From: Succinivibrio dextrinosolvens
GTDB taxonomy: Bacteria > Pseudomonadota > Gammaproteobacteria > Enterobacterales > Succinivibrionaceae
NCBI RefSeq assembly: GCF_011065405.1
Contig: NZ_CP047056.1
Coordinates: 3,370,747-3,434,746 of the forward strand
Length of the DNA stretch: 64,000 nt
Direction: 5' to 3'
In this document: piece by piece, positions 1 to 64,000 of the stretch
Numbering within the stretch: the first letter of the stretch is position 1
How the letters are laid out: each line of letters begins with the position of its first letter
Made by a program: the position numbers and the translations under genes
Notes under the pieces: model-generated
Seen by the model: the letters and a program-made list of their open reading frames with translations, nothing else
What the model was told of the DNA's origin: nothing
The model's database searches: none

Positions 1-3000
1 TCGTTGTGCTGATGGTACACCTCCGTGGAGGAACTGTGGTTTAAATCCTGTTTTATCATTGATCCATTTCTGTAATAGATCTCCCATGGACTTGAACTGG
101 GTAAAGATAAGAGTTTTCTTTCTGTTTTCTTTCATTTCATCAAGAAGATCGAAGAGTACCTCCATCTTTCCTGCATATTTTGCATCCTGATACCGATCCT
201 CTTTAGAAAACTGAGCTGGAGCATTGCAAATCTGTTTTAAGCTTTGTATCAGATTTAGTACAACAGATGATCTAATCTTAGGATCTGCATTCTTCATAAG
301 GAACATACTGTTATCCACCTTTTCCTGATATAAGGCTACCTGCTGTGGTGTTAAGGTACAGAATTTATCTGTTGAAATCTTTTCTGGAAGATCGTCGATA
401 ACACTCTTGTCAGTTTTGAGTCTTCTCATGATGAATGGTGCTGTAACTCTTTTGAAGCTGTTAACTGCACTGATATCACGATTTTTTTCGATTGGTGTGG
501 CAAATTCTTTCTTAAAGTTATCTGTAGTTCCTAGTAGACCTGGATTTGCAAAGTCCATAATTGACCAGTATTCCATAAGTCTGTTTTCAACTGGAGTACC
601 GGATATCGCTATCATTGAGTCTGCATTAATAGCTCGTACTGCTTTGAATACCTGAGATTTGTTGTTTTTAATAGCCTGAGCTTCGTCAATAACAATAAGT
701 CTTAGTTTCAGCTGTTTAAGCTTTTTAAGCTCTGTTCTAAGCACTCCATAGGTTGTAATTATCACATGAGTATGGTTTTCCAGATTTTTCTGGGTGTAAT
801 ACAGATTGTATGTAATCTGTGGGGCAAATTTTGAAAGTTCTCGTCCCCAGTTGACCAAAAGTGAAGTTGGTACAACTATCAGTACCTGTTTATAATCAAG
901 TTCTCCGTCATAACGAAGTTTCTCAATTGCAGCTATAACCTGAAGGGTTTTTCCAAGTCCCATATCATCTGCAATAATTGAGCCCATCATGGTTCTGAGG
1001 TTACGGGTAAGCCAACTGTAACCTCTTTGCTGATATGGTCTGAGTTTTGCCTGAAGTGTAGGTGGTACCTCAATGGACTTTTCAGAGAGAATGTTTTTTA
1101 GACATGCTTGTAGCTCTTTTGTAATCTGTACATTGTTTTCTCCAAAACGTCCTGTGAGCGCGGCTGCCATCAGCCTCTGTTTGGTAGGAGTAACATTTGC
1201 AGACAGAAGTTTCTTGGCAATTCTTGAGGTGACAGAAGGATCAACGTAAACAAACGAGTTTCCAAAACGAACAACTTTTCCTTCATGTTTTCTTAATTCG
1301 TTGAATTCTGCTTCTGAAATAGAATGGTTACCTAAAGCAAGATCCCAATGGAAGTTTAGAAGATCTGCAAGGCCCATATAGCCAGATTTCTGATCCCACG
1401 CACCTTCTGTACCAATAGTCATGGCTGATTTTGGATATATAACCTTTTTCAGTGATTTTGGTACTATCAGCTTGACACCTAAAAGACGCATGGCTGGAAT
1501 TGTTGAGAGAATGATATCTGCAAGACTGTCAAGCGAAATAATTCCTTCTCCTTTCTGATCTTCTAGAAGTTCTGTCAGAATAGGGCAGACTGAACTTAGT
1601 CTTGCTACTGTTCTCAGACATTCGAATCTGATTTTCTGGTATTCTTTATCCTCAAGAATCTTGGTTAAAGGAATGAATGCCTCTTCAGGTATGCCTGATT
1701 TATCCAGACGGTTAAATCCCATGGTTATTGAAACACCATCTTTATTGGCAAAGAGTTTCTTTGGGGTTCTGCTTCTCAGTGGCAGTATTAGGTTATCATC
1801 AACCACAGGCGCTGTCTGGGAGTTGTCTTCTTCTTCAGTAGCAAAATCTACATACTGAGCGTCCTGCTCTTCAAGCCCAGATTCAAGATCATTTCCTTTA
1901 ACATCTCGAGCTTCTTCAACAATATCTTCAAGACTGTGTTGAGATAGAAAAGATCTGTCTTCAAGAATAATAACAGGTAAAACTTTAAGGTTCTGTAGAT
2001 AGATAGGTGCAATCCAGGATTCAAGTCCTAATTTTACACGTTCTCCTGACAGATCTTCTTCAATATCCACAAATTTACGCAGAAATACTGAGCTGATCTC
2101 TAAAGACTGTTCCTGATAATTGTCAGGATAAAGCTCCATAAATGCCTTTATGACATAGCTTTCTATAAAAAAGCTGAGGATAATTTCGCCTAAAACTGTT
2201 GCGCTTAGGTGCTCTGGTTTTCTGTCAATTTTTATGGTTGAATCAGAGAAAATCAGAAATGCCTTACCAACCTCTTCAACGACTTTTTTTACTTCATCAG
2301 ACATGACTGATGGGATCCATCTTACGGAGAAGAAATCCTCAATCGGTTCGTAGATCTGAGGTATAACTGCACCTTTTATTATGAGTTTTGTGGCAATGAA
2401 CCATGCATGGTATAAGGCTTCAATTTCATATGGAGCTTCATCTATTTTTTGGAGATCAATTGTTCCAGAGAACATCTCATAGTAAGGTGATGCTAGATAA
2501 TTTTCTGAGGCAGGGTCGAATGGTAATTTTTTTAAAGGTTCTCCCTTGTTTTCTACAGGATGAACTGTCCAGAAAAAGGATTTGTCAAGATGACTGCGTC
2601 CCCAGGAGTCGATGGTTAATATAGGATTGTTGTCATTGTACTGAGGCAGATCTCGATCTGTTTTATCCTTTAACTGTCTATCCGCAAGTTTTGCTGCCTT
2701 TGTAAGACATTTTTTTACGATTGCTTTTAGATCTCCTTCGACAAAACCTGCAGGAGAAGGTTTAAATAGACCTAAAACTGAATCAAGTAAATCTGGTATC
2801 TCAATGTATGAGGCTTTAACCAGATCCTCAATTGAAGTCATTTCATCCGTTCCAGGCTGCTCTAACAGTTCCTTCCAACTTGGCATTTCTGTCTGTTCAA
2901 CCTGTTCAAGATTGATGTTTTTACTCTTGAGCTCTGCAACTATATCTAAACCTTTAAGCTCAAACAGAATGAAAGGATTTGCATCTATCTCCTGACTGAA

Positions 3001-3432
3001 CTTATAGATAACTGCTGCAATATGCTTACATGGAACTGCATAGTCAGGACAGGAGCATTTAAGCTTTAAATCGTCCCATTTGTCTGGGAAAATACTGATT
3101 CCAAGTTTTTGTGCTTCAGCTTCGATTTCAGGTGCAAGTTCACGAGCAGATAGTTTTGAGAGAATTACAGGAGATTTTGCTATAGCATCAATCAGAGCTT
3201 TTTTTTCTTGTGCTTTAAATTGAGGAAGTTCGATTTTTACTGAATAGAAAGGATCGTAATTGCCTTTGACTCTGGCTTTTATCAATCCTCTGTTAATGTC
3301 AGGATTTAGAGCATAAACCTTATCAGAGTTTGCATATGCTAGACCTCGAGGAATTCTGTTTTCATTGTCAATTCCAGAAAGAGCATTAAGCCATCTTTGT
3401 CCCCACCAGGTGGTACCGTATTGTTTTATCAT
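1..3432 (-). CDS. SWIM zinc-finger SNF2-family helicase, 3' end outside window
   Basis: The frame is open from an ATG at 3432 to the left edge, giving 1144 codons without a stop. The N-terminus contains TTWWGQRWLNAL, typical of SWIM/SNF2 proteins, followed at about residues 123-137 by a SWIM zinc finger (CSCPDYAVPCKH). The long middle has no motif I recognise. The SNF2 ATPase core is C-terminal: DDMGLGKT (motif I) at residues 822-829, the DEAQ box at 916-919, ISGTPVENRL (motif III), and the start of the second helicase lobe (TLIFTQF, then HGGVPSAQR at the edge). SNF2 enzymes use ATP to translocate on double-stranded DNA and remodel protein-DNA complexes. The SWIM finger suggests DNA or protein binding. 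Bacterial members often lie in accessory or defence regions, but no partner gene is visible here. The last conserved motifs are outside the window. Confidence 0.9.
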   Translation of the reverse strand, partial: MIKQYGTTWWGQRWLNALSGIDNENRIPRGLAYANSDKVYALNPDINRGLIKARVKGNYDPFYSVKIELPQFKAQEKKALIDAIAKSPVILSKLSARELAPEIEAEAQKLGISIFPDKWDDLKLKCSCPDYAVPCKHIAAVIYKFSQEIDANPFILFELKGLDIVAELKSKNINLEQVEQTEMPSWKELLEQPGTDEMTSIEDLVKASYIEIPDLLDSVLGLFKPSPAGFVEGDLKAIVKKCLTKAAKLADRQLKDKTDRDLPQYNDNNPILTIDSWGRSHLDKSFFWTVHPVENKGEPLKKLPFDPASENYLASPYYEMFSGTIDLQKIDEAPYEIEALYHAWFIATKLIIKGAVIPQIYEPIEDFFSVRWIPSVMSDEVKKVVEEVGKAFLIFSDSTIKIDRKPEHLSATVLGEIILSFFIESYVIKAFMELYPDNYQEQSLEISSVFLRKFVDIEEDLSGERVKLGLESWIAPIYLQNLKVLPVIILEDRSFLSQHSLEDIVEEARDVKGNDLESGLEEQDAQYVDFATEEEDNSQTAPVVDDNLILPLRSRTPKKLFANKDGVSITMGFNRLDKSGIPEEAFIPLTKILEDKEYQKIRFECLRTVARLSSVCPILTELLEDQKGEGIISLDSLADIILSTIPAMRLLGVKLIVPKSLKKVIYPKSAMTIGTEGAWDQKSGYMGLADLLNFHWDLALGNHSISEAEFNELRKHEGKVVRFGNSFVYVDPSVTSRIAKKLLSANVTPTKQRLMAAALTGRFGENNVQITKELQACLKNILSEKSIEVPPTLQAKLRPYQQRGYSWLTRNLRTMMGSIIADDMGLGKTLQVIAAIEKLRYDGELDYKQVLIVVPTSLLVNWGRELSKFAPQITYNLYYTQKNLENHTHVIITTYGVLRTELKKLKQLKLRLIVIDEAQAIKNNKSQVFKAVRAINADSMIAISGTPVENRLMEYWSIMDFANPGLLGTTDNFKKEFATPIEKNRDISAVNSFKRVTAPFIMRRLKTDKSVIDDLPEKISTDKFCTLTPQQVALYQEKVDNSMFLMKNADPKIRSSVVLNLIQSLKQICNAPAQFSKEDRYQDAKYAGKMEVLFDLLDEMKENRKKTLIFTQFKSMGDLLQKWINDKTGFKPQFLHGGVPSAQR

Positions 3433-3539
3433 TTTTTTGCTGTAGCCTTAATGTTAGAATTTGAGTTTACCTATTTTAAGTAAAATCAAAATAAAAGAAA
3501 ATTAGGAAACTGATGATACAGATTCTGATCACAGTTTAA

Positions 3540-5318
3540 CTACTGAAGCTTACAGTAAATACAGTCAGGGCCAGCAAAGACCATGGCATAGGCTTTTACA
3601 TTTCTGCCTTTAAATTCCAAAGCAGATTTATAGGCTGTAAGCTCTTCTGCAGCCTTATTTACGAGTCTTTGCAGTGCACTGTCTCTATTCTTATCTCTGG
3701 CTTCTGTTTTAGTCAGATACTTAAGCTCAATTATGTAAATACATTCGTTAATCTTGCCTCTGTTTACGGTTATGACTAAATCTGCATATTTCTCACCTTC
3801 GCCCTTAACCTGTAAAGACTTCTGCATATTTACAATGAAATTACGTCCTTTCATGGTCTCAAGCTTTGCAAATAAAGCAAGATTCAGGGCAATCTCGTTC
3901 ATTTGCAGCAGCACCTGATTGGTCATTATGCTGCTTAGAAATTCTGTACAGGAATCTGCAAAGGATGAGATATCATCCTCAGTTGCTAACAGTGATTCTG
4001 TATTGATTGCTGTAGTTATGAAAGAGGAAGCTTTATTTAACCTCAGATTTATAATGCACTTGCCAAAGAGCTTTGACATGTAACGGTTAGGTATTTTCAG
4101 ACTGAGACCATCTGTTGAAGATCCTTCTTTATCAATGGAAAGGTATCCAAGGTAATAGAGAATAGAGAGAACCTGATCCTGATCGTATGCATTGGCCTTA
4201 TTAAGATTGATGTTCTCTGAAAGATGATCAACATAGAAGGTATCACCATGAAGATAGGTATCAATGATTTCATCAACAATATCTTTATGGGTTAAAGAGA
4301 AAATCTGCTCAAGCTTGTATCCGTCCTGATCGCAGGCAGGATCGAGATAATCCTCGGGATTTAGAAACACTCCTTTCTCACGGACCATATCCAAATAGTA
4401 AAGACACATGGAGGAATTGTATACAGTCTTATCTGCCTCAGCAGAAAAACAGTAGCCGTCATAGACTGGTTTCATCCTGCTGATAATTTCTTTTGGTGGT
4501 ACTCCTAACTTCTCTACATCCACAAGCTTAGGAATGAGGATCACAAGTTCATCCTCTGTAAAGCCTGCGTATTCATTAAAACAGGCTCTGTCTGTAACAT
4601 TACGGGCGATATTAAATCCTGAAGTTAGGGAATCAAGAGATACAGATGAAACTCCGGTGATAAAGGTCTTGGCGATAGTATCAGTGGTTAGGGATTTTAT
4701 TGTGGCATAAAAAGTCTTAAGGAAACCATCTTTACTGGTTATATTCAGGAATAACTCTAAATCTTTAGATAAAATCTCATTGGCAAAATTGTCATACTCA
4801 TCAATCATGACATAGAGCTTCTGGCTTTCTGAGTAATCTTTGTAGGCAATTGCAAACTCATTAAATAGTGTTGCAGCATCTGTTTTATCCAGTGCTGAAT
4901 AATCAAACACAAAATCAGGATATCTTAGAATAAAATCTTTGATCCCACGGGAAACAACCACAAAAAAACTGGTTAAGAGCTTATTGAGATTACCTGTTGA
5001 AACTGCGGAAAAATCAAAATTGATTACATGATAGCTGTTGTGTGTTGGGAGATTTAGATCATAAATCTTAGTACCAGAAAACAGCTCTTCGTATCTGTCC
5101 TGATAGGAAATGTCGTAAAAACACTTGAGCATCTGCACAAAGGTAGACTTGCCAAAACGACGGGGACGCAGAAGTACAGGGTATAGACTCATACTGTCAT
5201 CGTCCAGATATTTAATCATCAGACTTTTATCAACAAAGGCCTTGTTCTTTTGTCTGAATAAATCAAACGTAACCTGTCCATAAGGATTATTAAGTAGTGT
5301 AACTGTAGTCTCTGACAT
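3540..5318 (-). CDS. AAA-ATPase-like / PD-(D/E)XK nuclease family protein (copy 1)
   Basis: This 592-residue protein starts at MSETTV, behind AAGGA eight bases upstream. The frame continues 45 codons further upstream without a supporting ribosome site. The N-terminal half matches the AAA-ATPase-like family often found fused to DUF1703-type nucleases: FVDKS, P-loop RPRRFGKST near residues 52-60, Walker B LYVMIDEYDNFANE, and the sensor-like segment TFITGVSSVSLDSLTSGFNI. The C-terminus carries a PD-(D/E)XK-like core, YADLVITV followed by IYIIELKYL (D, then E-x-K), and ends in a short cysteine-containing tail (DCIYCKLQ) like the tandem copies at 10865-16209. The family's function is unknown; the architecture suggests an ATP-regulated nuclease. 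The gene stands alone and is divergent from the first porin gene. It belongs to the same subgroup as the 10865-16209 trio but is clearly diverged from them. Confidence 0.85.
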   Translation of the reverse strand: MSETTVTLLNNPYGQVTFDLFRQKNKAFVDKSLMIKYLDDDSMSLYPVLLRPRRFGKSTFVQMLKCFYDISYQDRYEELFSGTKIYDLNLPTHNSYHVINFDFSAVSTGNLNKLLTSFFVVVSRGIKDFILRYPDFVFDYSALDKTDAATLFNEFAIAYKDYSESQKLYVMIDEYDNFANEILSKDLELFLNITSKDGFLKTFYATIKSLTTDTIAKTFITGVSSVSLDSLTSGFNIARNVTDRACFNEYAGFTEDELVILIPKLVDVEKLGVPPKEIISRMKPVYDGYCFSAEADKTVYNSSMCLYYLDMVREKGVFLNPEDYLDPACDQDGYKLEQIFSLTHKDIVDEIIDTYLHGDTFYVDHLSENINLNKANAYDQDQVLSILYYLGYLSIDKEGSSTDGLSLKIPNRYMSKLFGKCIINLRLNKASSFITTAINTESLLATEDDISSFADSCTEFLSSIMTNQVLLQMNEIALNLALFAKLETMKGRNFIVNMQKSLQVKGEGEKYADLVITVNRGKINECIYIIELKYLTKTEARDKNRDSALQRLVNKAAEELTAYKSALEFKGRNVKAYAMVFAGPDCIYCKLQ

Positions 5319-5930
5319 AAAGCTGTTCCTTGGTTTAATCTTGTTGAAAATTATAACATGGAACCATACTGCTTTTGAGAAGATAGAAATGGCATTGATA
5401 ACATATCTCAGAAGGATAGCTGCGAATAATATTAACGCCAGAACTGGTAACAATGCAAAGTAAAGCAGTTAGATATACAAACAGTTCTAACTGCCTAGAA
5501 TTCCACATTTATCACATCTGCAAACAAACAAGAAACGATAAAAATGTATGTATAAGTTGGAAAAATTTGACATTTATGTCATTTTATTTGTTTACTTAAA
5601 TATACAAGTTCATTATTGCAAAAAAGTCTTCCTGTCGTCGTAAATATAGCGGTGTTTACAAAAAGTGAACCTTAAAATATTTATGGTAATAGCACGATTT
5701 TCTTGAAGTTTTTCGATAGATTTTTATAAAAACTCCAGTAATAAAAATAGCTAGCCGTTTAAAAAAAGTGTCGAGTTCATCACACTGTAATAAAAAAAAC
5801 ACCTAAAACGACAATTATTTTTATTTTCATGATGTTATTAAGTTGTTTTTAGAATTTGTTTGAGTAAACTTAAACCTGTAATCGGTTAAACGGTTACATA
5901 TATTTTAAAGAATTTATAAGGATTTATATT
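5319..5930. promoter_or_regulatory. Long AT-rich intergenic region upstream of porin 1
   Basis: These 612 bases hold no convincing gene. They separate the divergent ATPase gene from the first porin and should contain both promoters. A 12-mer, CGAGTTCATCAC (5772-5783), recurs in inverse orientation upstream of porin 2 (7308-7319). A dyad lies at 5877-5898. The porin ribosome site is AAGGA, eight bases before the ATG. I see no clear -35/-10 pair. Confidence 0.5.
5877..5898. promoter_or_regulatory. Imperfect palindrome, possible porin operator
   Basis: The half-sites TGTAATCG and CGGTTACA face each other across a 6-base spacer; 18 of 22 positions are self-complementary. The site sits about 33 bases before the porin 1 start codon. 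Similar halves (TGTAATCG and CGGTTGCA) with a 7-base spacer lie at 7354-7376, at nearly the same distance from porin 2. The form recalls LacI-type operators, but no regulator can be named and the spacing differs by one base. Confidence 0.35.
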
Positions 5931-7025
5931 ATGAAAAAGTCATTATTAGCTTTAGCTGTTGTTGCTGTAGCAGCATCAGCAAATGCAGCTACCGTTTATG
6001 ATAAGGACGGTACCTCATTAACTCTAGATGGCCGTGTTCAGGCTGTTTTCTACAACGGAAACCACGGTAAAGCTGGTGAGAACGATTCTTCAATCAATAA
6101 TTCTGGTCGTTTCGGAATCGGCGGTAAGACTCAGTTAGCTGACTGGGTATCAGGTATCGGTTACACCCAGTGGGATGTTTCAGATGGTGATAACCGCAAT
6201 AACTTTGATGTTCGTGACCAGTGGGTAGGTGCTGATTTTGGCGAGTTTGGTGTTTTACAGGCTGGTCGTTTCCTTGATTCATCATACTATGCAGAAAACG
6301 TAACTGATCATTATGAAGATGCTGCTGGTACTGTTCAGGGTGTCTATAATGGTGAGCGTCGTGGTGGTCAGATGATGTATACCTATGATAACTATGGTTT
6401 CCATGGTCAGTTAGGTGTTCAGACTGCTCAGGATAACGCAAGAATCAACAATGACAATAAATATGCTGTTGATTCTGGCTTTAATGGCGCTTTAGGCTAT
6501 ACTTTTGAGAATGTTGTATTTGGTCCTTTATCATTCCGTACCGGCTATAGCTACTTAAAGGGACAGAAAGATGGTGATGTAGGATATGTAACAGCACGTA
6601 ATGTTACAACTGCACAAGGTAAAGTTTTTGATAAATTTAAACATGCAAACTTTGGTGTTGCATGGGGTAATCTAGACTCTGGCTTCTACACTGCTGCCTT
6701 ATATGAGTATGCAAAGATGGATTTCCAGACAGATGAATCTTGGAAGAGAAAGGGTGTCGAGATTGCTGTTGGCTATGCATTTGACAATGGTGTATCTGCA
6801 TTAGTAGGTTATGAATTTGCAAACGATACATCAACAGCTGGCAATAAAGCTAAGATAAAGAGAATTCCTGTATTTGTTAACTATAAAGCAAATGAAAACT
6901 TCAATGTTTGGACTGAGTTTGGCTTTAATGCAGGATCTGATCATCAAGATGACTTCCCTGCAACAAGCTATAGCAAGAAGATAGATCATACTGTATTTAG
7001 CGTAGGTGCTCGTTACACCTTCTAA
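5931..7025 (+). CDS. Outer-membrane porin (porin 1)
   Basis: This 364-residue porin starts with a typical signal peptide, MKKSLLALAVVAVAASANA, with cleavage expected before ATVYDKDG. The mature part has the alternating pattern of a 16-strand general porin: GRVQAVFYNG, a GKTQLADWVSGIGYTQWD segment, an eyelet-like acidic and basic stretch (YEDAAGTVQG, NGERRGGQ), and a C-terminal strand ending HTVFSVGARYTF, the terminal aromatic that the BAM complex recognises. It would form passive diffusion channels in the outer membrane. It is the first of three tandem paralogues with the same signal peptide and C-terminus but different loops. Its own terminator follows 30 bases after the stop, so it is probably a single-gene unit. 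The ribosome site AAGGA lies eight bases before the ATG. Confidence 0.93.
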   Translation: MKKSLLALAVVAVAASANAATVYDKDGTSLTLDGRVQAVFYNGNHGKAGENDSSINNSGRFGIGGKTQLADWVSGIGYTQWDVSDGDNRNNFDVRDQWVGADFGEFGVLQAGRFLDSSYYAENVTDHYEDAAGTVQGVYNGERRGGQMMYTYDNYGFHGQLGVQTAQDNARINNDNKYAVDSGFNGALGYTFENVVFGPLSFRTGYSYLKGQKDGDVGYVTARNVTTAQGKVFDKFKHANFGVAWGNLDSGFYTAALYEYAKMDFQTDESWKRKGVEIAVGYAFDNGVSALVGYEFANDTSTAGNKAKIKRIPVFVNYKANENFNVWTEFGFNAGSDHQDDFPATSYSKKIDHTVFSVGARYTF

Positions 7026-7055
7026 TTCAATAGATTAGAATTATTAAACTAAATG

Positions 7056-7089
7056 ATCCCTGCAGAGAAATCTGTGGGGATTTTTTTTT
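7056..7089 (+). terminator. Rho-independent terminator of porin 1
   Basis: An 11-bp stem (ATCCCTGCAGA with TCTGTGGGGAT, two wobble pairs) closes a GAAA tetraloop and is followed by nine T residues. Confidence 0.88.
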
Positions 7090-7412
7090 ATGCAATCTCC
7101 CTAAAAAAATGAATATTTATAATCATATCTTAATTATATAAATTCAAAAATAATTTAAATTTATTGTACATACTCACAGAAATGATTGTATATGTTCTAA
7201 TTTCTTATTATTTGCTTAGAAAATCAGATAATTAGATTAAAAAATTGCTAGTAATATCAATTTTTAAAAAAAAACAAAGGGTTAGAAATCTGTAATATTT
7301 TATTTTTGTGATGAACTCGAAATATTTATTTAAAATATGAGCGATAATCTGCGTGTAATCGTTTTATACGGTTGCAGTCTTTGTTATCAGATAATATTTA
7401 GGGATTTATATT
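7090..7412. promoter_or_regulatory. AT-rich region upstream of porin 2
   Basis: These 323 non-coding bases carry GTGATGAACTCG (7308-7319), the inverse of a 12-mer upstream of porin 1, and the dyad-like half-sites TGTAATCG and CGGTTGCA at 7354-7376. The last bases before the ATG (GGATTTATATT) are identical to those before porin 1, so the translation start region is duplicated along with the gene. Confidence 0.45.
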
Positions 7413-8543
7413 ATGAAAAAATCATTATTAGCTTTAGCAGTTGTTGCAGTAGCAGCTTCTGCAAATGCCGCCACTGTTTATGAAAAGGATGGTACTTCAT
7501 TAGGTATCAATGGTCGTATCCAGTCAGTATTTTATAGCAATAACCACAACAAGGCAGCCGAGAATGATTCTTCAATCAATAATTCAGCTCGTTTCGGTTT
7601 ACAGGGTAAAACACAGCTTGCAGATTGGGTAGCAGGTATCGGCTATGCTCAGTGGGATGCTTCAGACGGTGATAACCGTAATAACTTCTCAGCACGTGAG
7701 CAGTATGTAGGTGCTGATTTCGGAGAGTATGGTGTTTTAACCGCTGGTAAGTTCCGTGATGCATCATATTACGTAGAAAACGTAACTGATCACTATGAAG
7801 ATGCTGCTGGTACCTTTCAGGGTAACTTCAATGGTGCTCGTCGTGCTGGACAGTTAATGTATACCTATGATAACTATGGTTTCCATGGTCAGTTAGGTAT
7901 TCAGACTGCTCAGGATAATGCTCCTGTATTTGCTAATGATAAGGGTGCTATAGCTCCATTTAATGCAAATACCTTTGATGTTGATTCAGGTTTCAGCTCT
8001 GCTTTAGGTTATAAGACTGGCGATGTTGTATTTGGACCATTAGATTTCCGTGCTGGTTACAGCTACTTAAAAGGTCAGAAAGATGGTGATGCTTTAGCTA
8101 AAGCTGGTGTTGACTTTGATAACTTCAAGCATGCAGATGCTGGTATTTCATGGGGTAATTTAAGCTCCGGTCTATATTTTGCCGCATTGTATGATTATGC
8201 AAAGATGAAGGGTATCGGTTTCACCGCTGCTAATGGCTTTGCTGATAATTCATTCAAGGTTAAGGGCTTCGAGTTATCAGGTGGCTATGCATTTGATAAT
8301 GGTGTGTCTTTCTTAATTGGTTACGAGTCAGCTAAGTATACTCTTGCACAGCAGGGTGCTGATGAGCAGACCTTTAAGGTTAAGAGAATTCCTGTATTCG
8401 TAAACTACAAGGCAAACGCAAACTTCAATGTTTGGACTGAGTTCGGCTTCAATGCTGGTTCAGATCATGCTCCAGAAGGTCAGACTATTGCCAAGAAGAT
8501 CGACCACACTGTATTCTCAGTTGGTGCACGTTACACCTTCTAA
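7413..8543 (+). CDS. Outer-membrane porin (porin 2)
   Basis: This 376-residue paralogue of porin 1 has the identical 19-residue signal peptide and the same closing strand (HTVFSVGARYTF). Conserved blocks include GKTQLADWVAGIGYAQWD, YVENVTDHYEDAAGTFQG and FHGQLGIQTAQDNA. Differences concentrate in the presumed surface loops: about residue 170-190 it has an insertion (PVFANDKGAIAPFNANTF) that porin 1 lacks, and around residue 275-310 the loop differs. That pattern is usual for porins under phage or immune selection, though here it is an inference. The ribosome site is AGGGA. A terminator with the same stem as that of porin 1 follows 33 bases after the stop. Confidence 0.93.
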   Translation: MKKSLLALAVVAVAASANAATVYEKDGTSLGINGRIQSVFYSNNHNKAAENDSSINNSARFGLQGKTQLADWVAGIGYAQWDASDGDNRNNFSAREQYVGADFGEYGVLTAGKFRDASYYVENVTDHYEDAAGTFQGNFNGARRAGQLMYTYDNYGFHGQLGIQTAQDNAPVFANDKGAIAPFNANTFDVDSGFSSALGYKTGDVVFGPLDFRAGYSYLKGQKDGDALAKAGVDFDNFKHADAGISWGNLSSGLYFAALYDYAKMKGIGFTAANGFADNSFKVKGFELSGGYAFDNGVSFLIGYESAKYTLAQQGADEQTFKVKRIPVFVNYKANANFNVWTEFGFNAGSDHAPEGQTIAKKIDHTVFSVGARYTF

Positions 8544-8576
8544 TCATCAGTTAATCTGATTTAACTAATCATTACA

Positions 8577-8606
8577 ATCCCTGCAGAGAAATCTGCGGGG
8601 ATTTTT
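8577..8606 (+). terminator. Rho-independent terminator of porin 2
   Basis: The stem ATCCCTGCAGA with TCTGCGGGGAT has a GAAA loop and a T5 tail. It is almost the same sequence as the porin 1 terminator, so the duplication unit included the terminator. Confidence 0.87.
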
Positions 8607-8794
8607 AATCTGCTTCATTCTTTTCCTATAAAACTCTTTTCTTAGCTCTTCATTAGTTGATCACTTTACAATTTTAAGAATTATGTGTGTGATCTAGCTT
8701 AAATTTTTATTGCAAATGTCTTTTATTGCGCTAAAATATTTTGTTGTTAGTTAGTATAGGCTAACATCTTATTTTTGTTTTTATGGAATTAATT

Positions 8795-9919
8795 ATGAAA
8801 AAATCATTATTAGCATTATCAGTAATCGCTGTTGCTGCTTCTGCAAACGCAGCTACTGTTTACGAGAAAGACGGTTCTTCATTAACTATTGATGGTCGTG
8901 TTCAGTCTGTTTTCTACAACGGAAACCACAGAAAGGCTGCTGAGAAGGATTCATCAATCCAGAATTCAGCTCGTTTCGGTATCGGTGGTAAGACTCAGTT
9001 AGCTGACTGGGTATCAGGTATCGGTTACACTCAGTGGGATGCTACCGATGGTTCATCACATGAGAACTTTGAAGCACGTGATCAGTACGTTGGTGCTGAC
9101 TTCGGTGAATTCGGTCTAGTTAAGGCTGGTCGTTTCCTTGATTCAACCTATTCAGTTGAAGCTGCTACCGATATCTATGAGGATGCTGCTGGTAACGTTC
9201 AGGGTAAGCACAACGGCGAGCGTCGTGGCGGTCAGTTACAGTATACTTATGACAATTACGGTTTCTTTGCTCAGGCTGGCGTTCAGACTGCTCAGGACAA
9301 TGCTAAGCTTGTTGATAATGAATACTTTAATGGTGGTTCAGACAAGTTTGCAATTGACAGCGGTTTCAACGGTGCTTTAGGTTACACCATTGATGACGTT
9401 GTTTTCGGACCTCTATCATTCAAGGCTGGTTACAGCTATGTTAAGGGCCAGACTGATAACGATCTAGTAAAGAATGATGAAGGTAAGGTTACCAACGGCA
9501 ACGATTTCAACAACTTTAAGCACGCTAACGCATCTATTGCCTGGGGTAACGTTAATTCAGGCTTCTACGTAGCTGCTTTATATGAGCACGCTGCTCTAAG
9601 AACTACCAATGACACACAGAAGATCGTTAACAACGGCTTTGAGTTAGCTGCTGGTTATGCTTTCGACAATGGTGTATCTGTAATTGCAGGTTATGAGAAC
9701 AGCTTCTACCACAAGAAGAACTTAACTTCAGGTGATAAGGAGCACAAGGCAATCGTTCGTCGTATCCCTGTATTCGTAAACTACGCAATGAACGAGAATT
9801 TCAACGTATGGACCGAGGCTGGTTTCAACGCAGGTTCAAGCGCTTCTGCTGAAGACGAGAAGGTTCTTGAGTCAGCTCGTGAGACCGTATTCTCAGTTGG
9901 TGCACGTTACACCTTCTAA
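8795..9919 (+). CDS. Outer-membrane porin (porin 3)
   Basis: This 374-residue protein starts at MKKSLLALSVIAVAASANA. An in-frame ATG four codons upstream is less likely, because GGAA lies seven to eight bases before the chosen ATG. Conserved porin blocks match the two upstream paralogues: GRVQSVFYNGNH, ADWVSGIGYTQWD, NGERRGGQLQYTYDNYG and the closing ETVFSVGARYTF. The loops differ, for instance the lysine-rich FYHKKNLTSGDKEHK near residue 310. Codon choice is more uniform and GC-ending (GGT, AAG, AAC) than in porins 1 and 2, which suggests this is the most highly expressed copy (inference). A terminator follows. Confidence 0.92.
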   Translation: MKKSLLALSVIAVAASANAATVYEKDGSSLTIDGRVQSVFYNGNHRKAAEKDSSIQNSARFGIGGKTQLADWVSGIGYTQWDATDGSSHENFEARDQYVGADFGEFGLVKAGRFLDSTYSVEAATDIYEDAAGNVQGKHNGERRGGQLQYTYDNYGFFAQAGVQTAQDNAKLVDNEYFNGGSDKFAIDSGFNGALGYTIDDVVFGPLSFKAGYSYVKGQTDNDLVKNDEGKVTNGNDFNNFKHANASIAWGNVNSGFYVAALYEHAALRTTNDTQKIVNNGFELAAGYAFDNGVSVIAGYENSFYHKKNLTSGDKEHKAIVRRIPVFVNYAMNENFNVWTEAGFNAGSSASAEDEKVLESARETVFSVGARYTF

Positions 9920-9941
9920 TAGAATCTAGGTATTCATAAAC

Positions 9942-9978
9942 AAATCCCTGGAAGAGAAGAACTTTTGGGGATTTTTAT
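9942..9978 (+). terminator. Rho-independent terminator of porin 3
   Basis: AAATCCCTGGAAG pairs with CTTTTGGGGATTT around a 7-base loop and runs into T-rich sequence. It is a diverged relative of the porin 1 and 2 terminators. Confidence 0.8.
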
Positions 9979-10307
9979 TTTATAAAACAAATAAATACTA
10001 AAAATATTGTGATCTTATTTGAGCAATTTAATTTTATTGCTAAAGAATTTATGTAATTCAAATCTATTTAAAAGTTCTGATAAAAATATTTCACTTAAAA
10101 ATTAAAACTCTCTCGTTTTGACCGATCTTCACCTGAAAAGTTTGATCTTGTTCTTATTAAATCATTAACCATTTGACTTTTTGTAAAAAAAATTAGCAAA
10201 AATATGCACGATAATCACATTATTGGTATTAACTTCTTGATACTACGTGTTTTTGACCTAATCTTCAAATACATGAAGAATTTTGAGCGTATGTGTGGGT
10301 GATTATC
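9979..10307. other. Intergenic region with no recognised gene
   Basis: About 330 AT-rich bases separate porin 3 from the short porin-like gene. I see no ORF, RNA gene or strong hairpin. A promoter for the following small gene is expected but not obvious. Confidence 0.5.
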
Positions 10308-10592
10308 ATGAAAGGGTTGGTGGTTTGTTTAGCTGCAGCAGTTATTTCCAGTTCATCATATGCTGCAACCATTTTTGAAAAAAGCGGTCTTTCCTTAAAC
10401 AATGATTTCCATGCCTATTCAGAAATGAATAATGCGAAATATTCAGAAACTGGCTATACTCAGAATCAGTCTTTTCTGGAGTTTGATCTGTTCGGGGTTA
10501 ACAGTATAATTTCCAACTGTGATTCAAACGGGAACTGTTTGGTTCAGAAAAATGAGAAAACAGATAATTCCGAGGTAAAGTCTGTAAACTGA
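10308..10592 (+). CDS. Short secreted porin-like protein or porin remnant
   Basis: This 94-residue ORF starts MKGLVVCLAAAVISSSSYA, a signal peptide, followed by ATIFEKSGLSLNNDFHAYSE. That segment lines up with the mature N-terminus of the three upstream porins (ATVYEKDGTSL...GRVQSVFYN). After about 45 residues the similarity is lost, and the rest is short, polar and contains two cysteines (SNCDSNGNC). A porin needs about 350 residues, so this is either a truncated fourth porin copy or a small secreted protein that kept the porin leader. An ATG five codons upstream (10293) is also possible; GGGTGA lies seven bases before the chosen start. No terminator follows closely. Confidence 0.5.
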   Translation: MKGLVVCLAAAVISSSSYAATIFEKSGLSLNNDFHAYSEMNNAKYSETGYTQNQSFLEFDLFGVNSIISNCDSNGNCLVQKNEKTDNSEVKSVN

Positions 10593-10796
10593 TTATCTTC
10601 AAGCCTTTTTTACTTTTACAGATGTTGACCACACATAACATCTGCTCCTTGTCTGTGTTTACCTTTTTCTTTTGTTCTTTTTATCCTATATCTCATTTAT
10701 TTCAGTAAGTTATCTGCTTGTTTTTCAGAAATAGAGCTGTGATAACGATTTTTCTTAAAACCATTCAGATAATCAAGTTTGTAGAGACTCTTAAGG

Positions 10797-10802
10797 TATA
10801 AT
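10797..10802 (+). promoter_or_regulatory. Candidate -10 box for the ATPase-nuclease trio
   Basis: TATAAT lies 63 bases before the ATG at 10865, in the context AAGGTATAATA. The same context is found in the promoters of the 24812 and 26680 copies. The -35 region is weak. Confidence 0.5.
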
Positions 10803-10864
10803 ACTTATGTGGATGACAGATTTTAAGGATGTCATTTGAGTCTTGTCTTGAATAAGGATTCGTA

Positions 10865-12622
10865 ATGGCTTTAAAAAAGATTATTGTAGGAATGTGTACT
10901 TTATCTGAGATTAGAGATAAAGATGGAATTTATATAGATAAAACTCGTTTTATTGATTATCTTGAGAATGATGCAGGAACCAGTGTTCCTGTATTCCTGC
11001 GTCCTAGACGTTTTGGCAAGAGTCTTACTGCAAGCATGCTGCACAGCTACTATGATATTTCCGAAAAAGATCAGTTTGAAAAGAATTTTAAAGGTACCTG
11101 GATTTACGATCACAGAACACCTCTAGCCAGTTCATACTATGTTATACATTTTGATTTTTCAAATGTTGCATCTGATTATTCTAGGATGAATGACAGTTTT
11201 TTAAGATCTGTCTCCTACAGCATAAATTCTTTTTCTTCAAAATACCCAGAACGTGGATTAACTAAAGATCAGCGCGATATCTCTTTATTTTCTTCTGCTC
11301 CGGACCTTTTGGGAGCATTTCTGGATAACTTTTCAAACCGAGCTGAAGCAGGTGAATATCTGTATGTCATCATTGATGAATATGATCACTTTGCCAATGA
11401 GATTCTGACCAGAGATAAAGAAGCCTTCAAAGATATAACCTCAACCGCAGAAGGCCATGAAGGTCTGATAAAACAGTTTTATGCACAGCTTAAAGCCTAT
11501 TATCGCGGTAATCGTCCAGGAGGAATCGACAGATTCTTTATTACAGGTGTTTCATCTGTTTCTTTAGATTCTGTAACCTCAGGCTTCAATATCGCAACCA
11601 ACATCAGTTTAAAGTCTGACTTTCATGAAATGATTGGTTTTACTCATGCAGAGTTATCTGAGGTTATAGATGAGACTGTAGATTTTTCTCTGCTTTCTGA
11701 TATTACCAAAGAGCAGGTAATGCAGATTATGGAGGAAAACTTTGATGGGTATGCTTTTGAGAAGAAAGCAAAAGAAAAAATGTTTAATTCCAATCTCTGT
11801 CTTGCCTATCTTGAGAGTGTGATTTCAGAAAGGGAACTTCCAAATCCGAATGAGATATCTCTGAATGATGATGTCGGCAAGCTAAGAGGTATGCTGAATC
11901 TATGTGAGAATAATGTTAGAGAAGAAATAGTTCAGGCGATGTTCAATAAAGAGCCAATTGACTTAAAACTCCCTGACAAGATGAATCTGAACAGTACCAA
12001 TTATTTTGATAAAGCTCAGATGGTATCTCTGCTTTATCATTTAGGCTATCTGACAATTGATACAGAAACTTCCCAGAAAAAGGGTATAACCAGCTTTGTT
12101 ATTCCAAATAGAGTCTATGAGAATCTGTTCTTAGACTACTGCCGTATGTCTATGGGCTACAGTGCAGATGCTTACAAAGACTTATCGCCAATGTTTGAAG
12201 AGTCTGCTGATATAACACCTCTAATACAGATAATAACAGAACAGATAGAGACCAAGCTTAATCCACAGTCTCTAGGAAAATTTACAGAGATGGCACTGCA
12301 GCTGATATGTGACAGTATCATCAACAACAGCATTTATAGAAAGCTAAGTTCCTACACTGAGTTTAACACCGGTAAAGGCTTTGCAGATATCTTTGTAAAG
12401 AATACCTATCCTAACGGACACTATTTTCTTTTAGAGCTTAAATACCTGCATAAAAAGGATGACAGTAAGTCTTCGATAGACGCAAAACTTGCCGAGGCCA
12501 AAGAGGAAATCGAAAGGTACCGACAGGGGACCATTCTCAAAGAAAAGGTCGGTAATCATCCTCTGGACTGCTATGCAATCATATTTGTTGGCTCAGAGTG
12601 CAGATTGTGCCAGAAGATATAG
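10865..12622 (+). CDS. AAA-ATPase-like / PD-(D/E)XK nuclease family protein (copy 2, tandem A)
   Basis: This 585-residue protein is the first of three tandem paralogues of equal length. The N-terminal AAA-ATPase-like domain has IYIDKTRFI, P-loop RPRRFGKSL at residues 46-54, Walker B YLYVIIDEYDHFANE near 165-179, and RFFITGVSSVSLDSVTSGFNI near 223-243. The C-terminal nuclease-like core has GKGFADIF (D508) then FLLELKYL (E524, K526), and the protein closes with ECRLCQKI. I recognise the family but not a function; an ATP-gated DNA nuclease or a domesticated mobile-element protein are both possible. A promoter-like TATAAT is upstream, and GGATTCGTA precedes the ATG. Thirty-six bases separate it from the next copy, so the three are probably one transcript. 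Confidence 0.87.
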   Translation: MALKKIIVGMCTLSEIRDKDGIYIDKTRFIDYLENDAGTSVPVFLRPRRFGKSLTASMLHSYYDISEKDQFEKNFKGTWIYDHRTPLASSYYVIHFDFSNVASDYSRMNDSFLRSVSYSINSFSSKYPERGLTKDQRDISLFSSAPDLLGAFLDNFSNRAEAGEYLYVIIDEYDHFANEILTRDKEAFKDITSTAEGHEGLIKQFYAQLKAYYRGNRPGGIDRFFITGVSSVSLDSVTSGFNIATNISLKSDFHEMIGFTHAELSEVIDETVDFSLLSDITKEQVMQIMEENFDGYAFEKKAKEKMFNSNLCLAYLESVISERELPNPNEISLNDDVGKLRGMLNLCENNVREEIVQAMFNKEPIDLKLPDKMNLNSTNYFDKAQMVSLLYHLGYLTIDTETSQKKGITSFVIPNRVYENLFLDYCRMSMGYSADAYKDLSPMFEESADITPLIQIITEQIETKLNPQSLGKFTEMALQLICDSIINNSIYRKLSSYTEFNTGKGFADIFVKNTYPNGHYFLLELKYLHKKDDSKSSIDAKLAEAKEEIERYRQGTILKEKVGNHPLDCYAIIFVGSECRLCQKI

Positions 12623-12658
12623 AATAGTCTCAGGAAATAATCCAGAAAGGTAATCTAA

Positions 12659-14416
12659 ATGTCAAAGAAAAAAATCATAGTGGGAATGTGTACTTTATCT
12701 GAGATTAGAGAAAGTAACTGTATTTTTATTGATAAAACCAGATTTATTGAATATCTTGAAAACAGTGCAGGAACAAAGGTTCCTGTATTCCTGCGTCCTA
12801 GACGTTTTGGCAAGAGTCTTACTGCAAGCATGCTGCACAGCTACTATGATATTTCCGAAAAAGATCAGTTTGAAAAGAATTTTAAAGGTACCTGGATTTA
12901 CGATCACAGAACTCCTTTAGCCAGTTCATACTATGTTATACATTTTGATTTTTCAAATGTTGCATCCGATCCTGCTCAGATGAATAGAAGTTTCATAATC
13001 TCAGTTGCAGCTAGCATTTCCAACTTTAGTGATAAATATCCAGAACAGGGACTTTCTAAAGAGGAACTTGAACCATCTCTCTATAAAAATGCATCAGAAC
13101 TTCTGACAAGATTTCTGACCAATTTTTCAAGAAACGTAGAAGATGGTAGGTATCTTTATGTCATCATTGATGAATACGATCATTTTGCCAATGAGATTCT
13201 AACAAGAGATAAGGAAGCCTTTAAAGATCTTACTTCAACAGCTGAAGGACATGAAGGTCTGATAAAACAGTTTTATGCACAGCTTAAAGCCTATTATCGT
13301 GGCAATCGTCCAGGAGGCATCGACAGATTCTTTATTACTGGTGTTTCATCAGTTTCTTTAGATTCTGTAACCTCGGGCTTTAATATTGCAACTAATATCA
13401 GTTCAATCTCTTTATTCAATGAGATGATAGGTTTTACTCATGATGAGTTATCAGAGGTTATTGATGAGACTGTAGATTTTTCTCTGCTGCCAGATATCAG
13501 CAAAGAAGAGATAATGCAGATTATGGAGGAGAACTTTGACGGTTATGCCTTTGAGAAAAAAGCAAAGGTCAAAATGTTTAATTCTAATCTCTGTCTTGCC
13601 TACCTTAGAAATCTGATTTTGGAAAGGGCTCTTCCTGAGCTGAATGAAATCTCCTTGAATGATGATGCTGGCAAGCTCAAAGGAATGCTGAATCTGTGTG
13701 AGGCCTACGTTAGAGAAGAAATTGTTCAGGCAATGTTCAATAAAGAGCCTATTGTGACAGAACTTCCTGACAAGATGAATCTGAACAGTACCAGTTATTT
13801 TGATAAAGCTCAGATGGTATCTCTGCTTTATCACTTAGGCTATCTGACAATAGATCCCGATGCTTCAAGAGAGGAAGGTGTTACAAGCTTTGTTATTCCT
13901 AATAAAGTCTATGAGAAGCTGTTCTTAGACTACTGCCGCATGGCTATGGGGTACAGTGCAGACGCTTACAAAGACTTATCGCCTATGTTTGAAGAGTCTG
14001 CTGATATAAGCCCTCTTTTACAGATAATCACAGAACAGATAGAGACCAAGCTTAATCCACAGTCTTTAGGAAAATTCACAGAGATGGCACTGCAGCTGGT
14101 ATGTGACAGTATCATCAACAACAGTAGAAAGAAACAGCTAAGCTCCTACACCGAGTTTAACACTGGTAAAGGCTTTGCAGATATCTTTGTAAAGAATACC
14201 CATCCTAACGGACATTATTTCCTTTTAGAGCTTAAATACCTGCATAAAAAGAATGACAGTAAGTCTTCGATAGACGCAAAACTTGCCGAGGCCAAAGAGG
14301 AAATCGAAAGGTACCGACAGGGGACCATTCTCAAAGAAAAGGTCGGTAATCATCCTCTGGACTGCTATGCAATCATATTTGTTGGCTCAGAGTGCAGGTT
14401 GTGCCAGAAGATATAA
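12659..14416 (+). CDS. AAA-ATPase-like / PD-(D/E)XK nuclease family protein (copy 3, tandem B)
   Basis: This 585-residue paralogue is preceded by a good ribosome site (AGAAAGG). Residues 1-244 are identical to tandem C at 14452, including P-loop RPRRFGKSL, Walker B VIIDEYDHFANE and RFFITGVSSVSLDSVTSGFN. From about residue 245 to 350 it differs from both neighbours (for example SSISLFNEMIGFTHDELSE), after which it rejoins a conserved C-terminal half with the nuclease residues D508, E524 and K526. The sequence around both gene junctions (TCTCAGGAAATAATCC and on) is the same before copies B and C, so the duplication unit includes the spacer. The ATP-binding and nuclease motifs are all present, so the gene looks functional rather than decayed. 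Confidence 0.87.
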   Translation: MSKKKIIVGMCTLSEIRESNCIFIDKTRFIEYLENSAGTKVPVFLRPRRFGKSLTASMLHSYYDISEKDQFEKNFKGTWIYDHRTPLASSYYVIHFDFSNVASDPAQMNRSFIISVAASISNFSDKYPEQGLSKEELEPSLYKNASELLTRFLTNFSRNVEDGRYLYVIIDEYDHFANEILTRDKEAFKDLTSTAEGHEGLIKQFYAQLKAYYRGNRPGGIDRFFITGVSSVSLDSVTSGFNIATNISSISLFNEMIGFTHDELSEVIDETVDFSLLPDISKEEIMQIMEENFDGYAFEKKAKVKMFNSNLCLAYLRNLILERALPELNEISLNDDAGKLKGMLNLCEAYVREEIVQAMFNKEPIVTELPDKMNLNSTSYFDKAQMVSLLYHLGYLTIDPDASREEGVTSFVIPNKVYEKLFLDYCRMAMGYSADAYKDLSPMFEESADISPLLQIITEQIETKLNPQSLGKFTEMALQLVCDSIINNSRKKQLSSYTEFNTGKGFADIFVKNTHPNGHYFLLELKYLHKKNDSKSSIDAKLAEAKEEIERYRQGTILKEKVGNHPLDCYAIIFVGSECRLCQKI

Positions 14417-14451
14417 ATAGTCTCAGGAAATAATCCAGAAAGGTAATCTAA

Positions 14452-16209
14452 ATGTCAAAGAAAAAAATCATAGTGGGAATGTGTACTTTATCTGAGATTA
14501 GAGAAAGTAACTGTATTTTTATTGATAAGACCAGATTTATTGAATATCTTGAAAACAGTGCAGGAACAAAGGTTCCTGTATTCCTGCGTCCTAGACGTTT
14601 TGGCAAGAGTCTTACTGCAAGCATGCTGCACAGCTACTATGATATTTCCGAAAAAGATCAGTTTGAAAAGAATTTTAAAGGTACCTGGATTTACGATCAC
14701 AGAACTCCTCTAGCCAGTTCATACTATGTTATACATTTTGATTTTTCAAATGTTGCATCCGATCCTGCTCAGATGAATAGAAGTTTCATAATCTCAGTTG
14801 CAGCTAGCATTTCCAACTTTAGTGATAAATATCCAGAACAGGGACTTTCTAAAGAGGAACTTGAACCATCTCTCTACAAAAATGCATCAGAACTTCTGAC
14901 AAGATTTCTGACCAATTTTTCAAGAAACGTAGAAGATGGTAGGTATCTTTATGTCATCATTGATGAATACGATCATTTTGCCAATGAGATTCTAACAAGA
15001 GATAAGGAAGCCTTTAAAGATCTTACTTCAACAGCTGAAGGACATGAAGGTCTGATAAAACAGTTTTATGCACAGCTTAAAGCCTATTATCGTGGCAATC
15101 GTCCAGGAGGCATCGACAGATTCTTTATTACTGGTGTTTCATCAGTTTCTTTAGATTCTGTAACTTCTGGTTTTAATATAGCGATCAACATCAGTTCAAA
15201 GCCTGTTTTTCATGAAATGATAGGCTTTACCCATAATGAGTTATCAGAACTTATTGATGAGACTGTAGATTTTTCACAGTTTTCAGATATTAACAAAGAG
15301 CAGATAATGCAGATTATGGATGAAAATTTTGACGGTTTTGCCTTTTCTGAAGATGCCAATGAGTCAATGTTTAATTCCAATCTCTGTCTTGCTTATCTTG
15401 ATGATCTTATTTCACGAAAAAAACTTCGTGATCCAAATCAGATTTCACTGAATGATGATGTCGGCAAGTTAAGGGGAATGCTGAATCTCTGCGAGGATAA
15501 TGTTAGAGAAGAAATTGTTCAGGCAATGTTCAATAAAGAGCCAATTGACTTAAAACTTCCTGACAAGATGAATCTGAACAGTACCAGTTATTTTGATAAA
15601 GCTCAGATGGTATCTCTGCTTTATCATTTAGGCTATCTGACAATTGATACAGAAAGTTCCCAGAAAAAAGGGATCACCAGCTTTGTTATTCCAAATAGAG
15701 TCTATGAAAAGCTGTTCTTAGACTACTGCCGTATGTCTATGGGCTACAGTGCAGACGCTTACAAAGACTTATCGCCTATGTTTGAAGAGTCTGCTGATAT
15801 AACACCTCTTATAGAGATAATCACAGAACAGATAGAGACCAAGCTTAATCCTCAGTCTCTGGGTAAATTTACAGAGATGGCACTGCAGCTGATATGTGAC
15901 AGTATCATTAACAACAGCATTTACAGAAAGCTAAGTTCCTACACTGAGTTTAACACCGGTAAAGGCTTTACAGATATCTTTGTAAAGAATACCTATCCTA
16001 ACGGACATTATTTTCTTTTAGAGCTTAAATACCTGCATAAAAAGGATGACAGTAAGTCTTCTATAGACGCAAAACTTGCCGAGGCCAAAGAGGAAATTGA
16101 AAGATACCGACAGGGGACCATTCTCCAAGAAAAGGTTGGAAATCATCCTCTGGACTGCTATGCAATCATATTTGTTGGCTCAGAGTGCAGATTGTGCCAG
16201 AAGATCTAA
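14452..16209 (+). CDS. AAA-ATPase-like / PD-(D/E)XK nuclease family protein (copy 4, tandem C)
   Basis: This is the third 585-residue tandem paralogue. Its first 244 residues equal those of tandem B. Its own segment spans about 245-345 (KPVFHEMIGFTHNELSELID, SEDANESMFN). Its C-terminal third is closer to tandem A, sharing SQKKGITSFVIPNRVYE, INNSIYRKLSSYTEF and KKDDSKSS. It is therefore a B/A mosaic with a private middle. One substitution touches the nuclease core surroundings (GKGFTDIF instead of GKGFADIF), while the D, E and K are kept. The IS200/IS605 element begins about 40 bases after its stop. Confidence 0.87.
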   Translation: MSKKKIIVGMCTLSEIRESNCIFIDKTRFIEYLENSAGTKVPVFLRPRRFGKSLTASMLHSYYDISEKDQFEKNFKGTWIYDHRTPLASSYYVIHFDFSNVASDPAQMNRSFIISVAASISNFSDKYPEQGLSKEELEPSLYKNASELLTRFLTNFSRNVEDGRYLYVIIDEYDHFANEILTRDKEAFKDLTSTAEGHEGLIKQFYAQLKAYYRGNRPGGIDRFFITGVSSVSLDSVTSGFNIAINISSKPVFHEMIGFTHNELSELIDETVDFSQFSDINKEQIMQIMDENFDGFAFSEDANESMFNSNLCLAYLDDLISRKKLRDPNQISLNDDVGKLRGMLNLCEDNVREEIVQAMFNKEPIDLKLPDKMNLNSTSYFDKAQMVSLLYHLGYLTIDTESSQKKGITSFVIPNRVYEKLFLDYCRMSMGYSADAYKDLSPMFEESADITPLIEIITEQIETKLNPQSLGKFTEMALQLICDSIINNSIYRKLSSYTEFNTGKGFTDIFVKNTYPNGHYFLLELKYLHKKDDSKSSIDAKLAEAKEEIERYRQGTILQEKVGNHPLDCYAIIFVGSECRLCQKI

Positions 16210-16263
16210 CTGTATGCTTTATAAGCTATAACGTAAGGAGCATTTGGTCTCAGTTGACATCCT

Positions 16264-16283
16264 CCTCTTGCTGAAGCAAGAGG
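16264..16283 (-). repeat. Subterminal hairpin at the tnpB end; possible guide-RNA scaffold
   Basis: CCTCTTGC and GCAAGAGG form a perfect 8-bp stem with a 4-base loop, 17 bases past the tnpB stop. In IS200/IS605 elements the right-end hairpin is bound by TnpA, and the transcript across the tnpB 3' end and right end is the TnpB guide RNA (reRNA/omega RNA). A guide would then read the flank just below about 16255 on the minus strand. Confidence 0.6.
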
Positions 16284-16299
16284 ATTCCTACTGCTGACA

Positions 16300-17589
16300 T
16301 TACTGTTCAGCTTCAGAGGGTTCACAGTGCTGACTCCTTTTGGAGTTCACTTCCTGTGCTAGCCGGGCCAGTCCTGCCCTTAGGATATTTCCTGCTGCAT
16401 TTTCATCTGCATTAGCTGTATATCCACAGTTCGTACAGCAGAAATGAGCCTGAGTTCTGCGATTGTCTTTTGAGACATGACCGCATTTAGGACAGGTTCT
16501 GCTGGTATTCTTTGGGGTAATCTGTAAAAAGATATGACCTCTCTTTTTCTGCTTGTATTCAAGCATCTTAAAGAATTGTCCCCAGCCTTCAGACAGAATT
16601 GAACGGTTAAGTCCTGACTTTGCTTTTACATTCTTACCAGGATTTAACAGGCTTCCTTTTGCACTTTTCGTCATATTCTTGATCTTCAGCTCCTCAGCAA
16701 CAACTATAGCGTGGCTATTGCAAATCAGTGTGCTGAGCTTCTGATGACTGTCATTACGTATATTGGCTTTCTTCTGATGAAGTCTGGAAATTCTCTTTAT
16801 AAGTTTTAATCTTCTGTTAGAACCTTTCTTTTTATTTTTGAGCTGTCTCTGAGCAATAGCTATCTTTTCATCAAGACGGGTAAGCTCATTACTCTTTAGT
16901 GACTCTTCATAACGTCCGTCAGAGAAGGTGCAGAAGCGTACTGCGCCCATATCTATACCCAAAGCATTATCCGCCTCAGTCTCTAACATGGTTTTTAGAT
17001 TTATCTCAGGTACTTCTATTTCTTTCTGAGTCTGTATAGATACATACCATTCTCCAGAAAAGAATGAGACGGTTACGTTCTTTATGTCTCCCTCTATATC
17101 TCTGGACTTTCTGTATCTTACAAAACCGGTCTTTGGAAGAAAGATCCTCTTATTCTTCTCATCCAGATTTATGCCCTGAGGAAATCTTATAGAGTTGTAT
17201 CCGTTTTTGGTCTTGAATTGAGGATATCCGCCTTTACCCTTGAAGAACCTGCTAAAAGCACTATACAAGTCCTGCATCTTTTGCTGCAGCACCTGAGAGT
17301 GCCCCTGAGTCTTGAGAAAGCTGTTTTCTTCCTCTGCCATCAGTTTATTAAGATCATATGTAAATGAAAATCTATTTATAGGTCTTGGCTTTGGTACTAA
17401 AGAAACATCTTCTCCCCAGCATTTGGCAGATTCGATGTCTTCAAGATATTCCTTATATTCCTCATTTCTTCCTGTCAAGACCTGGTTCCATGCATATCTG
17501 GCAGAGCCGCAGAGCTGAAGTAATCTTCTCTGCTGTGCGCCATTAGGTCTTAACCTATATCTGTATGCCTGTTTCCAGTTGATATTCAT
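16300..17589 (-). CDS. tnpB: TnpB, RNA-guided nuclease of IS200/IS605 (OrfB family)
   Basis: This 429-residue TnpB has the N-terminal helix-turn-helix segment (YRYRLRPNGAQQRRLLQLCG, ARYAWNQ) and a RuvC-like core with all three acidic residues visible: D in LGIDMGAVRF near 211, E in VVAEELKIKNM near 300, and D in NADENAAGNI near 393. The zinc ribbon CPKCG...CTNCG lies between the last two. TnpB cuts DNA next to a transposon-associated motif, guided by an RNA from the element's right end, and helps the element persist. The length and motifs suggest it is intact. It is divergent from tnpA, as in IS605 itself. Start MNINWKQAYRYRL: reading back, the ATG at 17589 is followed directly by the conserved N-terminus. 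Confidence 0.93.
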   Translation of the reverse strand: MNINWKQAYRYRLRPNGAQQRRLLQLCGSARYAWNQVLTGRNEEYKEYLEDIESAKCWGEDVSLVPKPRPINRFSFTYDLNKLMAEEENSFLKTQGHSQVLQQKMQDLYSAFSRFFKGKGGYPQFKTKNGYNSIRFPQGINLDEKNKRIFLPKTGFVRYRKSRDIEGDIKNVTVSFFSGEWYVSIQTQKEIEVPEINLKTMLETEADNALGIDMGAVRFCTFSDGRYEESLKSNELTRLDEKIAIAQRQLKNKKKGSNRRLKLIKRISRLHQKKANIRNDSHQKLSTLICNSHAIVVAEELKIKNMTKSAKGSLLNPGKNVKAKSGLNRSILSEGWGQFFKMLEYKQKKRGHIFLQITPKNTSRTCPKCGHVSKDNRRTQAHFCCTNCGYTANADENAAGNILRAGLARLAQEVNSKRSQHCEPSEAEQ

Positions 17590-17658
17590 TTACGATGAAA
17601 GGACTCTAACAAGATTATTAACAATTGAAGATGATAGTATAAGAAAAAAACAGAATTT

Positions 17659-18054
17659 TTGCACGGCCGACATTGTGTTTACAATTTGCATGTCCATCTG
17701 GTTTTTGTGATTAAATACAGACGTAAAGTATTAACAGCAGCTATCTTAGGAGAACTCAGAAATATCTTTTCTTTAGTATGTGTCAGATTTGAATCAAAAC
17801 TATTAGATTGTGATGGAGAGGCTGACCATGTTCATCTGCTAGTCAGTTATCCTCCAAAAGTTACAATCTCAAAACTGGTTCAAGCTCTCAAAGGCTATTC
17901 GAGTCTAATTATCAGAAAAAAGAATTATCCCTCTATACAAAAAAATCTTTTGGGGAAAGCTCTTTGGTCACCATCCTATTTTGCATGCAGTAGTGGAAGA
18001 GCCTCAATTTCTATTATTAGACAATATATAGAACAACAGAACACACTTGATTAG
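17659..18054 (+). CDS. tnpA: TnpA, Y1 transposase of IS200/IS605
   Basis: This 131-residue single-strand HUH transposase contains GRHCVYNLHVHLVFVIKYRR, the HUH motif DHVHLLVSYPP, and the catalytic tyrosine region ISIIRQYIEQQN near the C-terminus. It excises and inserts the element as single-stranded DNA using subterminal hairpins. No ATG precedes the conserved start; a TTG at 17659 is used here, with an in-frame stop at 17635. The stop codon lies within a 9-bp inverted repeat (18051-18072). It looks complete. Confidence 0.85.
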   Translation: MHGRHCVYNLHVHLVFVIKYRRKVLTAAILGELRNIFSLVCVRFESKLLDCDGEADHVHLLVSYPPKVTISKLVQALKGYSSLIIRKKNYPSIQKNLLGKALWSPSYFACSSGRASISIIRQYIEQQNTLD

Positions 18055-18072
18055 AAAATATCCATTTTCTAA
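18051..18072. terminator. Hairpin across the tnpA stop
   Basis: TTAGAAAAT and ATTTTCTAA form a perfect 9-bp stem with a 4-base loop that overlaps the tnpA stop codon. It has no long T-tract, so it may act as a weak terminator or shield the element from outside transcription. Confidence 0.4.
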
Positions 18073-18074
18073 TC

Positions 18075-18118
18075 GGCACGCTTTATCCCCGCAGTAAACT
18101 GCGTGGTTTTAGCGTGCC
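18075..18118. repeat. Subterminal hairpin at the tnpA end of the IS
   Basis: GGCACGC (18075-18081) pairs with GCGTGCC (18112-18118) as outer stem. Inside, CGCAGT and ACTGCG pair around a short loop. This imperfect nested hairpin is what TnpA recognises at an IS200/IS605 end. Confidence 0.65.
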
Positions 18119-18383
18119 TATTACTTGATAAAAACTGGCAGTACAATTCTTTGTCATAGCTATCGAGTTTCACTAGTCCAACATCTGCCATTTCGTAAGA
18201 GCTCTCTTCTCTTGCGAGATGACTATAGCGACTCTTATAAGTTTTTTGTCAGATATTCCTTCACCGTAGTGTTTTTCTTTAAGCTGTTTCAGACCTGAAT
18301 CTAAAGCCTGATCTTCGGTTACTGTTGTTTTTTCTGTATTGTAACTGCGTTTAAATTCAATAACCAGTTTTGTTTTTCTAGTA

Positions 18384-19673
18384 CATTATTCGCTAATTTC
18401 GTTTACTAATCTTTATCTGCGAAAGCCCCCTGTATATCTTCTAACTTCCATTGCCATCTATACACTACAGGGGTTTCATTAGTTTCCTTTAGCCATGATT
18501 CTATATGAGTCTTCAACTCTTCTATAGAATTTACCCTTAGATGTTTTAGACATTGTTTGGCACATTTACTAAAGAAACTCTCAATCAGATTTAACCATGA
18601 TGCATGCTTAGGAGTAAAAGTAAATTCAAATCTTTCTGGCTTTGATGCAAGAAATTCCATTACATCTCTACACCTATGTACAGAATGATTATCCAAGATA
18701 ATGCTTATCTTTAAATCCTTATCATATTTATCATCGACTGTTTTTAAGAAGTCAATAAAATCTGCACTTGTATGACTTTTTCTGACCAACCCTATAACTT
18801 CACCACTCATAAGATCAATCCCAGCTAAAAGAGACAGCGTTCCGTATCTTTTATATTCATAATCTCGACCTACGCATCTTGCTCCAACTGCCGGATTGGG
18901 TCTTAAATCTGGGGCTATATTGCCAATTGCTTGAATTCCTGGTTTTTCATCATAAGATATAACAACCTCTCCAGACAGTTTTGAGGCACTTACCCCATCT
19001 TCAGTCTGCTCTCTTGTCATCTGCAAAATCCAGGCAACTCTCTTATACAACAATAAGACCTTCTTTGCTTTTTCTTTAAAATCAGGATCTTTTCTCTCAA
19101 GATAATATTTGATCTTATGTGGCTTTATATCGTTGCTATTTAGGATCTCCCAAACAGTTGACTCCTGTACATTAGCAAGACATTCGTGACCTTCATTCAT
19201 GCAATGCTTATGTATATAATTGCACAAACTTGTTATTGTCCATAACTGAGAATGTGGACCATCTTTATAATCCTGGGGTAAATGGCATGCAAGCTGGATG
19301 ATCCATGTCCTTGCAGCAACATCAATTACCGGAGGTCTTCCAGAACGAGCTAAATCAGAGAGAGCTGCATCAATATCAAATACAGTCCATTTCTTTAAGA
19401 CCTTACATATTGTCGGTATTGAAACACCAACCTCTTTGGATATAGTTTCATTAGATTTACCTTGAGAAGCAAGAAGTATAATTTTTGCTCTTTGAACTTT
19501 TCTTACTTCTTCTGTTCTGGAGTTTGAGAGCTCTTTGATTTTTATTAACTCTTCCTCAGATAATGTTTTGAGAAACTTTTTAGGTCGTGCCATAAGAATA
19601 CCCCTTATATTTACAGTATAGAGGTATTATATCACGATAGTTAAAAATTAGTTAACGAATTTAGCGAATGTTA
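18384..19673 (-). mobile_element. IS630-family insertion sequence, 1290 bp, intact
   Basis: The ends carry inverted repeats: ATTCGCTAATTTCGTTTAC at the left (from 18388) and, on the other strand, ATTCGCTAAATTCGTTAAC at the right, with 21 of 23 inner positions matching. The flanks are TA dinucleotides (18382-18383 and 19674-19675), the family's target duplication, inside CTAG-TA-CTAG. It contains one full transposase gene. Confidence 0.88.
18406..19593 (-). CDS. IS630-family transposase
   Basis: This 395-residue DDE transposase has an N-terminal helix-turn-helix region (SNETISKEVGVSIPTICKVLKKW) and a DDE_3-type catalytic core: D in VISYDEKPGIQ near 213, D in IILDNHSVHRC near 296, and E in HASWLNLIESFFSK near 336. 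Neither stop nor frameshift interrupts it, and both terminal repeats are present, so the element may still be mobile. It integrates at TA. Start MARPKKFLKTL: the ATG lies about 80 bases inside the right terminal repeat. Confidence 0.93.
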   Translation of the reverse strand: MARPKKFLKTLSEEELIKIKELSNSRTEEVRKVQRAKIILLASQGKSNETISKEVGVSIPTICKVLKKWTVFDIDAALSDLARSGRPPVIDVAARTWIIQLACHLPQDYKDGPHSQLWTITSLCNYIHKHCMNEGHECLANVQESTVWEILNSNDIKPHKIKYYLERKDPDFKEKAKKVLLLYKRVAWILQMTREQTEDGVSASKLSGEVVISYDEKPGIQAIGNIAPDLRPNPAVGARCVGRDYEYKRYGTLSLLAGIDLMSGEVIGLVRKSHTSADFIDFLKTVDDKYDKDLKISIILDNHSVHRCRDVMEFLASKPERFEFTFTPKHASWLNLIESFFSKCAKQCLKHLRVNSIEELKTHIESWLKETNETPVVYRWQWKLEDIQGAFADKD

Positions 19674-21240
19674 TACTAGTTACCAGCTGCATATCTGCAA
19701 AACCAAAGGCATTAACGGTTTCTCTGCTTTTGTAAATTACACTGTCAGGAATGGAGATATAGATAAGATTGCGAATATCAACTTCTCGGTTAAAGATTCC
19801 TGAGTCAGGAGTTATGCTTTCTATAATAATCTTGTTGAATACAGTCTTCAAGCTCTCAATATCTGCTGCATCTACATACTCAGGAATAGCAAGCATACAG
19901 CGATTTGTCTTGGAAGTTAATTTAAGATTATATAAATCTCTTTTGAGATTAAATATAGATTCTTCAACTTCCTCATTTGGGTAGGCAAGAAGGACATCTG
20001 CTTCAGAGTTATATTGCAAAGTATAATAACCTGTCTGTTGCAGGAGCAGATTTATCGGAATATGTGTTGCCTCTGATTTTGCTTTCAATTCAGAAATAGT
20101 GACATATAATTCTTCACTTTCTGATAGTTCAGAGAACTGTTTTGCATGACCAGCATCTTTTAGATAATTGATTAGAAGTGTAGGTGTCCCGGCACTGCTC
20201 TGATACCAGTAATTTTCAAAACCATTATGAGGTTTACTTAAAAACGATAAAACTGACCAGGGATTGTAAACAGACTCATTTGCATGAACTGAGAATCTGT
20301 TTCCGTTATAGCGTAATTTTAATCGCTCATAAACTTCATCTTTTGACATCTCTAAAACAGAGGCAGCGTTTTCAACATAACTGTCAAAGTAGTTGTGCAG
20401 CTCAGATTCGGTTATACCTAAAAGAGAAGAGTAATCATCATCAAGAGTGATTTCATTAAGATTGTTAAATGTTGAGAACAGACTTACATGTGCAATTCTG
20501 GTAATACCGGTGATGAAGATAAAGCGACAGCTATCTTTGTAGTCTTTTAAAGTGTTAAAAAATGCCCCCAGATAGCTTACTATCTGTTTATTTAGTTCAG
20601 GCTCATCTAGTGTATGGGTTAGAGGAGCATCGTATTCATCAATTAGAATAACCACAGATGATCCTGTAAGCTGTTTTAAACACTCTTCTAACAGAGAATT
20701 TGGTCCAGTTGCAGCTGTTCTATTTAGCTTTTCAGGATGAGGCAGAATGTCTGAGAATTCACGCACTATGCTCTGACAGAAATCCTCATTAAAATCTGCA
20801 ATGGAAGATACTCTGTAATTAGCAAAGGAAAACTTTGCCACCGGATAGGTTTTGTTTTCTGTCCAGAGTTTTTAATACTAAGTCCTTTAAAATCCTCAAG
20901 TCCTTTGGAGAAAAGCGAATCAAATGTGGATAGCAGCAGTGATTTTCCAAATCTGCTGGGACGTGTAAGATAAACAGGGGATCTTTGGCGAGCAATTTTA
21001 TAAATAAGCAGTGTTTTATCAACATAAATCTGATTGAGTGCTCTTAGCTCAGAAAATCTGGTTGTAGATAAAGGAATTCTGTCAAAATCTTCGTCTTGTA
21101 AAATAGTTGGTCCCATAGAAACTCCCAGTCTGTACATATAATCATACCTTATTCTTGTGAAATGCAGGAAATAATATGGACCGGATAGAGTTTTATCGAT
21201 ATTGAATAAAGTTTAGCAGATTATATATGAGTGAACAGGA

Positions 21241-21287
21241 TTTAACGTTAGCGTTTTTAATAAAAAAGCAAAATCGCTAACGTTAAA
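21241..21287. repeat. Perfect 13-bp inverted repeat with 21-base loop
   Basis: TTTAACGTTAGCG (21241-21253) is repeated inverted as CGCTAACGTTAAA (21275-21287). It lies about 125 bases upstream of the broken ATPase gene's start and could be a paired operator, a terminator stem or the relic of a small mobile element. The rest of the 21117-21491 gap holds the hairpin at 21405-21440 and no gene. Confidence 0.6.
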
Positions 21288-21404
21288 ACAAAAAAATTCT
21301 ATTATGTTAGATTATTTTTCTGATTTTATTCGCAAATAGCGGAAAACACTTTGCTTATACTGCCTTGTTAGTTGTAAATGAACAATAAATCCTGTCATTA
21401 AAGC

Positions 21405-21440
21405 AAAGGCCAAGTCATCTGTGTACATGACTTTGACCTT
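21405..21440 (-). terminator. Likely terminator of the lipoprotein gene
   Basis: AAGTCAT and ATGACTT form a perfect 7-bp stem, extended by AAGG/CCTT across a bulge. On the minus strand the stem is followed by a moderately T-rich stretch. It lies about 50 bases past the lipoprotein stop. Confidence 0.45.
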
Positions 21441-21491
21441 CGTAATATGTATCAATACGTGGACAGAAAGCCTGTCTTATGTGGCAATTAA

Positions 21492-21890
21492 TTATTTAAT
21501 AGTCTCGTTTTTCAGACTTGTATCAATTGCATTCTTAAGATTGGTTACCCAGGTGTTGTAACGGCTGTGAATCTCGTTCTTAGATCTGTTCTGCATCAGA
21601 CCTGTAGATTCTACCAGTGAAATGCTGTAGTTTGATTTATCAAAATCAATGCGTACAGTTGCTGCAACATTGGTCTTGTTCATCTTGGCTTCAACTTCTG
21701 TTCCTGATATTCTGGTTATTTCCCAGTTATAGGAAGAACAGCCTACCTTTATAGCATCCTGAACCTGCTTGGTGGTCAGACCTGCAGGAATATTTCCGTT
21801 TGGAGTCATGATCTGCTGATGCTTATAGGCACAGCCAACAAGTGTAAAAGCACATAATATACAGGTGAAGATTTTAACTAAAGCTTTCAT
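21492..21890 (-). CDS. Small predicted lipoprotein of unknown function
   Basis: This 132-residue protein starts MKALVKIFTCILCAFTLVGC: a signal sequence with lipobox LVGC, so Cys20 should be lipidated after signal peptidase II cleavage. The mature part begins AYKHQQIM and has a compact pattern, LTTKQVQDAIKVGCSSYNWEI, followed by alternating strands (VAATVRIDFDKSNYSISLVESTGL) and a C-terminal helix. I do not recognise the family. The order of helix then strands resembles small periplasmic lipoproteins of about 130 residues that flank envelope genes, but that is only a shape argument. It is a single-gene unit, with a hairpin downstream. Confidence 0.8.
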   Translation of the reverse strand: MKALVKIFTCILCAFTLVGCAYKHQQIMTPNGNIPAGLTTKQVQDAIKVGCSSYNWEITRISGTEVEAKMNKTNVAATVRIDFDKSNYSISLVESTGLMQNRSKNEIHSRYNTWVTNLKNAIDTSLKNETIK

Positions 21891-22081
21891 CTAAAACCTC
21901 TTTATAGTTCAAGTAATCCTGAGTTTTTTGCGGGCAGTGTTGTTATTCTAAGAGTTCAATTCAGATAATTTAAACTGTATGGTGTAATTTTGTGAAACAG
22001 TTTTAATTTATGTTCTAAAAATCTGCTTTAGATCTTAATGTTAAGCTTGGAAGGGGGAGTTTTGGGGAGGGTATATACAGC

Positions 22082-22111
22082 AAAAAAAGGCCTCACTGCT
22101 AGGAGTGAGGC
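22082..22111 (-). terminator. Rho-independent terminator of flgE
   Basis: On the minus strand GCCTCACT pairs with AGTGAGGC around a 6-base loop and is followed by CCTTTTTTTG. It starts 33 bases past the flgE stop, so no flagellar gene is cotranscribed downstream. Confidence 0.9.
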
Positions 22112-22143
22112 GAACTATCTAAAAGAGAAACCTAGTTAATTTG

Positions 22144-23634
22144 TTATCTGATGCTTAGGATTGAATCCATAGCCGTGTTCTGTGTCTGCAGTGCCTGAGC
22201 GTTTGCCTGGTAGGTTCTCTGTGCAATCAGCAGATCTACAAGTTCTGATGCCAGTTCTACATTTGACAGCTCAAGATTTGCTCCCTTGATGGCACCGGCC
22301 ATTCCCACATTTGCCTGAGCTGCAGCTGCATCACCAGAGCTGATGGACTGCTTCCACTGGGTATCACCGATCTTGATTAAGCCCTGTGGGTTGGCAAAAG
22401 TTGCCAGTGCTACTTTTGCAATTGGCTCGGTTCTGCCGTTTGTATAAGCAGCCAGAATAATACCGTTGTCATCTACCTCCACATTTTCAAGAATTCCTGT
22501 TGCATATCCATCGGTTGATACTCCTGATACCGAGAATTTTGAACTTCCATACTGGGTTAAATCCATGGTGACTACAAGATCCTGAGAGGTGTCGACACCT
22601 CCACCCATAGCTGAGGCTAGAGTATAGGCATTACTTGTTCTTTCTGTTCTGGTTTGGTAATCACTTGTAATATTCGTTATATGTATTGACGATGGGAACT
22701 GACCGTCATCAATTAAAGCGCCACTTGATCCAAATGCCATCTGTATACCGTATAATTCTTGTCCTGCAATTGACGAACCAGGATCTGTAATTGTAAAGTG
22801 CCTTGCGTCTGTATTGGTTACACCTGTCATATCAGCAAGATCAACAGGGGTGCCGTCTACATATAACACAACATTCCATATGGTTGCATCTGCTGTATCT
22901 AGTCCAGTTCCGGCTCCTTCTGGTTCAGAAGGATTTATGTGATCTTTCTGGAAGTAATAGGTTAAGGTATGTGCTCCACCAAGAGAATCATAAATTGTTT
23001 GAGATGTTGCTGCTGTATAAGTTTCTGAATTTGATGGATCAAACTTTGTCATTGCAGAATTTGTATCAGAAAAAGATGCTGAATATTCACCTAGAGATTC
23101 AGCCTTTGCCGGCAGATTTGCAATCAGAGATGCTTTCGAGGACAGCTTAGGAGCTCCTGTATCTGAAGGGATTTTGATGGCATGAGTTGACATGATATCA
23201 AGATTGGTTACATTTCCTTCACTATCAACATTATAGCCTTGGACGTAGTCTCCCATTGCTGTAACAATGAATCCATCTTTGTTAAGCTCAAAGGCTCCGT
23301 TACGAGTGTAGGAGCGATCACCAACGGCACTGGTAGTATCGTAATTTTCTTCATTAGCCAGCACGAAGAAGCCGTTGCCGCTGATGGCCATATCCAGATT
23401 GTTACCGGTATCACCGGATAGAGAGCCCTGGGTAAACTGCTGTGCTACTGTAGTAGTGGTAACACCCATACCGGTTGCTGTCTTGGCACTGGTGAAAACA
23501 GAATTGGCATAGATATCTGCAAACTCTGCACGTGATTTCTTAAAGCCGTAGGAGTTGGCGTTAGCGATATTGTTGGAAGTTGTATCAAGATACTTCTGTG
23601 AACCTCTAATACCAGAAATTGATGTATTAAACAT
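22144..23634 (-). CDS. flgE: Flagellar hook protein FlgE
   Basis: This 496-residue protein has both conserved FlgE ends: the N-terminal rod-type segment SGIRGSQKYLDTTSNNIANANSYGFK..RAEFAD, and the C-terminal ELSNVELASELVDLLIAQRTYQANAQALQTQNTAMDSI, which form the coiled D0 domain. The middle has the FlgE pattern (GNGFFVL, YTRNGAFELNKDGFIV, DSLGGAHTLTYYFQKD). FlgE polymerises into the flexible hook joining rod and filament, exported by the flagellar type III apparatus. Usually flgE sits inside a flgBCDEFGHIJ operon. Here it is alone, flanked by a lipoprotein gene and queC, with its own sigma-54-type promoter and terminator. GGAG precedes the ATG by about eight bases. Confidence 0.95.
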   Translation of the reverse strand: MFNTSISGIRGSQKYLDTTSNNIANANSYGFKKSRAEFADIYANSVFTSAKTATGMGVTTTTVAQQFTQGSLSGDTGNNLDMAISGNGFFVLANEENYDTTSAVGDRSYTRNGAFELNKDGFIVTAMGDYVQGYNVDSEGNVTNLDIMSTHAIKIPSDTGAPKLSSKASLIANLPAKAESLGEYSASFSDTNSAMTKFDPSNSETYTAATSQTIYDSLGGAHTLTYYFQKDHINPSEPEGAGTGLDTADATIWNVVLYVDGTPVDLADMTGVTNTDARHFTITDPGSSIAGQELYGIQMAFGSSGALIDDGQFPSSIHITNITSDYQTRTERTSNAYTLASAMGGGVDTSQDLVVTMDLTQYGSSKFSVSGVSTDGYATGILENVEVDDNGIILAAYTNGRTEPIAKVALATFANPQGLIKIGDTQWKQSISSGDAAAAQANVGMAGAIKGANLELSNVELASELVDLLIAQRTYQANAQALQTQNTAMDSILSIR

Positions 23635-23732
23635 AGTGTTTCTCCATATTATTTAGATAGTATTTTATTTTTTTCTCTCTGAGCTTTTTTTATGCTTATA
23701 TGGCTTAATGCCTTATGGTTTGATTATTAGGT

Positions 23733-23748
23733 AGCAAGAGCTGTGCCA
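23733..23748 (-). promoter_or_regulatory. Sigma-54 (RpoN) promoter for flgE
   Basis: On the minus strand TGGCAC, five bases, TTGCT gives the required GG-N10-GC spacing of -24/-12 elements. It lies about 100 bases before the flgE ATG. In many polar-flagellate gammaproteobacteria hook genes are RpoN-dependent. Confidence 0.8.
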
Positions 23749-23809
23749 ATTAAAGAAATCTAAATATCTATTTGAAATCTAATAATTTTATTTTTGCTGT
23801 TTTGAGCTT

Positions 23810-23825
23810 TTGCCACTTGTGGCAA
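23810..23825. promoter_or_regulatory. Palindrome upstream of flgE, candidate enhancer-binding site
   Basis: TTGCCAC and GTGGCAA form a perfect dyad with a 2-base centre, about 60 bases upstream of the -24 element. RpoN promoters need an upstream activator site, and an FlrC-type activator is a plausible ligand. It also lies about 100 bases before queC and could instead serve that gene. Confidence 0.45.
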
Positions 23826-23927
23826 TGGATTTTATTAAAAATGATTACTGTTTTTGCCGGTTTAAACGAATGATTGGATAGGTGACAAGGATAATAAGAA
23901 AGGTAAAATAACAGCAGGAGAATTATT

Positions 23928-24638
23928 ATGAAGAAAGCTTTAGTTGTATTTTCAGGTGGACAGGACAGCTCTACCTGTCTTTATTATGCGGTTAAGAATT
24001 ACGATGCGGTTTATACCATCGGTTTTAAATACGGTCAGCGTCATGAGATTGAGCTTGAGTGCAGAAAGGATTTTATTGAGACCTTAAAGGCCTTTGACAG
24101 GGAAACAAAAGAAAAACTTATTGAGGATAAGGTTGTGGATATGCTCTCTTTGAAGAATCTTACAGATTCAGCCTTAACCAAGGATGATGCTGATTATGTT
24201 ATGGATGAGAAAAACTCACTGCCTACTTCTTTTGTACCTGGACGTAATCTTATATTCCTCTGTTATGCGGCAAGCTATGCCTACACTGTAGGGGCAGATA
24301 CCATTATCTCCGGTGTCGGTCAGGCGGATTACTCAGGCTATCCTGACTGTCGGGAGTCAACTCTTAAGGCTTTGGAGACCGCCATTAATCTTGGTATGGA
24401 GAGCTCTATTAAGCTGGTATCTCCACTGATGCACCTGACAAAAGGGGAGACCTTTAAGCTTGCCTACGAGTTAGGCGGTGATGAGTTTGTGAAAATGATT
24501 GTAGAGAAGACTCATACCTGTTATGAAGGGACTCATAACGAGCTGCATGAATGGGGATATGGCTGTGGCAAATGTCCTTCATGTTTACTCAGAAAGAGAG
24601 GTTATGAGGAGTATCTGAAGCTGAGAGAGAAGCTGTAG
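23928..24638 (+). CDS. queC: 7-cyano-7-deazaguanine (preQ0) synthase QueC
   Basis: This 236-residue protein has the PP-loop ATP pyrophosphatase motif VVFSGGQDSSTCL at residues 6-18, IGFKYGQRHEIEL, FVPGRNLIFLCYAASYA, and the C-terminal zinc-binding cysteines in CGYGCGKCPSCLLRKRGYEEY (written WGYGCGKCPSC). QueC converts 7-carboxy-7-deazaguanine to preQ0 with ATP and ammonia, a cytoplasmic step of queuosine biosynthesis. The ribosome site CAGGAG lies seven bases before the ATG. No queD or queE is adjacent, and I see no preQ1-type riboswitch in the leader. It is divergent from flgE, and a candidate terminator follows at 24727. Confidence 0.95.
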   Translation: MKKALVVFSGGQDSSTCLYYAVKNYDAVYTIGFKYGQRHEIELECRKDFIETLKAFDRETKEKLIEDKVVDMLSLKNLTDSALTKDDADYVMDEKNSLPTSFVPGRNLIFLCYAASYAYTVGADTIISGVGQADYSGYPDCRESTLKALETAINLGMESSIKLVSPLMHLTKGETFKLAYELGGDEFVKMIVEKTHTCYEGTHNELHEWGYGCGKCPSCLLRKRGYEEYLKLREKL

Positions 24639-24726
24639 ACCGTGTTAACTACATCAGAGTTTATATAACACTTTGAAACTTAAACTTTTCTATTAGTTCT
24701 TTGGGTTCCTCAAAATATGAGTAAGT

Positions 24727-24756
24727 AAGGACAAATTAAGGCATCTGTCCTTTTGT
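24727..24756 (+). terminator. Possible terminator of queC
   Basis: AAGGACA and TGTCCTT form a 7-bp stem with a 12-base loop followed by TTG. It overlaps the promoter of the next gene. Confidence 0.4.
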
Positions 24757-24780
24757 TTATGCCCTTACCGAAGGTATAAT
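24753..24780 (+). promoter_or_regulatory. Promoter of the ATPase-nuclease gene at 24812
   Basis: TTGTTT and TATAAT are separated by 16 bases. The same block, with one base changed in the spacer, recurs at 26621-26648 before the next paralogue. Confidence 0.75.
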
Positions 24781-24811
24781 ATATACATATTCAAGAAAGG
24801 ATATTGTATAT

Positions 24812-26596
24812 ATGGATGGTAAAAAACTGAGTATTGGCACAGAAGATTTTGATAAACTCAGATTATCAGATGCTGTCTATATTGACAAAACATCATATCT
24901 AATTGAATTATACGGTGAGCATGTTCATTTCAACGGTATTAGTTATGTTGATGATGTTCTTCTGTTTGCCCGTCCCCGCCGTTTTGGTAAGACTCTGACC
25001 ATGAGCATGATTAAGAATTTCTTTGAACTTAATTATGCCGATCCTGAAGATAAATCCAAGCCTAAGCAACTATTCCATAATCTTGCTATATCCAGGAATA
25101 AAGCCTTCTGTGAAAAATACATGGGGCAGTATCCTGTCATTAGTCTCTCCTTAAAGGGAATAGAAGGAAGATCATACGAAAAGGCTCTTCAAAAATTCCT
25201 CCAGAAGGTAGGTGATTTATATCGCACTTATAGACCTGTTTTTGAAGGCAGTGACAAGCAGTATAAGGAGGATATAAAATTCTTTAATGAGGTTCTGGAT
25301 TTATCAAACTCAACAAATCTGGTTTTATCTGATAATGATGTTATAACTAATGTTGAAAACATAATCATCACCAGCCTTTACAAGCTTACAGCCATGCTTA
25401 ACACTGAGTTCGGGAAGAGAACCATTGTTATTGTCGATGAATATGATGTACCTCTACAGAAAGCTTCTGTTGGCGGATATTATGATGAGATGATTGATGT
25501 TGTTAGAGGCTTATTTGAAAAGGTCTTCAAAACTAACAGTTACCTTGAAAAGGGATTCGTTACAGGCTGTCTGCGTATCAGCCATGAGAGTATCTTTACC
25601 GGCATCAACAATTTCTCAATCTACACTGTAAATGATGAGGCCTACAATACTTTTATCGGTTTTACCCGAGAAGAGACAGTTGAACTTTTAAATAAACAGA
25701 AATTAAGTTCAAAAGAAGAAATTGTCATGAAATGGTATAACGGCTATAACTTTGCCGGAGCGAAGATGCTTTGTCCATGGAGTGTCTTAAAGTTCTGTGA
25801 GAGTGCAGGAAAATCTGAAAATCTCAATGAGCTTATACCTGATAACTACTGGATCAATACCTCCGGTAATGACATTATTGATATCTGTCTTAAACACCCG
25901 GATGCAAAAGATTCTATGCGTCTGCAGAATCTGTTAAACGGCAATTCTGAACTTATTCAAGCCTCTGAATTTACCTCATATCCAGAGATTAATACCGGTA
26001 CAGATTTTGAGACCATGATGAGTATGATGCTGCATACCGGCTATCTGACTGTTATAAAGACACATCCTGACAGAAGTCTTGATGTTAAAATTCCTAACGA
26101 GGAAGTTTTAGACAGCTTCAGAGAACGAATTAAGGTTGTATTCAGTAAGAAGAATGCTCCATGGTTTGAGAAGGCAGAAGCACTGAAGAGTGCTTTATTT
26201 AATAATGATAAGGATGAGGTTCAGCGTCTGATTAACGAACTTCTTTTAAACTTTGTCAGCGTAAGAGATTCTTCTTATGAGAACTTTTACCACGGATTCT
26301 TGTTAGGTGTTCTCTCAATAGTTACCCAAAATGCTTCGGAAATCTCATCTAATAAAGAAAATGGTAAGGGGTTCTCGGATTTAATATTAAGATCTGGTTT
26401 TAAGGCAGTTATACTGGAGTTCAAGAAGATGCCTTCTGATTCAGTTCCAAAGGTTCTGTTGAATACATGTTCTGAGGCACTAGAACAGATAGAAGAGAAC
26501 AAATATGATTACAACCTGCAGCAGGATGGTTATACACAAATCAGAAAGTTTGGCATAACTTTTTATGGTAAAGAGTGCGTTGTTCTTAATGTATAG
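24812..26596 (+). CDS. AAA-ATPase-like / PD-(D/E)XK nuclease family protein (copy 6)
   Basis: This 594-residue protein belongs to a second subtype shared with 26680 and 30599. Features: AVYIDKTSYLIELYGE, P-loop RPRRFGKTLTMSMI near residues 53-66, Walker B TIVIVDEYDVPLQKA near 207-221, GFVTGCLRISHESIFTGINNF, a KWYNGYNFAGAKMLCPWSV block, and a C-terminal nuclease-like core GKGFSDLIL followed by AVILEFKKMP. From about nucleotide 25521 to the end it appears identical to the next gene, while residues about 115-225, between the two ATP-binding motifs, differ strongly. It has its own promoter and an AAAGGA ribosome site. Function unknown. Confidence 0.87.
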   Translation: MDGKKLSIGTEDFDKLRLSDAVYIDKTSYLIELYGEHVHFNGISYVDDVLLFARPRRFGKTLTMSMIKNFFELNYADPEDKSKPKQLFHNLAISRNKAFCEKYMGQYPVISLSLKGIEGRSYEKALQKFLQKVGDLYRTYRPVFEGSDKQYKEDIKFFNEVLDLSNSTNLVLSDNDVITNVENIIITSLYKLTAMLNTEFGKRTIVIVDEYDVPLQKASVGGYYDEMIDVVRGLFEKVFKTNSYLEKGFVTGCLRISHESIFTGINNFSIYTVNDEAYNTFIGFTREETVELLNKQKLSSKEEIVMKWYNGYNFAGAKMLCPWSVLKFCESAGKSENLNELIPDNYWINTSGNDIIDICLKHPDAKDSMRLQNLLNGNSELIQASEFTSYPEINTGTDFETMMSMMLHTGYLTVIKTHPDRSLDVKIPNEEVLDSFRERIKVVFSKKNAPWFEKAEALKSALFNNDKDEVQRLINELLLNFVSVRDSSYENFYHGFLLGVLSIVTQNASEISSNKENGKGFSDLILRSGFKAVILEFKKMPSDSVPKVLLNTCSEALEQIEENKYDYNLQQDGYTQIRKFGITFYGKECVVLNV

Positions 26597-26620
26597 TTTT
26601 TCAACAATACTCCTGTCCTT

Positions 26621-26648
26621 TTGTTTATGCCCTTAACGAAGGTATAAT
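26621..26648 (+). promoter_or_regulatory. Promoter of the ATPase-nuclease gene at 26680
   Basis: TTGTTT, 16 bases, TATAAT: a near-exact copy of the promoter at 24753. The duplication unit therefore carries its own promoter. Confidence 0.75.
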
Positions 26649-26679
26649 ATAGACATGTTCAAGTAAGGATCTTGTTGAT

Positions 26680-28458
26680 ATGGATATTAAAAAACAGAGT
26701 GTTGGTACAGAGGACTTTGAGAAAAACATACTATCTAAAGCGGTATACATAGATAAAACATCATATCTAACAGAATTATACGGTGAGCATGTTCATTCCA
26801 ACGGCATGAGTTATGTTGATGATGTTCTTCTGTTTACCCGTCCCCGCCGTTTTGGTAAGACTCTGACCATGAGCATGATTAAGAATTTCTTTGAACTTAA
26901 TTATGCTGATCCTGAAGATAAATCCAAGCCTAAGCAACTATTCCATAACCTTGCTATATCCAGGAATAAAGCCTTCTGTGAAAAATACATGGGGCAATTT
27001 CCTGTTATAAGTATCTCTTTAAAAGATGTTGAAGGAGAGACCGTTGAGGGGGCATTAAATGAGCTTTTAGGCAAGATCTACGAATTATATGATGGTTTCA
27101 GATCACTTTTAGACTGTAATGCGTTAGCTCCTGAGGATCATGATGCATATCAGTATGTTCTGTCTTTTACAAAGCAAAGTAGCCGATTATGGGATGAAAA
27201 CTATTTTATAAATGCAACAGATGTTATTAAATCAAGTCTTTATAATTTGACCTCATATCTGTACAAGGCCTATGGAAGAAAAACCATTGTTATTGTCGAC
27301 GAATATGATGTACCTCTCCAGAAGGCTACTGTTCATGGATATTATCAAAAGCTCCTCGGCATTATTCGGGGAATGTTCAGTAAGGTCTTCAAAACTAACA
27401 GTTACCTTGAAAAGGGATTCGTTACAGGCTGTCTGCGTATCAGCCATGAGAGTATCTTTACCGGCATCAACAATTTCTCAATCTACACTGTAAATGATGA
27501 GGCCTACAATACTTTTATCGGTTTTACCCGAGAAGAGACAGTTGAACTTTTAAATAAACAGAAATTAAGTTCAAAAGAAGAAATTGTCATGAAATGGTAT
27601 AACGGCTATAACTTTGCCGGAGCGAAGATGCTTTGTCCATGGAGTGTCTTAAAGTTCTGTGAGAGTGCAGGAAAATCTGAAAATCTCAATGAGCTTATAC
27701 CTGATAACTACTGGATCAATACCTCCGGTAATGACATTATTGATATCTGTCTTAAACACCCGGATGCAAAAGATTCTATGCGTCTGCAGAATCTGTTAAA
27801 CGGCAATTCTGAACTTATTCAAGCCTCTGAATTTACCTCATATCCAGAGATTAATACCGGTACAGATTTTGAGACCATGATGAGTATGATGCTGCATACC
27901 GGCTATCTGACTGTTATAAAGACACATCCTGACAGAAGTCTTGATGTTAAAATTCCTAACGAGGAAGTTTTAGACAGCTTCAGAGAACGAATTAAGGTTG
28001 TATTCAGTAAGAAGAATGCTCCATGGTTTGAGAAGGCAGAAGCACTGAAGAGTGCTTTATTTAATAATGATAAGGATGAGGTTCAGCGTCTGATTAACGA
28101 ACTTCTTTTAAACTTTGTCAGCGTAAGAGATTCTTCTTATGAGAACTTTTACCACGGATTCTTGTTAGGTGTTCTCTCAATAGTTACCCAAAATGCTTCG
28201 GAAATCTCATCTAATAAAGAAAATGGTAAGGGGTTCTCGGATTTAATATTAAGATCTGGTTTTAAGGCAGTTATACTGGAGTTCAAGAAGATGCCTTCTG
28301 ATTCAGTTCCAAAGGTTCTGTTGAATACATGTTCTGAGGCACTAGAACAGATAGAAGAGAACAAATATGATTACAACCTGCAGCAGGATGGTTATACACA
28401 AATCAGAAAGTTTGGCATAACTTTTTATGGTAAAGAGTGCGTTGTACTTAATGCCTAA
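26680..28458 (+). CDS. AAA-ATPase-like / PD-(D/E)XK nuclease family protein (copy 7)
   Basis: This 592-residue partner of the preceding gene lies 83 bases downstream with its own copy of the promoter. The N-terminus (DIKKQSVGTEDFEKNILSKA) differs from copy 6. The P-loop block (RPRRFGKTLTMSMIKNFF through FCEKYMGQ) is nearly the same, residues about 115-235 are different (EGALNELLGKIYELYDGFRS), and the remaining 354 residues are the same except the very last (A instead of V). Catalytic-type residues are as in copy 6: IVDEYDVPLQK, GKGFSDLIL, VILEFKK. A weak terminator hairpin follows. Such a pattern indicates recent gene conversion or unequal crossing-over. Confidence 0.87.
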   Translation: MDIKKQSVGTEDFEKNILSKAVYIDKTSYLTELYGEHVHSNGMSYVDDVLLFTRPRRFGKTLTMSMIKNFFELNYADPEDKSKPKQLFHNLAISRNKAFCEKYMGQFPVISISLKDVEGETVEGALNELLGKIYELYDGFRSLLDCNALAPEDHDAYQYVLSFTKQSSRLWDENYFINATDVIKSSLYNLTSYLYKAYGRKTIVIVDEYDVPLQKATVHGYYQKLLGIIRGMFSKVFKTNSYLEKGFVTGCLRISHESIFTGINNFSIYTVNDEAYNTFIGFTREETVELLNKQKLSSKEEIVMKWYNGYNFAGAKMLCPWSVLKFCESAGKSENLNELIPDNYWINTSGNDIIDICLKHPDAKDSMRLQNLLNGNSELIQASEFTSYPEINTGTDFETMMSMMLHTGYLTVIKTHPDRSLDVKIPNEEVLDSFRERIKVVFSKKNAPWFEKAEALKSALFNNDKDEVQRLINELLLNFVSVRDSSYENFYHGFLLGVLSIVTQNASEISSNKENGKGFSDLILRSGFKAVILEFKKMPSDSVPKVLLNTCSEALEQIEENKYDYNLQQDGYTQIRKFGITFYGKECVVLNA

Positions 28459-28471
28459 TCTTATGTAAACG

Positions 28472-28496
28472 AAAAGCTCTATCAGTGGAGTTTTTT
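28472..28496 (+). terminator. Probable terminator after copy 7
   Basis: AAAGCTC pairs with GAGTTTT (one wobble) around an 8-base loop, followed by further T residues. Confidence 0.55.
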
Positions 28497-28565
28497 CTGC
28501 TGTTTTACTATCAGTTTAAGCATATATAGTAATCTTTCCTAAGATTAGACTTCACATGGTCTTGA

Positions 28566-28600
28566 GCTGTCCCCAATGGAGACAGCTTAAAGAAGCTGTC
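28566..28600. repeat. Overlapping alternative hairpins between convergent genes
   Basis: The heptamers AGCTGTC, GACAGCT and AGCTGTC follow one another, so the middle one can pair with either neighbour. GACAGCTT/AAGCTGTC is the stronger, with an 8-bp stem and 4-base loop. There is no T-tract. It lies just past the end of the minus-strand regulator gene. Confidence 0.45.
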
Positions 28601-28608
28601 ATCTTGAT

Positions 28609-30186
28609 TTAACTAATTGAAAACCTGTACTTGCCTTTTCCTGCTCCTTCAACAGAAACTGTAACTTTCAGTTCCTGTTCCATTCTCTTCAGATAAGAGG
28701 TTGCAGTGACTTCTGAACAGCCTAGGATCTTGACCACACGTGTATTTCCAAAAACCTCTGTACCAATATTTTCATATAACTTCAGAATGTTATTTTTTAT
28801 ATTGCTTGAATAGTTTGAATCCATGATTTTCTGTTTCAGAACTTTTGTATCAGCTTCTATTTTAAGATTTTTATTCAGATCGGTCTTGTTTTTGGTTTTG
28901 TAGTATTCTTCGTTAACAGGAATAACCACAGATGTGACATTATCATTGGAGTCAAAGGTCTTATAGTAAAGATCTGGAGAGCCGTTTTCTCTCATTGACC
29001 TTTTTGCTTCACCAATGCCTGTACCGAAGGATTCAATTATTCCTAAATCTTTGAACATATCTCTTATTTCGGGATTTTCAGTATCTCTCTCGTTAAAGAA
29101 TGATCTCTCATTTAAATCACTGATGCGAATAGGAGGTAGGGGTTTATTGTAATTTACTATATTTATTTGTTTTTCTGACACATATACCTGGATAGGTTTT
29201 CCATTCTCGTAATTGTTATGAACAATTGCATTTGCTAGAAGCTCTTCTAGTGCAATAAAGGTAAAATTCTCTATTTTTCTGTTCTCAGCGTTTCCTTCTT
29301 CTCTTAGTACCAGTTCGTTAAGAAAATTTGTGTTTATATAATCTAAAACTGCGTAGTACTGTTTCCAGATGGCTCCCTTAAAAATCTTATATTCCATCTT
29401 TCTTTTATTTCCGAACATATCTACAATAAGCTCAGTGTAGGCATATGGAATATGTTTATCCGGATGTTCTGAAAACATTAGAAGGGCAAAGTTTTTTACA
29501 CGGTTTCCTGCAGGATCATTTTTATCAATTAAATTCAGGGAATTGGCAAGATCTTTCTTTTCCATGCCTTCACTGATCTGTCTGGTGCTGGTTTTAGAAA
29601 AGTATCCCTTGATTAAATCCATGTCTAAATCATCAAGAGTAGCTCCTGAACTTACAATTGAGCTGAAATGAAAGTTAGAAAATTTGCGTAAAAGATCATA
29701 TTCCTCATCAACTCTAGCAAGACGTGTATCCGCTTCAATTCTCACATATCTGCCGGGCTTTAGGTGAATCCTTTTGTCCTTTTCGGCTTTTTCAGTTACC
29801 ATAAATGGTCCACCAATCTGGCGTAGGACAATTAAAATCAGATAGCTGATTCCATCAAGTTCGTTAGATAAGACTTCAAACGAAACATTTGGATAAAGAA
29901 ATGAGCGCAAGGAATTAATGGTATTTTTGCATTTCTCCAGCTGGCCTTTGTAAATTCCTTTTATAGGCAATACTGGTACAGCCTTATTTGCTTCATTATT
30001 CTCTTCTTCTACGCCAATAAAAATATATTGAATATCGTTGTTGTAGTAATTATTTCCATAAGCACAGATTGTTTTCAGTATTTTGTCCAGCTGTTGTTCA
30101 GAGGCTTTGTATTCTACGTAAGAACATTCTGCGGTTTTATTTTTTAGGATCTCGTTTGCTTGTTTTTTTATTTGTACGTAATCCAT
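28609..30186 (-). CDS. AlbA_2 / HATPase_c_4 type putative transcriptional regulator
   Basis: This 525-residue protein starts at MDYVQIKKQANEIL, behind AGAGG eight bases upstream; a longer frame (seven codons) has no ribosome site. Residues about 10-160 match the AlbA_2 (Schlafen-like, formerly AAA_4) domain, with SYVEYKAS...ICAYGNNYYN and YIFIGVEEE. The second half has the ATP-binding segment ALEELLANAIVHNNYENGKPIQVYV...INIVNYNKPLPP and FGTGIGEAKRSM found in these proteins. A winged-helix-like C-terminus (NTRVVKILGCSEVTATSYLKRMEQEL) would bind DNA. Members are usually annotated as ATP-binding or DNA-binding transcriptional regulators of unknown target. Its upstream region is a 21-bp repeat array, an obvious candidate for its own binding site. 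Confidence 0.83.
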   Translation of the reverse strand: MDYVQIKKQANEILKNKTAECSYVEYKASEQQLDKILKTICAYGNNYYNNDIQYIFIGVEEENNEANKAVPVLPIKGIYKGQLEKCKNTINSLRSFLYPNVSFEVLSNELDGISYLILIVLRQIGGPFMVTEKAEKDKRIHLKPGRYVRIEADTRLARVDEEYDLLRKFSNFHFSSIVSSGATLDDLDMDLIKGYFSKTSTRQISEGMEKKDLANSLNLIDKNDPAGNRVKNFALLMFSEHPDKHIPYAYTELIVDMFGNKRKMEYKIFKGAIWKQYYAVLDYINTNFLNELVLREEGNAENRKIENFTFIALEELLANAIVHNNYENGKPIQVYVSEKQINIVNYNKPLPPIRISDLNERSFFNERDTENPEIRDMFKDLGIIESFGTGIGEAKRSMRENGSPDLYYKTFDSNDNVTSVVIPVNEEYYKTKNKTDLNKNLKIEADTKVLKQKIMDSNYSSNIKNNILKLYENIGTEVFGNTRVVKILGCSEVTATSYLKRMEQELKVTVSVEGAGKGKYRFSIS

Positions 30187-30200
30187 AATTTTTACCTCTG

Positions 30201-30485
30201 AATCCAAAGTTTTTTGCTATCAATCCAAAGAAATTGTATACCAAACCAAAGAAATTGTATACCAATCCAAAGTTTTTTTGTTTCTAAAACAGAAATTTTT
30301 TGTATCAAACCAAAGTTTTTAGCCTCAAATCCAAAGAAATTGGCTTTCAATCCAAAGTTTTTAGCCTTCAATCCCAAAAAATTGTGGGGCCAAAACAAAG
30401 TTTTTAGCATCCAATCCAAAGAAATTGGTGAGCAAACCAAAGTTTTTAGAATCAAATCCGAAGAAAATTAGTGGTCAATCCAAAG
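30201..30485. repeat. Array of 14 degenerate 21-bp repeats
   Basis: A nonamer of the type AATCCAAAG recurs at 30201, 30222, 30243, 30264, about 30286, 30307, 30328, 30349, 30370, 30392, 30413, 30434, 30455 and 30477, almost always 21 bases apart. What follows it mostly alternates between TTTTTAGC-type and AAATTGG-type, giving a 42-bp higher-order period. The array lies directly upstream of the AlbA_2 regulator gene. Both strands are open in one frame, a by-product of a 21-base (7-codon) period; I do not call a protein. Confidence 0.88.
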
Positions 30486-30598
30486 TATGGGGATGTGTAT
30501 ATTCATGGTATTGTTAAAATATGGTGCAGAATAAGGATAGAAATGAATGCAACATTCTTAACTACAAACCGATTTAGTAGAGATAAAATCTGCTTTGT

Positions 30599-32377
30599 TT
30601 AATTCATGGCGACCACGCATTCTTTTCCTAAAAAGGATATTCCATATTTGATGATCCTGTAATTTTTCTGCTCATAAGGACTGGCGTATTTCTTTAGCTC
30701 AATTTGCTCAAGAGCCCCTTTGCAGATCTCATCAAAACTCTCTCCTTTATAAAGCTTTTTAAACTCTATAATTACCACTTCCTTTTTGGGAGAGTAATCT
30801 AAAATCAGATCTGCATATCCATCACCACTTTCAGTATCTGATTTTATTTCTGTATTTTGATCTATTGTTAAGGCGAGAATGCCGGCTAAAAAGCCATGAT
30901 AATAGTCTTCATAGGCTGTATTTCTTATTGATACAAAGGTTAAAAGCAGTTCATTTATCAGATTCTGAACTTTATCCTTATTTTCTGCAAACAATGCGTT
31001 TTTTAATTCTGCAACTTTTGAATACCACTGAGAATTTCGTTTACTGAAAATAATCTTTGCTTTTTGACTAAAACAGTCTAGCACTTCTTTATTTGGTATT
31101 TTTACCTCGATGCTTCCATCTTCATTAGTCTTAACAACAGTTAAATATCCTGTATAAAGCATCATCCCCATCATAGTATCAAAATCGGTATGAATTGATA
31201 TTTCAGGATAGGTTGTAAAATCAGGCGGTAAAATTATTTCTGTTCCTCCGTCCAGTAGATTCTGCAGCCTTTGAGAATCTATGGCATCAGGATGATTGAT
31301 ACAGATGGAGACAATATCGTTGCTTGAGGTATTATTAAAATAATTACCAGGAGTAAAGGTTAAAGGATTTTCTGAAGAATTTGCCTTATGACAGAATGAT
31401 AAAACACTCCATGGGCAGAGCATTTTTGCTCCTGCAAAGTTGTAGCCGTCATACCACTCTAAAACATCCTTTTCTCTTTCCTGAAGATTTCTTTTTTTCA
31501 GAAGTTCTGTTACTTCCTTATGGGTAAATCCTATAAAATCACGATACAGCTCATCCTGAATGGTATAGAGTGAGAAATTATTGATACCTGTATAGATACT
31601 TTCATGGCTGATTCGTAAGCATCCGGTCACAATTCCCTTTTCAAGGAACTCATTGGTTTTGAATACCTCCTCAAACATTCCTCTAATAATATTCAGCATT
31701 TCCTTATAATAACCGTATACCGCAGCCTTCTGCAGAGGAACATCATATTCATCAACTAGAACAATAACTTTTTTTCTGTAGATACTGTAAAGATAAGAGG
31801 TTAAATCTTTTAATGAGGATTTAACCAGAAGCGTAATGTTGTTTTTTACATCAGGATTACTGAAAGTAATGATTTGTCCATTTTTTGCTAGTTGAACAAT
31901 TTTTGAGAACTTTTCTTTATCTTCAGGTGCAAGACTGCTTTGTTTAAGAAAACTGTACTGTTTATACAGGTCTCCAATGCGGTTAAATAAAGCGGTTAAT
32001 GCTTCAATATAATCTTCACCGAAAACTCCCTTAAGAGAGATACTGATTACAGGATACTCTCCCATGTATTTATCACAGAAATCCTTATCCTGAGAAATTT
32101 CTAAATTTTTGAAGAGTTCTTTTGGTTTTGATTTGTCGGCAGGATTATCGTAATTAAGCTCAAAGAAGTTCTTAATCATACTCATGGTCAGAGTCTTTCC
32201 AAAGCGGCGTGGACGGGTAAAAAGACTCACATAATCCTCATAGGTTTCACCGTTATCATGAACTTTTTCTCCAAATAGCTCTTTTAGATAAGATGTTTTA
32301 TCTATGTAGGGAGCTCCCTTTTTAATAAGGGTTTCAAAATCTTCATAACCAACTGTGAAACGTTCTGACAATTTCAT
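30599..32377 (-). CDS. AAA-ATPase-like / PD-(D/E)XK nuclease family protein (copy 8)
   Basis: This 592-residue protein is of the same subtype as 24812 and 26680 but diverged over its whole length, so it is an older paralogue. Motifs: APYIDKTSYLKELFGE, P-loop RPRRFGKTLTMSMI, Walker B KVIVLVDEYDVPLQKA, GIVTGCLRISHESIYTGINNF, EWYDGYNFAGAKMLCPWSV, and the C-terminal core DGYADLIL followed by VVIIEFKKLY. The start ATG lies seven bases after a weak ribosome site (TAGGAG). It follows the rsx operon on the same strand, about 50 bases after rsxE begins its 3' end, so read-through from rsx is possible. Function unknown. Confidence 0.85.
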   Translation of the reverse strand: MKLSERFTVGYEDFETLIKKGAPYIDKTSYLKELFGEKVHDNGETYEDYVSLFTRPRRFGKTLTMSMIKNFFELNYDNPADKSKPKELFKNLEISQDKDFCDKYMGEYPVISISLKGVFGEDYIEALTALFNRIGDLYKQYSFLKQSSLAPEDKEKFSKIVQLAKNGQIITFSNPDVKNNITLLVKSSLKDLTSYLYSIYRKKVIVLVDEYDVPLQKAAVYGYYKEMLNIIRGMFEEVFKTNEFLEKGIVTGCLRISHESIYTGINNFSLYTIQDELYRDFIGFTHKEVTELLKKRNLQEREKDVLEWYDGYNFAGAKMLCPWSVLSFCHKANSSENPLTFTPGNYFNNTSSNDIVSICINHPDAIDSQRLQNLLDGGTEIILPPDFTTYPEISIHTDFDTMMGMMLYTGYLTVVKTNEDGSIEVKIPNKEVLDCFSQKAKIIFSKRNSQWYSKVAELKNALFAENKDKVQNLINELLLTFVSIRNTAYEDYYHGFLAGILALTIDQNTEIKSDTESGDGYADLILDYSPKKEVVIIEFKKLYKGESFDEICKGALEQIELKKYASPYEQKNYRIIKYGISFLGKECVVAMN

Positions 32378-32427
32378 ACTCCTAAATCCAAAAATCAGCT
32401 TTTCTATTTTTTCGCCTGGGTTGACTA

Positions 32428-33162
32428 TCAGTTCTGAATTGACTTGATTCTAAAGCTGTTTTCTATCTTATGACGTCTGAAATTCTGCATAAAATTCTTT
32501 AAGGCAATCATAAAGGCCAGTACAAAGAAACCGCCCGGAGGCAGAATAGCAACCATCAGTGTGTAATCAGCATTTATAAAGGTACACTCAAGAGCTTCAC
32601 CGAAGCTTCCAAAAAGCTTGGAGGCGCCCATGAACAGAGTACCCTGTCCGATAATCTCACGCACAGCACCCAGGACAAAGAGTACTAAAGAGAAACCTAC
32701 ACCGGTACCTACGGCATCTACAAAGGCAAGAATCGGACCGTTGCGGCTGGCAAAGGCTTCAGCTCTGCCCATGATGATACAGTTGGTTACAATCAGGGCA
32801 AGATAGATGCCCAGCTGAGAGTTCAGATCAGGGAAGTATGCCTCAATATAGAATTTGACCAAGGTAACCAGGGTAGCAATAAAAAGCACATAGATAGGAA
32901 TTCTGACTTCCTTGAAGATACATCTGCGGATTAGAGAAATAATCACAGAGCTTGCGCAGACCACAATCAGAGTGGCAAGACCAAGACCTATGGCAGATAC
33001 AGCAGAGGTGGTAACCGCAAGGAGAGGGCAGAGTCCTAACAGCTGACACAGACCAGGATTGTTGGACCAGATGCCTTCAAACAGAATCTTTAAAAGTGAG
33101 GTTTTAGCTGAGGCTTTTACTTTTTTCTTTTTGCCTTCAACGGTATCAATCTTGTTGTCCAT
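32428..33162 (-). CDS. rsxE: Electron transport complex subunit RsxE/RnfE
   Basis: This 244-residue integral membrane protein has about six transmembrane segments. Diagnostic blocks are WSNNPGLCQLLGLCPLLAVT near the N-terminus and LIVTNCIIMGRAEAFAS plus DAVGTGVGFSLVLFVLGAVREIIG in the middle. RsxE pairs with RsxA to form the membrane core of the Rnf/Rsx complex, which moves electrons between ferredoxin and NADH coupled to Na+ or H+, and in E. coli resets SoxR. It is the last gene of rsxABCDGE, 4 bases after rsxG. The charged N-terminal extension (DTVEGKKKKVKASAK) is longer than usual. Confidence 0.95.
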   Translation of the reverse strand: MDNKIDTVEGKKKKVKASAKTSLLKILFEGIWSNNPGLCQLLGLCPLLAVTTSAVSAIGLGLATLIVVCASSVIISLIRRCIFKEVRIPIYVLFIATLVTLVKFYIEAYFPDLNSQLGIYLALIVTNCIIMGRAEAFASRNGPILAFVDAVGTGVGFSLVLFVLGAVREIIGQGTLFMGASKLFGSFGEALECTFINADYTLMVAILPPGGFFVLAFMIALKNFMQNFRRHKIENSFRIKSIQN

Positions 33163-33166
33163 ACTA

Positions 33167-33877
33167 TTACTTCACCTTGCATTTTTTAAGTGAACGGATA
33201 TCAAAGCTGTTTAATTCCTTTAAAGCCTGATAGGTGGCAATTACAGTCGCTCTGGAGGTGACGGTGGAGCCTGTAATAAAATCAAAATCACCACCGTTTT
33301 TCTTTACATCCCAGTTGGCTGTTAAAAGCGAATGTCCTGAGAGCTGATCTAAAAAGTTTCCATGGTCTCTGTCTACCTTATCACCAAGTCCAGGGGTTTC
33401 CTGTGAAAAATAGATATCAGCCTTGTAAACCTTTTTATCAGGTGTAAAGCCGGCAATCATCACCAGAGGATCAGAATAACCCAAGGAGGTGGAGTAGGTC
33501 ATGATATAGCCTTTGATTTCCAGATCTTTAGAGGCAATATAAAGCTTCTGATTATGACCTACGTTTTTGCTTTTCTGTATGGTATAGCAGGTAAGCCTGA
33601 TATTATCTCCACGGGCATCATCAGGAAGCAGACTGTTGATTTTTGCCTTAAGAGAATTAGCTCGGTTGTTTTCTCTCATCTGTTCAGTGCTCTCTGAGGT
33701 ATACATAATCATACCTACACATAATGAGGCAACAAAGGCTAGAGAAAGACCTGAGAGGATTGCTCTGGCTGTTCTTGAATATTTGTACTTCTTTTTCTTA
33801 TTTTTGTCGTTACCGGTATTTGTTGAGCCGGTATCATTGGTATTGGTATCTAATACCGTTTCAAGATTTTTATTCAT
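33167..33877 (-). CDS. rsxG: Electron transport complex subunit RsxG/RnfG
   Basis: This 236-residue protein has a polar, Asn/Thr/Lys-rich cytoplasmic N-terminus, one transmembrane segment (residues about 38-60) and a periplasmic FMN domain. The covalent-flavin motif region reads DFDFITGSTVTSRATV, and Thr207 is the expected attachment residue by analogy with RnfG of other species. The block SQETPGLGDKVD is typical of the family. The start codon overlaps the rsxD stop (TAATG), indicating translational coupling. The N-terminal extension of about 35 residues before the membrane segment is unusual. Confidence 0.93.
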   Translation of the reverse strand: MNKNLETVLDTNTNDTGSTNTGNDKNKKKKYKYSRTARAILSGLSLAFVASLCVGMIMYTSESTEQMRENNRANSLKAKINSLLPDDARGDNIRLTCYTIQKSKNVGHNQKLYIASKDLEIKGYIMTYSTSLGYSDPLVMIAGFTPDKKVYKADIYFSQETPGLGDKVDRDHGNFLDQLSGHSLLTANWDVKKNGGDFDFITGSTVTSRATVIATYQALKELNSFDIRSLKKCKVK

Positions 33878-35028
33878 TACTGAAATCCTCCCTTTTTATA
33901 ACCTACACCATAAGGTCTTCGAGAGGTCATGACATCAATTAAAGGTGCACAGGCGTTGCCTAAGAGGACTGCGAAGGCAACCGCATCAGAATAGGAGCCG
34001 TAGGCTCTTAGAATTACAATCAAAAAGGCCACAAAGACTGAAAAATAAATTCGGCCTTTGGAGGTCCCTGCATTGGTAACCGGATCGGTGATGATGAAGA
34101 ATGCTGCCAGCATGGTACCGCCAAAGAACAGACCGTCTTCTACATTCAGGTAATTGCCAGGGAAGAAATGATTTAGAATCCACTGGAAGAATATAAAGGA
34201 GGCAAAGAAAGCCACTACCATACGCAGGATAATAATCTTAAAGGCAAAGAGGATAAGTCCGCCTATGCAGTAGGCAACAGCAAGTGCCATATAGGCCTTG
34301 TAGTTTCCAAGAGTAAAATCGTGACCTGGCAGCAGATCTAAGGATGAGGTCTTGCGGGCAGACTTGATATTCTCAAGATAGGTGGCACCGCTGAAGCTGT
34401 CTACTATTGAACTGATGCTCAGATCGTTATCCTCATCATGAGTGTTTTCAGAAAGATTTAACCCCTCCACCAGATTTCTGAGGTTAACCGGATCAGCTTT
34501 ATTAAAAATCACCTGCTGGGTTGCTGATAGAGTGGCCTGAGTATAGGCGGCAGGTGCCGGTACGATCCAGGCGTTGCTCATGGCAGCAGGGCAGGAGATA
34601 ACAATAAAAATAAAGCCAGCCATAGCAGGGTTGAAGATATTGTGTCCTAAACCACCGAAGACGGATTTAACCACGATGATTGCAAAGACAGTGGCTACTA
34701 CAGTGTAATAGCACTGAAGTAATGGTGGCAGAGTAAAGGCCAGAATCATAGCGGTTACGGTGGCGGAGAGATCACCTACGGCTGTGGAGATGCTGCGGTG
34801 ACGCAGCAGGGCTACAATTATCTCGCAGATAAGAGCGGTTATCTCACAGATTAAAAACTGCCAGAGAATGCCGTAGCCAAAAAAGTATACCTGAACCATC
34901 AGAGCTGGCAGCAGGGCAAACAGGACACAGCCCATAATCAGCTGGGTGGTCATCTTCCCTTTGAGATGAGGTGCGGTTTCTATTCCTAGGATTTTTTTTA
35001 CCACACCCTGTGACTGGGTTATATTCAT
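33877..35028 (-). CDS. rsxD: Electron transport complex subunit RsxD/RnfD
   Basis: This 383-residue polytopic membrane protein has the covalent FMN motif SGAT at residues 213-216 (VDSFSGATYLENI), FGGLGHNIFNPAMAGF, and the C-terminal GGTMLAAFFIITDPVTNAGTSKGRIYF block of the NqrB/RnfD family. It carries electrons inside the membrane part of the Rsx complex. Unlike the other junctions in the operon, 167 bases separate it from rsxC, and that spacer is full of short direct repeats. The start MNITQSQGVVKKILGIETAPHLKG matches the usual amphipathic N-terminus. Confidence 0.94.
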   Translation of the reverse strand: MNITQSQGVVKKILGIETAPHLKGKMTTQLIMGCVLFALLPALMVQVYFFGYGILWQFLICEITALICEIIVALLRHRSISTAVGDLSATVTAMILAFTLPPLLQCYYTVVATVFAIIVVKSVFGGLGHNIFNPAMAGFIFIVISCPAAMSNAWIVPAPAAYTQATLSATQQVIFNKADPVNLRNLVEGLNLSENTHDEDNDLSISSIVDSFSGATYLENIKSARKTSSLDLLPGHDFTLGNYKAYMALAVAYCIGGLILFAFKIIILRMVVAFFASFIFFQWILNHFFPGNYLNVEDGLFFGGTMLAAFFIITDPVTNAGTSKGRIYFSVFVAFLIVILRAYGSYSDAVAFAVLLGNACAPLIDVMTSRRPYGVGYKKGGFQ

Positions 35029-35195
35029 ATTGGTCTTCTTTATTTATATATTCGTGTTTGTAACTTGTATTTCAGTGTCTTTATATTCGTCTTTATACAT
35101 CAGTGGTTATAAAACAGTGTTGGTTTTCATATTTGTATTTATAACTTCATCTTTATAACTTCATATTTTAATTTTCAGATTTTTCTGACTAACGA
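35029..35195 (-). promoter_or_regulatory. Repeat-rich spacer between rsxC and rsxD
   Basis: This AT-rich spacer contains TTTATAACTTCAT twice in tandem with a 14-base period (35138 and 35152) and looser copies such as TCTTTATATTCG/TCTTTATACATC. It may hold an internal promoter or simply be a slippage-prone insertion within the operon. Confidence 0.5.
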
Positions 35196-37205
35196 CTAAC
35201 GTTTGGAGCGTAAGGTCTTTTTCCTGAAGATCTCCGGTAGAATATTTACTTCCTTCTTCTCTTCCTGTGCAGACATTAGAACCTGAGGGATAACCTTCTT
35301 AGGCTCAGGATTCTGACGGCTGTCATCAGGAGGAAGTCCTACAAGTTTAAGCTCATGGGCCTGAACAGCTGGAGCTTCATGAAGAATTACCTTCAGTTCC
35401 TCAAGCCGTCCTGATGCGTTCTTTTTCAGAACCTGAGGCAGAATATCCTTCTCCTCAAGCTGGGCATTGGCAACCTGCTGCTCAATGGTGGTCTCTGGAA
35501 CCTCTGGAGCAGGTTTTTCAATATGACCCTGATGTCTTGCAATAGCAATGGCTTTATCCTGAGAATCCTTTAAACGCTTTAAGGCAGAGACATCATCAGA
35601 ACCATCTTTCTGTTGCTGCTGTTTCTGGGCAAGAATTGCCTCCTTGCGTTCACGGGCCTTGGCTTTAGCCTCTTCTAAGGCTTTAGCACGAGCTGCGGCA
35701 AGCTCCTCAGGAGACATATTAGCCTCAGCTTCCTTCTGAGCCTTGATTCTGGCAAGAGCAGCCTCTTTCTTAGCCTGTCTCTCCTTTGCTTCAGCCTCAA
35801 GACGCTCCTCTTTGAGCTTCATTCTCTGTTTTGCCACAAGATTGCGTCTTTCAGCATCTCGGATGTGTTTTTCGACTGCCTGTTCATATCTGAACTGTGA
35901 GGTTAAAGGTATAAATGATGGACAGACATAGGCACAGGCACCGCACAAGGTACAATCGGTAATACCGGCCTTAAGACAGGCGGCATGGTTTTTAGCTTTT
36001 GACTGATTGTACATCTGATATGGAACCAGACGGCTAGGGCAGACACGGGCACAGCGACCGCAGCGGATACAGTTCTGAGGCTGTTTTAATAAAGGTATTT
36101 CTGCTGTGGTTGGAGCAAGAATACAGTTGGCACTCTTGGTAATAGGTACATCAATAGTAGGAAGGGTAAAGCCCATCATTGGACCACCAAGAATCACTCT
36201 CTGATGAAACTCAGGAGAGAGGTTGTAGGAGCTTAGTACAAAACGTACTGAAGAGCCAAGACGTACACGAACATTGCCGGTTTTCTTCATACTCTCGCCT
36301 GCAACGGTAACCACACGGGAGATTACTGGCATACCATCTACAACGGCTTCCTTGACAGAGAGAACGGTTCCCACATTGTTAACCACAATACCGCACTCTG
36401 AGGTATGGACTGAGTATGGGATCTCAATACCGGTGATAATCTTGATAAGATTACGTGCGGCTCCTGATGGGTATTTGGTTGGAATAACACGGATTTCGGC
36501 AATACCCTCACAGGCAGTCTTCATGGCGGAGATGGCCTGAGGCTTGTTATCCTCAATGGCAACCACGGTAATCTTTGGATTTAATATCTTTTTAAGAATC
36601 TGTATACCAAGTGCAATATCTGAGGCCTGCTCCTGCATGATTCGATCATCACAGGTAATAACAGGTTCACATTCAGCACCGTTGATGATAAGTACATTAC
36701 ATCCGGTCTGGGAATCATCTAAGGCTGATTTAATCTTAAAGTCAGTCTGGAACTGAGCTCCGCCTAAACCTTCAACTCCATAGTTATGGATTCTGTCTAA
36801 AAGCTCTTTATTGGATTTAAGCTCCCAGTCAGGCATCGGATCAAGATCAACACATTCATCGTTACCGTCAGGTTTGATGGTGATGCAAAGTCCCGTGTAT
36901 CCGCTAGGGTGAGGCAGAACCTCTTTTGAAATGGCATTGATGGTGCCGGAGGTTGAGGCATGTACAGGAACCAGTCTGCCAGAGGCTTTGGTCAGAGGCT
37001 GTCCTTTTTTGACATGATCACCTACATTGACCAGAATCTCTCCTTCCTTGCCAAGATGTCTGTCAATTGGAAGACAGATGATGGATGGCAGACCAAGATC
37101 TTCTATTCTGCTCTCTGAAGTATCCTTCATCTCTTTAGGCTTAATACCGCCAAAGAACTTCCAGATTTTTGCTTTGATAATTTTCTGTAACTGATTAGAG
37201 GACAT
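35196..37205 (-). CDS. rsxC: Electron transport complex subunit RsxC/RnfC
   Basis: This 669-residue peripheral subunit is the entry site for NADH electrons. The N-terminal part has the Rnf barrel-sandwich segment (GKEGEILVNVGDHVKKGQPL) and the NADH/FMN region (GAQFQTDFKI, INGAECEPVITCDDR). Two [4Fe-4S] motifs follow: CIRCGRCARVCP near residue 380 and CTLCGACAYVCP near 420. After them comes a long Lys/Glu/Ala-rich, probably coiled-coil tail (about 450-570) and a basic end (KKTLRSKR). Such an alanine/glutamate tail is known from gammaproteobacterial RsxC. It lies 5 bases after rsxB. Confidence 0.95.
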   Translation of the reverse strand: MSSNQLQKIIKAKIWKFFGGIKPKEMKDTSESRIEDLGLPSIICLPIDRHLGKEGEILVNVGDHVKKGQPLTKASGRLVPVHASTSGTINAISKEVLPHPSGYTGLCITIKPDGNDECVDLDPMPDWELKSNKELLDRIHNYGVEGLGGAQFQTDFKIKSALDDSQTGCNVLIINGAECEPVITCDDRIMQEQASDIALGIQILKKILNPKITVVAIEDNKPQAISAMKTACEGIAEIRVIPTKYPSGAARNLIKIITGIEIPYSVHTSECGIVVNNVGTVLSVKEAVVDGMPVISRVVTVAGESMKKTGNVRVRLGSSVRFVLSSYNLSPEFHQRVILGGPMMGFTLPTIDVPITKSANCILAPTTAEIPLLKQPQNCIRCGRCARVCPSRLVPYQMYNQSKAKNHAACLKAGITDCTLCGACAYVCPSFIPLTSQFRYEQAVEKHIRDAERRNLVAKQRMKLKEERLEAEAKERQAKKEAALARIKAQKEAEANMSPEELAAARAKALEEAKAKARERKEAILAQKQQQQKDGSDDVSALKRLKDSQDKAIAIARHQGHIEKPAPEVPETTIEQQVANAQLEEKDILPQVLKKNASGRLEELKVILHEAPAVQAHELKLVGLPPDDSRQNPEPKKVIPQVLMSAQEEKKEVNILPEIFRKKTLRSKR

Positions 37206-37210
37206 TCTAG

Positions 37211-37774
37211 TTAACTTCCGCTCTTAATCTGGACTGAGTGAATATTCCAGTTGAAATGAGATAAATCATGATCAAGACGAATCTTTTCAATACAGTTCTC
37301 AGGACAGGTATTGATACAGTCATCACAGCCGATACACAGGTCCGGATCAACCATATGGGCATCCTTGAGTACACCTGCAATGGCATCTACTGGACACTTG
37401 CGCTTGCATTTACCGCAGCCGGTGCAGCTGTTCTCATGAATATAGGCAACCATACGAGGAGAGAAAAGCTGTTCCTCGTAATCACCATAGGTAGCGTTGG
37501 TATCACCAACCAGAACACCTAACTGTTTGGCAACCTCGGCACCTGCAGGACGGCAGAGGTTTGGGGCTGCCTTTTTATCAGCCAGGGCCTTGGCATAGGC
37601 ATTACAGCCAGGGAATCCGCACTGTCCGCAGTTGATACCTGGAAGCAGCATTTCAATTCGTTTTTCGGCACTGTCCTCTTTTTTATCTGCAAGGGTAGAA
37701 AGGTATGAAAGAATTAGCCCTAATACCAAAAGTACTGAAGCTAAAATCAGGATAAACTTTAATTCAAGTATCAT
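37211..37774 (-). CDS. rsxB: Electron transport complex subunit RsxB/RnfB
   Basis: This 187-residue iron-sulfur protein has an N-terminal membrane anchor (residues 4-28), a 4Fe-4S domain with Cys49, Cys52, Cys57 and Cys74 (CGQCGFPGCNAYA), and a ferredoxin domain with two clusters (Cys117/120/123/127 and Cys147/150/153/157). It accepts electrons from ferredoxin. Its ATG overlaps the rsxA stop by four bases (ATGA), so translation is coupled. Confidence 0.95.
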   Translation of the reverse strand: MILELKFILILASVLLVLGLILSYLSTLADKKEDSAEKRIEMLLPGINCGQCGFPGCNAYAKALADKKAAPNLCRPAGAEVAKQLGVLVGDTNATYGDYEEQLFSPRMVAYIHENSCTGCGKCKRKCPVDAIAGVLKDAHMVDPDLCIGCDDCINTCPENCIEKIRLDHDLSHFNWNIHSVQIKSGS

Positions 37775-38358
37775 GCTGCACTCCCGGCAAAGCCAGCAAA
37801 GCCCATAAAGGCAAGGGAGAGAAGTCCTGCGGTGATAAGTGCTATTGCGGTGTTCTTAAATGGTTCTGGAACATCGGAGATGGCAAGGCGCTCTCTGATA
37901 GCTGCAAATAAGGTTAACACCAGAGTAAAACCACTGCCGGCACCTAAGGCAAAGGCTGTTGCCTCAGAGAAAGAGAACTGCAGGGAGTTCTGAAGAAGAA
38001 CTAAACCTAAAACCACACAGTTGGTGGTTATAAGTGGCAGGTAGATACCCAGGGCATTATAGAGATCATAGGATATAAAGCGTATGGCAATTTCTACAAG
38101 CTGCACAGTCAGGGCGATAACTACAATGTCCATGATAAGATCAAGGGACTGCAGATTATAAGGTATCAGAACAAAGGTGTTTACTGCGTAACAGCCCATG
38201 GAGGTTACAAGCAGCACAAAGGTGGTGGCAATTCCCATTCCGAAGGCTGCGGAGATTTTATTGGAGACACCTAAAAAAGGGCACAGGCCTAAAAATCTGA
38301 CCAGCACAAAGTTATTAACAATTGCTGCACCGAAAAATAAAAACAATAAATGAGTCAT
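37771..38358 (-). CDS. rsxA: Electron transport complex subunit RsxA/RnfA
   Basis: This 195-residue, six-transmembrane protein opens with THLLFLFFGAAIVNNFVLVRFLGLCPFLGVS, the family's conserved first helix. It also has LPLITTNCVVLG and FALGAGSGFTLVLTLFAAIRERL. It pairs with RsxE in an inverted topology around the membrane iron-sulfur site. It is the first gene of rsxABCDGE. Only 80 bases separate it from the divergent nth, and that gap holds a tandem 14-bp repeat. The ribosome site is weak (TTTTAGATC before the ATG). Confidence 0.95.
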   Translation of the reverse strand: MTHLLFLFFGAAIVNNFVLVRFLGLCPFLGVSNKISAAFGMGIATTFVLLVTSMGCYAVNTFVLIPYNLQSLDLIMDIVVIALTVQLVEIAIRFISYDLYNALGIYLPLITTNCVVLGLVLLQNSLQFSFSEATAFALGAGSGFTLVLTLFAAIRERLAISDVPEPFKNTAIALITAGLLSLAFMGFAGFAGSAA

Positions 38359-38390
38359 GATCTAAAATTAAAGGCAGTACAAATTTGTAA

Positions 38391-38418
38391 TTGCAATATG
38401 ATACTTGCAATATGATAC
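38391..38418. repeat. Perfect tandem 14-bp repeat in the rsxA-nth divergent promoter
   Basis: TTGCAATATGATAC occurs twice back to back (38391-38404, 38405-38418). Each copy contains TATGAT, one mismatch from a -10 hexamer on the nth strand. It may double a promoter element or a regulator site for the divergent genes. Confidence 0.7.
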
Positions 38419-38438
38419 CGCAAAGAGTTTGATATTTC

Positions 38439-39083
38439 ATGAAAAAAACTATTAGTTTGTTATCTGATAATGATAGATGTGAGCTTCTGCAGATATTAAG
38501 TGAGTGTTTCCCTGATCCTAAATCGGAACTCATCTTTAATAATCCCTATGAGCTTTTGTGTGCGGTGATACTCTCAGCACAGGCTACTGATGAATCTGTA
38601 AACAGAGTTACACCAAAGCTTTTCTCTTTAGCTCCTACTCCTTTGAAGATGGTGGAGCTTGGTGTTGAGGGAATATCGTCAATTGTTCGAACAATTGGTT
38701 TGTGGAGAGCAAAGTCGAAGAATATCTATGAGATGTCAAAAATTTTGGTGGAGAAATATGAAAGTGAGGTGCCTTCTTCATATGAGGAGCTGATTTCACT
38801 TCCAGGAGTAGGTTCTAAAACGGCTAAGGTGATGATGAATGTAGCCTTTGGACTTCCTACTATTGCGGTGGATACACATATCTTTAGAGTGTGTAACCGG
38901 ACAGGGCTGTGTCCTGGTAAGAATGCCAAAGAGGTGGAGGATAATATTGTGCCTTTAATTGATGAGAAATTTTTATTAAAAGCACATCACCTGTTGCTTT
39001 TGCATGGGAGATATGTGTGTAAAGCCAGGAGTCCTTTGTGCGAGGAGTGTAGGATTAGGGATTTGTGTCGGAAGAGGATTTGA
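38439..39083 (+). CDS. nth: Endonuclease III, DNA glycosylase/AP lyase
   Basis: This 214-residue enzyme has the helix-hairpin-helix LPGVGSKTAKVMMNVAFG with catalytic Lys127, Asp145 in TIAVDTHIFRVCNR, and the C-terminal [4Fe-4S] cysteines 194, 201, 204 and 210. It removes oxidised pyrimidines and nicks the abasic site. In E. coli nth is the last gene of the rsx operon; here it is divergent from rsxA, so the association is kept but the arrangement has changed. The ribosome site is weak. A hairpin follows at 39147. Confidence 0.96.
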   Translation: MKKTISLLSDNDRCELLQILSECFPDPKSELIFNNPYELLCAVILSAQATDESVNRVTPKLFSLAPTPLKMVELGVEGISSIVRTIGLWRAKSKNIYEMSKILVEKYESEVPSSYEELISLPGVGSKTAKVMMNVAFGLPTIAVDTHIFRVCNRTGLCPGKNAKEVEDNIVPLIDEKFLLKAHHLLLLHGRYVCKARSPLCEECRIRDLCRKRI

Positions 39084-39146
39084 TGTATTGTTACACAAAA
39101 CTCTGAAACGTTTTATATTTTCTGAGTCTTTTCTCTCTATATAAAT

Positions 39147-39167
39147 ATAAACGCCACATTAGGGCGT
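39147..39167. terminator. Probable bidirectional terminator
   Basis: AAACGCC and GGCGTTT form a 7-bp stem with a 7-base loop between the convergent nth and small membrane-protein genes. T-rich sequence follows on both strands. Confidence 0.6.
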
Positions 39168-39184
39168 TTAAAAGTAAAATCTAA

Positions 39185-39274
39185 TTATTTTGAGTCTGGA
39201 GCGATTATATACATTAGACAGCCTACAATCGCTATAACGATTACTAAGATGGTAATTCCTGCTAAAGTAAACAT
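39185..39274 (-). CDS. 29-residue single-pass membrane microprotein
   Basis: The ATG at 39274 follows a strong AAGGAG ribosome site at eight bases and the frame ends in TAA at 39185. The product is MFTLAGITILVIVIAIVGCL followed by MYIIAPDSK, essentially one hydrophobic helix with a short polar tail. It begins one base after the stop of the upstream 63-residue membrane protein, so the two are translationally coupled. No family is recognised. Small single-helix proteins often modulate larger membrane complexes; here that is speculation. The ribosome site is the main reason to believe it is real. Confidence 0.6.
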   Translation of the reverse strand: MFTLAGITILVIVIAIVGCLMYIIAPDSK

Positions 39275-39275
39275 T

Positions 39276-39467
39276 TTAAAGTCTCCTTAATTTTCTGAGG
39301 TATTTCTTTAAAAGAAACGCGCAGTTGACTAAACCAAATACACAGAAAAATGCTGCTATCGATGCCAATATAGAAACTGTTGAACCATCAAAATTAAATA
39401 CTAGAAACACAACAATAGCGGATAGTACACCAACTAAATATTTAAAAGCATTTTCAACATAGCTCAA
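39276..39467 (-). CDS. 63-residue predicted membrane protein
   Basis: The product MSYVENAFKYLVGVLSAIVV... has two hydrophobic helices (about residues 10-25 and 30-52) and a basic tail, LLKKYLRKLRRL, suggesting an N-in, C-in hairpin. The AAGGAG of the following microprotein lies in its last codons. No family is recognised. Its upstream sequence is AT-rich with no clear promoter. Confidence 0.55.
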   Translation of the reverse strand: MSYVENAFKYLVGVLSAIVVFLVFNFDGSTVSILASIAAFFCVFGLVNCAFLLKKYLRKLRRL

Positions 39468-39720
39468 TGTTTTTTAAACATACTCTTTTTCACTCATGAT
39501 TATAGTTTGTTCCCCTTTTTTTATCAATTATACCATTTTTGTAATTTTGTAGAAGGAAAATCCCGGCTTCATGATGATTTATCAAGAAAAAATTATTCTT
39601 GTTGTACTTCCTAGATATAGTCTGTTGAATTAAAAACAAATCAGAATCTCTTTTTGCCTAAAAAAATGTGGGATCTACAAAAATATAAGAAATACATAAC
39701 ATACAGAAAATCCTAAAATT

Positions 39721-39839
39721 CATACATAAAATACATAAAATACATAAAATACATAAAATACATAAAATACATAAAATACATAAAATACATAAAATACATA
39801 AAATACATAAAATACATAAAATACATAAAATACATAAAG
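39721..39839. repeat. 9-bp microsatellite, about 13 copies
   Basis: The unit ATACATAAA (equally AAATACATA) repeats without visible error for about 119 bases. It lies 158 bases before the start of the sulfatase-fold gene and could change promoter spacing by slippage. Read on the minus strand it gives a Cys-Ile-Leu repeat inside an ORF, which I regard as accidental. The rest of the 39468-39996 gap shows no gene. Confidence 0.95.
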
Positions 39840-39996
39840 TTGTTTCTAGATGTCTATATAGATAGACTTCCTTCATTAAGGCTGAAACTTTTGTATTTAA
39901 GCTTTTAAATAATCTAAGACAATATGGAAAATCTTTCATTTTGCTGTATGATACGCAAGGTTTTACGATTATTTAGTTTTCCATGGTCTCCCTGAA

Positions 39997-41541
39997 ATGT
40001 CTTTAACTGCAGATAAGAAAATTTTTAAATATAATAACGATAAGAAATATATAAGTATTATTAAAATCATTATTCTGATTCTAAGTTCTTTCTTTAGTGC
40101 CTGGGTATTTCAGTATATCTGTTTTGGAAGACCTACCTTTATTGTTTCAGCATTCTTTTTCTGTCTGGTATTAAGCCTTTATGATAAATCGAGACTGGGG
40201 CTTAATATTTTTACTCTTTTACTTGCTCTGGTTTATCCTGCAGCTAAGGTCTTTGGAAGTGGAGTGGTACAGACTGCAGCATTAGATGTAGTTCTGACCA
40301 CTAATTTTGAAGAAACTGTTGGTTTTCATGAGGTACTGCCTTCATATCTTTTAATACAGGGCGGGGCAATCTTTGTTGTCTATCTTTTACTGATTATCTT
40401 TAATAAAAGGTTATCTGTAAAGCTGTCAGGAATAAAGAGACTTTATAGTTATCTTGTTACAGCAGTTGCATGTATCTGTGTCTGTATCTATGGATACAAG
40501 GCTTTTGAACCTCGTGTCAGTGAGATGATTGAAGCTTATAGCTTTATTGTAGATGAGCAGGAACCAAAAGAGACTGATTTTAAGATACTCTCTCAAATTT
40601 CAAAGTATGACAATTATGTAGTAATCATAGGTGAATCTATGAGATCTGACTTTATGTCTACCTATGGATTCCCTTTAAAGACCACTCCTTTCATCGATAA
40701 GATGAATAAGCACTATATTTCTAACTTTATATCTCCAGCTCCTAATACCACTATTTCAGTACCAAGATTTTTATCATTAACTGTGGATGGAAAACTGCAG
40801 GATAACAACAATGCTGTAACTATGGCAAAATTAGCTGGTTTTGATACCCACTGGATTTCATCTCAGGGCTATTCTGGAATCTCCTGCTCATCAGCAGGAC
40901 GAGTTGCCAGATATGCAGATCATAAGACCTTTGTTCCGGTACAGAATGATTTTGTGCTGTTACCTATTATTGAAAAGACTTTAAAGGATAATCACAAGAA
41001 GGTTATCTTTGTACATATTGTAGGATCTCATGAGAATCCATGCTCAAAGCTCTTTGGTTATCCTAATAACTACAAGTACAATGTTGGTAAGGTGATGAAC
41101 TGCTATCTTGCAACCTATAACAAGACAGATGAGTTTGTACATAAAGTTGTTGAGATGCTGAAGGCAACCTCAAAGTCCTACTCATTGGTTTATTTTGCAG
41201 ATCATGGTCTAAACTTCGTTGAATCATCTGGTGGGTATAAGATCTTCCGTGATCCTGAGATTAAGCAGAGCTATGAGGTTCCTTTATTTGTAGTTGCGTC
41301 TGATATAAATGACAACCATGAATATGAAGTTACAAGATCAGCTTTTAATATGATTGATTTCTATGCTTCATGGCTTGGAGTAAAGACTAATCTTACACGT
41401 GATGATTATGATATCTTCACAGCTGAAAGTGATGAAAATCCTCTGGTTGCAGATTATGAGAATACCTTGAATCCTTATAATGAGAAAAAGGATGGTATTA
41501 AAGCTTCTGATGTTTTTAAGAAGATGGTTGATGCTAAATAA
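39997..41541 (+). CDS. Membrane-anchored sulfatase-fold transferase, phosphoethanolamine-transferase-like
   Basis: This 514-residue protein has four to five N-terminal membrane segments (residues about 20-175) and a periplasmic alkaline-phosphatase-fold domain. Visible motifs: VVIIGESMRSDFMSTYGF near 210-227, which aligns with the nucleophile region of EptA/CptA/OpgE-type enzymes, TTPFIDKM, HWISSQGYSG, VIFVHIVGSHENPC and YFADHGLNF (metal-binding DHG). Such enzymes move phosphoethanolamine or a similar headgroup from phospholipid to lipid A, core sugars or glucans. The exact acceptor cannot be told. It is probably a single-gene unit, with a 9-bp microsatellite in its upstream region. Confidence 0.82.
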   Translation: MSLTADKKIFKYNNDKKYISIIKIIILILSSFFSAWVFQYICFGRPTFIVSAFFFCLVLSLYDKSRLGLNIFTLLLALVYPAAKVFGSGVVQTAALDVVLTTNFEETVGFHEVLPSYLLIQGGAIFVVYLLLIIFNKRLSVKLSGIKRLYSYLVTAVACICVCIYGYKAFEPRVSEMIEAYSFIVDEQEPKETDFKILSQISKYDNYVVIIGESMRSDFMSTYGFPLKTTPFIDKMNKHYISNFISPAPNTTISVPRFLSLTVDGKLQDNNNAVTMAKLAGFDTHWISSQGYSGISCSSAGRVARYADHKTFVPVQNDFVLLPIIEKTLKDNHKKVIFVHIVGSHENPCSKLFGYPNNYKYNVGKVMNCYLATYNKTDEFVHKVVEMLKATSKSYSLVYFADHGLNFVESSGGYKIFRDPEIKQSYEVPLFVVASDINDNHEYEVTRSAFNMIDFYASWLGVKTNLTRDDYDIFTAESDENPLVADYENTLNPYNEKKDGIKASDVFKKMVDAK

Positions 41542-41766
41542 TGAGGCAGATGTACTCTTAATGTTTCAGAGTTAAGCCGAATAGATTTTTCTGAATTTTA
41601 ATATGGTTAACTGAGAGAAACTTAAGCTGTTTGCTGCGTATGGCTGGTCTGATGAAAGTATTATCCTACACTAGAATTATCTGCTTAAATAAATAGCTGA
41701 TTGATTTTTTAGATAATGAAAAGATCGTGTTGATATTCTAAAATGAGATATATTTTGAAAGCATGA

Positions 41767-41772
41767 TATAAT
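41767..41772 (+). promoter_or_regulatory. Extended -10 promoter element
   Basis: TGATATAAT (TG-N-TATAAT) lies 34 bases before the small gene at 41806. A -35 box is not clear, as is common for extended -10 promoters. Confidence 0.45.
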
Positions 41773-41805
41773 TTCAGTGTAATTGTTTGAAAAGGGGAAT
41801 AATAG

Positions 41806-41982
41806 ATGGGGTTTATGACGTACAAGCCAAGTGAAAACGATACCGTTCTAGTTTTTAAAAATGGAGGCTTTGGCTTCAATCCTCTGAATTCAAACTCAGA
41901 GAAAGAACTTAGAGCAAAGATTATAAAGTGTACACGGTTAAAATTTAATCGTAAAGCAAATAATATTGAAAATAATAAGTAG
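41806..41982 (+). CDS. 58-residue hypothetical protein
   Basis: The ATG follows AAAGGGG at nine bases. The product MGFMTYKPSENDTVLVFKNG... is basic and glycine-rich in the middle, with no membrane segment and a Lys/Asn-rich end. No family is recognised. It lies 26 bases before the membrane-protein gene and has a TATAAT upstream, so the two probably form an operon. Confidence 0.6.
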   Translation: MGFMTYKPSENDTVLVFKNGGFGFNPLNSNSEKELRAKIIKCTRLKFNRKANNIENNK

Positions 41983-42687
41983 TAATTACAGGTCGACATT
42001 ACTTTTTTATGGTTGTTTATATTGTTTTCATTATTTTAACTACAGGCTTTTTCTATAATAACCTTTCCCCATCTAGTAAATTTAGAATGATGAGTTCTTC
42101 AAGTTGGGAAGCCTATTATTATGCTGGCGGTAAAGGTGTTTTACTTTCAGCATATGGTCTAATAATTACTGCTCTTTTATATTATTTTTTTCCTTTTCTA
42201 TTCCGATTTTCTCAGGACGATCATTTAGATTCCTTTATCCCATTTGAGATTGAAGATGTTAATAAAACTATCTTTATTTTGATATGGTCTTGTTTTTCTA
42301 TAGTGAGCGCAGCCTTTTTTGGTAACGATGCAAGAAAGAATGGACAAAAAAATCTGAAAGCACTTGAATCTATGATCGTTTCAGATCCCTTTAAGTATAA
42401 GATTTATCAGGCGGTTAAGAACAACGACTTTCTTCAGGTTACTTTGAAAAATAGAAAAATTTACATCGGACTGATACTTGATTTTAATCTTGAAGATGCT
42501 GATCCTAATAAGAAATATCTTTCATTATGTCCAATGTTTTCCGGATATCGAGATGAACATGATTTGTCTTTGCAGATAACCAACAATTATTCTGATTTTT
42601 ATATGAATGAGCTAAATAATGATAAATCAGTGTATTTATATAAAAATAATGTTGAAGATAAAGCTTGTTCTTTATTTGAAAAATTAA

Positions 42688-44522
42688 CCTAGGATAAATA
42701 TAAAAGTAACACTATAGTCACATTTTATCAATAACTTTGCTTATTGATTGTTCTTTAACAGTAAAATGCCTAGATATTCCTGCTTTATATATATTATAAT
42801 AGCACTATATAGTGTTATGTAATCTTTAAAACAAGGTATTTTGTATGGCATTTATCCGAATTCAGAAATTAAAAAAGGATGAAAGTGGAAAAATTCTGTC
42901 TGGTTCTGCATCCATTATTGATGTGAATTATGATCCAAAAGCAAAATACCATGCGCAGCAAAGAGTTCGAGAAAAGCTTGGTAAGGTTATTGAACTCTAC
43001 AGTAAACGCTGTGGTTTATTTCAATCACCAACTAGAGGTCTTGTTATCTATGATGCTGATACCGATAGATTTTCTTCTCCTCTGACCAGAGAGGCAGCTG
43101 AAGAGCAGTTTAATGACGAAAAGCTCATAGAGCAGATTTTTCCTTCTGCAGATGTACATACTGTATTCGGAGACGGTTATCTAGTTGCTGAGGTATTGAA
43201 GAGTTCTGGATTATGGGATGTAATCTGTACCGCCTTTCCTGAAAAAGTTACACAGGAGAGATTATTCTGTCATCTAATTTACGGAATACTTCGTGATGGT
43301 TCCAGAATAAGCTGTGAAGATTTTATAGCAAAATCTTTTCTTTTCTACTGTGTACAGGACATTCCTTTATCGAGTCTAAAATCTGATACAAGATACTTTT
43401 CGGCTATGGGTGAAGATTCTGCAAGAATGGACTTCTTCAGAGCATACTGCGATTACATGAGAAAACAGAATCCATCTTTTGGCAAGGGCTGCTTTGTTGA
43501 TTCCACTCCGCTTCCAAATAAAATTGATTCTCCTTTTAACGCTCTGTGTTCTCACGGTGTAGCTTCAACCTCTATACAGATGCGACTTGTAATGGTTCTT
43601 GATGAAGAAACACTGCAACCTATTTGGTACGACGTTATCCCTGGTAATATTTTAGATATCAGTACACTAAAACTATCAGCAAAGACGTAGAGGTAAGTCT
43701 GGGTATTACAATCAACGGATATACTCTGGATGCAGGTTATGCATCTAAAGAGCTGATTATGGCTTTTGAACTCCAGAAAGAACAGGAGCCTATTCCAGAA
43801 AAGAAGTATCTTGTAAGGATGCCTTCCAAAGAGGATATCCCTACAGGGAACTTTATCAGGAGTTTAAAGAGCAGTTTAATCAGGCTAAATACAGTTTTGT
43901 CAGAGGAGGACATATATACTTTGGCAGAGCTGTAACCAAGATGATATTTGGTACGCCGGTTCGCTGCTATGTATATGTCGATAAGTACAATGCTTTAAAA
44001 GGTCATACTTCATATATGATGGAGCATCCTGAAGAATATGATGCATTAACAAATCGGGAAAAGAACTGGTACCAGGCTAAATTCGGCTATTTTGTACTCA
44101 TAGCAAATTACCTAAAAACACCATCTCAGATGCTTGATGAATACTTTTGCAGAACCAATATTGAAACCGCTTTTAAGACGGATAAAGAGTACCTGAAGCT
44201 ACTGCCTTTATGTAAATGGAGTGATTTGACTGTAAGAGGAAAAATCCTCAGTGATGTTATAGATTCCATCTTAAGAAGCAAAATTCAGCAGATAAGAAAA
44301 GGCTCAGTATACTCATTGTCAGCAATGATTGGTAAATGTCAGTCACTAATGTGTTTCCGAGACAAAAACTCTGAGCAGGTATATGTTGAGGTGGCAAACA
44401 AGCAGGTTAGGACCTGCTATGAGGAATTGGGAGTAACAGTACCTCAAAAGATCGATCTGAAATCATATATGACCGATCTTTTTGATCAAAATTTATAGTG
44501 TTACTTTTGTGTTTATCTTAGG
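42688..44522 (+). mobile_element. IS1634-like insertion sequence, 1835 bp, decayed
   Basis: The inverted ends match at 26 of 29 positions; the shared inner part is AAAAGTAACACTATA. A 5-bp direct repeat, ATTAA, flanks the element (42683-42687 and 44523-44527), which agrees with the family's usual target duplication. The transposase inside is frameshifted. Confidence 0.85.
42845..44498 (+). pseudogene. IS1634-like transposase, frameshifted
   Basis: The first segment (from MAFIRIQKLKKDESGKIL) is open to 43690 and includes FGDGYLVAEVLKSSGLW and the catalytic-type GCFVDSTPLPN. Near 43675 the frame changes; the next frame reads KDVEVSLGITINGYTLDAGY..., and near 43840 it changes again, continuing as VTKMIFGTPVRCYVYVDKYN to the end (YMTDLFDQNL) at 44498. 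The region DEYFCRTNIETAFKTDKEYL corresponds to the acidic C-terminal part of this transposase family. Two shifts make it inactive unless suppressed. Confidence 0.82.
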
Positions 44523-44797
44523 ATTAAAAGATAAGTTTCGCATTTTTAAAGCAGAACCTACTCCTGAATCTTCATTTTCTATAATTCTAAAATCTTTCTC
44601 TATCGTTGTACCTATTGAAGAAATTGTGCATTTAGGTTTATTTGAAGTGGATGCCTATAAAACAATCAATAATACAAACGAATAAGAACTACTTTAACTA
44701 CTTCCATGTTTGTATTCTTTTTTTCTGTTTTAAATGTAAGTTGATTTTTATGTCAGGTCTAACTTATTAGTGTGTGAAATTTCTTTTGGAGACTGAA

Positions 44798-45661
44798 ATG
44801 ACTTTTCTTGTGGACTCTCACTGCCATCTTGCAAGCTTATCCTTAGAGGGAAAAGCTGCAGGTAATATTGATGAGATTATTGAGAGAGCTAGACGTTGTG
44901 GAGTAAGTCATTTTCTGTCTATTGCCTGTACTTCAAAGGAATTTGAAAAGAACCTTGAGATTGCAAAGAATTATGACAATATCTATTTTGGCTGTGGAAT
45001 TCATCCCTTAAATTTGGAGGATGAACCTGACTGGACAGATGAAAGATTAAAATCCAACCTTTTATCATCTGATAAGGTAATAGCAGTAGGGGAAACAGGT
45101 CTTGATTATCATTATGCTCCTGAGACTAAAGATCCACAGATAGCCTCTTTTGTAAGACATATTGGTATAGCTCAGGAGGTTCATAAGCCACTGGTGATTC
45201 ACGCAAGAGAAGCTAAGAATGATACTCTTTCAATCTTAAAGGCAGAAAATGCCCGTGACGTAGGTGGCGTTATTCACTGCTTTACTGATACAGTAGATAT
45301 GGCAAGAGTATGTCTTGATTTGGGGTTTTATATTTCCTTTACAGGAATTGCTACCTTTAAACCAAGTGATAATGTAAGAGAGGTTGTTAAATATGTTCCT
45401 CTTGATAGAATGATGGTGGAAACCGACTGTCCTTATCTAGCACCGGTACCTGTAAGAGGAATAGAGAATGAACCTGCTTTTGTACGCTATACTTTAAAGT
45501 ATATTGCTGACTTTAAAGGTGTATCAGAAAGAGATCTTGCAAGGATAACCTCTGAGAATTTTGAGAATCTGTATGATGTGAAACTGTCTGATGTAAAAAA
45601 GACTGGTTGTGAGGTTTCAGATTATAAGATTGAGAAAATTATGGATAGGGAATTTAAGTAA
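44798..45661 (+). CDS. TatD-family metal-dependent deoxyribonuclease
   Basis: This 287-residue protein starts at MTFLVDSHCHLASL, preceded by GGAG at seven bases; a start eight codons earlier is not supported. Metal ligands are seen in DSHCHL (6-11), AVGETGLDYHY, VIHAREAK, GVIHCFTD and VETDCPYLAPVPVRG. TatD/YcfH enzymes are TIM-barrel hydrolases with 3'-5' exonuclease activity used in DNA repair and turnover. The C-terminal 30 residues (SDVKKTGCEVSDYKIEKIM) extend beyond the usual length. It lies between the split membrane gene and the polysaccharide cluster. Which of the TatD paralogues it is cannot be told. Confidence 0.92.
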   Translation: MTFLVDSHCHLASLSLEGKAAGNIDEIIERARRCGVSHFLSIACTSKEFEKNLEIAKNYDNIYFGCGIHPLNLEDEPDWTDERLKSNLLSSDKVIAVGETGLDYHYAPETKDPQIASFVRHIGIAQEVHKPLVIHAREAKNDTLSILKAENARDVGGVIHCFTDTVDMARVCLDLGFYISFTGIATFKPSDNVREVVKYVPLDRMMVETDCPYLAPVPVRGIENEPAFVRYTLKYIADFKGVSERDLARITSENFENLYDVKLSDVKKTGCEVSDYKIEKIMDREFK

Positions 45662-45676
45662 AAGAAAAATAAAAAC

Positions 45677-45716
45677 AATAGGTCTATTATAAATTTTTTT
45701 ATATTAACCTATTTTT
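45677..45716 (+). terminator. Possible terminator after tatD-family gene
   Basis: AATAGG and CCTATT pair across a long AT-rich loop and are followed by TTTT. Confidence 0.4.
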
Positions 45717-45805
45717 ATGTCAAAAAACGTTTCGTTTGCTTGAAGCAGGATTTTGTCTAGTAATTGAAGCTAATATTGCCTTGCTCAGACTTTTAAATTT
45801 TTTTT

Positions 45806-46696
45806 ATGGTTGATAAATTGGTTAATAATTACTCTGAAATAAAACCTTTTTTGGTTCATGTTCATATCTTTTATGTTGAAATGTATTATGAACTAAAACA
45901 GAAACTGTCAAATTTAAGTAATTATAAATATGATTTGTTCTTTACTTTTGTAAAGGAATATCCTGATGTATTCAACGATATTCATATTAGCTTTCCTTCA
46001 GCACATATTGAAGTTGTAGATAATCGAGGTTTTGATGTTGGTCCCTTTATTTATACTTTAAGAAAAGTAAATCTTGACGATTACAGTTACATCATAAAAC
46101 TGCATACCAAGAGAAGTTTAGATTCTAAAAATATATTTAGTATTCAGTCAGGCGGTCGTTGGAGAAATTCTCTTTTTAACTTTCTTGATAGTGAAGCTAT
46201 ATTTAACAGTGTTGTCCAGAGACTAGAAAATAATCCCTCTATAGGAATGCATGGTGCAGCAAATTTAATTTTTAACAGATATACCGACCCTAGGAAGACT
46301 CATAAGGCTTGTGAAGAGTATTTAAAAGAAAAGAATTTTCCTTTAATCAGCTATAGATTTGTTGCAGGAACTATGTTTATGGTCAGAGCAAGTCTATTCA
46401 AAGAACTTCTTTCCCTAGAAAATTCTTTGAAAGATTTTGAATCTCCTGATTTATCTCATGAAGGCTGCCAGCTGGCTCATATATATGAGCGTTTGTTTGG
46501 TTATTTTGTTGAAAAACAGGGAAAGCAGATTATAGACTGTACTCACGGCTTATTTTATTCAAGTGTTCTATATTATTTTTATTGCATAACAAGAGTTGTA
46601 ACACCTTATATATTTTCTGTAAGAGTAACAAAGAGAAATAAGATTCTGATTAAGATATTCAAAATACCTGTTTTTTCGAAGTCAGTAAAAAGATAA
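45806..46696 (+). CDS. RgpF-like rhamnan-synthesis family protein (first copy)
   Basis: This 296-residue protein shows the RgpF pattern: FLVHVHIFYVEMYYELKQKL, DLFFTFVKEYPDV, IEVVDNRGFDVGPFIYTL, YSYIIKLHTKRS and YRFVAGTMFMVRASLFKEL. RgpF-family proteins take part in rhamnose polymer synthesis and are treated as glycosyltransferases. A basic end (RVTKRNKILIKIFKIPVFSKS) may bind the membrane; a similar IFKIPV tail closes the second copy at 48306. No convincing ribosome site precedes the ATG. First gene of the surface-polysaccharide cluster. Confidence 0.75.
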   Translation: MVDKLVNNYSEIKPFLVHVHIFYVEMYYELKQKLSNLSNYKYDLFFTFVKEYPDVFNDIHISFPSAHIEVVDNRGFDVGPFIYTLRKVNLDDYSYIIKLHTKRSLDSKNIFSIQSGGRWRNSLFNFLDSEAIFNSVVQRLENNPSIGMHGAANLIFNRYTDPRKTHKACEEYLKEKNFPLISYRFVAGTMFMVRASLFKELLSLENSLKDFESPDLSHEGCQLAHIYERLFGYFVEKQGKQIIDCTHGLFYSSVLYYFYCITRVVTPYIFSVRVTKRNKILIKIFKIPVFSKSVKR

Positions 46697-46806
46697 GATT
46701 ATTTAGGTTGAGTGTTTCTTTTTGAATATGTGTGTGTTTATGTGCAATCTGTAATAATTTAAACACAATACTGGTTATCGTTTAAAAAATAGCTTTTTTT
46801 ATTGGT

Positions 46807-47988
46807 ATGAATCCTTTATATTTAAAAAATTATTATATTGATAGAATCGTTCCTTTTTTTCTTTTTTCTTTATTTTTTGTTCTTCTTTTGGAATGGGCAT
46901 TAAAGACAACAAATTTAGGTTATACTTTTTTCGATTTTTTGTTGTTTGGAAAAATTACTAATATTATTCGTCCCTTTATTTTTTTGTTATTTTTAACTAA
47001 ACTTTTTATTGAAAAAAAATACAAATTTATTGTTTATTGCATTTTTTTCTTTGTTTTCTGTACAATATCTCATGCTCATTCGAAGTCATGGATGCTTTTC
47101 GATTTATTTTATTTGCCTTTTATTCTCTTGCATTTTTTTTCAATTGATAAAATCTATTTCTTTCTATTCTATTGGTTATTATGTTTTTTTGTAGTTATTG
47201 CTTCATTAGATTTAATGGGATGGTCTTTTTCTTCTGAAATTTTTAAAAGGAATAATATCGATTCATTCGTTATAAGAAGAAGTTTAGGCTTTAGCCATCC
47301 AAATGCAGTCGGTTATTTTTTAATGATTATTAGTATGATCTATTACCTAAAGGGAAATATAGTAAAAAAATTTGATTTTGTTATTTTTTTATCATTGTCC
47401 TTTTTTGTTTTTTGGGTTCCGAATTCATGGAGCTCTTCCATTATCCTTTTTTTATTGTCCTGTGTTTCTTTTGTCCATAGATTTTACAAATCTATCTATA
47501 TCACTTTTTCCTCTTTTAAAATTGTTTTTACTATTATTTTGTTTGCATTAATCCTTTGGGTGTCTCTTATTTGGATAATTGCATTTTTCGATTTATTCCG
47601 TGAAAATATTTCTGCTATATCTAGTACGTTATGGGCAAGATTCAGTTTGGGAGAAGCTGGAGTTAATAAGTTTGGTATCAAGTTTTTTGGGCAACTGATA
47701 AGTTTTAAGCCTGAAGACGGAGGATTTCCTATTGACAGTACTTATTTTGTTATGCCTATTGTTGATGGACTTGTTCCTTCTTTATTCTTCTTATGTTTCT
47801 TTTCTTTTGCATTAGCAAGAGGAATATTTGATTATAAATATAAATATGTTTTTGTCCTGTTGTTATGTTTGTTATATGGTGTTTCTGAAGGTATTTGTGG
47901 TAGCTTATTTGTTTTTCTTTTTCTTCCGACAATTGATTATTTGATAAAAGTAATTCAAGAGAAAATTAAAGATTCTAATGCGTATTGA
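46807..47988 (+). CDS. Wzy-like O-antigen polymerase / ligase-type membrane protein
   Basis: This 393-residue protein has 10 to 12 hydrophobic segments and very Phe/Ile/Leu-rich composition. It carries the periplasmic-loop type sequence RRSLGFSHPNAVGYFLMIIS found in O-antigen polymerases, and a C-terminal group of helices (GLVPSLFFLCFFSFALARGIF). Wzy proteins polymerise lipid-linked repeat units in the periplasm. The gene is extremely T-rich, unlike msbA and rmlACB, which suggests a separate origin. No ribosome site is obvious. Confidence 0.72.
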   Translation: MNPLYLKNYYIDRIVPFFLFSLFFVLLLEWALKTTNLGYTFFDFLLFGKITNIIRPFIFLLFLTKLFIEKKYKFIVYCIFFFVFCTISHAHSKSWMLFDLFYLPFILLHFFSIDKIYFFLFYWLLCFFVVIASLDLMGWSFSSEIFKRNNIDSFVIRRSLGFSHPNAVGYFLMIISMIYYLKGNIVKKFDFVIFLSLSFFVFWVPNSWSSSIILFLLSCVSFVHRFYKSIYITFSSFKIVFTIILFALILWVSLIWIIAFFDLFRENISAISSTLWARFSLGEAGVNKFGIKFFGQLISFKPEDGGFPIDSTYFVMPIVDGLVPSLFFLCFFSFALARGIFDYKYKYVFVLLLCLLYGVSEGICGSLFVFLFLPTIDYLIKVIQEKIKDSNAY

Positions 47989-48305
47989 ATTATATTCAGT
48001 GCAATAGTAATGGTGAATGGTAGATAATATTCTTTCATTTTATAAGAAATAATTTTGTTGAGAATGGGAGAACGGAAACATTTGCTCATGAGAAGCTAAT
48101 TTTTTTTAGAGCAAATTAAACAAGATCTAACACATTTTATGCAAAAACCTATTTCTAAGTTCTAGATTAGTTAATCCATTTTTTTATATCAATTATCTTT
48201 AATTGTAATATCTTAAGGCTAATCGTAAATCAAAGTAATTGATGGTGTTGTCGTGATTATTAACATTATTGCTACAATTTATTTTATGCACTAAGGTTTG
48301 TAGAA
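47989..48305. other. AT-rich intergenic region
   Basis: About 317 bases with no ORF of note, no clear hairpin and no recognised regulatory site, apart from an AAGG ribosome site at its end for the next gene. Confidence 0.5.
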
Positions 48306-49235
48306 ATGAAAAACTTTCTTATCATTATTCATTTGTATTATACAGAGCAATGGAAAAAATTTTGTAACTATTTGAATAATATAGATGTAAAAAAGTATAC
48401 CTATGATCTTTATGTTTCACTTCCTAAAGATAAATCTTATTTTAGTTGCGATGTATTATCTTCGTTTCCAAACGCAAATATTACCCTCACGGAAAATGTA
48501 GGTTACGATGTTTGGCCTTTTTTTAAAGTCATTAATCAAGTTAATCTCGATGAATATGAATTTGTTATAAAACTTCATTCAAAGAGAAATATGGGTGCAA
48601 TTACTGCTGTTATTAATCGGCGTTTTGTCCTAAAAGGGAATGATTGGAGAAATTTATTAGTGTCTTTTATTTCTTCTAAGTCTCATTTCGAAAAGGCTAT
48701 AGCTTCTTTTAGGAAAAGGCCGAACCTTGGAATGATTAATTCCTTTAAACTATTTGACACAAGTAACGAATTTGAAGATGTCTACCATAGGCTTTTTTGT
48801 TTTAATGAAGCAAAAAAAGAAATTGAACGAATTGGTCTCGAGCCTACCCCTTCTAGGGAAGTTACTTACATTGCTGGAACAATGTTCATTTGTAGAGCAT
48901 GTTTGTTTAAAGTTTTAAAAAAAATGAATTATTGTGCTACGGATTTTATAAAGGCTAATCGTAATAATGAGAACGACCTTGCTCATATAATGGAGAGAGT
49001 TTTTGGATGGCTAGTTACTTCACAAAACTATTATATTGATGATCCTTATTCCTTTAAAAAATTTTCTTTACGTGATTATTATCGTTATGAAATGTTTTAT
49101 TATAACGATAAATCTGTCTTAGGTAGATTCTTTAGGTATTGCAGAAAAATACGTCGTTTTATTTTTAGGATTGATGTGTTTGACGAGAAAAAAATAATTA
49201 AAATTTTTAAAATACCTGTTTATAAACAGAAGTAA
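48306..49235 (+). CDS. RgpF-like rhamnan-synthesis family protein (second copy)
   Basis: This 309-residue protein repeats the pattern of the 45806 gene: IIIHLYYTEQWKKFCNYL, TYDLYVSLPKD, ITLTENVGYDVWPFFKVI, YEFVIKLHSKRN and VTYIAGTMFICRACLFKVL, with the closing IIKIFKIPVYKQK. The two share the motif order but are clearly diverged, so they likely add different residues or act at different linkages. AAGG precedes the ATG by nine bases. It follows the Wzy-like gene in the polysaccharide cluster. Confidence 0.75.
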   Translation: MKNFLIIIHLYYTEQWKKFCNYLNNIDVKKYTYDLYVSLPKDKSYFSCDVLSSFPNANITLTENVGYDVWPFFKVINQVNLDEYEFVIKLHSKRNMGAITAVINRRFVLKGNDWRNLLVSFISSKSHFEKAIASFRKRPNLGMINSFKLFDTSNEFEDVYHRLFCFNEAKKEIERIGLEPTPSREVTYIAGTMFICRACLFKVLKKMNYCATDFIKANRNNENDLAHIMERVFGWLVTSQNYYIDDPYSFKKFSLRDYYRYEMFYYNDKSVLGRFFRYCRKIRRFIFRIDVFDEKKIIKIFKIPVYKQK

Positions 49236-49316
49236 GCTTTAACACATTATATTTTGTGCTACATTTTTTTTCTCCATTAACTCGTTTTTTACAATTTATA
49301 CAACTGGTTGAATAGA

Positions 49317-50228
49317 ATGTTATTTAATTTTTTTAAAGTAAAAAAAGATTATATAAAAAATAGAATAATAGTGTCGTTTTTGGGAATTAAGTTTCACTTT
49401 AAATTCAGAACCGAAATGAAAGTAGGCGTAGCGTACAATCTATTTGATGGAGAAGAACTTCTTGAGTCGTCGATTAAGTCAATTAGAGATTGCGTGGATT
49501 ATATTTGCGTAGTTTACCAAAAGGTATCTTATTATGGAGATAAGGCTTCAGCAGATCTTGAAGTGGTTTTGAATTCCCTTGTAGAAAACGGTCTGATAGA
49601 TGAGATTTTTTTGTATGAAAGGGATTTTAATTCTCAGCAATCAAAAAAATTATTTGAGATTGAGAAAAGAAATATTGGTTTAGAGCTTTGTCGTAAAGCT
49701 GGAATGACTTATTTTTTGAGTGCGGATGTTGATGAATACTATGATTCTAAACAATTTAAAAAAGCTTTGGAATATATATACTTAAATGATATTGATGCAT
49801 CTGCTTGTTCTCTTTTTTACTACATAAAAACTCCAGAATATCGTCTTGTGGCCGATCAAGATGAAGAAAATTATTATGTTCCATTTGTTTGTAAGATCTT
49901 TAATGAAAGTATTCATGGAAATGATTTCTTTTCTACTTACTGTGACAGTTGCAGAATAATCACTCCTTACAAAAAGTTTTATCTTTTCCCTATTCAAACT
50001 GTTGTAATGCATCACATGTCTACAATTAGAAATAATCTAGAAAAAAAATATTTAAACTCTTCTTCCAATGATGGTGGAATTGAATGTAAAAAAAAGATGA
50101 CGAAAGACCAAGAAGATATTATAAGTTGGAGGCCTGAAGAAAATCGTATAGGTAATACTGAATTCTTTTTTTTCAATAATAAGATTGTAAAAAAAGTGAA
50201 GAACATTTTTAATGTGCCAACTTTTTAG
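49317..50228 (+). CDS. Glycosyltransferase (GT2/GT92-like)
   Basis: The 303-residue product starts at MLFNFFKVKKDY (a TTG three codons earlier is less likely). After a basic N-terminus (IVSFLGIKFHFKFRTEM) comes KVGVAYNLFDGEELLESSIKSIRDCVDYICVVYQ, the nucleotide-sugar binding start of a GT-A fold, and YFLSADVDEYYD, a DxDE/DxD-type metal site near residue 140. A histidine-bearing segment, QTVVMHHMSTIRNN, follows. It probably adds a sugar to the growing glycan. The acceptor is unknown. Confidence 0.72.
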   Translation: MLFNFFKVKKDYIKNRIIVSFLGIKFHFKFRTEMKVGVAYNLFDGEELLESSIKSIRDCVDYICVVYQKVSYYGDKASADLEVVLNSLVENGLIDEIFLYERDFNSQQSKKLFEIEKRNIGLELCRKAGMTYFLSADVDEYYDSKQFKKALEYIYLNDIDASACSLFYYIKTPEYRLVADQDEENYYVPFVCKIFNESIHGNDFFSTYCDSCRIITPYKKFYLFPIQTVVMHHMSTIRNNLEKKYLNSSSNDGGIECKKKMTKDQEDIISWRPEENRIGNTEFFFFNNKIVKKVKNIFNVPTF

Positions 50229-50315
50229 TTCATGCCTGTTTTCGTGATTTTTCTTCGAATAATGGTTTATTAGAATATCATTGTTTTTCTATAACTTTTG
50301 ACTTGGATTTATAAA

Positions 50316-51299
50316 ATGAAGTGTTATATGTGTGTTTCTGTTTCTGAAGATGATGTTACGTCCTCTTTATATTCCGAGCTTTTGGAAGTTTCGTTAAATT
50401 CTGCAAGAAAAAATACATCTTTGGACATTATTATTCTTTATGATGGTCCTGATAAGCATATTTATATGGATGTCATGAATAAATACAATGTTAAAATTAT
50501 CAGATGGAAATTTTCTCACTTTGAAGCTCTAAAAAAAACATTTACTGCTGAATACTTAAAAAAAACATTCAATAAAAATGCCATTGATTACAATAAAATC
50601 GCTGGAACATTCATGAGATTCGATATTCCTTTTATTGAAATGGACGATGAATATGTTTTATATTCAGACATTGATGTCATTTTTAATAAAGAAATAAGAC
50701 TAGATTCTTTTAATAAAACAAAAGTAATTGCAGCTGGACCGGAAACAGATAAAGACTTTGCTGACGGAAACATATTTAATGCAGGTATTTTGTTTTTTAA
50801 TGTAAAAGAAATGAGGAAACATGTAAACACTATTTTTAATAAATTAGAAAATGGAATTATCCCAAAAGTTAGTCTTTTTGATCAGGGCTATATTAATGAA
50901 GTTTGTAAATCAGATATAGAACTTCTTCCTTTGGAATTTAATTGGAAACCTTATTGGGGACACAATGATGATGCGTATATTATCCATTTTCATGGGATTA
51001 AACCAGGTGGGGATAATAGTGCTTCAGGGTTTAACATGAGTGATGCTTTTTTTTATCATGTTTTTAGAGATAAGAATTTGGCCGCTATATCTGGATATTT
51101 AAAGTATTTTAAAGACTATTTTAATTATTTAGGAAAAAATAATGATAAGTGGATAAGACAGCACACAAGAAAAATTCTTAAATTGCTTTTTCCTGAAAAC
51201 AAGTTATTACGTCGAATTATCTCATCTAAAATGAAATGTTATCTTGTTTATAATAATTTTTCTAATTTTCTCTTTAAGTTATTTTTTTTCGGTAGATAG
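50316..51299 (+). CDS. Glycosyltransferase family 8 protein
   Basis: The 327-residue protein starts at MKCYMCVSVSEDDVTSSLY; a TTG six codons earlier is possible. The GT8 signs are RFDIPFIEMDDEYVLYSDIDVIFNKEI (DxD near residues 117-119), NIFNAGILFFNVKEMRKH, FDQGYINEVCKSDIELLPLEFNW and the closing metal-binding histidine in YIIHFHGIKPG. Family 8 enzymes such as LgtC and RfaI/J are retaining galactosyl- or glucosyltransferases of lipopolysaccharide. A basic, aromatic C-terminus would associate with the membrane. Confidence 0.85.
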   Translation: MKCYMCVSVSEDDVTSSLYSELLEVSLNSARKNTSLDIIILYDGPDKHIYMDVMNKYNVKIIRWKFSHFEALKKTFTAEYLKKTFNKNAIDYNKIAGTFMRFDIPFIEMDDEYVLYSDIDVIFNKEIRLDSFNKTKVIAAGPETDKDFADGNIFNAGILFFNVKEMRKHVNTIFNKLENGIIPKVSLFDQGYINEVCKSDIELLPLEFNWKPYWGHNDDAYIIHFHGIKPGGDNSASGFNMSDAFFYHVFRDKNLAAISGYLKYFKDYFNYLGKNNDKWIRQHTRKILKLLFPENKLLRRIISSKMKCYLVYNNFSNFLFKLFFFGR

Positions 51300-51788
51300 T
51301 TTTTTTATTGCGTTATATTACTTATTTTTTCTACAAAAAAGTTACGATAAACTAAAAGATATAAAGAAATAGAGCAACAGGGACTTTTGGGTTATTTAAG
51401 TTAACTCTTATAGCTTCAGTATATTAACTGATAAAGATTATAAAATATACTTTTTTTACTACATTGCATGGTGAATTAAAGATTAAATCGAAATACTTTA
51501 TTTTGTATTTTAAGTAATCTTTATTTTTTGATTGTAATAGACACTTGGCTGTATACAGATCTCTTTTTGTGAATTATATCTACATTTAACTGGGTATAAG
51601 TGGCTTATCTTAATATCACTGTCTCAATATGATGTTGTAATCTGTTTCTTTGAGTTTAATATGAAGTTTTAGTGAGGCAATCAATAAAATAGCTGTTTAA
51701 CACATGTAATCCTAACGATTGTTTCAATATAAATAATTATTATGCTTCGTATACTAATAATTTAAAGATTGCTACAAGATATTTTTTT
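51300..51788. other. Intergenic region before the msbA-like gene
   Basis: These 489 AT-rich bases show no ORF, hairpin or clear promoter. The break in base composition on its two sides (very AT-rich upstream, more balanced downstream) suggests that two gene blocks of different origin meet here. Confidence 0.5.
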
Positions 51789-53612
51789 ATGAGTAAAAAA
51801 GAATCACAACGACTTGATATTGTTTCTTCAAAACCTAATTATTCTTCAATAGAAGGCTTTAAAAGATTCTGGCCATTCCTAAAACCAGTTTTCTTCTGGC
51901 TGGTATTAGGTGTTCTTCTGACTATCCCTGTGGGAGGTCTTGATGCTGCTGTTGCATCCTTCCTAAAACCATTTATGGACAATGTAATGGTTGAAAAGGA
52001 CACTGAATTTGCAAAGCAGGTTCCTTACATCATCGTCGGTTTTACCATTGTCCAGGGTATCTGTATTTATGCCTCAAATCTGGTTAATACCTATGTGGGT
52101 ACCAGAATCTCTACCAATTTAAAGAAGACTCTGTATAAGAAACTTCTTAATGCTGATATTTCCTTTTTTGACAAGAATACCTCCGGTATTGTGATGACCC
52201 GTTTTGCAGGTGATGCTGATACTGCTACCAATGGTTTAGTATCCAATGCCAAGCTTTTCCTATCCAAGTTCTGGTCCTCAGTCGGTCTAGTCTGTGTTCT
52301 ACTTTACAATTCCTGGCAGCTTTCCTTTATTGCTGTTGGTGTACTGATATTCCTATTTATTCCAATCAGTATTGTCAGAAAAAAGGTATCAAAGAGCATT
52401 GCCAGGTCTGTTAAATCCGGAACCCAGCTATCTACCCGTTATGTAGAAACCTATTCAGGTATTAAGATCATCAAGTCCTTTAATCTGCAGAAGACTCTTT
52501 TTGATAAATTCAATGTCAATGTGGAAGAGCTTTTCAAGATCACCATGAAGATGACCCGTGATACCAACTGGCTAGGTCCTATCATGCACATCGTGACCGC
52601 AGTAGGTGTTGCCGGTGTGCTTTATTACGGTCTGCATCTGATTACCACCGGTGTAATCACCTCTGGTACCTTTGTGGCCTTTATTGCTGCACTTATTATG
52701 CTTTATACTCCAATCAAGAGTATCGGTAACAACTATGTCGGTCTTCAAACTTCAATGCTAGCTTTAGAACGTATCTATGCTGTACTTGATATCTACAGTG
52801 TTGAAGAGCAGGAAAAGGATAATCAGAAGAGCTTAAAGGGAGTCAACAAATCCATCCGCTTTGAGCATGTGAACTTCTCATACGATGGACACAGAAAGAT
52901 TCTAAAGGATATCTCCTTTGAAGTTCCTGTAGGCTCTAAGGTTGCACTTGTCGGTAACTCCGGTGGCGGTAAATCAACCATAACATCACTTATTCCAAGA
53001 CTTTATGAACTGGATTCTGGAAAAGTCCTGATTGATGATACCGATATCAATGAATACTCAATCTCCTCCTTAAGAGAGAATATTTCCATGGTCTTTCAGG
53101 ATAACTTCCTCTTTGACGGAACTGTCCGTGAGAACCTGATGTACGGTAATGAAAACGCTTCTCAGGAGCAGATTGATTTTGCTGTTAAATCAGCCTTTTT
53201 AGATGAGTTTATCAGCAAGCTGCCTCATGGTCTTGATACCTTAATCGGTGAAAGAGGTCTGCTGTTATCCGGTGGTCAGAAACAGCGTCTGGCAATTGCC
53301 CGTGCAATTTTAAAGAATGCTCCTGTAGTAATTCTGGATGAGGCAACCTCCGCTCTTGATAACAAGTCAGAGAAAGTGGTACAGAGAGCTCTGGACAAAC
53401 TTATGGAAGGCAGAACCACCATTGTTATTGCCCACAGACTTTCAACCATCATGGATGCTGATAAGATCCTGGTTATCAATGACGGCAGACTGGTTGAAGA
53501 GGGAACTCATGCAGAACTACTAGAAAAGCAGGGCGCTTACTCCGTTCTGTACAATTCTCAGTTTGTAAACAAGTTTTCAGAAAAATATAATAATACAGAA
53601 TCATCAAAATAA
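51789..53612 (+). CDS. ABC exporter, MsbA/PglK-like
   Basis: This 607-residue half-transporter has six membrane helices in residues about 30-310, and an ATPase domain with Walker A GNSGGGKST near 389, signature LLSGGQKQRLAIARA near 493 and Walker B VVILDEATSALD near 513. N-terminal sequences such as LDAAVASFLKPFMDNVM and FFDKNTSGIVMTRFAGDAD are MsbA-like. MsbA flips lipid A-core; PglK-type relatives flip lipid-linked oligosaccharides. It sits among glycan genes, is not next to lpxK, and no Wzx flippase is seen, so a glycan-flipping role is a fair alternative. It is followed after nine bases by rmlA. Confidence 0.88.
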   Translation: MSKKESQRLDIVSSKPNYSSIEGFKRFWPFLKPVFFWLVLGVLLTIPVGGLDAAVASFLKPFMDNVMVEKDTEFAKQVPYIIVGFTIVQGICIYASNLVNTYVGTRISTNLKKTLYKKLLNADISFFDKNTSGIVMTRFAGDADTATNGLVSNAKLFLSKFWSSVGLVCVLLYNSWQLSFIAVGVLIFLFIPISIVRKKVSKSIARSVKSGTQLSTRYVETYSGIKIIKSFNLQKTLFDKFNVNVEELFKITMKMTRDTNWLGPIMHIVTAVGVAGVLYYGLHLITTGVITSGTFVAFIAALIMLYTPIKSIGNNYVGLQTSMLALERIYAVLDIYSVEEQEKDNQKSLKGVNKSIRFEHVNFSYDGHRKILKDISFEVPVGSKVALVGNSGGGKSTITSLIPRLYELDSGKVLIDDTDINEYSISSLRENISMVFQDNFLFDGTVRENLMYGNENASQEQIDFAVKSAFLDEFISKLPHGLDTLIGERGLLLSGGQKQRLAIARAILKNAPVVILDEATSALDNKSEKVVQRALDKLMEGRTTIVIAHRLSTIMDADKILVINDGRLVEEGTHAELLEKQGAYSVLYNSQFVNKFSEKYNNTESSK

Positions 53613-53621
53613 GGATTGTTT

Positions 53622-54515
53622 ATGAAAGGAATATTACTTGCAGGCGGAAGCGGAACCAGACTATACCCACTTACAAAGACTATGTCAAAGCAGCTTCTGC
53701 CGGTGTATGACAAGCCTATGATCTACTATCCGCTGTCAACCCTGATGCTCTTTGGCATCAAGGATATTCTCATCATATCCACTCCAAGAGATATTCCTAA
53801 CATTCAGAATCTGTTAGGTGATGGTCACAAGCTGGGATTAAATCTTCAGTACAAGATTCAGGAAGAGCCAAACGGAATTGCTCAGGCCTTTATCCTAGGT
53901 GAGGAGTTCTTGGATGATTCAAAAGAGGATGTATGCCTTATCTTAGGAGACAACATCTTCTACATGGGAACTCAGTTTGGAGAATTCTCAGAACAGGTTA
54001 AGGCAAATCAGGGAAAGAATGCTACAATATTCGCTTTCCACGTTAATGATCCTGAGCGTTTTGGTGTGGTTGAGTTTGATGAGCACTACAAGGCTGTATC
54101 CATTGAGGAGAAGCCTTTGAAACCTAAATCAAACTATGCCTCAGTCGGTTTATATTTCTATCCTGGTGATGTGGTAGCTAAAGCCAAGACCTTAAAGCCA
54201 TCTGCCCGTGGGGAGTATGAGATCACCGATCTTAACAATCTGTACTTAAAGGAAAACCGTTTAAGCGTGGTTCCTATGAGACGAGGCAATGCCTGGCTTG
54301 ATGCTGGAACTCCGGATTCACTTATGGATTCAGGCAACTTCGTGCAGATTATTGAGCAGAGACAGGGACTTAAGATAGCCTGTCTTGAGGAGATTGCCTA
54401 CAACATGGGCTATATTGATGATGATGGAATGCAGTCTCTGATTGATGAACTTAAGAAAGGAACCTATAAAGATTATTTAATAAAGGTATTAGAGGAAAAG
54501 CATGAACTTTATTAA
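53622..54515 (+). CDS. rmlA: Glucose-1-phosphate thymidylyltransferase RmlA
   Basis: This 297-residue enzyme starts at MKGILLAGGSGTRLYPLT with AAGGAT upstream; an in-frame TTG two codons earlier is less likely. The nucleotide-binding GGSGTRL, the SKQLLPVYDKPMIYYPLS block, EEPNGIAQAFILG, LILGDNIFY and GNAWLDAGTPDSL are those of RmlA. It makes dTDP-glucose from dTTP and glucose-1-phosphate, the first step to dTDP-L-rhamnose. The next gene starts within its last 14 bases. Confidence 0.96.
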   Translation: MKGILLAGGSGTRLYPLTKTMSKQLLPVYDKPMIYYPLSTLMLFGIKDILIISTPRDIPNIQNLLGDGHKLGLNLQYKIQEEPNGIAQAFILGEEFLDDSKEDVCLILGDNIFYMGTQFGEFSEQVKANQGKNATIFAFHVNDPERFGVVEFDEHYKAVSIEEKPLKPKSNYASVGLYFYPGDVVAKAKTLKPSARGEYEITDLNNLYLKENRLSVVPMRRGNAWLDAGTPDSLMDSGNFVQIIEQRQGLKIACLEEIAYNMGYIDDDGMQSLIDELKKGTYKDYLIKVLEEKHELY

Positions 54516-55053
54516 AACTGCCATTGATGGAGTAGTAATTGTTGAGCCAAAGGTATTTAATGATGCCCGAGGCTATTTTTATGAAAGCTACAATGAAAAC
54601 GACTTCAAGGTCAATGGCATAGACTGCAGATTTGTACAGGACAATCAGTCAAAATCATCCTATGGTGTAATTCGTGGCCTTCATTGTCAGACCGGTGAGT
54701 TCTGTCAGGCAAAGCTGGTTAGAGTTCTTTCTGGTAAGGTTTTAGATGTAGCTGTAGATGTCAGAGCTGGTTCAAAGACCTTTGGGCAGTATGTGGCAGT
54801 AGAGCTTTCAGATGAGAACCATCGTCAGCTCTTTATTCCTCGTGGTTTCCTGCATGGCTTCAGTGTACTTTCAGATACCGCTGTATTCTCCTACAAGGTA
54901 GATAACTTCTACAACAAGCTGTCAGAGTGGGGCATGAGATATGATGCACCTGAGTTTAAGATTGACTGGCAGGTACTTGCAGATAAGGTTATAACCTCAG
55001 AGAAGGACAGAATCGAGCATTCCTTAAAAGATGTACCAGCCTTTGCTCTGTAG
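54502..55053 (+). CDS. rmlC: dTDP-4-dehydrorhamnose 3,5-epimerase RmlC
   Basis: This 183-residue cupin enzyme has ARGYFYESYNE, FVQDNQSKSSYGVIRGLHCQTG with the catalytic histidine, KLVRVLSGKVLDVAVDVR and FIPRGFLHGFSVLSDTAVFSYKVDNFY. It epimerises C3 and C5 of dTDP-4-keto-6-deoxyglucose. It overlaps rmlA by 14 bases and is followed by rmlB. Confidence 0.95.
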   Translation: MNFIKTAIDGVVIVEPKVFNDARGYFYESYNENDFKVNGIDCRFVQDNQSKSSYGVIRGLHCQTGEFCQAKLVRVLSGKVLDVAVDVRAGSKTFGQYVAVELSDENHRQLFIPRGFLHGFSVLSDTAVFSYKVDNFYNKLSEWGMRYDAPEFKIDWQVLADKVITSEKDRIEHSLKDVPAFAL

Positions 55054-55114
55054 GCTCTAGACTCTGATAAAACGCTTAGACAAGTTTTCAAAATATAAAT
55101 CTGGATATAAAAAT

Positions 55115-56134
55115 ATGTCAAAATCAATTCTTGTAACCGGTGGCGCCGGTTTCATCGGTTCAAACTTTGTTCCATATTTCTGTAAGAAATACGCTGATTA
55201 CCATGTAATCAATCTTGATAAGCTTACCTATGCCGGTGATCTGTCAAATGTAAAAGAGTGTGAGCACGATGCAAACTACACCTTTGTACAGGGCGATATC
55301 TGTGATGAGAAGCTGATTGAGGATTTATTCACCAGATACGAGATCAGAGGCGTAATCCACTTCGCTGCCGAGAGTCATGTAGACAATTCCATTAAAGGAC
55401 CTAAGGTTTTCATGGAAACCAATCTGATGGGAACCTTTACCTTAATTGAGACTGCAAGACGTCACTGGATGGATGCCCCTGGCAAGGTTAAGCCTGGCTA
55501 TGAGGAGGCAAGATTCCACCATATCTCAACTGATGAGGTATACGGTACCTTAGGTGAGAGCGGTTACTTCTCCGAGACCACTCCATATGCTCCTAACAGC
55601 CCATATTCATCCTCAAAGGCTGGTTCTGACTTTATTGTAAGAGCCTATCATCATACCTACGGTATGAATGTAACCACTTCAAACTGCTCAAACAACTACG
55701 GTCCTAAGCAGAATCACGAGAAGCTCATTCCTCATATTATTGAGAATGCCTTGAATCTTAAGCCTCTGCCTGTATATGGAAAGGGTCTTAATGTCCGTGA
55801 CTGGCTGTATGTTTTAGATCACTGCAAGGCAATTGATTTAATCTTCCACAAGGGTAAAGCAGGTGAGACCTACAACATCGGCGGTCATAACGAGAGAAAC
55901 AATATCACCATCGTTAACACCATCTGTTCAATTCTGGATGAGAAGTCTCCTCGTAAGGATGGCAAGTCATATTCAGAGCTGATTACCTTTGTTCAGGACA
56001 GAGCCGGACATGATTTACGTTATGCTATTGATCCTACCAAGATTGTAAATGAGCTGGGATGGAAGGCTGATGAGACTTTTGATACCGGTATTATCAAGAC
56101 GGTTGAGTGGTATCTGAATAAGTTCAAGTTTTAG
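55115..56134 (+). CDS. rmlB: dTDP-glucose 4,6-dehydratase RmlB
   Basis: This 339-residue short-chain dehydrogenase family enzyme has the NAD-binding TGGAGFIGSNFV, IHFAAESHVDNSI, HHISTDEVYG, and the YSSSK catalytic motif in SPYSSSKAGSDF, with NNYGPKQNHEKLIP and RDWLYVLDHCKAI. It makes dTDP-4-keto-6-deoxy-D-glucose, the step between RmlA and RmlC. The order rmlA-rmlC-rmlB, without rmlD in the window, means the final reductase must lie elsewhere or the pathway makes a different sugar. Confidence 0.96.
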   Translation: MSKSILVTGGAGFIGSNFVPYFCKKYADYHVINLDKLTYAGDLSNVKECEHDANYTFVQGDICDEKLIEDLFTRYEIRGVIHFAAESHVDNSIKGPKVFMETNLMGTFTLIETARRHWMDAPGKVKPGYEEARFHHISTDEVYGTLGESGYFSETTPYAPNSPYSSSKAGSDFIVRAYHHTYGMNVTTSNCSNNYGPKQNHEKLIPHIIENALNLKPLPVYGKGLNVRDWLYVLDHCKAIDLIFHKGKAGETYNIGGHNERNNITIVNTICSILDEKSPRKDGKSYSELITFVQDRAGHDLRYAIDPTKIVNELGWKADETFDTGIIKTVEWYLNKFKF

Positions 56135-56209
56135 TTGCTCTGTTAACTCGTTTGATTGGTAACTCTTAATATAAGTTCATCCCTTTATTTTCGTTAGGAT
56201 CATATCTCT

Positions 56210-56992
56210 ATGTTCTCAATTATTATTCCAACCTTACTTAAAGATATTGAAGTTTTAAATAAACTTTTATCTCAGTTAAATGAAGATAGTACTGTTGGAG
56301 AAATTATTATTATTGATAACTCATGCTCTTCATTTAAAACAGAGTATTCTAAAGTTAAGGTTCATGTTCCTAAAGATAACCTGTTTGTAAATCCTGCCTG
56401 GAATCTTGGTATAAAGTTAAGTTCACCTGAATTTAAGTACTTCGGAATTTTAAACGACGATATAATTTTTCAGAAGAATCTTTTTGAACAGGTGCACTCT
56501 TTTCTTGAGTCATCCTCAGATGAGGTTGGTTTATTGGGGATAGATTGTGTTGCCAATACTCCAAAAGCACAGTTTGATTCTTATCCTGAGAATAGAAATG
56601 TTGAGATTGTTGAAACTCCAAAGTTGGAAGGGTTCTTTGGTTCCGCATTCTTTGGAAATAAAAAGAATTATTTTGAAATTCCTGATGAAATGAAGGTGTT
56701 CTACGGTGATCACTTCTTATTTACCAGAAATATTCAGTCGGGACATAAGAATTACAAGATTTCTAATATTGGAGTTAAACATTTGGAATCTCTGTCATCT
56801 CACAGCTCTCCTTTTATTGCTAAAATGTTTAAAAAGGACAGAAAGATTTGTATTAAGCATAATGGAGTAGAACATCAGCATTTAAGCCTGCTACAGAGAA
56901 TATTCTCAATAACAACTTATCATAATCATTATGTACTTTGTTTTTTAGGCTTGAAGATGAAGTTTAAGATTAAGATGAGGAAATCTGAATAG
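56210..56992 (+). CDS. Glycosyltransferase family 2-like protein
   Basis: This 260-residue protein opens FSIIIPTLLKDIEVLNKLLSQL and has GEIIIIDNSC, NLFVNPAWNLGIKLSSPEFKYFGILNDDIIFQKNL (NDD-type metal motif near residue 83) and FYGDHFLFTRNIQSGHKNY. It is a GT-A fold inverting-type enzyme by shape. It follows rmlB after 75 bases and ends 16 bases before an IS4-like element, which may have cut off further cluster genes. The donor sugar, possibly rhamnose, is only inferred from the rml genes. Confidence 0.78.
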   Translation: MFSIIIPTLLKDIEVLNKLLSQLNEDSTVGEIIIIDNSCSSFKTEYSKVKVHVPKDNLFVNPAWNLGIKLSSPEFKYFGILNDDIIFQKNLFEQVHSFLESSSDEVGLLGIDCVANTPKAQFDSYPENRNVEIVETPKLEGFFGSAFFGNKKNYFEIPDEMKVFYGDHFLFTRNIQSGHKNYKISNIGVKHLESLSSHSSPFIAKMFKKDRKICIKHNGVEHQHLSLLQRIFSITTYHNHYVLCFLGLKMKFKIKMRKSE

Positions 56993-57007
56993 ATATAGAA
57001 TTATTTG

Positions 57008-58735
57008 TCATACCTAGGATCTTAAGAAATTTATTCTAGGTTCCGCATAAATTAAAGGATAAGCAACTGTTACAAGTTGCGATCCGTTGCTGAATTAGTT
57101 CAGCATAAAAAGTTCTTTAAAAATTTGGTATATAGATCAGTCTGTTAATAAACCATGCAATCGTTTACTCTGAGAGATTGACGATGTTTTTATCCGAAAA
57201 ACTGGATTTTTGAAAATGGAATGAAATCTTGTTGATTTGAAAGGAATTAATTGATTTATGGTTTTCTGTTTAATATAATTAATGTGTTCAAAATCAAATA
57301 ATTAAACAAGAAAACCATGGAGCAATTATCTCTATTTTTATCAACTCTGTCAAACGATTTTCAAACCTATAAAACTAATCTGATTGATCTTCTGTCAAAG
57401 AATCATATTTCAAAACTGTCATACGATACTAAAGCTTGTGTTAGAAACCGTAAGTTTTCGGTTGCAGATTATCTGCTTGGTGCTTTAACTATGATGAGTA
57501 GTTCAATCAGTGAGCCTGAGTTTACTCTGAATTCTTTTCATATGAACTATAACAGTCATCTCGGTGATGATTTTAAGATGACTCATAAATGCATTCACAA
57601 GCAGCTGGATTCTGAAGAAAGCCTAACTCTTGTTAAAGCTTTAGTGGTTTAGGTTATGACTCTTATAAACAGAGATTGGCAAATCAGATTAGAGCTCATT
57701 TGATAGAGTCTTTAAAGGACTTACTTTCTCTTTTGAAGGTTAAGGACATTGTTCTTATTGATGGCACAGAACTGGACTTACGTAATTCCTGCGCAGATAA
57801 CTTTGAGAGCAAAGGAAAAGGCAGAGACCGACTTGACGGTTCCTCCGCGAGACCAGGCTCAAGCTCCATGTTGCATACTCTCTTTGTAAACAAAGCTTTA
57901 TTTGTGTTGAGGTATCTGAAGCTGTTGCCTCTGAAAGAGACAGAGTCTATCAGGAATACCAGCAGGACTGTCTGGTTATTGCTGATAGAGGTTACATCGA
58001 TGAAGAGCTTGAACAGACTCTTATAAAAGCAGGGGCTCAGTTTCTTATTAAAGGCAGAGCGAATACCAACGGAACCATCATTGATGCTTATGCCGATGAC
58101 GGTTCAAGAATGAGGCAGTACATTGGTAAAAAGCTTAAAGATATCCCTCACAAGATGAATGTTGATGTAACTATCAGAACCTCAAAGGGGAATACTTTAA
58201 GGATTATTCGTCGCTACAATCCTAATGGGAAGAACAGAGATAAAATCTCTGTTCTGCGAACAAGTGTCCATCGCAAGATTGCAGGAGCTAAACAGCTTTA
58301 CCTTCTGTACAGAATCCGCTGGAACATTGAACTGTTCAACAAAGCAGCAAAGAGTGGCTGTAACCTTAAGAGCATTAACTCAAGTAAGAAGAACATCATT
58401 CTTATTTTTATCCTGCTGTCATTACTGGTTTCGCTTATAAAGACATATTGCGCAGCCAAGACAATGATAAAGCATAAGATTGATGATTTGTCCTTACTTA
58501 AAGTCCATACATACAATGTCCTATACGAAAAGCTTTTATTTGCCTTTGCATATAGAAACAGATCAACTATATATCAAGTTTTTAAAGAACTTCTCGGTGA
58601 GATAGCTCTGTGCTGTAAACGCTCAAAGCCATCTCAGCGAGATCGATTGTTAATTAAAGATCTGCCATTACTTTTGTGGCAGATCGTGAACCAACCAGGC
58701 TTTAAAAGAAAAAGCTCTTAAGGACCTGGGTATGA
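57008..58735 (+). mobile_element. IS4-family-like insertion sequence, decayed
   Basis: The ends begin TCATACC-AGG--CTTAAGA in inverted orientation (57008 onward and, on the other strand, 58735 downward), about 17 of 20 positions matching. No clear target duplication could be seen. The single transposase inside has several frame changes. Confidence 0.7.
57317..58721 (+). pseudogene. IS4-family transposase, several frameshifts
   Basis: Three frame-shifted parts can be joined: EQLSLFLSTLSNDFQTYKTN to 57652; a part with IVLIDGTELDLRNSCADNF (first catalytic Asp) and a reading-frame change near 57900; and QYIGKKLKDIPHKM to the end. The last includes YRIRWNIELFNKAAK, the IS4 family Y-(2)-R-(3)-E-(6)-K signature. 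The gene is inactive as read. Confidence 0.82.
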
Positions 58736-58902
58736 TTTAAATTAGACTAATAACCCCAATATTTATTGGAAAAGGTTGTTATTATATGTTTTATCTTTAG
58801 AATATGAGTTGTAATTGAATACAGAGCATAAAAGTGTGCGACTGGCTCTTAATAGTATAATCTTTCACGATCTCATTTACTGTCTTTTTTTGATATAGTT
58901 TT

Positions 58903-60067
58903 ATGTATAATTTTTTTTCAAAATGTTGTTATCCAAATATTGTTAACTTTTTATTTTATTTATATTTTTTAGCTATAATTATGCCTAGACTGTTTTTAAT
59001 AAATGGGCAAGAAATAAAAGTTTCATATTTTTTATTTTCTTTTTTTTGTTTACTTCTTGTAAAAAGAAGAAATATTTTTTATCCTTCTAAGCTTCTCGTT
59101 TTTTTCTTTATTTTTGTATGTACATATTCTTTTTTATTATCTTTTATATATTATGACTCGTTTGGGTTTAGTGATCATTTTTTTCATTGGGTATATGGAG
59201 CGGGCGTTGTTATAATTGTTTTTAACTTGTTCCCTTTTTCAACAGAAAGAGATATTTCATTATTTTTTCAGAAGATTTGGTTTATTCTTTTTCTTTGTAT
59301 TTTATTTAATAACTGTAATCAGCTTGATAGTATCACTAATTATTTAAAAAATAATTTAAATCATCCTTCTTTAACGACTCTTGTTGTTGGAGGGGTTAAT
59401 TCTGAATCTATTTTTTTAGGTTTATTTTGTGCTTCTTTCGTTTATACACGAATTCGTTGGTTTATTCTATTTTTATCTTTGGCTGTTTCTGTTTTTTATT
59501 CATCAAGAGCAGGTGTAATTTCGGATTGTATAACATGTTTATTTTTTAATTTTTTTAAACAGAAACACTTAGTTAATAAAAAGTTTATTGTAATAATTAC
59601 GTTGTTTTCTATTATTTTATTGGTTGTTTTTTTTACTCTCATAAGTTATGCGGATACTTCTGGTAATTTTTTTTCTCGTTTTATAAGTCGCTTTTCTCGT
59701 ATTGGTGAAGAGCCTGGTTCAATTGGACGTCTTAATATGTGGTCGTATATTCCTGAACTAATTTCAACTTATCCTTTTGGTGTTGGTTTGGGAAACTCGT
59801 TGTTAGCGCTAAAATCGATTTCTCATGATATGTACAGAGAATCCAATTTACATAATATTTATTTACAAATGATTGTTGACCTTGGGGTATTCTGCGGATT
59901 ATTATTTAATTGTTTAATTTTTATTTTCTTTATCATGAAGGAAGAAATATATTTTGTTCGCTCATAACTTTCTTTTTGTGTTCATATTTTTTATGGGACT
60001 AATTCAATTTGCAGGAGGGGAATCATTTTTTTCTTTTTATAGGCCTTTATTTACTAAACAAATGTAG
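58903..60067 (+). pseudogene. Wzy/O-antigen-ligase-like membrane protein, 3' frameshift
   Basis: The main frame (58903-59967) encodes 354 residues with about ten membrane helices and the ligase/polymerase-type loop GSIGRLNMWSYIPELISTYPFGVGLGNS...NLHNIYLQMIVDLG. It stops after MKEEIYFVRS. In another frame, from about 59941 to 60067, the sequence continues as KKYILFAHNFLFVFIFFMGL and then QFAGGESFFSFYRPLFTKQM, a natural final helix and tail. One inserted base near 59940 explains this. Either the gene is newly broken or the frame is switchable. It is very T-rich. Confidence 0.68.
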
Positions 60068-60119
60068 GAAAAACTAACCAATAGTTTATACTGATATTGT
60101 TTTATTTGAAATTTGTTTT

Positions 60120-61194
60120 ATGAAAAAAGCGATTATTCTCTGTAATACATATTATCAAATATTGGTCGCATTACAACTAAAGATAAAATTTTATAGAGAT
60201 GAATGTGTTATTATTCTTATCTCAGATCATTCTAAAAATACTTTAGATTTAACAAAAAAGATTAAAGAACTGAAAATCTTCACCGATGTTTTATTTATAG
60301 CTAATAAATCAAGATATGTTGGGGGCAATAGAAGTTTTACTTGCAAGATCTCAAATTTATTATTTGAAATTATTAGTAAAAACAATTACCTGATAATCTT
60401 ATAAAGAATGTAGATGATTTTTATTTTTTAATTTGGATCTTTATACTCATTCGCTTTTTGCAACTTTGGTAAACACAAATCCAAATATAAAATGTATAAG
60501 ATTTGAAGAAGGTATTCTCTCATATAATTTTCCGCTTTCTAGAAGAAAAAGTTCAATTTTGTTAGACTTTTTAAGAAAGTTTTTTCTACGTAAGCCTATT
60601 CTTATAGATAGACTGAATGATTTTTACTGTTTTTTTCCTGAGCTATACGAAGGCAAATTAAGAGCCCATAAGATTCCTAAAATTGATACCAAGGAATTGA
60701 AGCCTATTATAGATAAATTATTTGACATTGATCTTAGTGTTTATAAATATAAATATATTTTTTTTACTTCTGTCTATGATTTTGATGTCCCAAAACCAAT
60801 TGGAGAATTTGAAGTTTTAAAAAAGATTAGAGATTTGGTTGGTAATGACAATCTTTTAGTAAAGGTTCATCCTCGCGATAGAAGGAATATTTATTCCAAG
60901 GAAGGATTTCATCTTGATCCAAATACAAGTGTGCCTTGGGAGGCAATTCTTATTTGTGCAAAAATAACAAGCTGCATTTTTTTAAGTGTGAATTCATCGT
61001 GTCTTTTTTCTTCAAAAATTATTAATAACTCAGCTGGTGTTTCTGCTTTTGTTTATCCTTTGTGCAATGTAGATAATGATCCAACCGCAATCGTAACAGT
61101 AAAAAATATTCAATACCTATTAAAGAATACGGTTTCTAATAATTGGGGAAAAATTAGTGTTGTTGAAAAGATAGAGGATGTTCTAACATTATAA
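60120..61194 (+). pseudogene. GT52/polysialyltransferase-like gene, frameshifted
   Basis: The first frame (60120-60404) encodes KKAIILCNTYYQILVALQLK...SDHSKNTLDLTKKIKEL, then stops. A second frame carries NLIKNVDDFYF, and a third, from about 60433 to 61194, reads DLYTHSLFATLVNTNPNIKC...RFEEGILSY, LLVKVHPRDRRN and CIFLSVNSSCLFSSKI. The EEG, K-x-HPRD and serine-rich S-x-NSS patterns recall the GT52/polysialyltransferase-type fold used for sialyl or similar caps. The two shifts, one near 60385 and one in the T-run near 60420-60429, make it non-functional as read. Confidence 0.65.
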
Positions 61195-61264
61195 AATTAA
61201 GAAAAGTAATGGAGCAAATAATATTCGCTCTGTTGTAGAGGATTATTGATTAAAAGTTTCACAA

Positions 61265-61306
61265 GCCTCAGGACTATAGATCATTTCCCATTCTGAGGCG
61301 TTTTCT
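61265..61306 (+). terminator. Possible terminator at the end of the polysaccharide cluster
   Basis: GCCTCAG and CTGAGGC form a 7-bp stem with a 21-base loop, followed by GTTTTCTTTC. Confidence 0.35.
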
Positions 61307-61408
61307 TTCATTCTACCCTTAAATTTCCCCAAAAATCTTCATTCTTCAGCAAGCAACTCAAAACTTATCTCAATTTCTATCAAAAATTGTAACTGCTCAG
61401 AACCACCC

Positions 61409-62946
61409 TTAAATTAAAACTTTCTCAGTTTCGCCTTTGAAGGCAAGAGCCAATGCTTCGAATGCATTTATGCCATGCTTCTTGGCGGTGCTGAGATAGG
61501 ATGTAATCTTGAGGTAGGTCTGAGCTCCAGCCTTTGTACGAAAACATCCTGAAACCTTTGCTTTAGTCTTTACATTGCGTAAGTCTCTCTCCGCCTGATT
61601 GTTATCAAATGGAACCAGGAAATTATGTATAAACAGACACACCGAATCCTTAAGCTTAATCAGCCTGTCTATTAAGGCTCTTTCCTTGCCTTTCTTCTTT
61701 TTTCCTCGTTTTTTAGGCTCTATCTTATCCGGTGGAGGACATTCCATATTGGCATAAGCCATGATTTCGTCATATTCTTTCCCAAGTACTTTTATAAGAT
61801 TCTCGCTTAACGTGGTTTTGCCTTGTTCTATAGCCTTTTCCTTGGCGGTTTTCATGGTTATAAGCAGAGTCTTGAATCTTTCTGTCCATAAATGAGTCGG
61901 ATTATTCTCAATGTTGGCTATAAGTTCTCTTAACAGATGAGCGCAGCAGACAGCATGGAGAATATCTTTGAATTTCCAGTAGGCTCCCCAGCAGTCATGG
62001 ACTGCGGTACCACCGATATTCTGAATTACTCCGTTATCTTCTATTCCTTCCTGTCCTCGTTTCTTATTGACGGTAAGGTAGGTGTATTTGGCATTGGATG
62101 AGTTATGTACCCATTGTGTAGAGCCTTCGACTCTGACACCGGTTTCATCGAAGTTAACAACAGAAGAGCCAATCAGCAGTTCTTTGATTTTCTCTACTAT
62201 CGGTGTTACCTTTTGTCCGCATTTTCTACCATTGAACAGATAGTGCCTTCAGACAGAGTTACATTAAACATACCGTCAATGATAGTCTGAATTCTGTCTG
62301 TACTTACTGCACCAAAGGTGCTGAGAAGACCAGCCATTGCAGTAAAGGTATCTCCATACTGAACATAGGCTTTAACCTCTTCAGGGAATTCTCCTTTAAG
62401 TTTGCTTTCGCCACATGGACAGGCAACTGCCTTTAGACTCTGGTGCTCGATTACCTTTGTGGTTACAACCGCTTCAACAATAAATCTCTTTTCCCCGCAC
62501 TCAAATACCTTTCCGTTTGCAACGCATGAGGCAAAATGTGGACAGGTCATACATTTATTGGGATGATGTTTCTTTACCTCATCAGGCTTATGTGGTAGCT
62601 CCATGTTTGCTCCACTGTGTCCTTTCTGCCCACCAGGCTTCCTACCAGTTGGCTTTCTCAGACTTCTTGCTTTATTTGGCTTCTTATAACCGTCACTTGA
62701 TGGTGGTTTTGAACTGTTATGGGAATCCATATTTAACTGTCTGCGCAGGTCTTTTATGGTTTCCTGCAGATCGATGATGGTATTAGTCAAGCGCTCATTC
62801 TGCACCATAATACCTGTACTTGTTTCAAGCATAATGCTGAAAAGGAATGAAAGAGAATCAACGAGTACAGCAGTGTCACCTGAAGCTTTACTTTTAAGCT
62901 CCTTTGTTATCTGCTCAACCTGCTTTTTCAGTTCCTTTAAATCCAC
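61409..62946 (-). pseudogene. IS66-family transposase (TnpC), single frameshift
   Basis: The N-terminal 246 residues (MDLKELKKQVEQ, NSSKPPSSDGYKKP, the zinc-binding CMTCPHFASC and CPCGE, and TFGAVSTDRIQTI) run in one frame to a stop at 62206. One A is missing from an A-run at about 62213-62217; adding it lets the frame continue as VTPIVEKIKELLIGSSVVNF with the first catalytic D, HDCWGAYWKF with the second, and DNNQAERDLRNVK with the E, to the end at 61409. About 512 residues in all, the usual length. The damage is a single base, so it is recent. Confidence 0.85.
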
Positions 62947-63107
62947 AGCAAATTCCCAATTGTTATTATTACTGATGTAATTATAACATCCTGAATTTCA
63001 GCACTTTTCGTCATAGAAATCGTAACAGTTGCCTATTAGGTACCTATTTTTTCAGTTGATAAAAAACTACACTTCAAGCAACGAAATTTGTTAAGGAGTG
63101 TATCACC

Positions 63108-63755
63108 ATGGCAACAATTAAAATCGATCCTCAAAAAACCAGAGAGATCATTAAAGATATCACCACCTCTACTCTTAGTGCATATCAGCTTGGACAAAAG
63201 TATAAGCTCAGTAAAATGACTATTGACCGTATTGGCAGAGATCATCTTGGTACAGACATTTATTCTAGAAGAGAGAAGCTTGCCTTTGCAAGTCTTTGTG
63301 CCCAGATAAAAGAGTTGCGTGACAGAAATTATTCTCTGACTTCAATTGCTGATCAGCTTGGTATCTCCAAATCAAGTATTTTTGATATCAGCAAAAAGAT
63401 GAAGAGCCAGACATCTGAAGAAGCTACTTCTGCTGAAGATAACGAGGTGCAGGTGATTTCTATTGAATCTAAAGTTGAGGGCGAACCTAAATTACCAGCA
63501 GGACGCATAACACCACAAGTAGCAAAAGAAGCACATCCCGCAAAAACTGAGAGATTCGATGGTAGGAACTTTCATCGCTGGTATCCTCAGCGAAATAAGC
63601 ATCATTCAAACAGACCAAGGCAAAGCCTTAAAAACAGCAGAAGTCCCCATGGCTATATAAAAATCTGCCTCAACGACATTCAGATCACCTTTAATCCTGC
63701 CCAAAGGGAAGCAGAGGAAGTCATTACCAGAATCCTCAGTGGAATAAACTCATAG
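63108..63755 (+). CDS. Helix-turn-helix protein of an IS66-type element (TnpA-like)
   Basis: This 215-residue protein has two helix-turn-helix-like segments, TLSAYQLGQKYKLSKMTIDR and YSLTSIADQLGISKSSIFDIS, and a polar, basic linker before a short C-terminal domain (IKICLNDIQITFNPAQREAEEVITRIL). AAGGAG precedes the ATG. A similar IS66-type TnpB gene follows 10 bases later, so I place it as the element's DNA-binding accessory protein. It is unusually long for TnpA, and it is divergent from the IS66 tnpC, so the two may not belong to one element. Confidence 0.55.
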   Translation: MATIKIDPQKTREIIKDITTSTLSAYQLGQKYKLSKMTIDRIGRDHLGTDIYSRREKLAFASLCAQIKELRDRNYSLTSIADQLGISKSSIFDISKKMKSQTSEEATSAEDNEVQVISIESKVEGEPKLPAGRITPQVAKEAHPAKTERFDGRNFHRWYPQRNKHHSNRPRQSLKNSRSPHGYIKICLNDIQITFNPAQREAEEVITRILSGINS

Positions 63756-63765
63756 GGAGGAATGA

Positions 63766-64000
63766 ATGTCTATTTTATCCGGAACCGGCAGAATCTATAT
63801 GGTTCGTGAACCAGTTTGTGGTCGTTTTGGCATGCACAGACTATTAGCCATGATTTCCTCAAATTCACTTGGTGTCAAATGGAATGGTATCGATGAGATA
63901 ACAGTGGTTACCTTCAATAAGCGTAAAACGATTTGTAAGATACTTCATATAGATCCCTGCGGTGTGGACTGTACCACTCGTATTCTTAACACGGGCAGAT
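63766..64000 (+). CDS. IS66-family TnpB (Orf2)-like protein, 3' end outside window
   Basis: The ATG lies after GGGAGG at eight bases. The visible 78 residues, with VREPVCGRFGMHRLLAMISS, WNGIDEITVVTFNKRKTICKILHI and DPCGVDCTTRIL, follow the Orf2 pattern: a short domain with the F-x-N-R/K-R-x-x-x-K-I-L core. Orf2 is needed for IS66 transposition, but its role is not known. The gene runs off the right edge. Confidence 0.55.
   Translation, partial: MSILSGTGRIYMVREPVCGRFGMHRLLAMISSNSLGVKWNGIDEITVVTFNKRKTICKILHIDPCGVDCTTRILNTGR

Follow-up and report, generated by a model that had tools for sequence, protein, structure and literature searches.

We infer that Succinivibrio dextrinosolvens encodes a large set of intracellular ATP-gated nucleases that carry an exchangeable specificity module, V, and that most likely serve in conflict with phages and other mobile DNA; we assign this functional reading a probability of roughly 0.4. 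The window, that is, the whole 64,000-nucleotide stretch of DNA that was analysed, contains seven intact PF09820 plus PDDEXK_9 (DUF1703-type) genes and one broken copy, gathered in a 29 kb cluster. By motifs and structure models, each intact copy joins a P-loop ATPase, probably of ORC/STAND type, to a C-terminal PD-(D/E)XK nuclease.

Genes of the cluster

The copies and their associated features are as follows.

3540..5318, minus strand: c1, group g2, AAA-ATPase_like plus PDDEXK_9, 592 aa, likely start ATG at 5318
10865..12622, plus strand: c2, group g1, 585 aa
12659..14416, plus strand: c3, group g1, 585 aa; initial part the same as in c4 except for single bases
14452..16209, plus strand: c4, group g1, 585 aa; second structure model
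14743..14946, plus strand: V of c4, residues ~98-165, between strand 91-97 and the Walker B strand 166-171
18173..21212, minus strand: broken copy c5, g5/g4-like, in pieces 20766-21212, 19648-20871 and 18173-18385
18406..19593, minus strand: IS630-like DDE transposase ORF, within broken copy c5
24812..26596, plus strand: c6, group g10, 594 aa; first structure model
25154..25420, plus strand: V of c6, residues ~115-203, helices between strand 109-113 and the Walker B strand 204-209
26680..28458, plus strand: c7, group g10, 592 aa
27022..27282, plus strand: V of c7, approximate limits drawn by analogy with c6
30599..32377, minus strand: c8, group g10, 592 aa

PF09820 and, in the C-terminal part, PF08011 both score above the Pfam cut-offs in all seven intact copies, in agreement with the AAA-ATPase-like plus DUF1703-type identity proposed in the initial annotation. 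That annotation had counted eight genes of three subtypes; seven of the eight positions hold intact genes, the eighth (18173) holds a broken copy rather than an intact gene, and the subtypes number four instead (g1, g2, g10 and the g5/g4-like c5). The pieces of c5 are divided by a frame break and by the transposase ORF, and when scored separately they fit g5/g4 best. For the gene at 3540, the start is most likely the ATG at 5318 rather than the TTG at 5453, because the other 11 g2 members begin there.

A family expanded across the genome

The cluster makes up a small part of a family spread over the whole genome, so the local expansion noticed at the outset was real and understated. PF09820 has 84 matches at 82 places in the 3.47 Mb genome, every one of them above the family cut-off, which rules out presence in the window by chance. 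Assuming 1.72 kb for each of the 82 places, the family occupies ~4% of the chromosome. Among 78 open frames of at least 480 aa in the whole genome, an arginine-rich Walker A and a D-E-[YW]-D Walker B are present in 76, and the nuclease D...ExK pattern is found in 76 by regular expression and in one more by eye; the exceptions are 276052, which is degenerate, and 1621892, which is without the N-terminal part. The motifs described earlier from the window (Walker A, Walker B and nuclease core) are thus borne out genome-wide.

Profile searches with PF09820 and copy counts in relatives, which had been proposed as a check, were positive in all 56 Succinivibrionaceae genomes searched, with 1-84 matches per genome across 19 genomes of the genus. 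Such a share of the chromosome, together with carriage by every Succinivibrionaceae genome searched, speaks for a genuine function. Only 12 of 232 sampled Gammaproteobacteria were positive, S. dextrinosolvens itself being one of the 12, and distant relatives occur in 36 of 72,556 plasmid records, 26 of 50,697 phage records and 42 IMG/VR loci.

The dispersal of the copies, their nuclease domain and the turnover of copy number would all suit a selfish or homing element in which the nuclease drives its own gene to new sites. We regard this explanation as very unlikely. At two occupied/empty junctions read by eye there was no precise unit, common target or target duplication, and the flanks shared between copies vary from ~50 to 650 bp. 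Ordinary duplication would explain both the same-group, same-strand tandem copies, which make up 17 of 25 close neighbours, and a 4.6 kb two-gene stretch that occurs twice at 89.5% identity, an instance of duplication as longer chromosomal pieces. The selfish mode of spread suggested in the initial annotation accordingly finds no support.

Mosaic copies and exchange between paralogues

The copies are mosaics, in which blocks of 100% identical DNA adjoin blocks of 33-62% identity. Copy c7 matches c6 at 100% across 23 consecutive 15-codon windows and at 33-62% in V. In a runs-of-identity test, the observed runs lay beyond all 300 permutations in 8/8 groups when all polymorphic codons were used, and in 7/8 groups when silent codons were used. 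These patterns demonstrate, at the level of sequence comparison, that segments have been exchanged among paralogues by recombination.

Analysis of relatives covered the stretches around 36 of the 38 matches in one genome (G016) and 14 of the 16 in another (G002). Comparison with the nearest relative found gave 21 same-position copies, of which 15 show 94-100% identity, and many copies therefore sit still; the remaining six do not, and V has been replaced in 5 of the 21 pairs. It had been reasoned beforehand that conserved order with ordinary divergence in all relatives would undo the picture of active expansion: the 15 conserved copies lean that way, while the other six and the widely varying copy number do not.

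The variable module

In the models, V is a helical module that follows strand 2 and precedes the Walker B strand, and thus lies between Walker A and Walker B. The segment of greatest protein change overlaps V in six of eight groups; in the other two, another window diverges more. We count 41 V types among 75 copies, with near-identical V occurring in different backgrounds. For nonsynonymous divergence, the ratio of V to the rest is 1.4-3.1 between paralogues and 0.84 (0.49-1.34) in 14 same-position pairs, which were chosen for having kept V and contain few changes. As judged from these alignments, V is the main place of difference among paralogues, yet it is conserved where same-position copies have kept it.

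A serious, if somewhat unlikely, rival to the conflict reading is ordinary multigene dynamics: duplicates that are alike recombine, the nuclease function is unrelated, V either tolerates change or escapes homogenisation, and the mosaic is a by-product. DUF1703 paralogues are reported to recombine in Cardinium and Rickettsia with no role known for it (PMC6387759), dN/dS is below 1, synonymous divergence is about equally high outside and inside V in 5/8 groups, and a second variable block precedes the nuclease, all of which would fit. However, if V simply tolerated change it should evolve faster in same-position copies, against the ratio of 0.84 in those few-change, V-kept pairs; the Walker A-Walker B distance is constant in 5/8 groups (two of the others show a spread of 2 residues and the third a spread of 7); and the greatest divergence falls at the same place in six groups that share only ~20-40% identity. 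Synonymous divergence is near saturation, so the age of V is not comparable with that of the rest.

Two further proposals concerning the variability of V were set aside. Positive selection on V as a recent force is rejected by dN/dS of 0.11-0.25 in close pairs, and hypervariability of V across the whole family is not borne out by 54 Clostridia copies, which display only a mild dip at V and a lower value in another window.

V could alternatively serve as an insulation surface, such that the proteins form rings or dimers, differences in V restrict each paralogue to pairing with itself, and diversity is driven by copy number and not by an outside target. The many co-resident paralogues, the near-constant length and non-basic character of V, and the use of a variable helix as dimer interface in Rpn nucleases (PMC10327210) would agree with such a role, which we consider improbable given that near-identical V copies coexist within one genome.

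Structure models and neighbourhood

Foldseek matches of the models were remote (whole-query TM ~0.2-0.4) and comprised SSO1545, Avs3, ORC subunits, BrxC, NLRC4 and plant NLRs. The E-values were 1.7e-5 for SSO1545, 2.6e-4 for the c4 model against Avs3 bound to terminase, and 1e-3 and weaker for NLRC4 and the plant NLRs, all at low TM. The nuclease part matches a Wolbachia CinA-CinB entry. The models thus show a remote similarity to STAND/ORC-type ATPases and to a CinB-type PD-(D/E)XK nuclease. Solved relatives sought by sequence gave a best E of only 0.24, and a viral fold library gave zero matches under 1e-3.

The resemblance of the nuclease part to a Wolbachia CI-factor structure, together with signal peptides predicted in 10 of 25 Cardinium paralogues (PMC6387759), would be expected of secreted effectors against rumen protozoa or rival bacteria, as proposed for some of the Cardinium proteins. 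The short N-termini of the intact copies run straight into a conserved segment of the [VI]DKT type, and inspection of the first 25 residues by eye revealed no hydrophobic leader, making secretion a highly improbable alternative.

PADLOC returned no defence-model match for six of seven family proteins scanned and one weak match for the other (LmuA, E 0.0024), and NCBIfam returned none for all seven. Around the copies, 116 neighbouring ORFs held no defence-type family matching more than 3 members among the 25 of 87 families listed; the one reaching 3 was TnpB-type proteins. A defence-island location, with no recurrent defence family listed among these ORFs, is unsupported.

A model for the family

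Taken together, we favour the reading of intracellular ATP-gated nucleases that probably serve in conflict with mobile DNA. The ATPase part would act as an off/on switch, V would determine each copy's trigger or pairing partner, and the triggered switch would free the nuclease to cut invading or own DNA. The target of V is more likely protein than DNA because V is not basic (net charge per 100 aa is -2.4 in V and -2.6 in the rest). Duplication, loss and cassette exchange may maintain the diversity of the repertoire. Among the three suggestions in the initial annotation, the best fit is a diversity-generating system of putative conflict; mosaic exchange, the divergent module and the range of 1-84 matches per genome within one genus speak for its diversity-generating side.

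A bolder and rather unlikely extension is that Succinivibrionaceae cells each hold an NLR-like innate repertoire, made of dozens of ATP-switched nucleases whose swappable helical recognition cassette, set in the ATPase core between Walker A and Walker B, is reshuffled across chromosomal loci by recombination. An exchangeable V inside the ATPase would offer a direct handle on what the proteins recognise, and c6 and c7, which are alike from the second half of the ATPase on and carry different V modules, make a natural test pair for recognition.

Comparison with known systems

Avs proteins combine an N-terminal effector with a C-terminal repeat sensor, and Avs3 carries a PD-(D/E)XK nuclease. Like Avs3 among the STAND anti-phage NTPases, the present family joins a predicted ATPase switch to a PD-(D/E)XK nuclease; unlike in Avs, the nuclease is C-terminal and extends to the protein end, so that the layout differs, no second sensor-type domain lies beyond it, and the proteins span 540-610 aa compared with the 2,028-residue Avs3 chain.

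Rpn (YhgA-like) nucleases share the PD-(D/E)XK fold, copy number that varies from strain to strain and a variable helix (PMC10327210). They belong to a different Pfam family and are without the ATPase present here, and the Pfam matches of the seven intact copies include no PF04754-type (Rpn) domain. V occupies the same Walker A-Walker B interval as the initiator-specific motif of Orc1-type AAA+ proteins, which lies between Walker A (K72) and Walker B (E154) and is required for specific binding (PMC9738581). That motif helps DNA binding, whereas V is larger, varies and is not basic, and a DNA-binding role by ORC analogy is consequently not favoured at -2.4 charges per 100 aa.

The DUF1703 family has been described as PF09820 AAA-ATPase_like plus PF08011 PDDEXK_9, with an RPRRFGKS Walker A, a DEYD Walker B and a C-terminal PD-(D/E)XK core (PMC1913061), and the window copies have both domains, the Walker motifs and the nuclease core in common with it. 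The excerpted description concerns domains and mentions neither expansion nor a variable module. In Cardinium cCpun, 25 DUF1703 paralogues undergo intragenic recombination (PMC6387759), and the present genome is alike in having multicopy genes that recombine among paralogues. The kind of system is therefore known, since its architecture, expansion and paralogue recombination are already in print for Cardinium. The scale differs, with 82 places here and an expansion that spans a whole bacterial family, as do the exchangeable module and the same-position comparison, which are absent from the Cardinium account as excerpted. Added here are the mosaic copies, V as the main divergent segment, its replacement, its change at no higher rate than the rest where kept, and the fold resemblances.

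Family size and distribution

The initial annotation had described eight ATPase-nuclease genes in the window. Seven are intact, with PF09820 (AAA-ATPase_like) and PF08011 (PDDEXK_9, the C-terminal PD-(D/E)XK nuclease) matched above cut-off, whereas the copy at 18173 is disrupted by a frame break and an insertion:

18378-19647: IS630-like element within that disrupted copy; much of it recurs as a 100% identical copy in stretch L110 of the genome

The local expansion proposed there is borne out and is larger than stated: the source genome (G000), a single 3.47 Mb contig that holds the window, has 84 PF09820 matches at 82 places, with 78 open frames of at least 480 aa. Clustering at 50% identity yields 11 groups, eight of which have at least four members and hold 75 copies. 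Among the 78 frames, named here by genome start position, 1621892 lacks the N-terminal part and 276052 is degenerate. The latter (G000:C1:276052-277677; L112:6053-7675) reads RPRGFGLS, lacking the Walker A lysine, and has no recognisable D...ExK core; it is 97% identical at the same position (L180:6589-8316) in G016, the nearest relative found, and its counterpart in G001 and G002, two further genomes, is a single open frame of about 575 aa. Possibly it is an inactive relative retained for another role.

Copies are clustered: 25 neighbouring pairs are at most 2.5 kb apart, whereas random placement gives 7.7 (5,000 draws, maximum 18), and the 17 of these that share group and strand represent tandem duplication. 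In 67/78 copies (31.7 expected from shuffled upstreams), the 60 bp before the start codon contain a -10-like hexamer; none was seen by eye for c3 and c4 (window copies at 12659 and 14452), which begin 36-37 bp after their preceding neighbours. Flanking DNA common to copies is, IS copies aside, mostly short (about 50-130 bp, in places 400-650 bp), and one 4.6 kb two-gene stretch is present twice at 89.5% identity (pairs 1085628/1087751 and 2586805/2588930).

The family occurs in 19/19 genus genomes, at 1 to 84 matches per genome (median 22); counts from drafts are lower bounds because eight of the 19 genomes are less than 90% complete and several draft contigs stop within family genes. All 56 Succinivibrionaceae genomes (14/14 genera) are positive, 39 with at least ten matches, scored up to 45 per genome. 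A Gammaproteobacteria sample gave 12/232 positives, source genome counted, the remaining 11 with 1-7 matches; two same-order genomes in that sample were without any family match. The pattern looks like an old expansion across the whole lineage with high turnover. Among named genomes, the closest matches of one window copy are from Succinivibrio dextrinosolvens ACV-10 and rumen Succinatimonas/Succinivibrio bins.

Two more distant occurrences were observed. Gut bins of Clostridia and Bacilli (L036-L088) contain a related clade, common in those of Clostridia, many of whose members have a Walker A of RPRKFGKT type; several bins have copies on more than one contig. Distant relatives are encoded at 42 viral-contig loci (IMG/VR, L194-L235), as phage genes or in host flanks.

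Mosaic copies and a divergent module

Within groups, 100% identical DNA stretches adjoin stretches of 33-62% identity. Copies c6 (24812) and c7 (26680) share 23 consecutive identical 15-codon windows, with a longest exact run of 885 bases, and are 33-62% identical across six windows that separate Walker A from Walker B; for c3 and c4, near-identity in the first part gives way to divergence. In a Sawyer-type runs test, 8/8 groups exceeded all 300 permutations over all polymorphic codons and 7/8 did so over silent codons, the exception being g4 (11/300 reach the observed value). Because the test permutes columns, uneven constraint along the gene may inflate the all-codon signal, and silent codons give the cleaner result.

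The main divergent segment is V, a helical module located between the two Walker motifs. In 20-column blocks ahead of Walker B, amino-acid identity drops on average to about 0.23-0.57 in g1, g3, g4, g7, g9 and g10, with a smaller drop in g2 (0.66-0.71) and g6 (0.78-0.83); the 62-codon window of highest nonsynonymous divergence overlaps V in 6/8 groups and lies elsewhere in g2 and g6. A second variable block is located ahead of the nuclease. The 75 copies carry 41 V types (80% DNA linkage), and near-identical V may be paired with different C-termini (2588930 and 3374286; V 0.99, C-terminal part 0.64).

Same-position copies in the nearest relative

Over a 2.6 kb test segment, G016 and the window share 96% identity; between G016 and G000, 21 family gene pairs were matched by flanks. 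Fifteen are 94-100% identical overall (two shortened by contig ends). The other six are 75-86% identical: five of these carry a replaced V (lowest windows 33-42%), and the remaining one a replaced second variable block. Flanks are mostly 90-99% identical, but about 80-83% for two pairs, the divergent 3381611 and also 3236376. Opposite 727998, G016 has a V that matches the V of the adjacent G000 copy 726016 at 98.9%. Either a cassette passed from one paralogue to another or the tandem pair fused; the G016 contig, which stops at this point, fits both. One slot holds a g2 copy in G016 and a g3 copy in G000. Since 19/27 G016 V segments have a match of at least 94% in G000, V types are largely common to both genomes.

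Of the 21 pairs, 14 were compared further, after removal of the six divergent ones and of the degenerate paralogue. Nonsynonymous changes numbered 17 over 2,069 sites in V and 156.5 over 15,945 sites elsewhere (ratio 0.84, interval 0.49-1.34; dN/dS 0.22 vs 0.14, Fisher p 0.21). Between paralogues, whose synonymous divergence outside V is near saturation (0.25-0.71 per site), the ratio is 1.4-3.1; V is thus strongly divergent among paralogues and constant within a lineage. This is as expected of a specificity part rather than filler, in a comparison with few changes and pairs picked for kept V.

In window cluster 24812-32377, G000 carries three intact copies plus a Schlafen-type gene, and G016 one intact copy plus one fragment. 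That gene and one further window region that differs are:

28609-30207 (-): Schlafen/AlbA_2 plus RecG-C-like ORF between family copies; PADLOC matches are Argonaute-associated models; absent from the matching G016 stretch
5931-9919: three adjacent ORFs (5931, 7413, 8783), 75-81% alike in DNA, the first two with weak OmpC-porin matches; just 75-90% alike in G016

Gene neighbourhood and relation to known systems

Among 116 neighbouring ORFs, Pfam found DDE_Tnp_1 (6), IS605/TnpB families (3) and IS66 (2); the other families among those listed (25 of 158) had one or two neighbours each, many metabolic or flagellar. PADLOC gave no family with more than three matches among those listed, the three being TnpB-type; two ORFs resembled Schlafen/Argonaute-associated models and one a ZorD/DpdE-type helicase.

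Excerpts of PMC6387759 already describe DUF1703 expansion with recombination for Cardinium and DUF1703 recombination for a midge Rickettsia, and state that ten or more copies occur in 9.8% of species, most having fewer than four. An excerpted review table gives PF09820 for RdrA, PARIS1 and Old-tin (PMC10952713). In open-licence literature, searched by titles and abstract openings, no publication on the Succinivibrionaceae expansion or on V was found among the matches listed. The expansion is real and of a known kind; what is new is its scale and a divergent module open to exchange, and the function of family members is a putative one.

AlphaFold models of two copies have mean pLDDT values of 82.8 and 88.0; in both, V is helical and connects strand 2 to the strand of Walker B. 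Foldseek searches of the PDB matched the c4 model to SSO1545 (1.7e-5), to a chain of the maltose-system regulation entry 8bob, which we take to be MalT (5.4e-5), to Avs3 with terminase (2.6e-4) and to ORC subunits, and also to a chain, presumably CinB, of a Wolbachia CinA-CinB entry (152 columns, rmsd 4.6, E 6.2e-3, probability 1.00). The c6 model matched BrxC, A. pernix ORC2, NLRC4 and plant NLRs. All are remote matches, with further AAA+ proteins (p97, Vps4, Rix7) among them; at that distance, the predicted folds support a putative switch of ORC/STAND-like type with an attached PD-(D/E)XK nuclease. The AAA+ assignment in the excerpted text of PMC1913061 agrees with such a switch. Orc1 proteins, as excerpted in PMC9738581, have a specificity motif in the same interval as V, but V is not basic.
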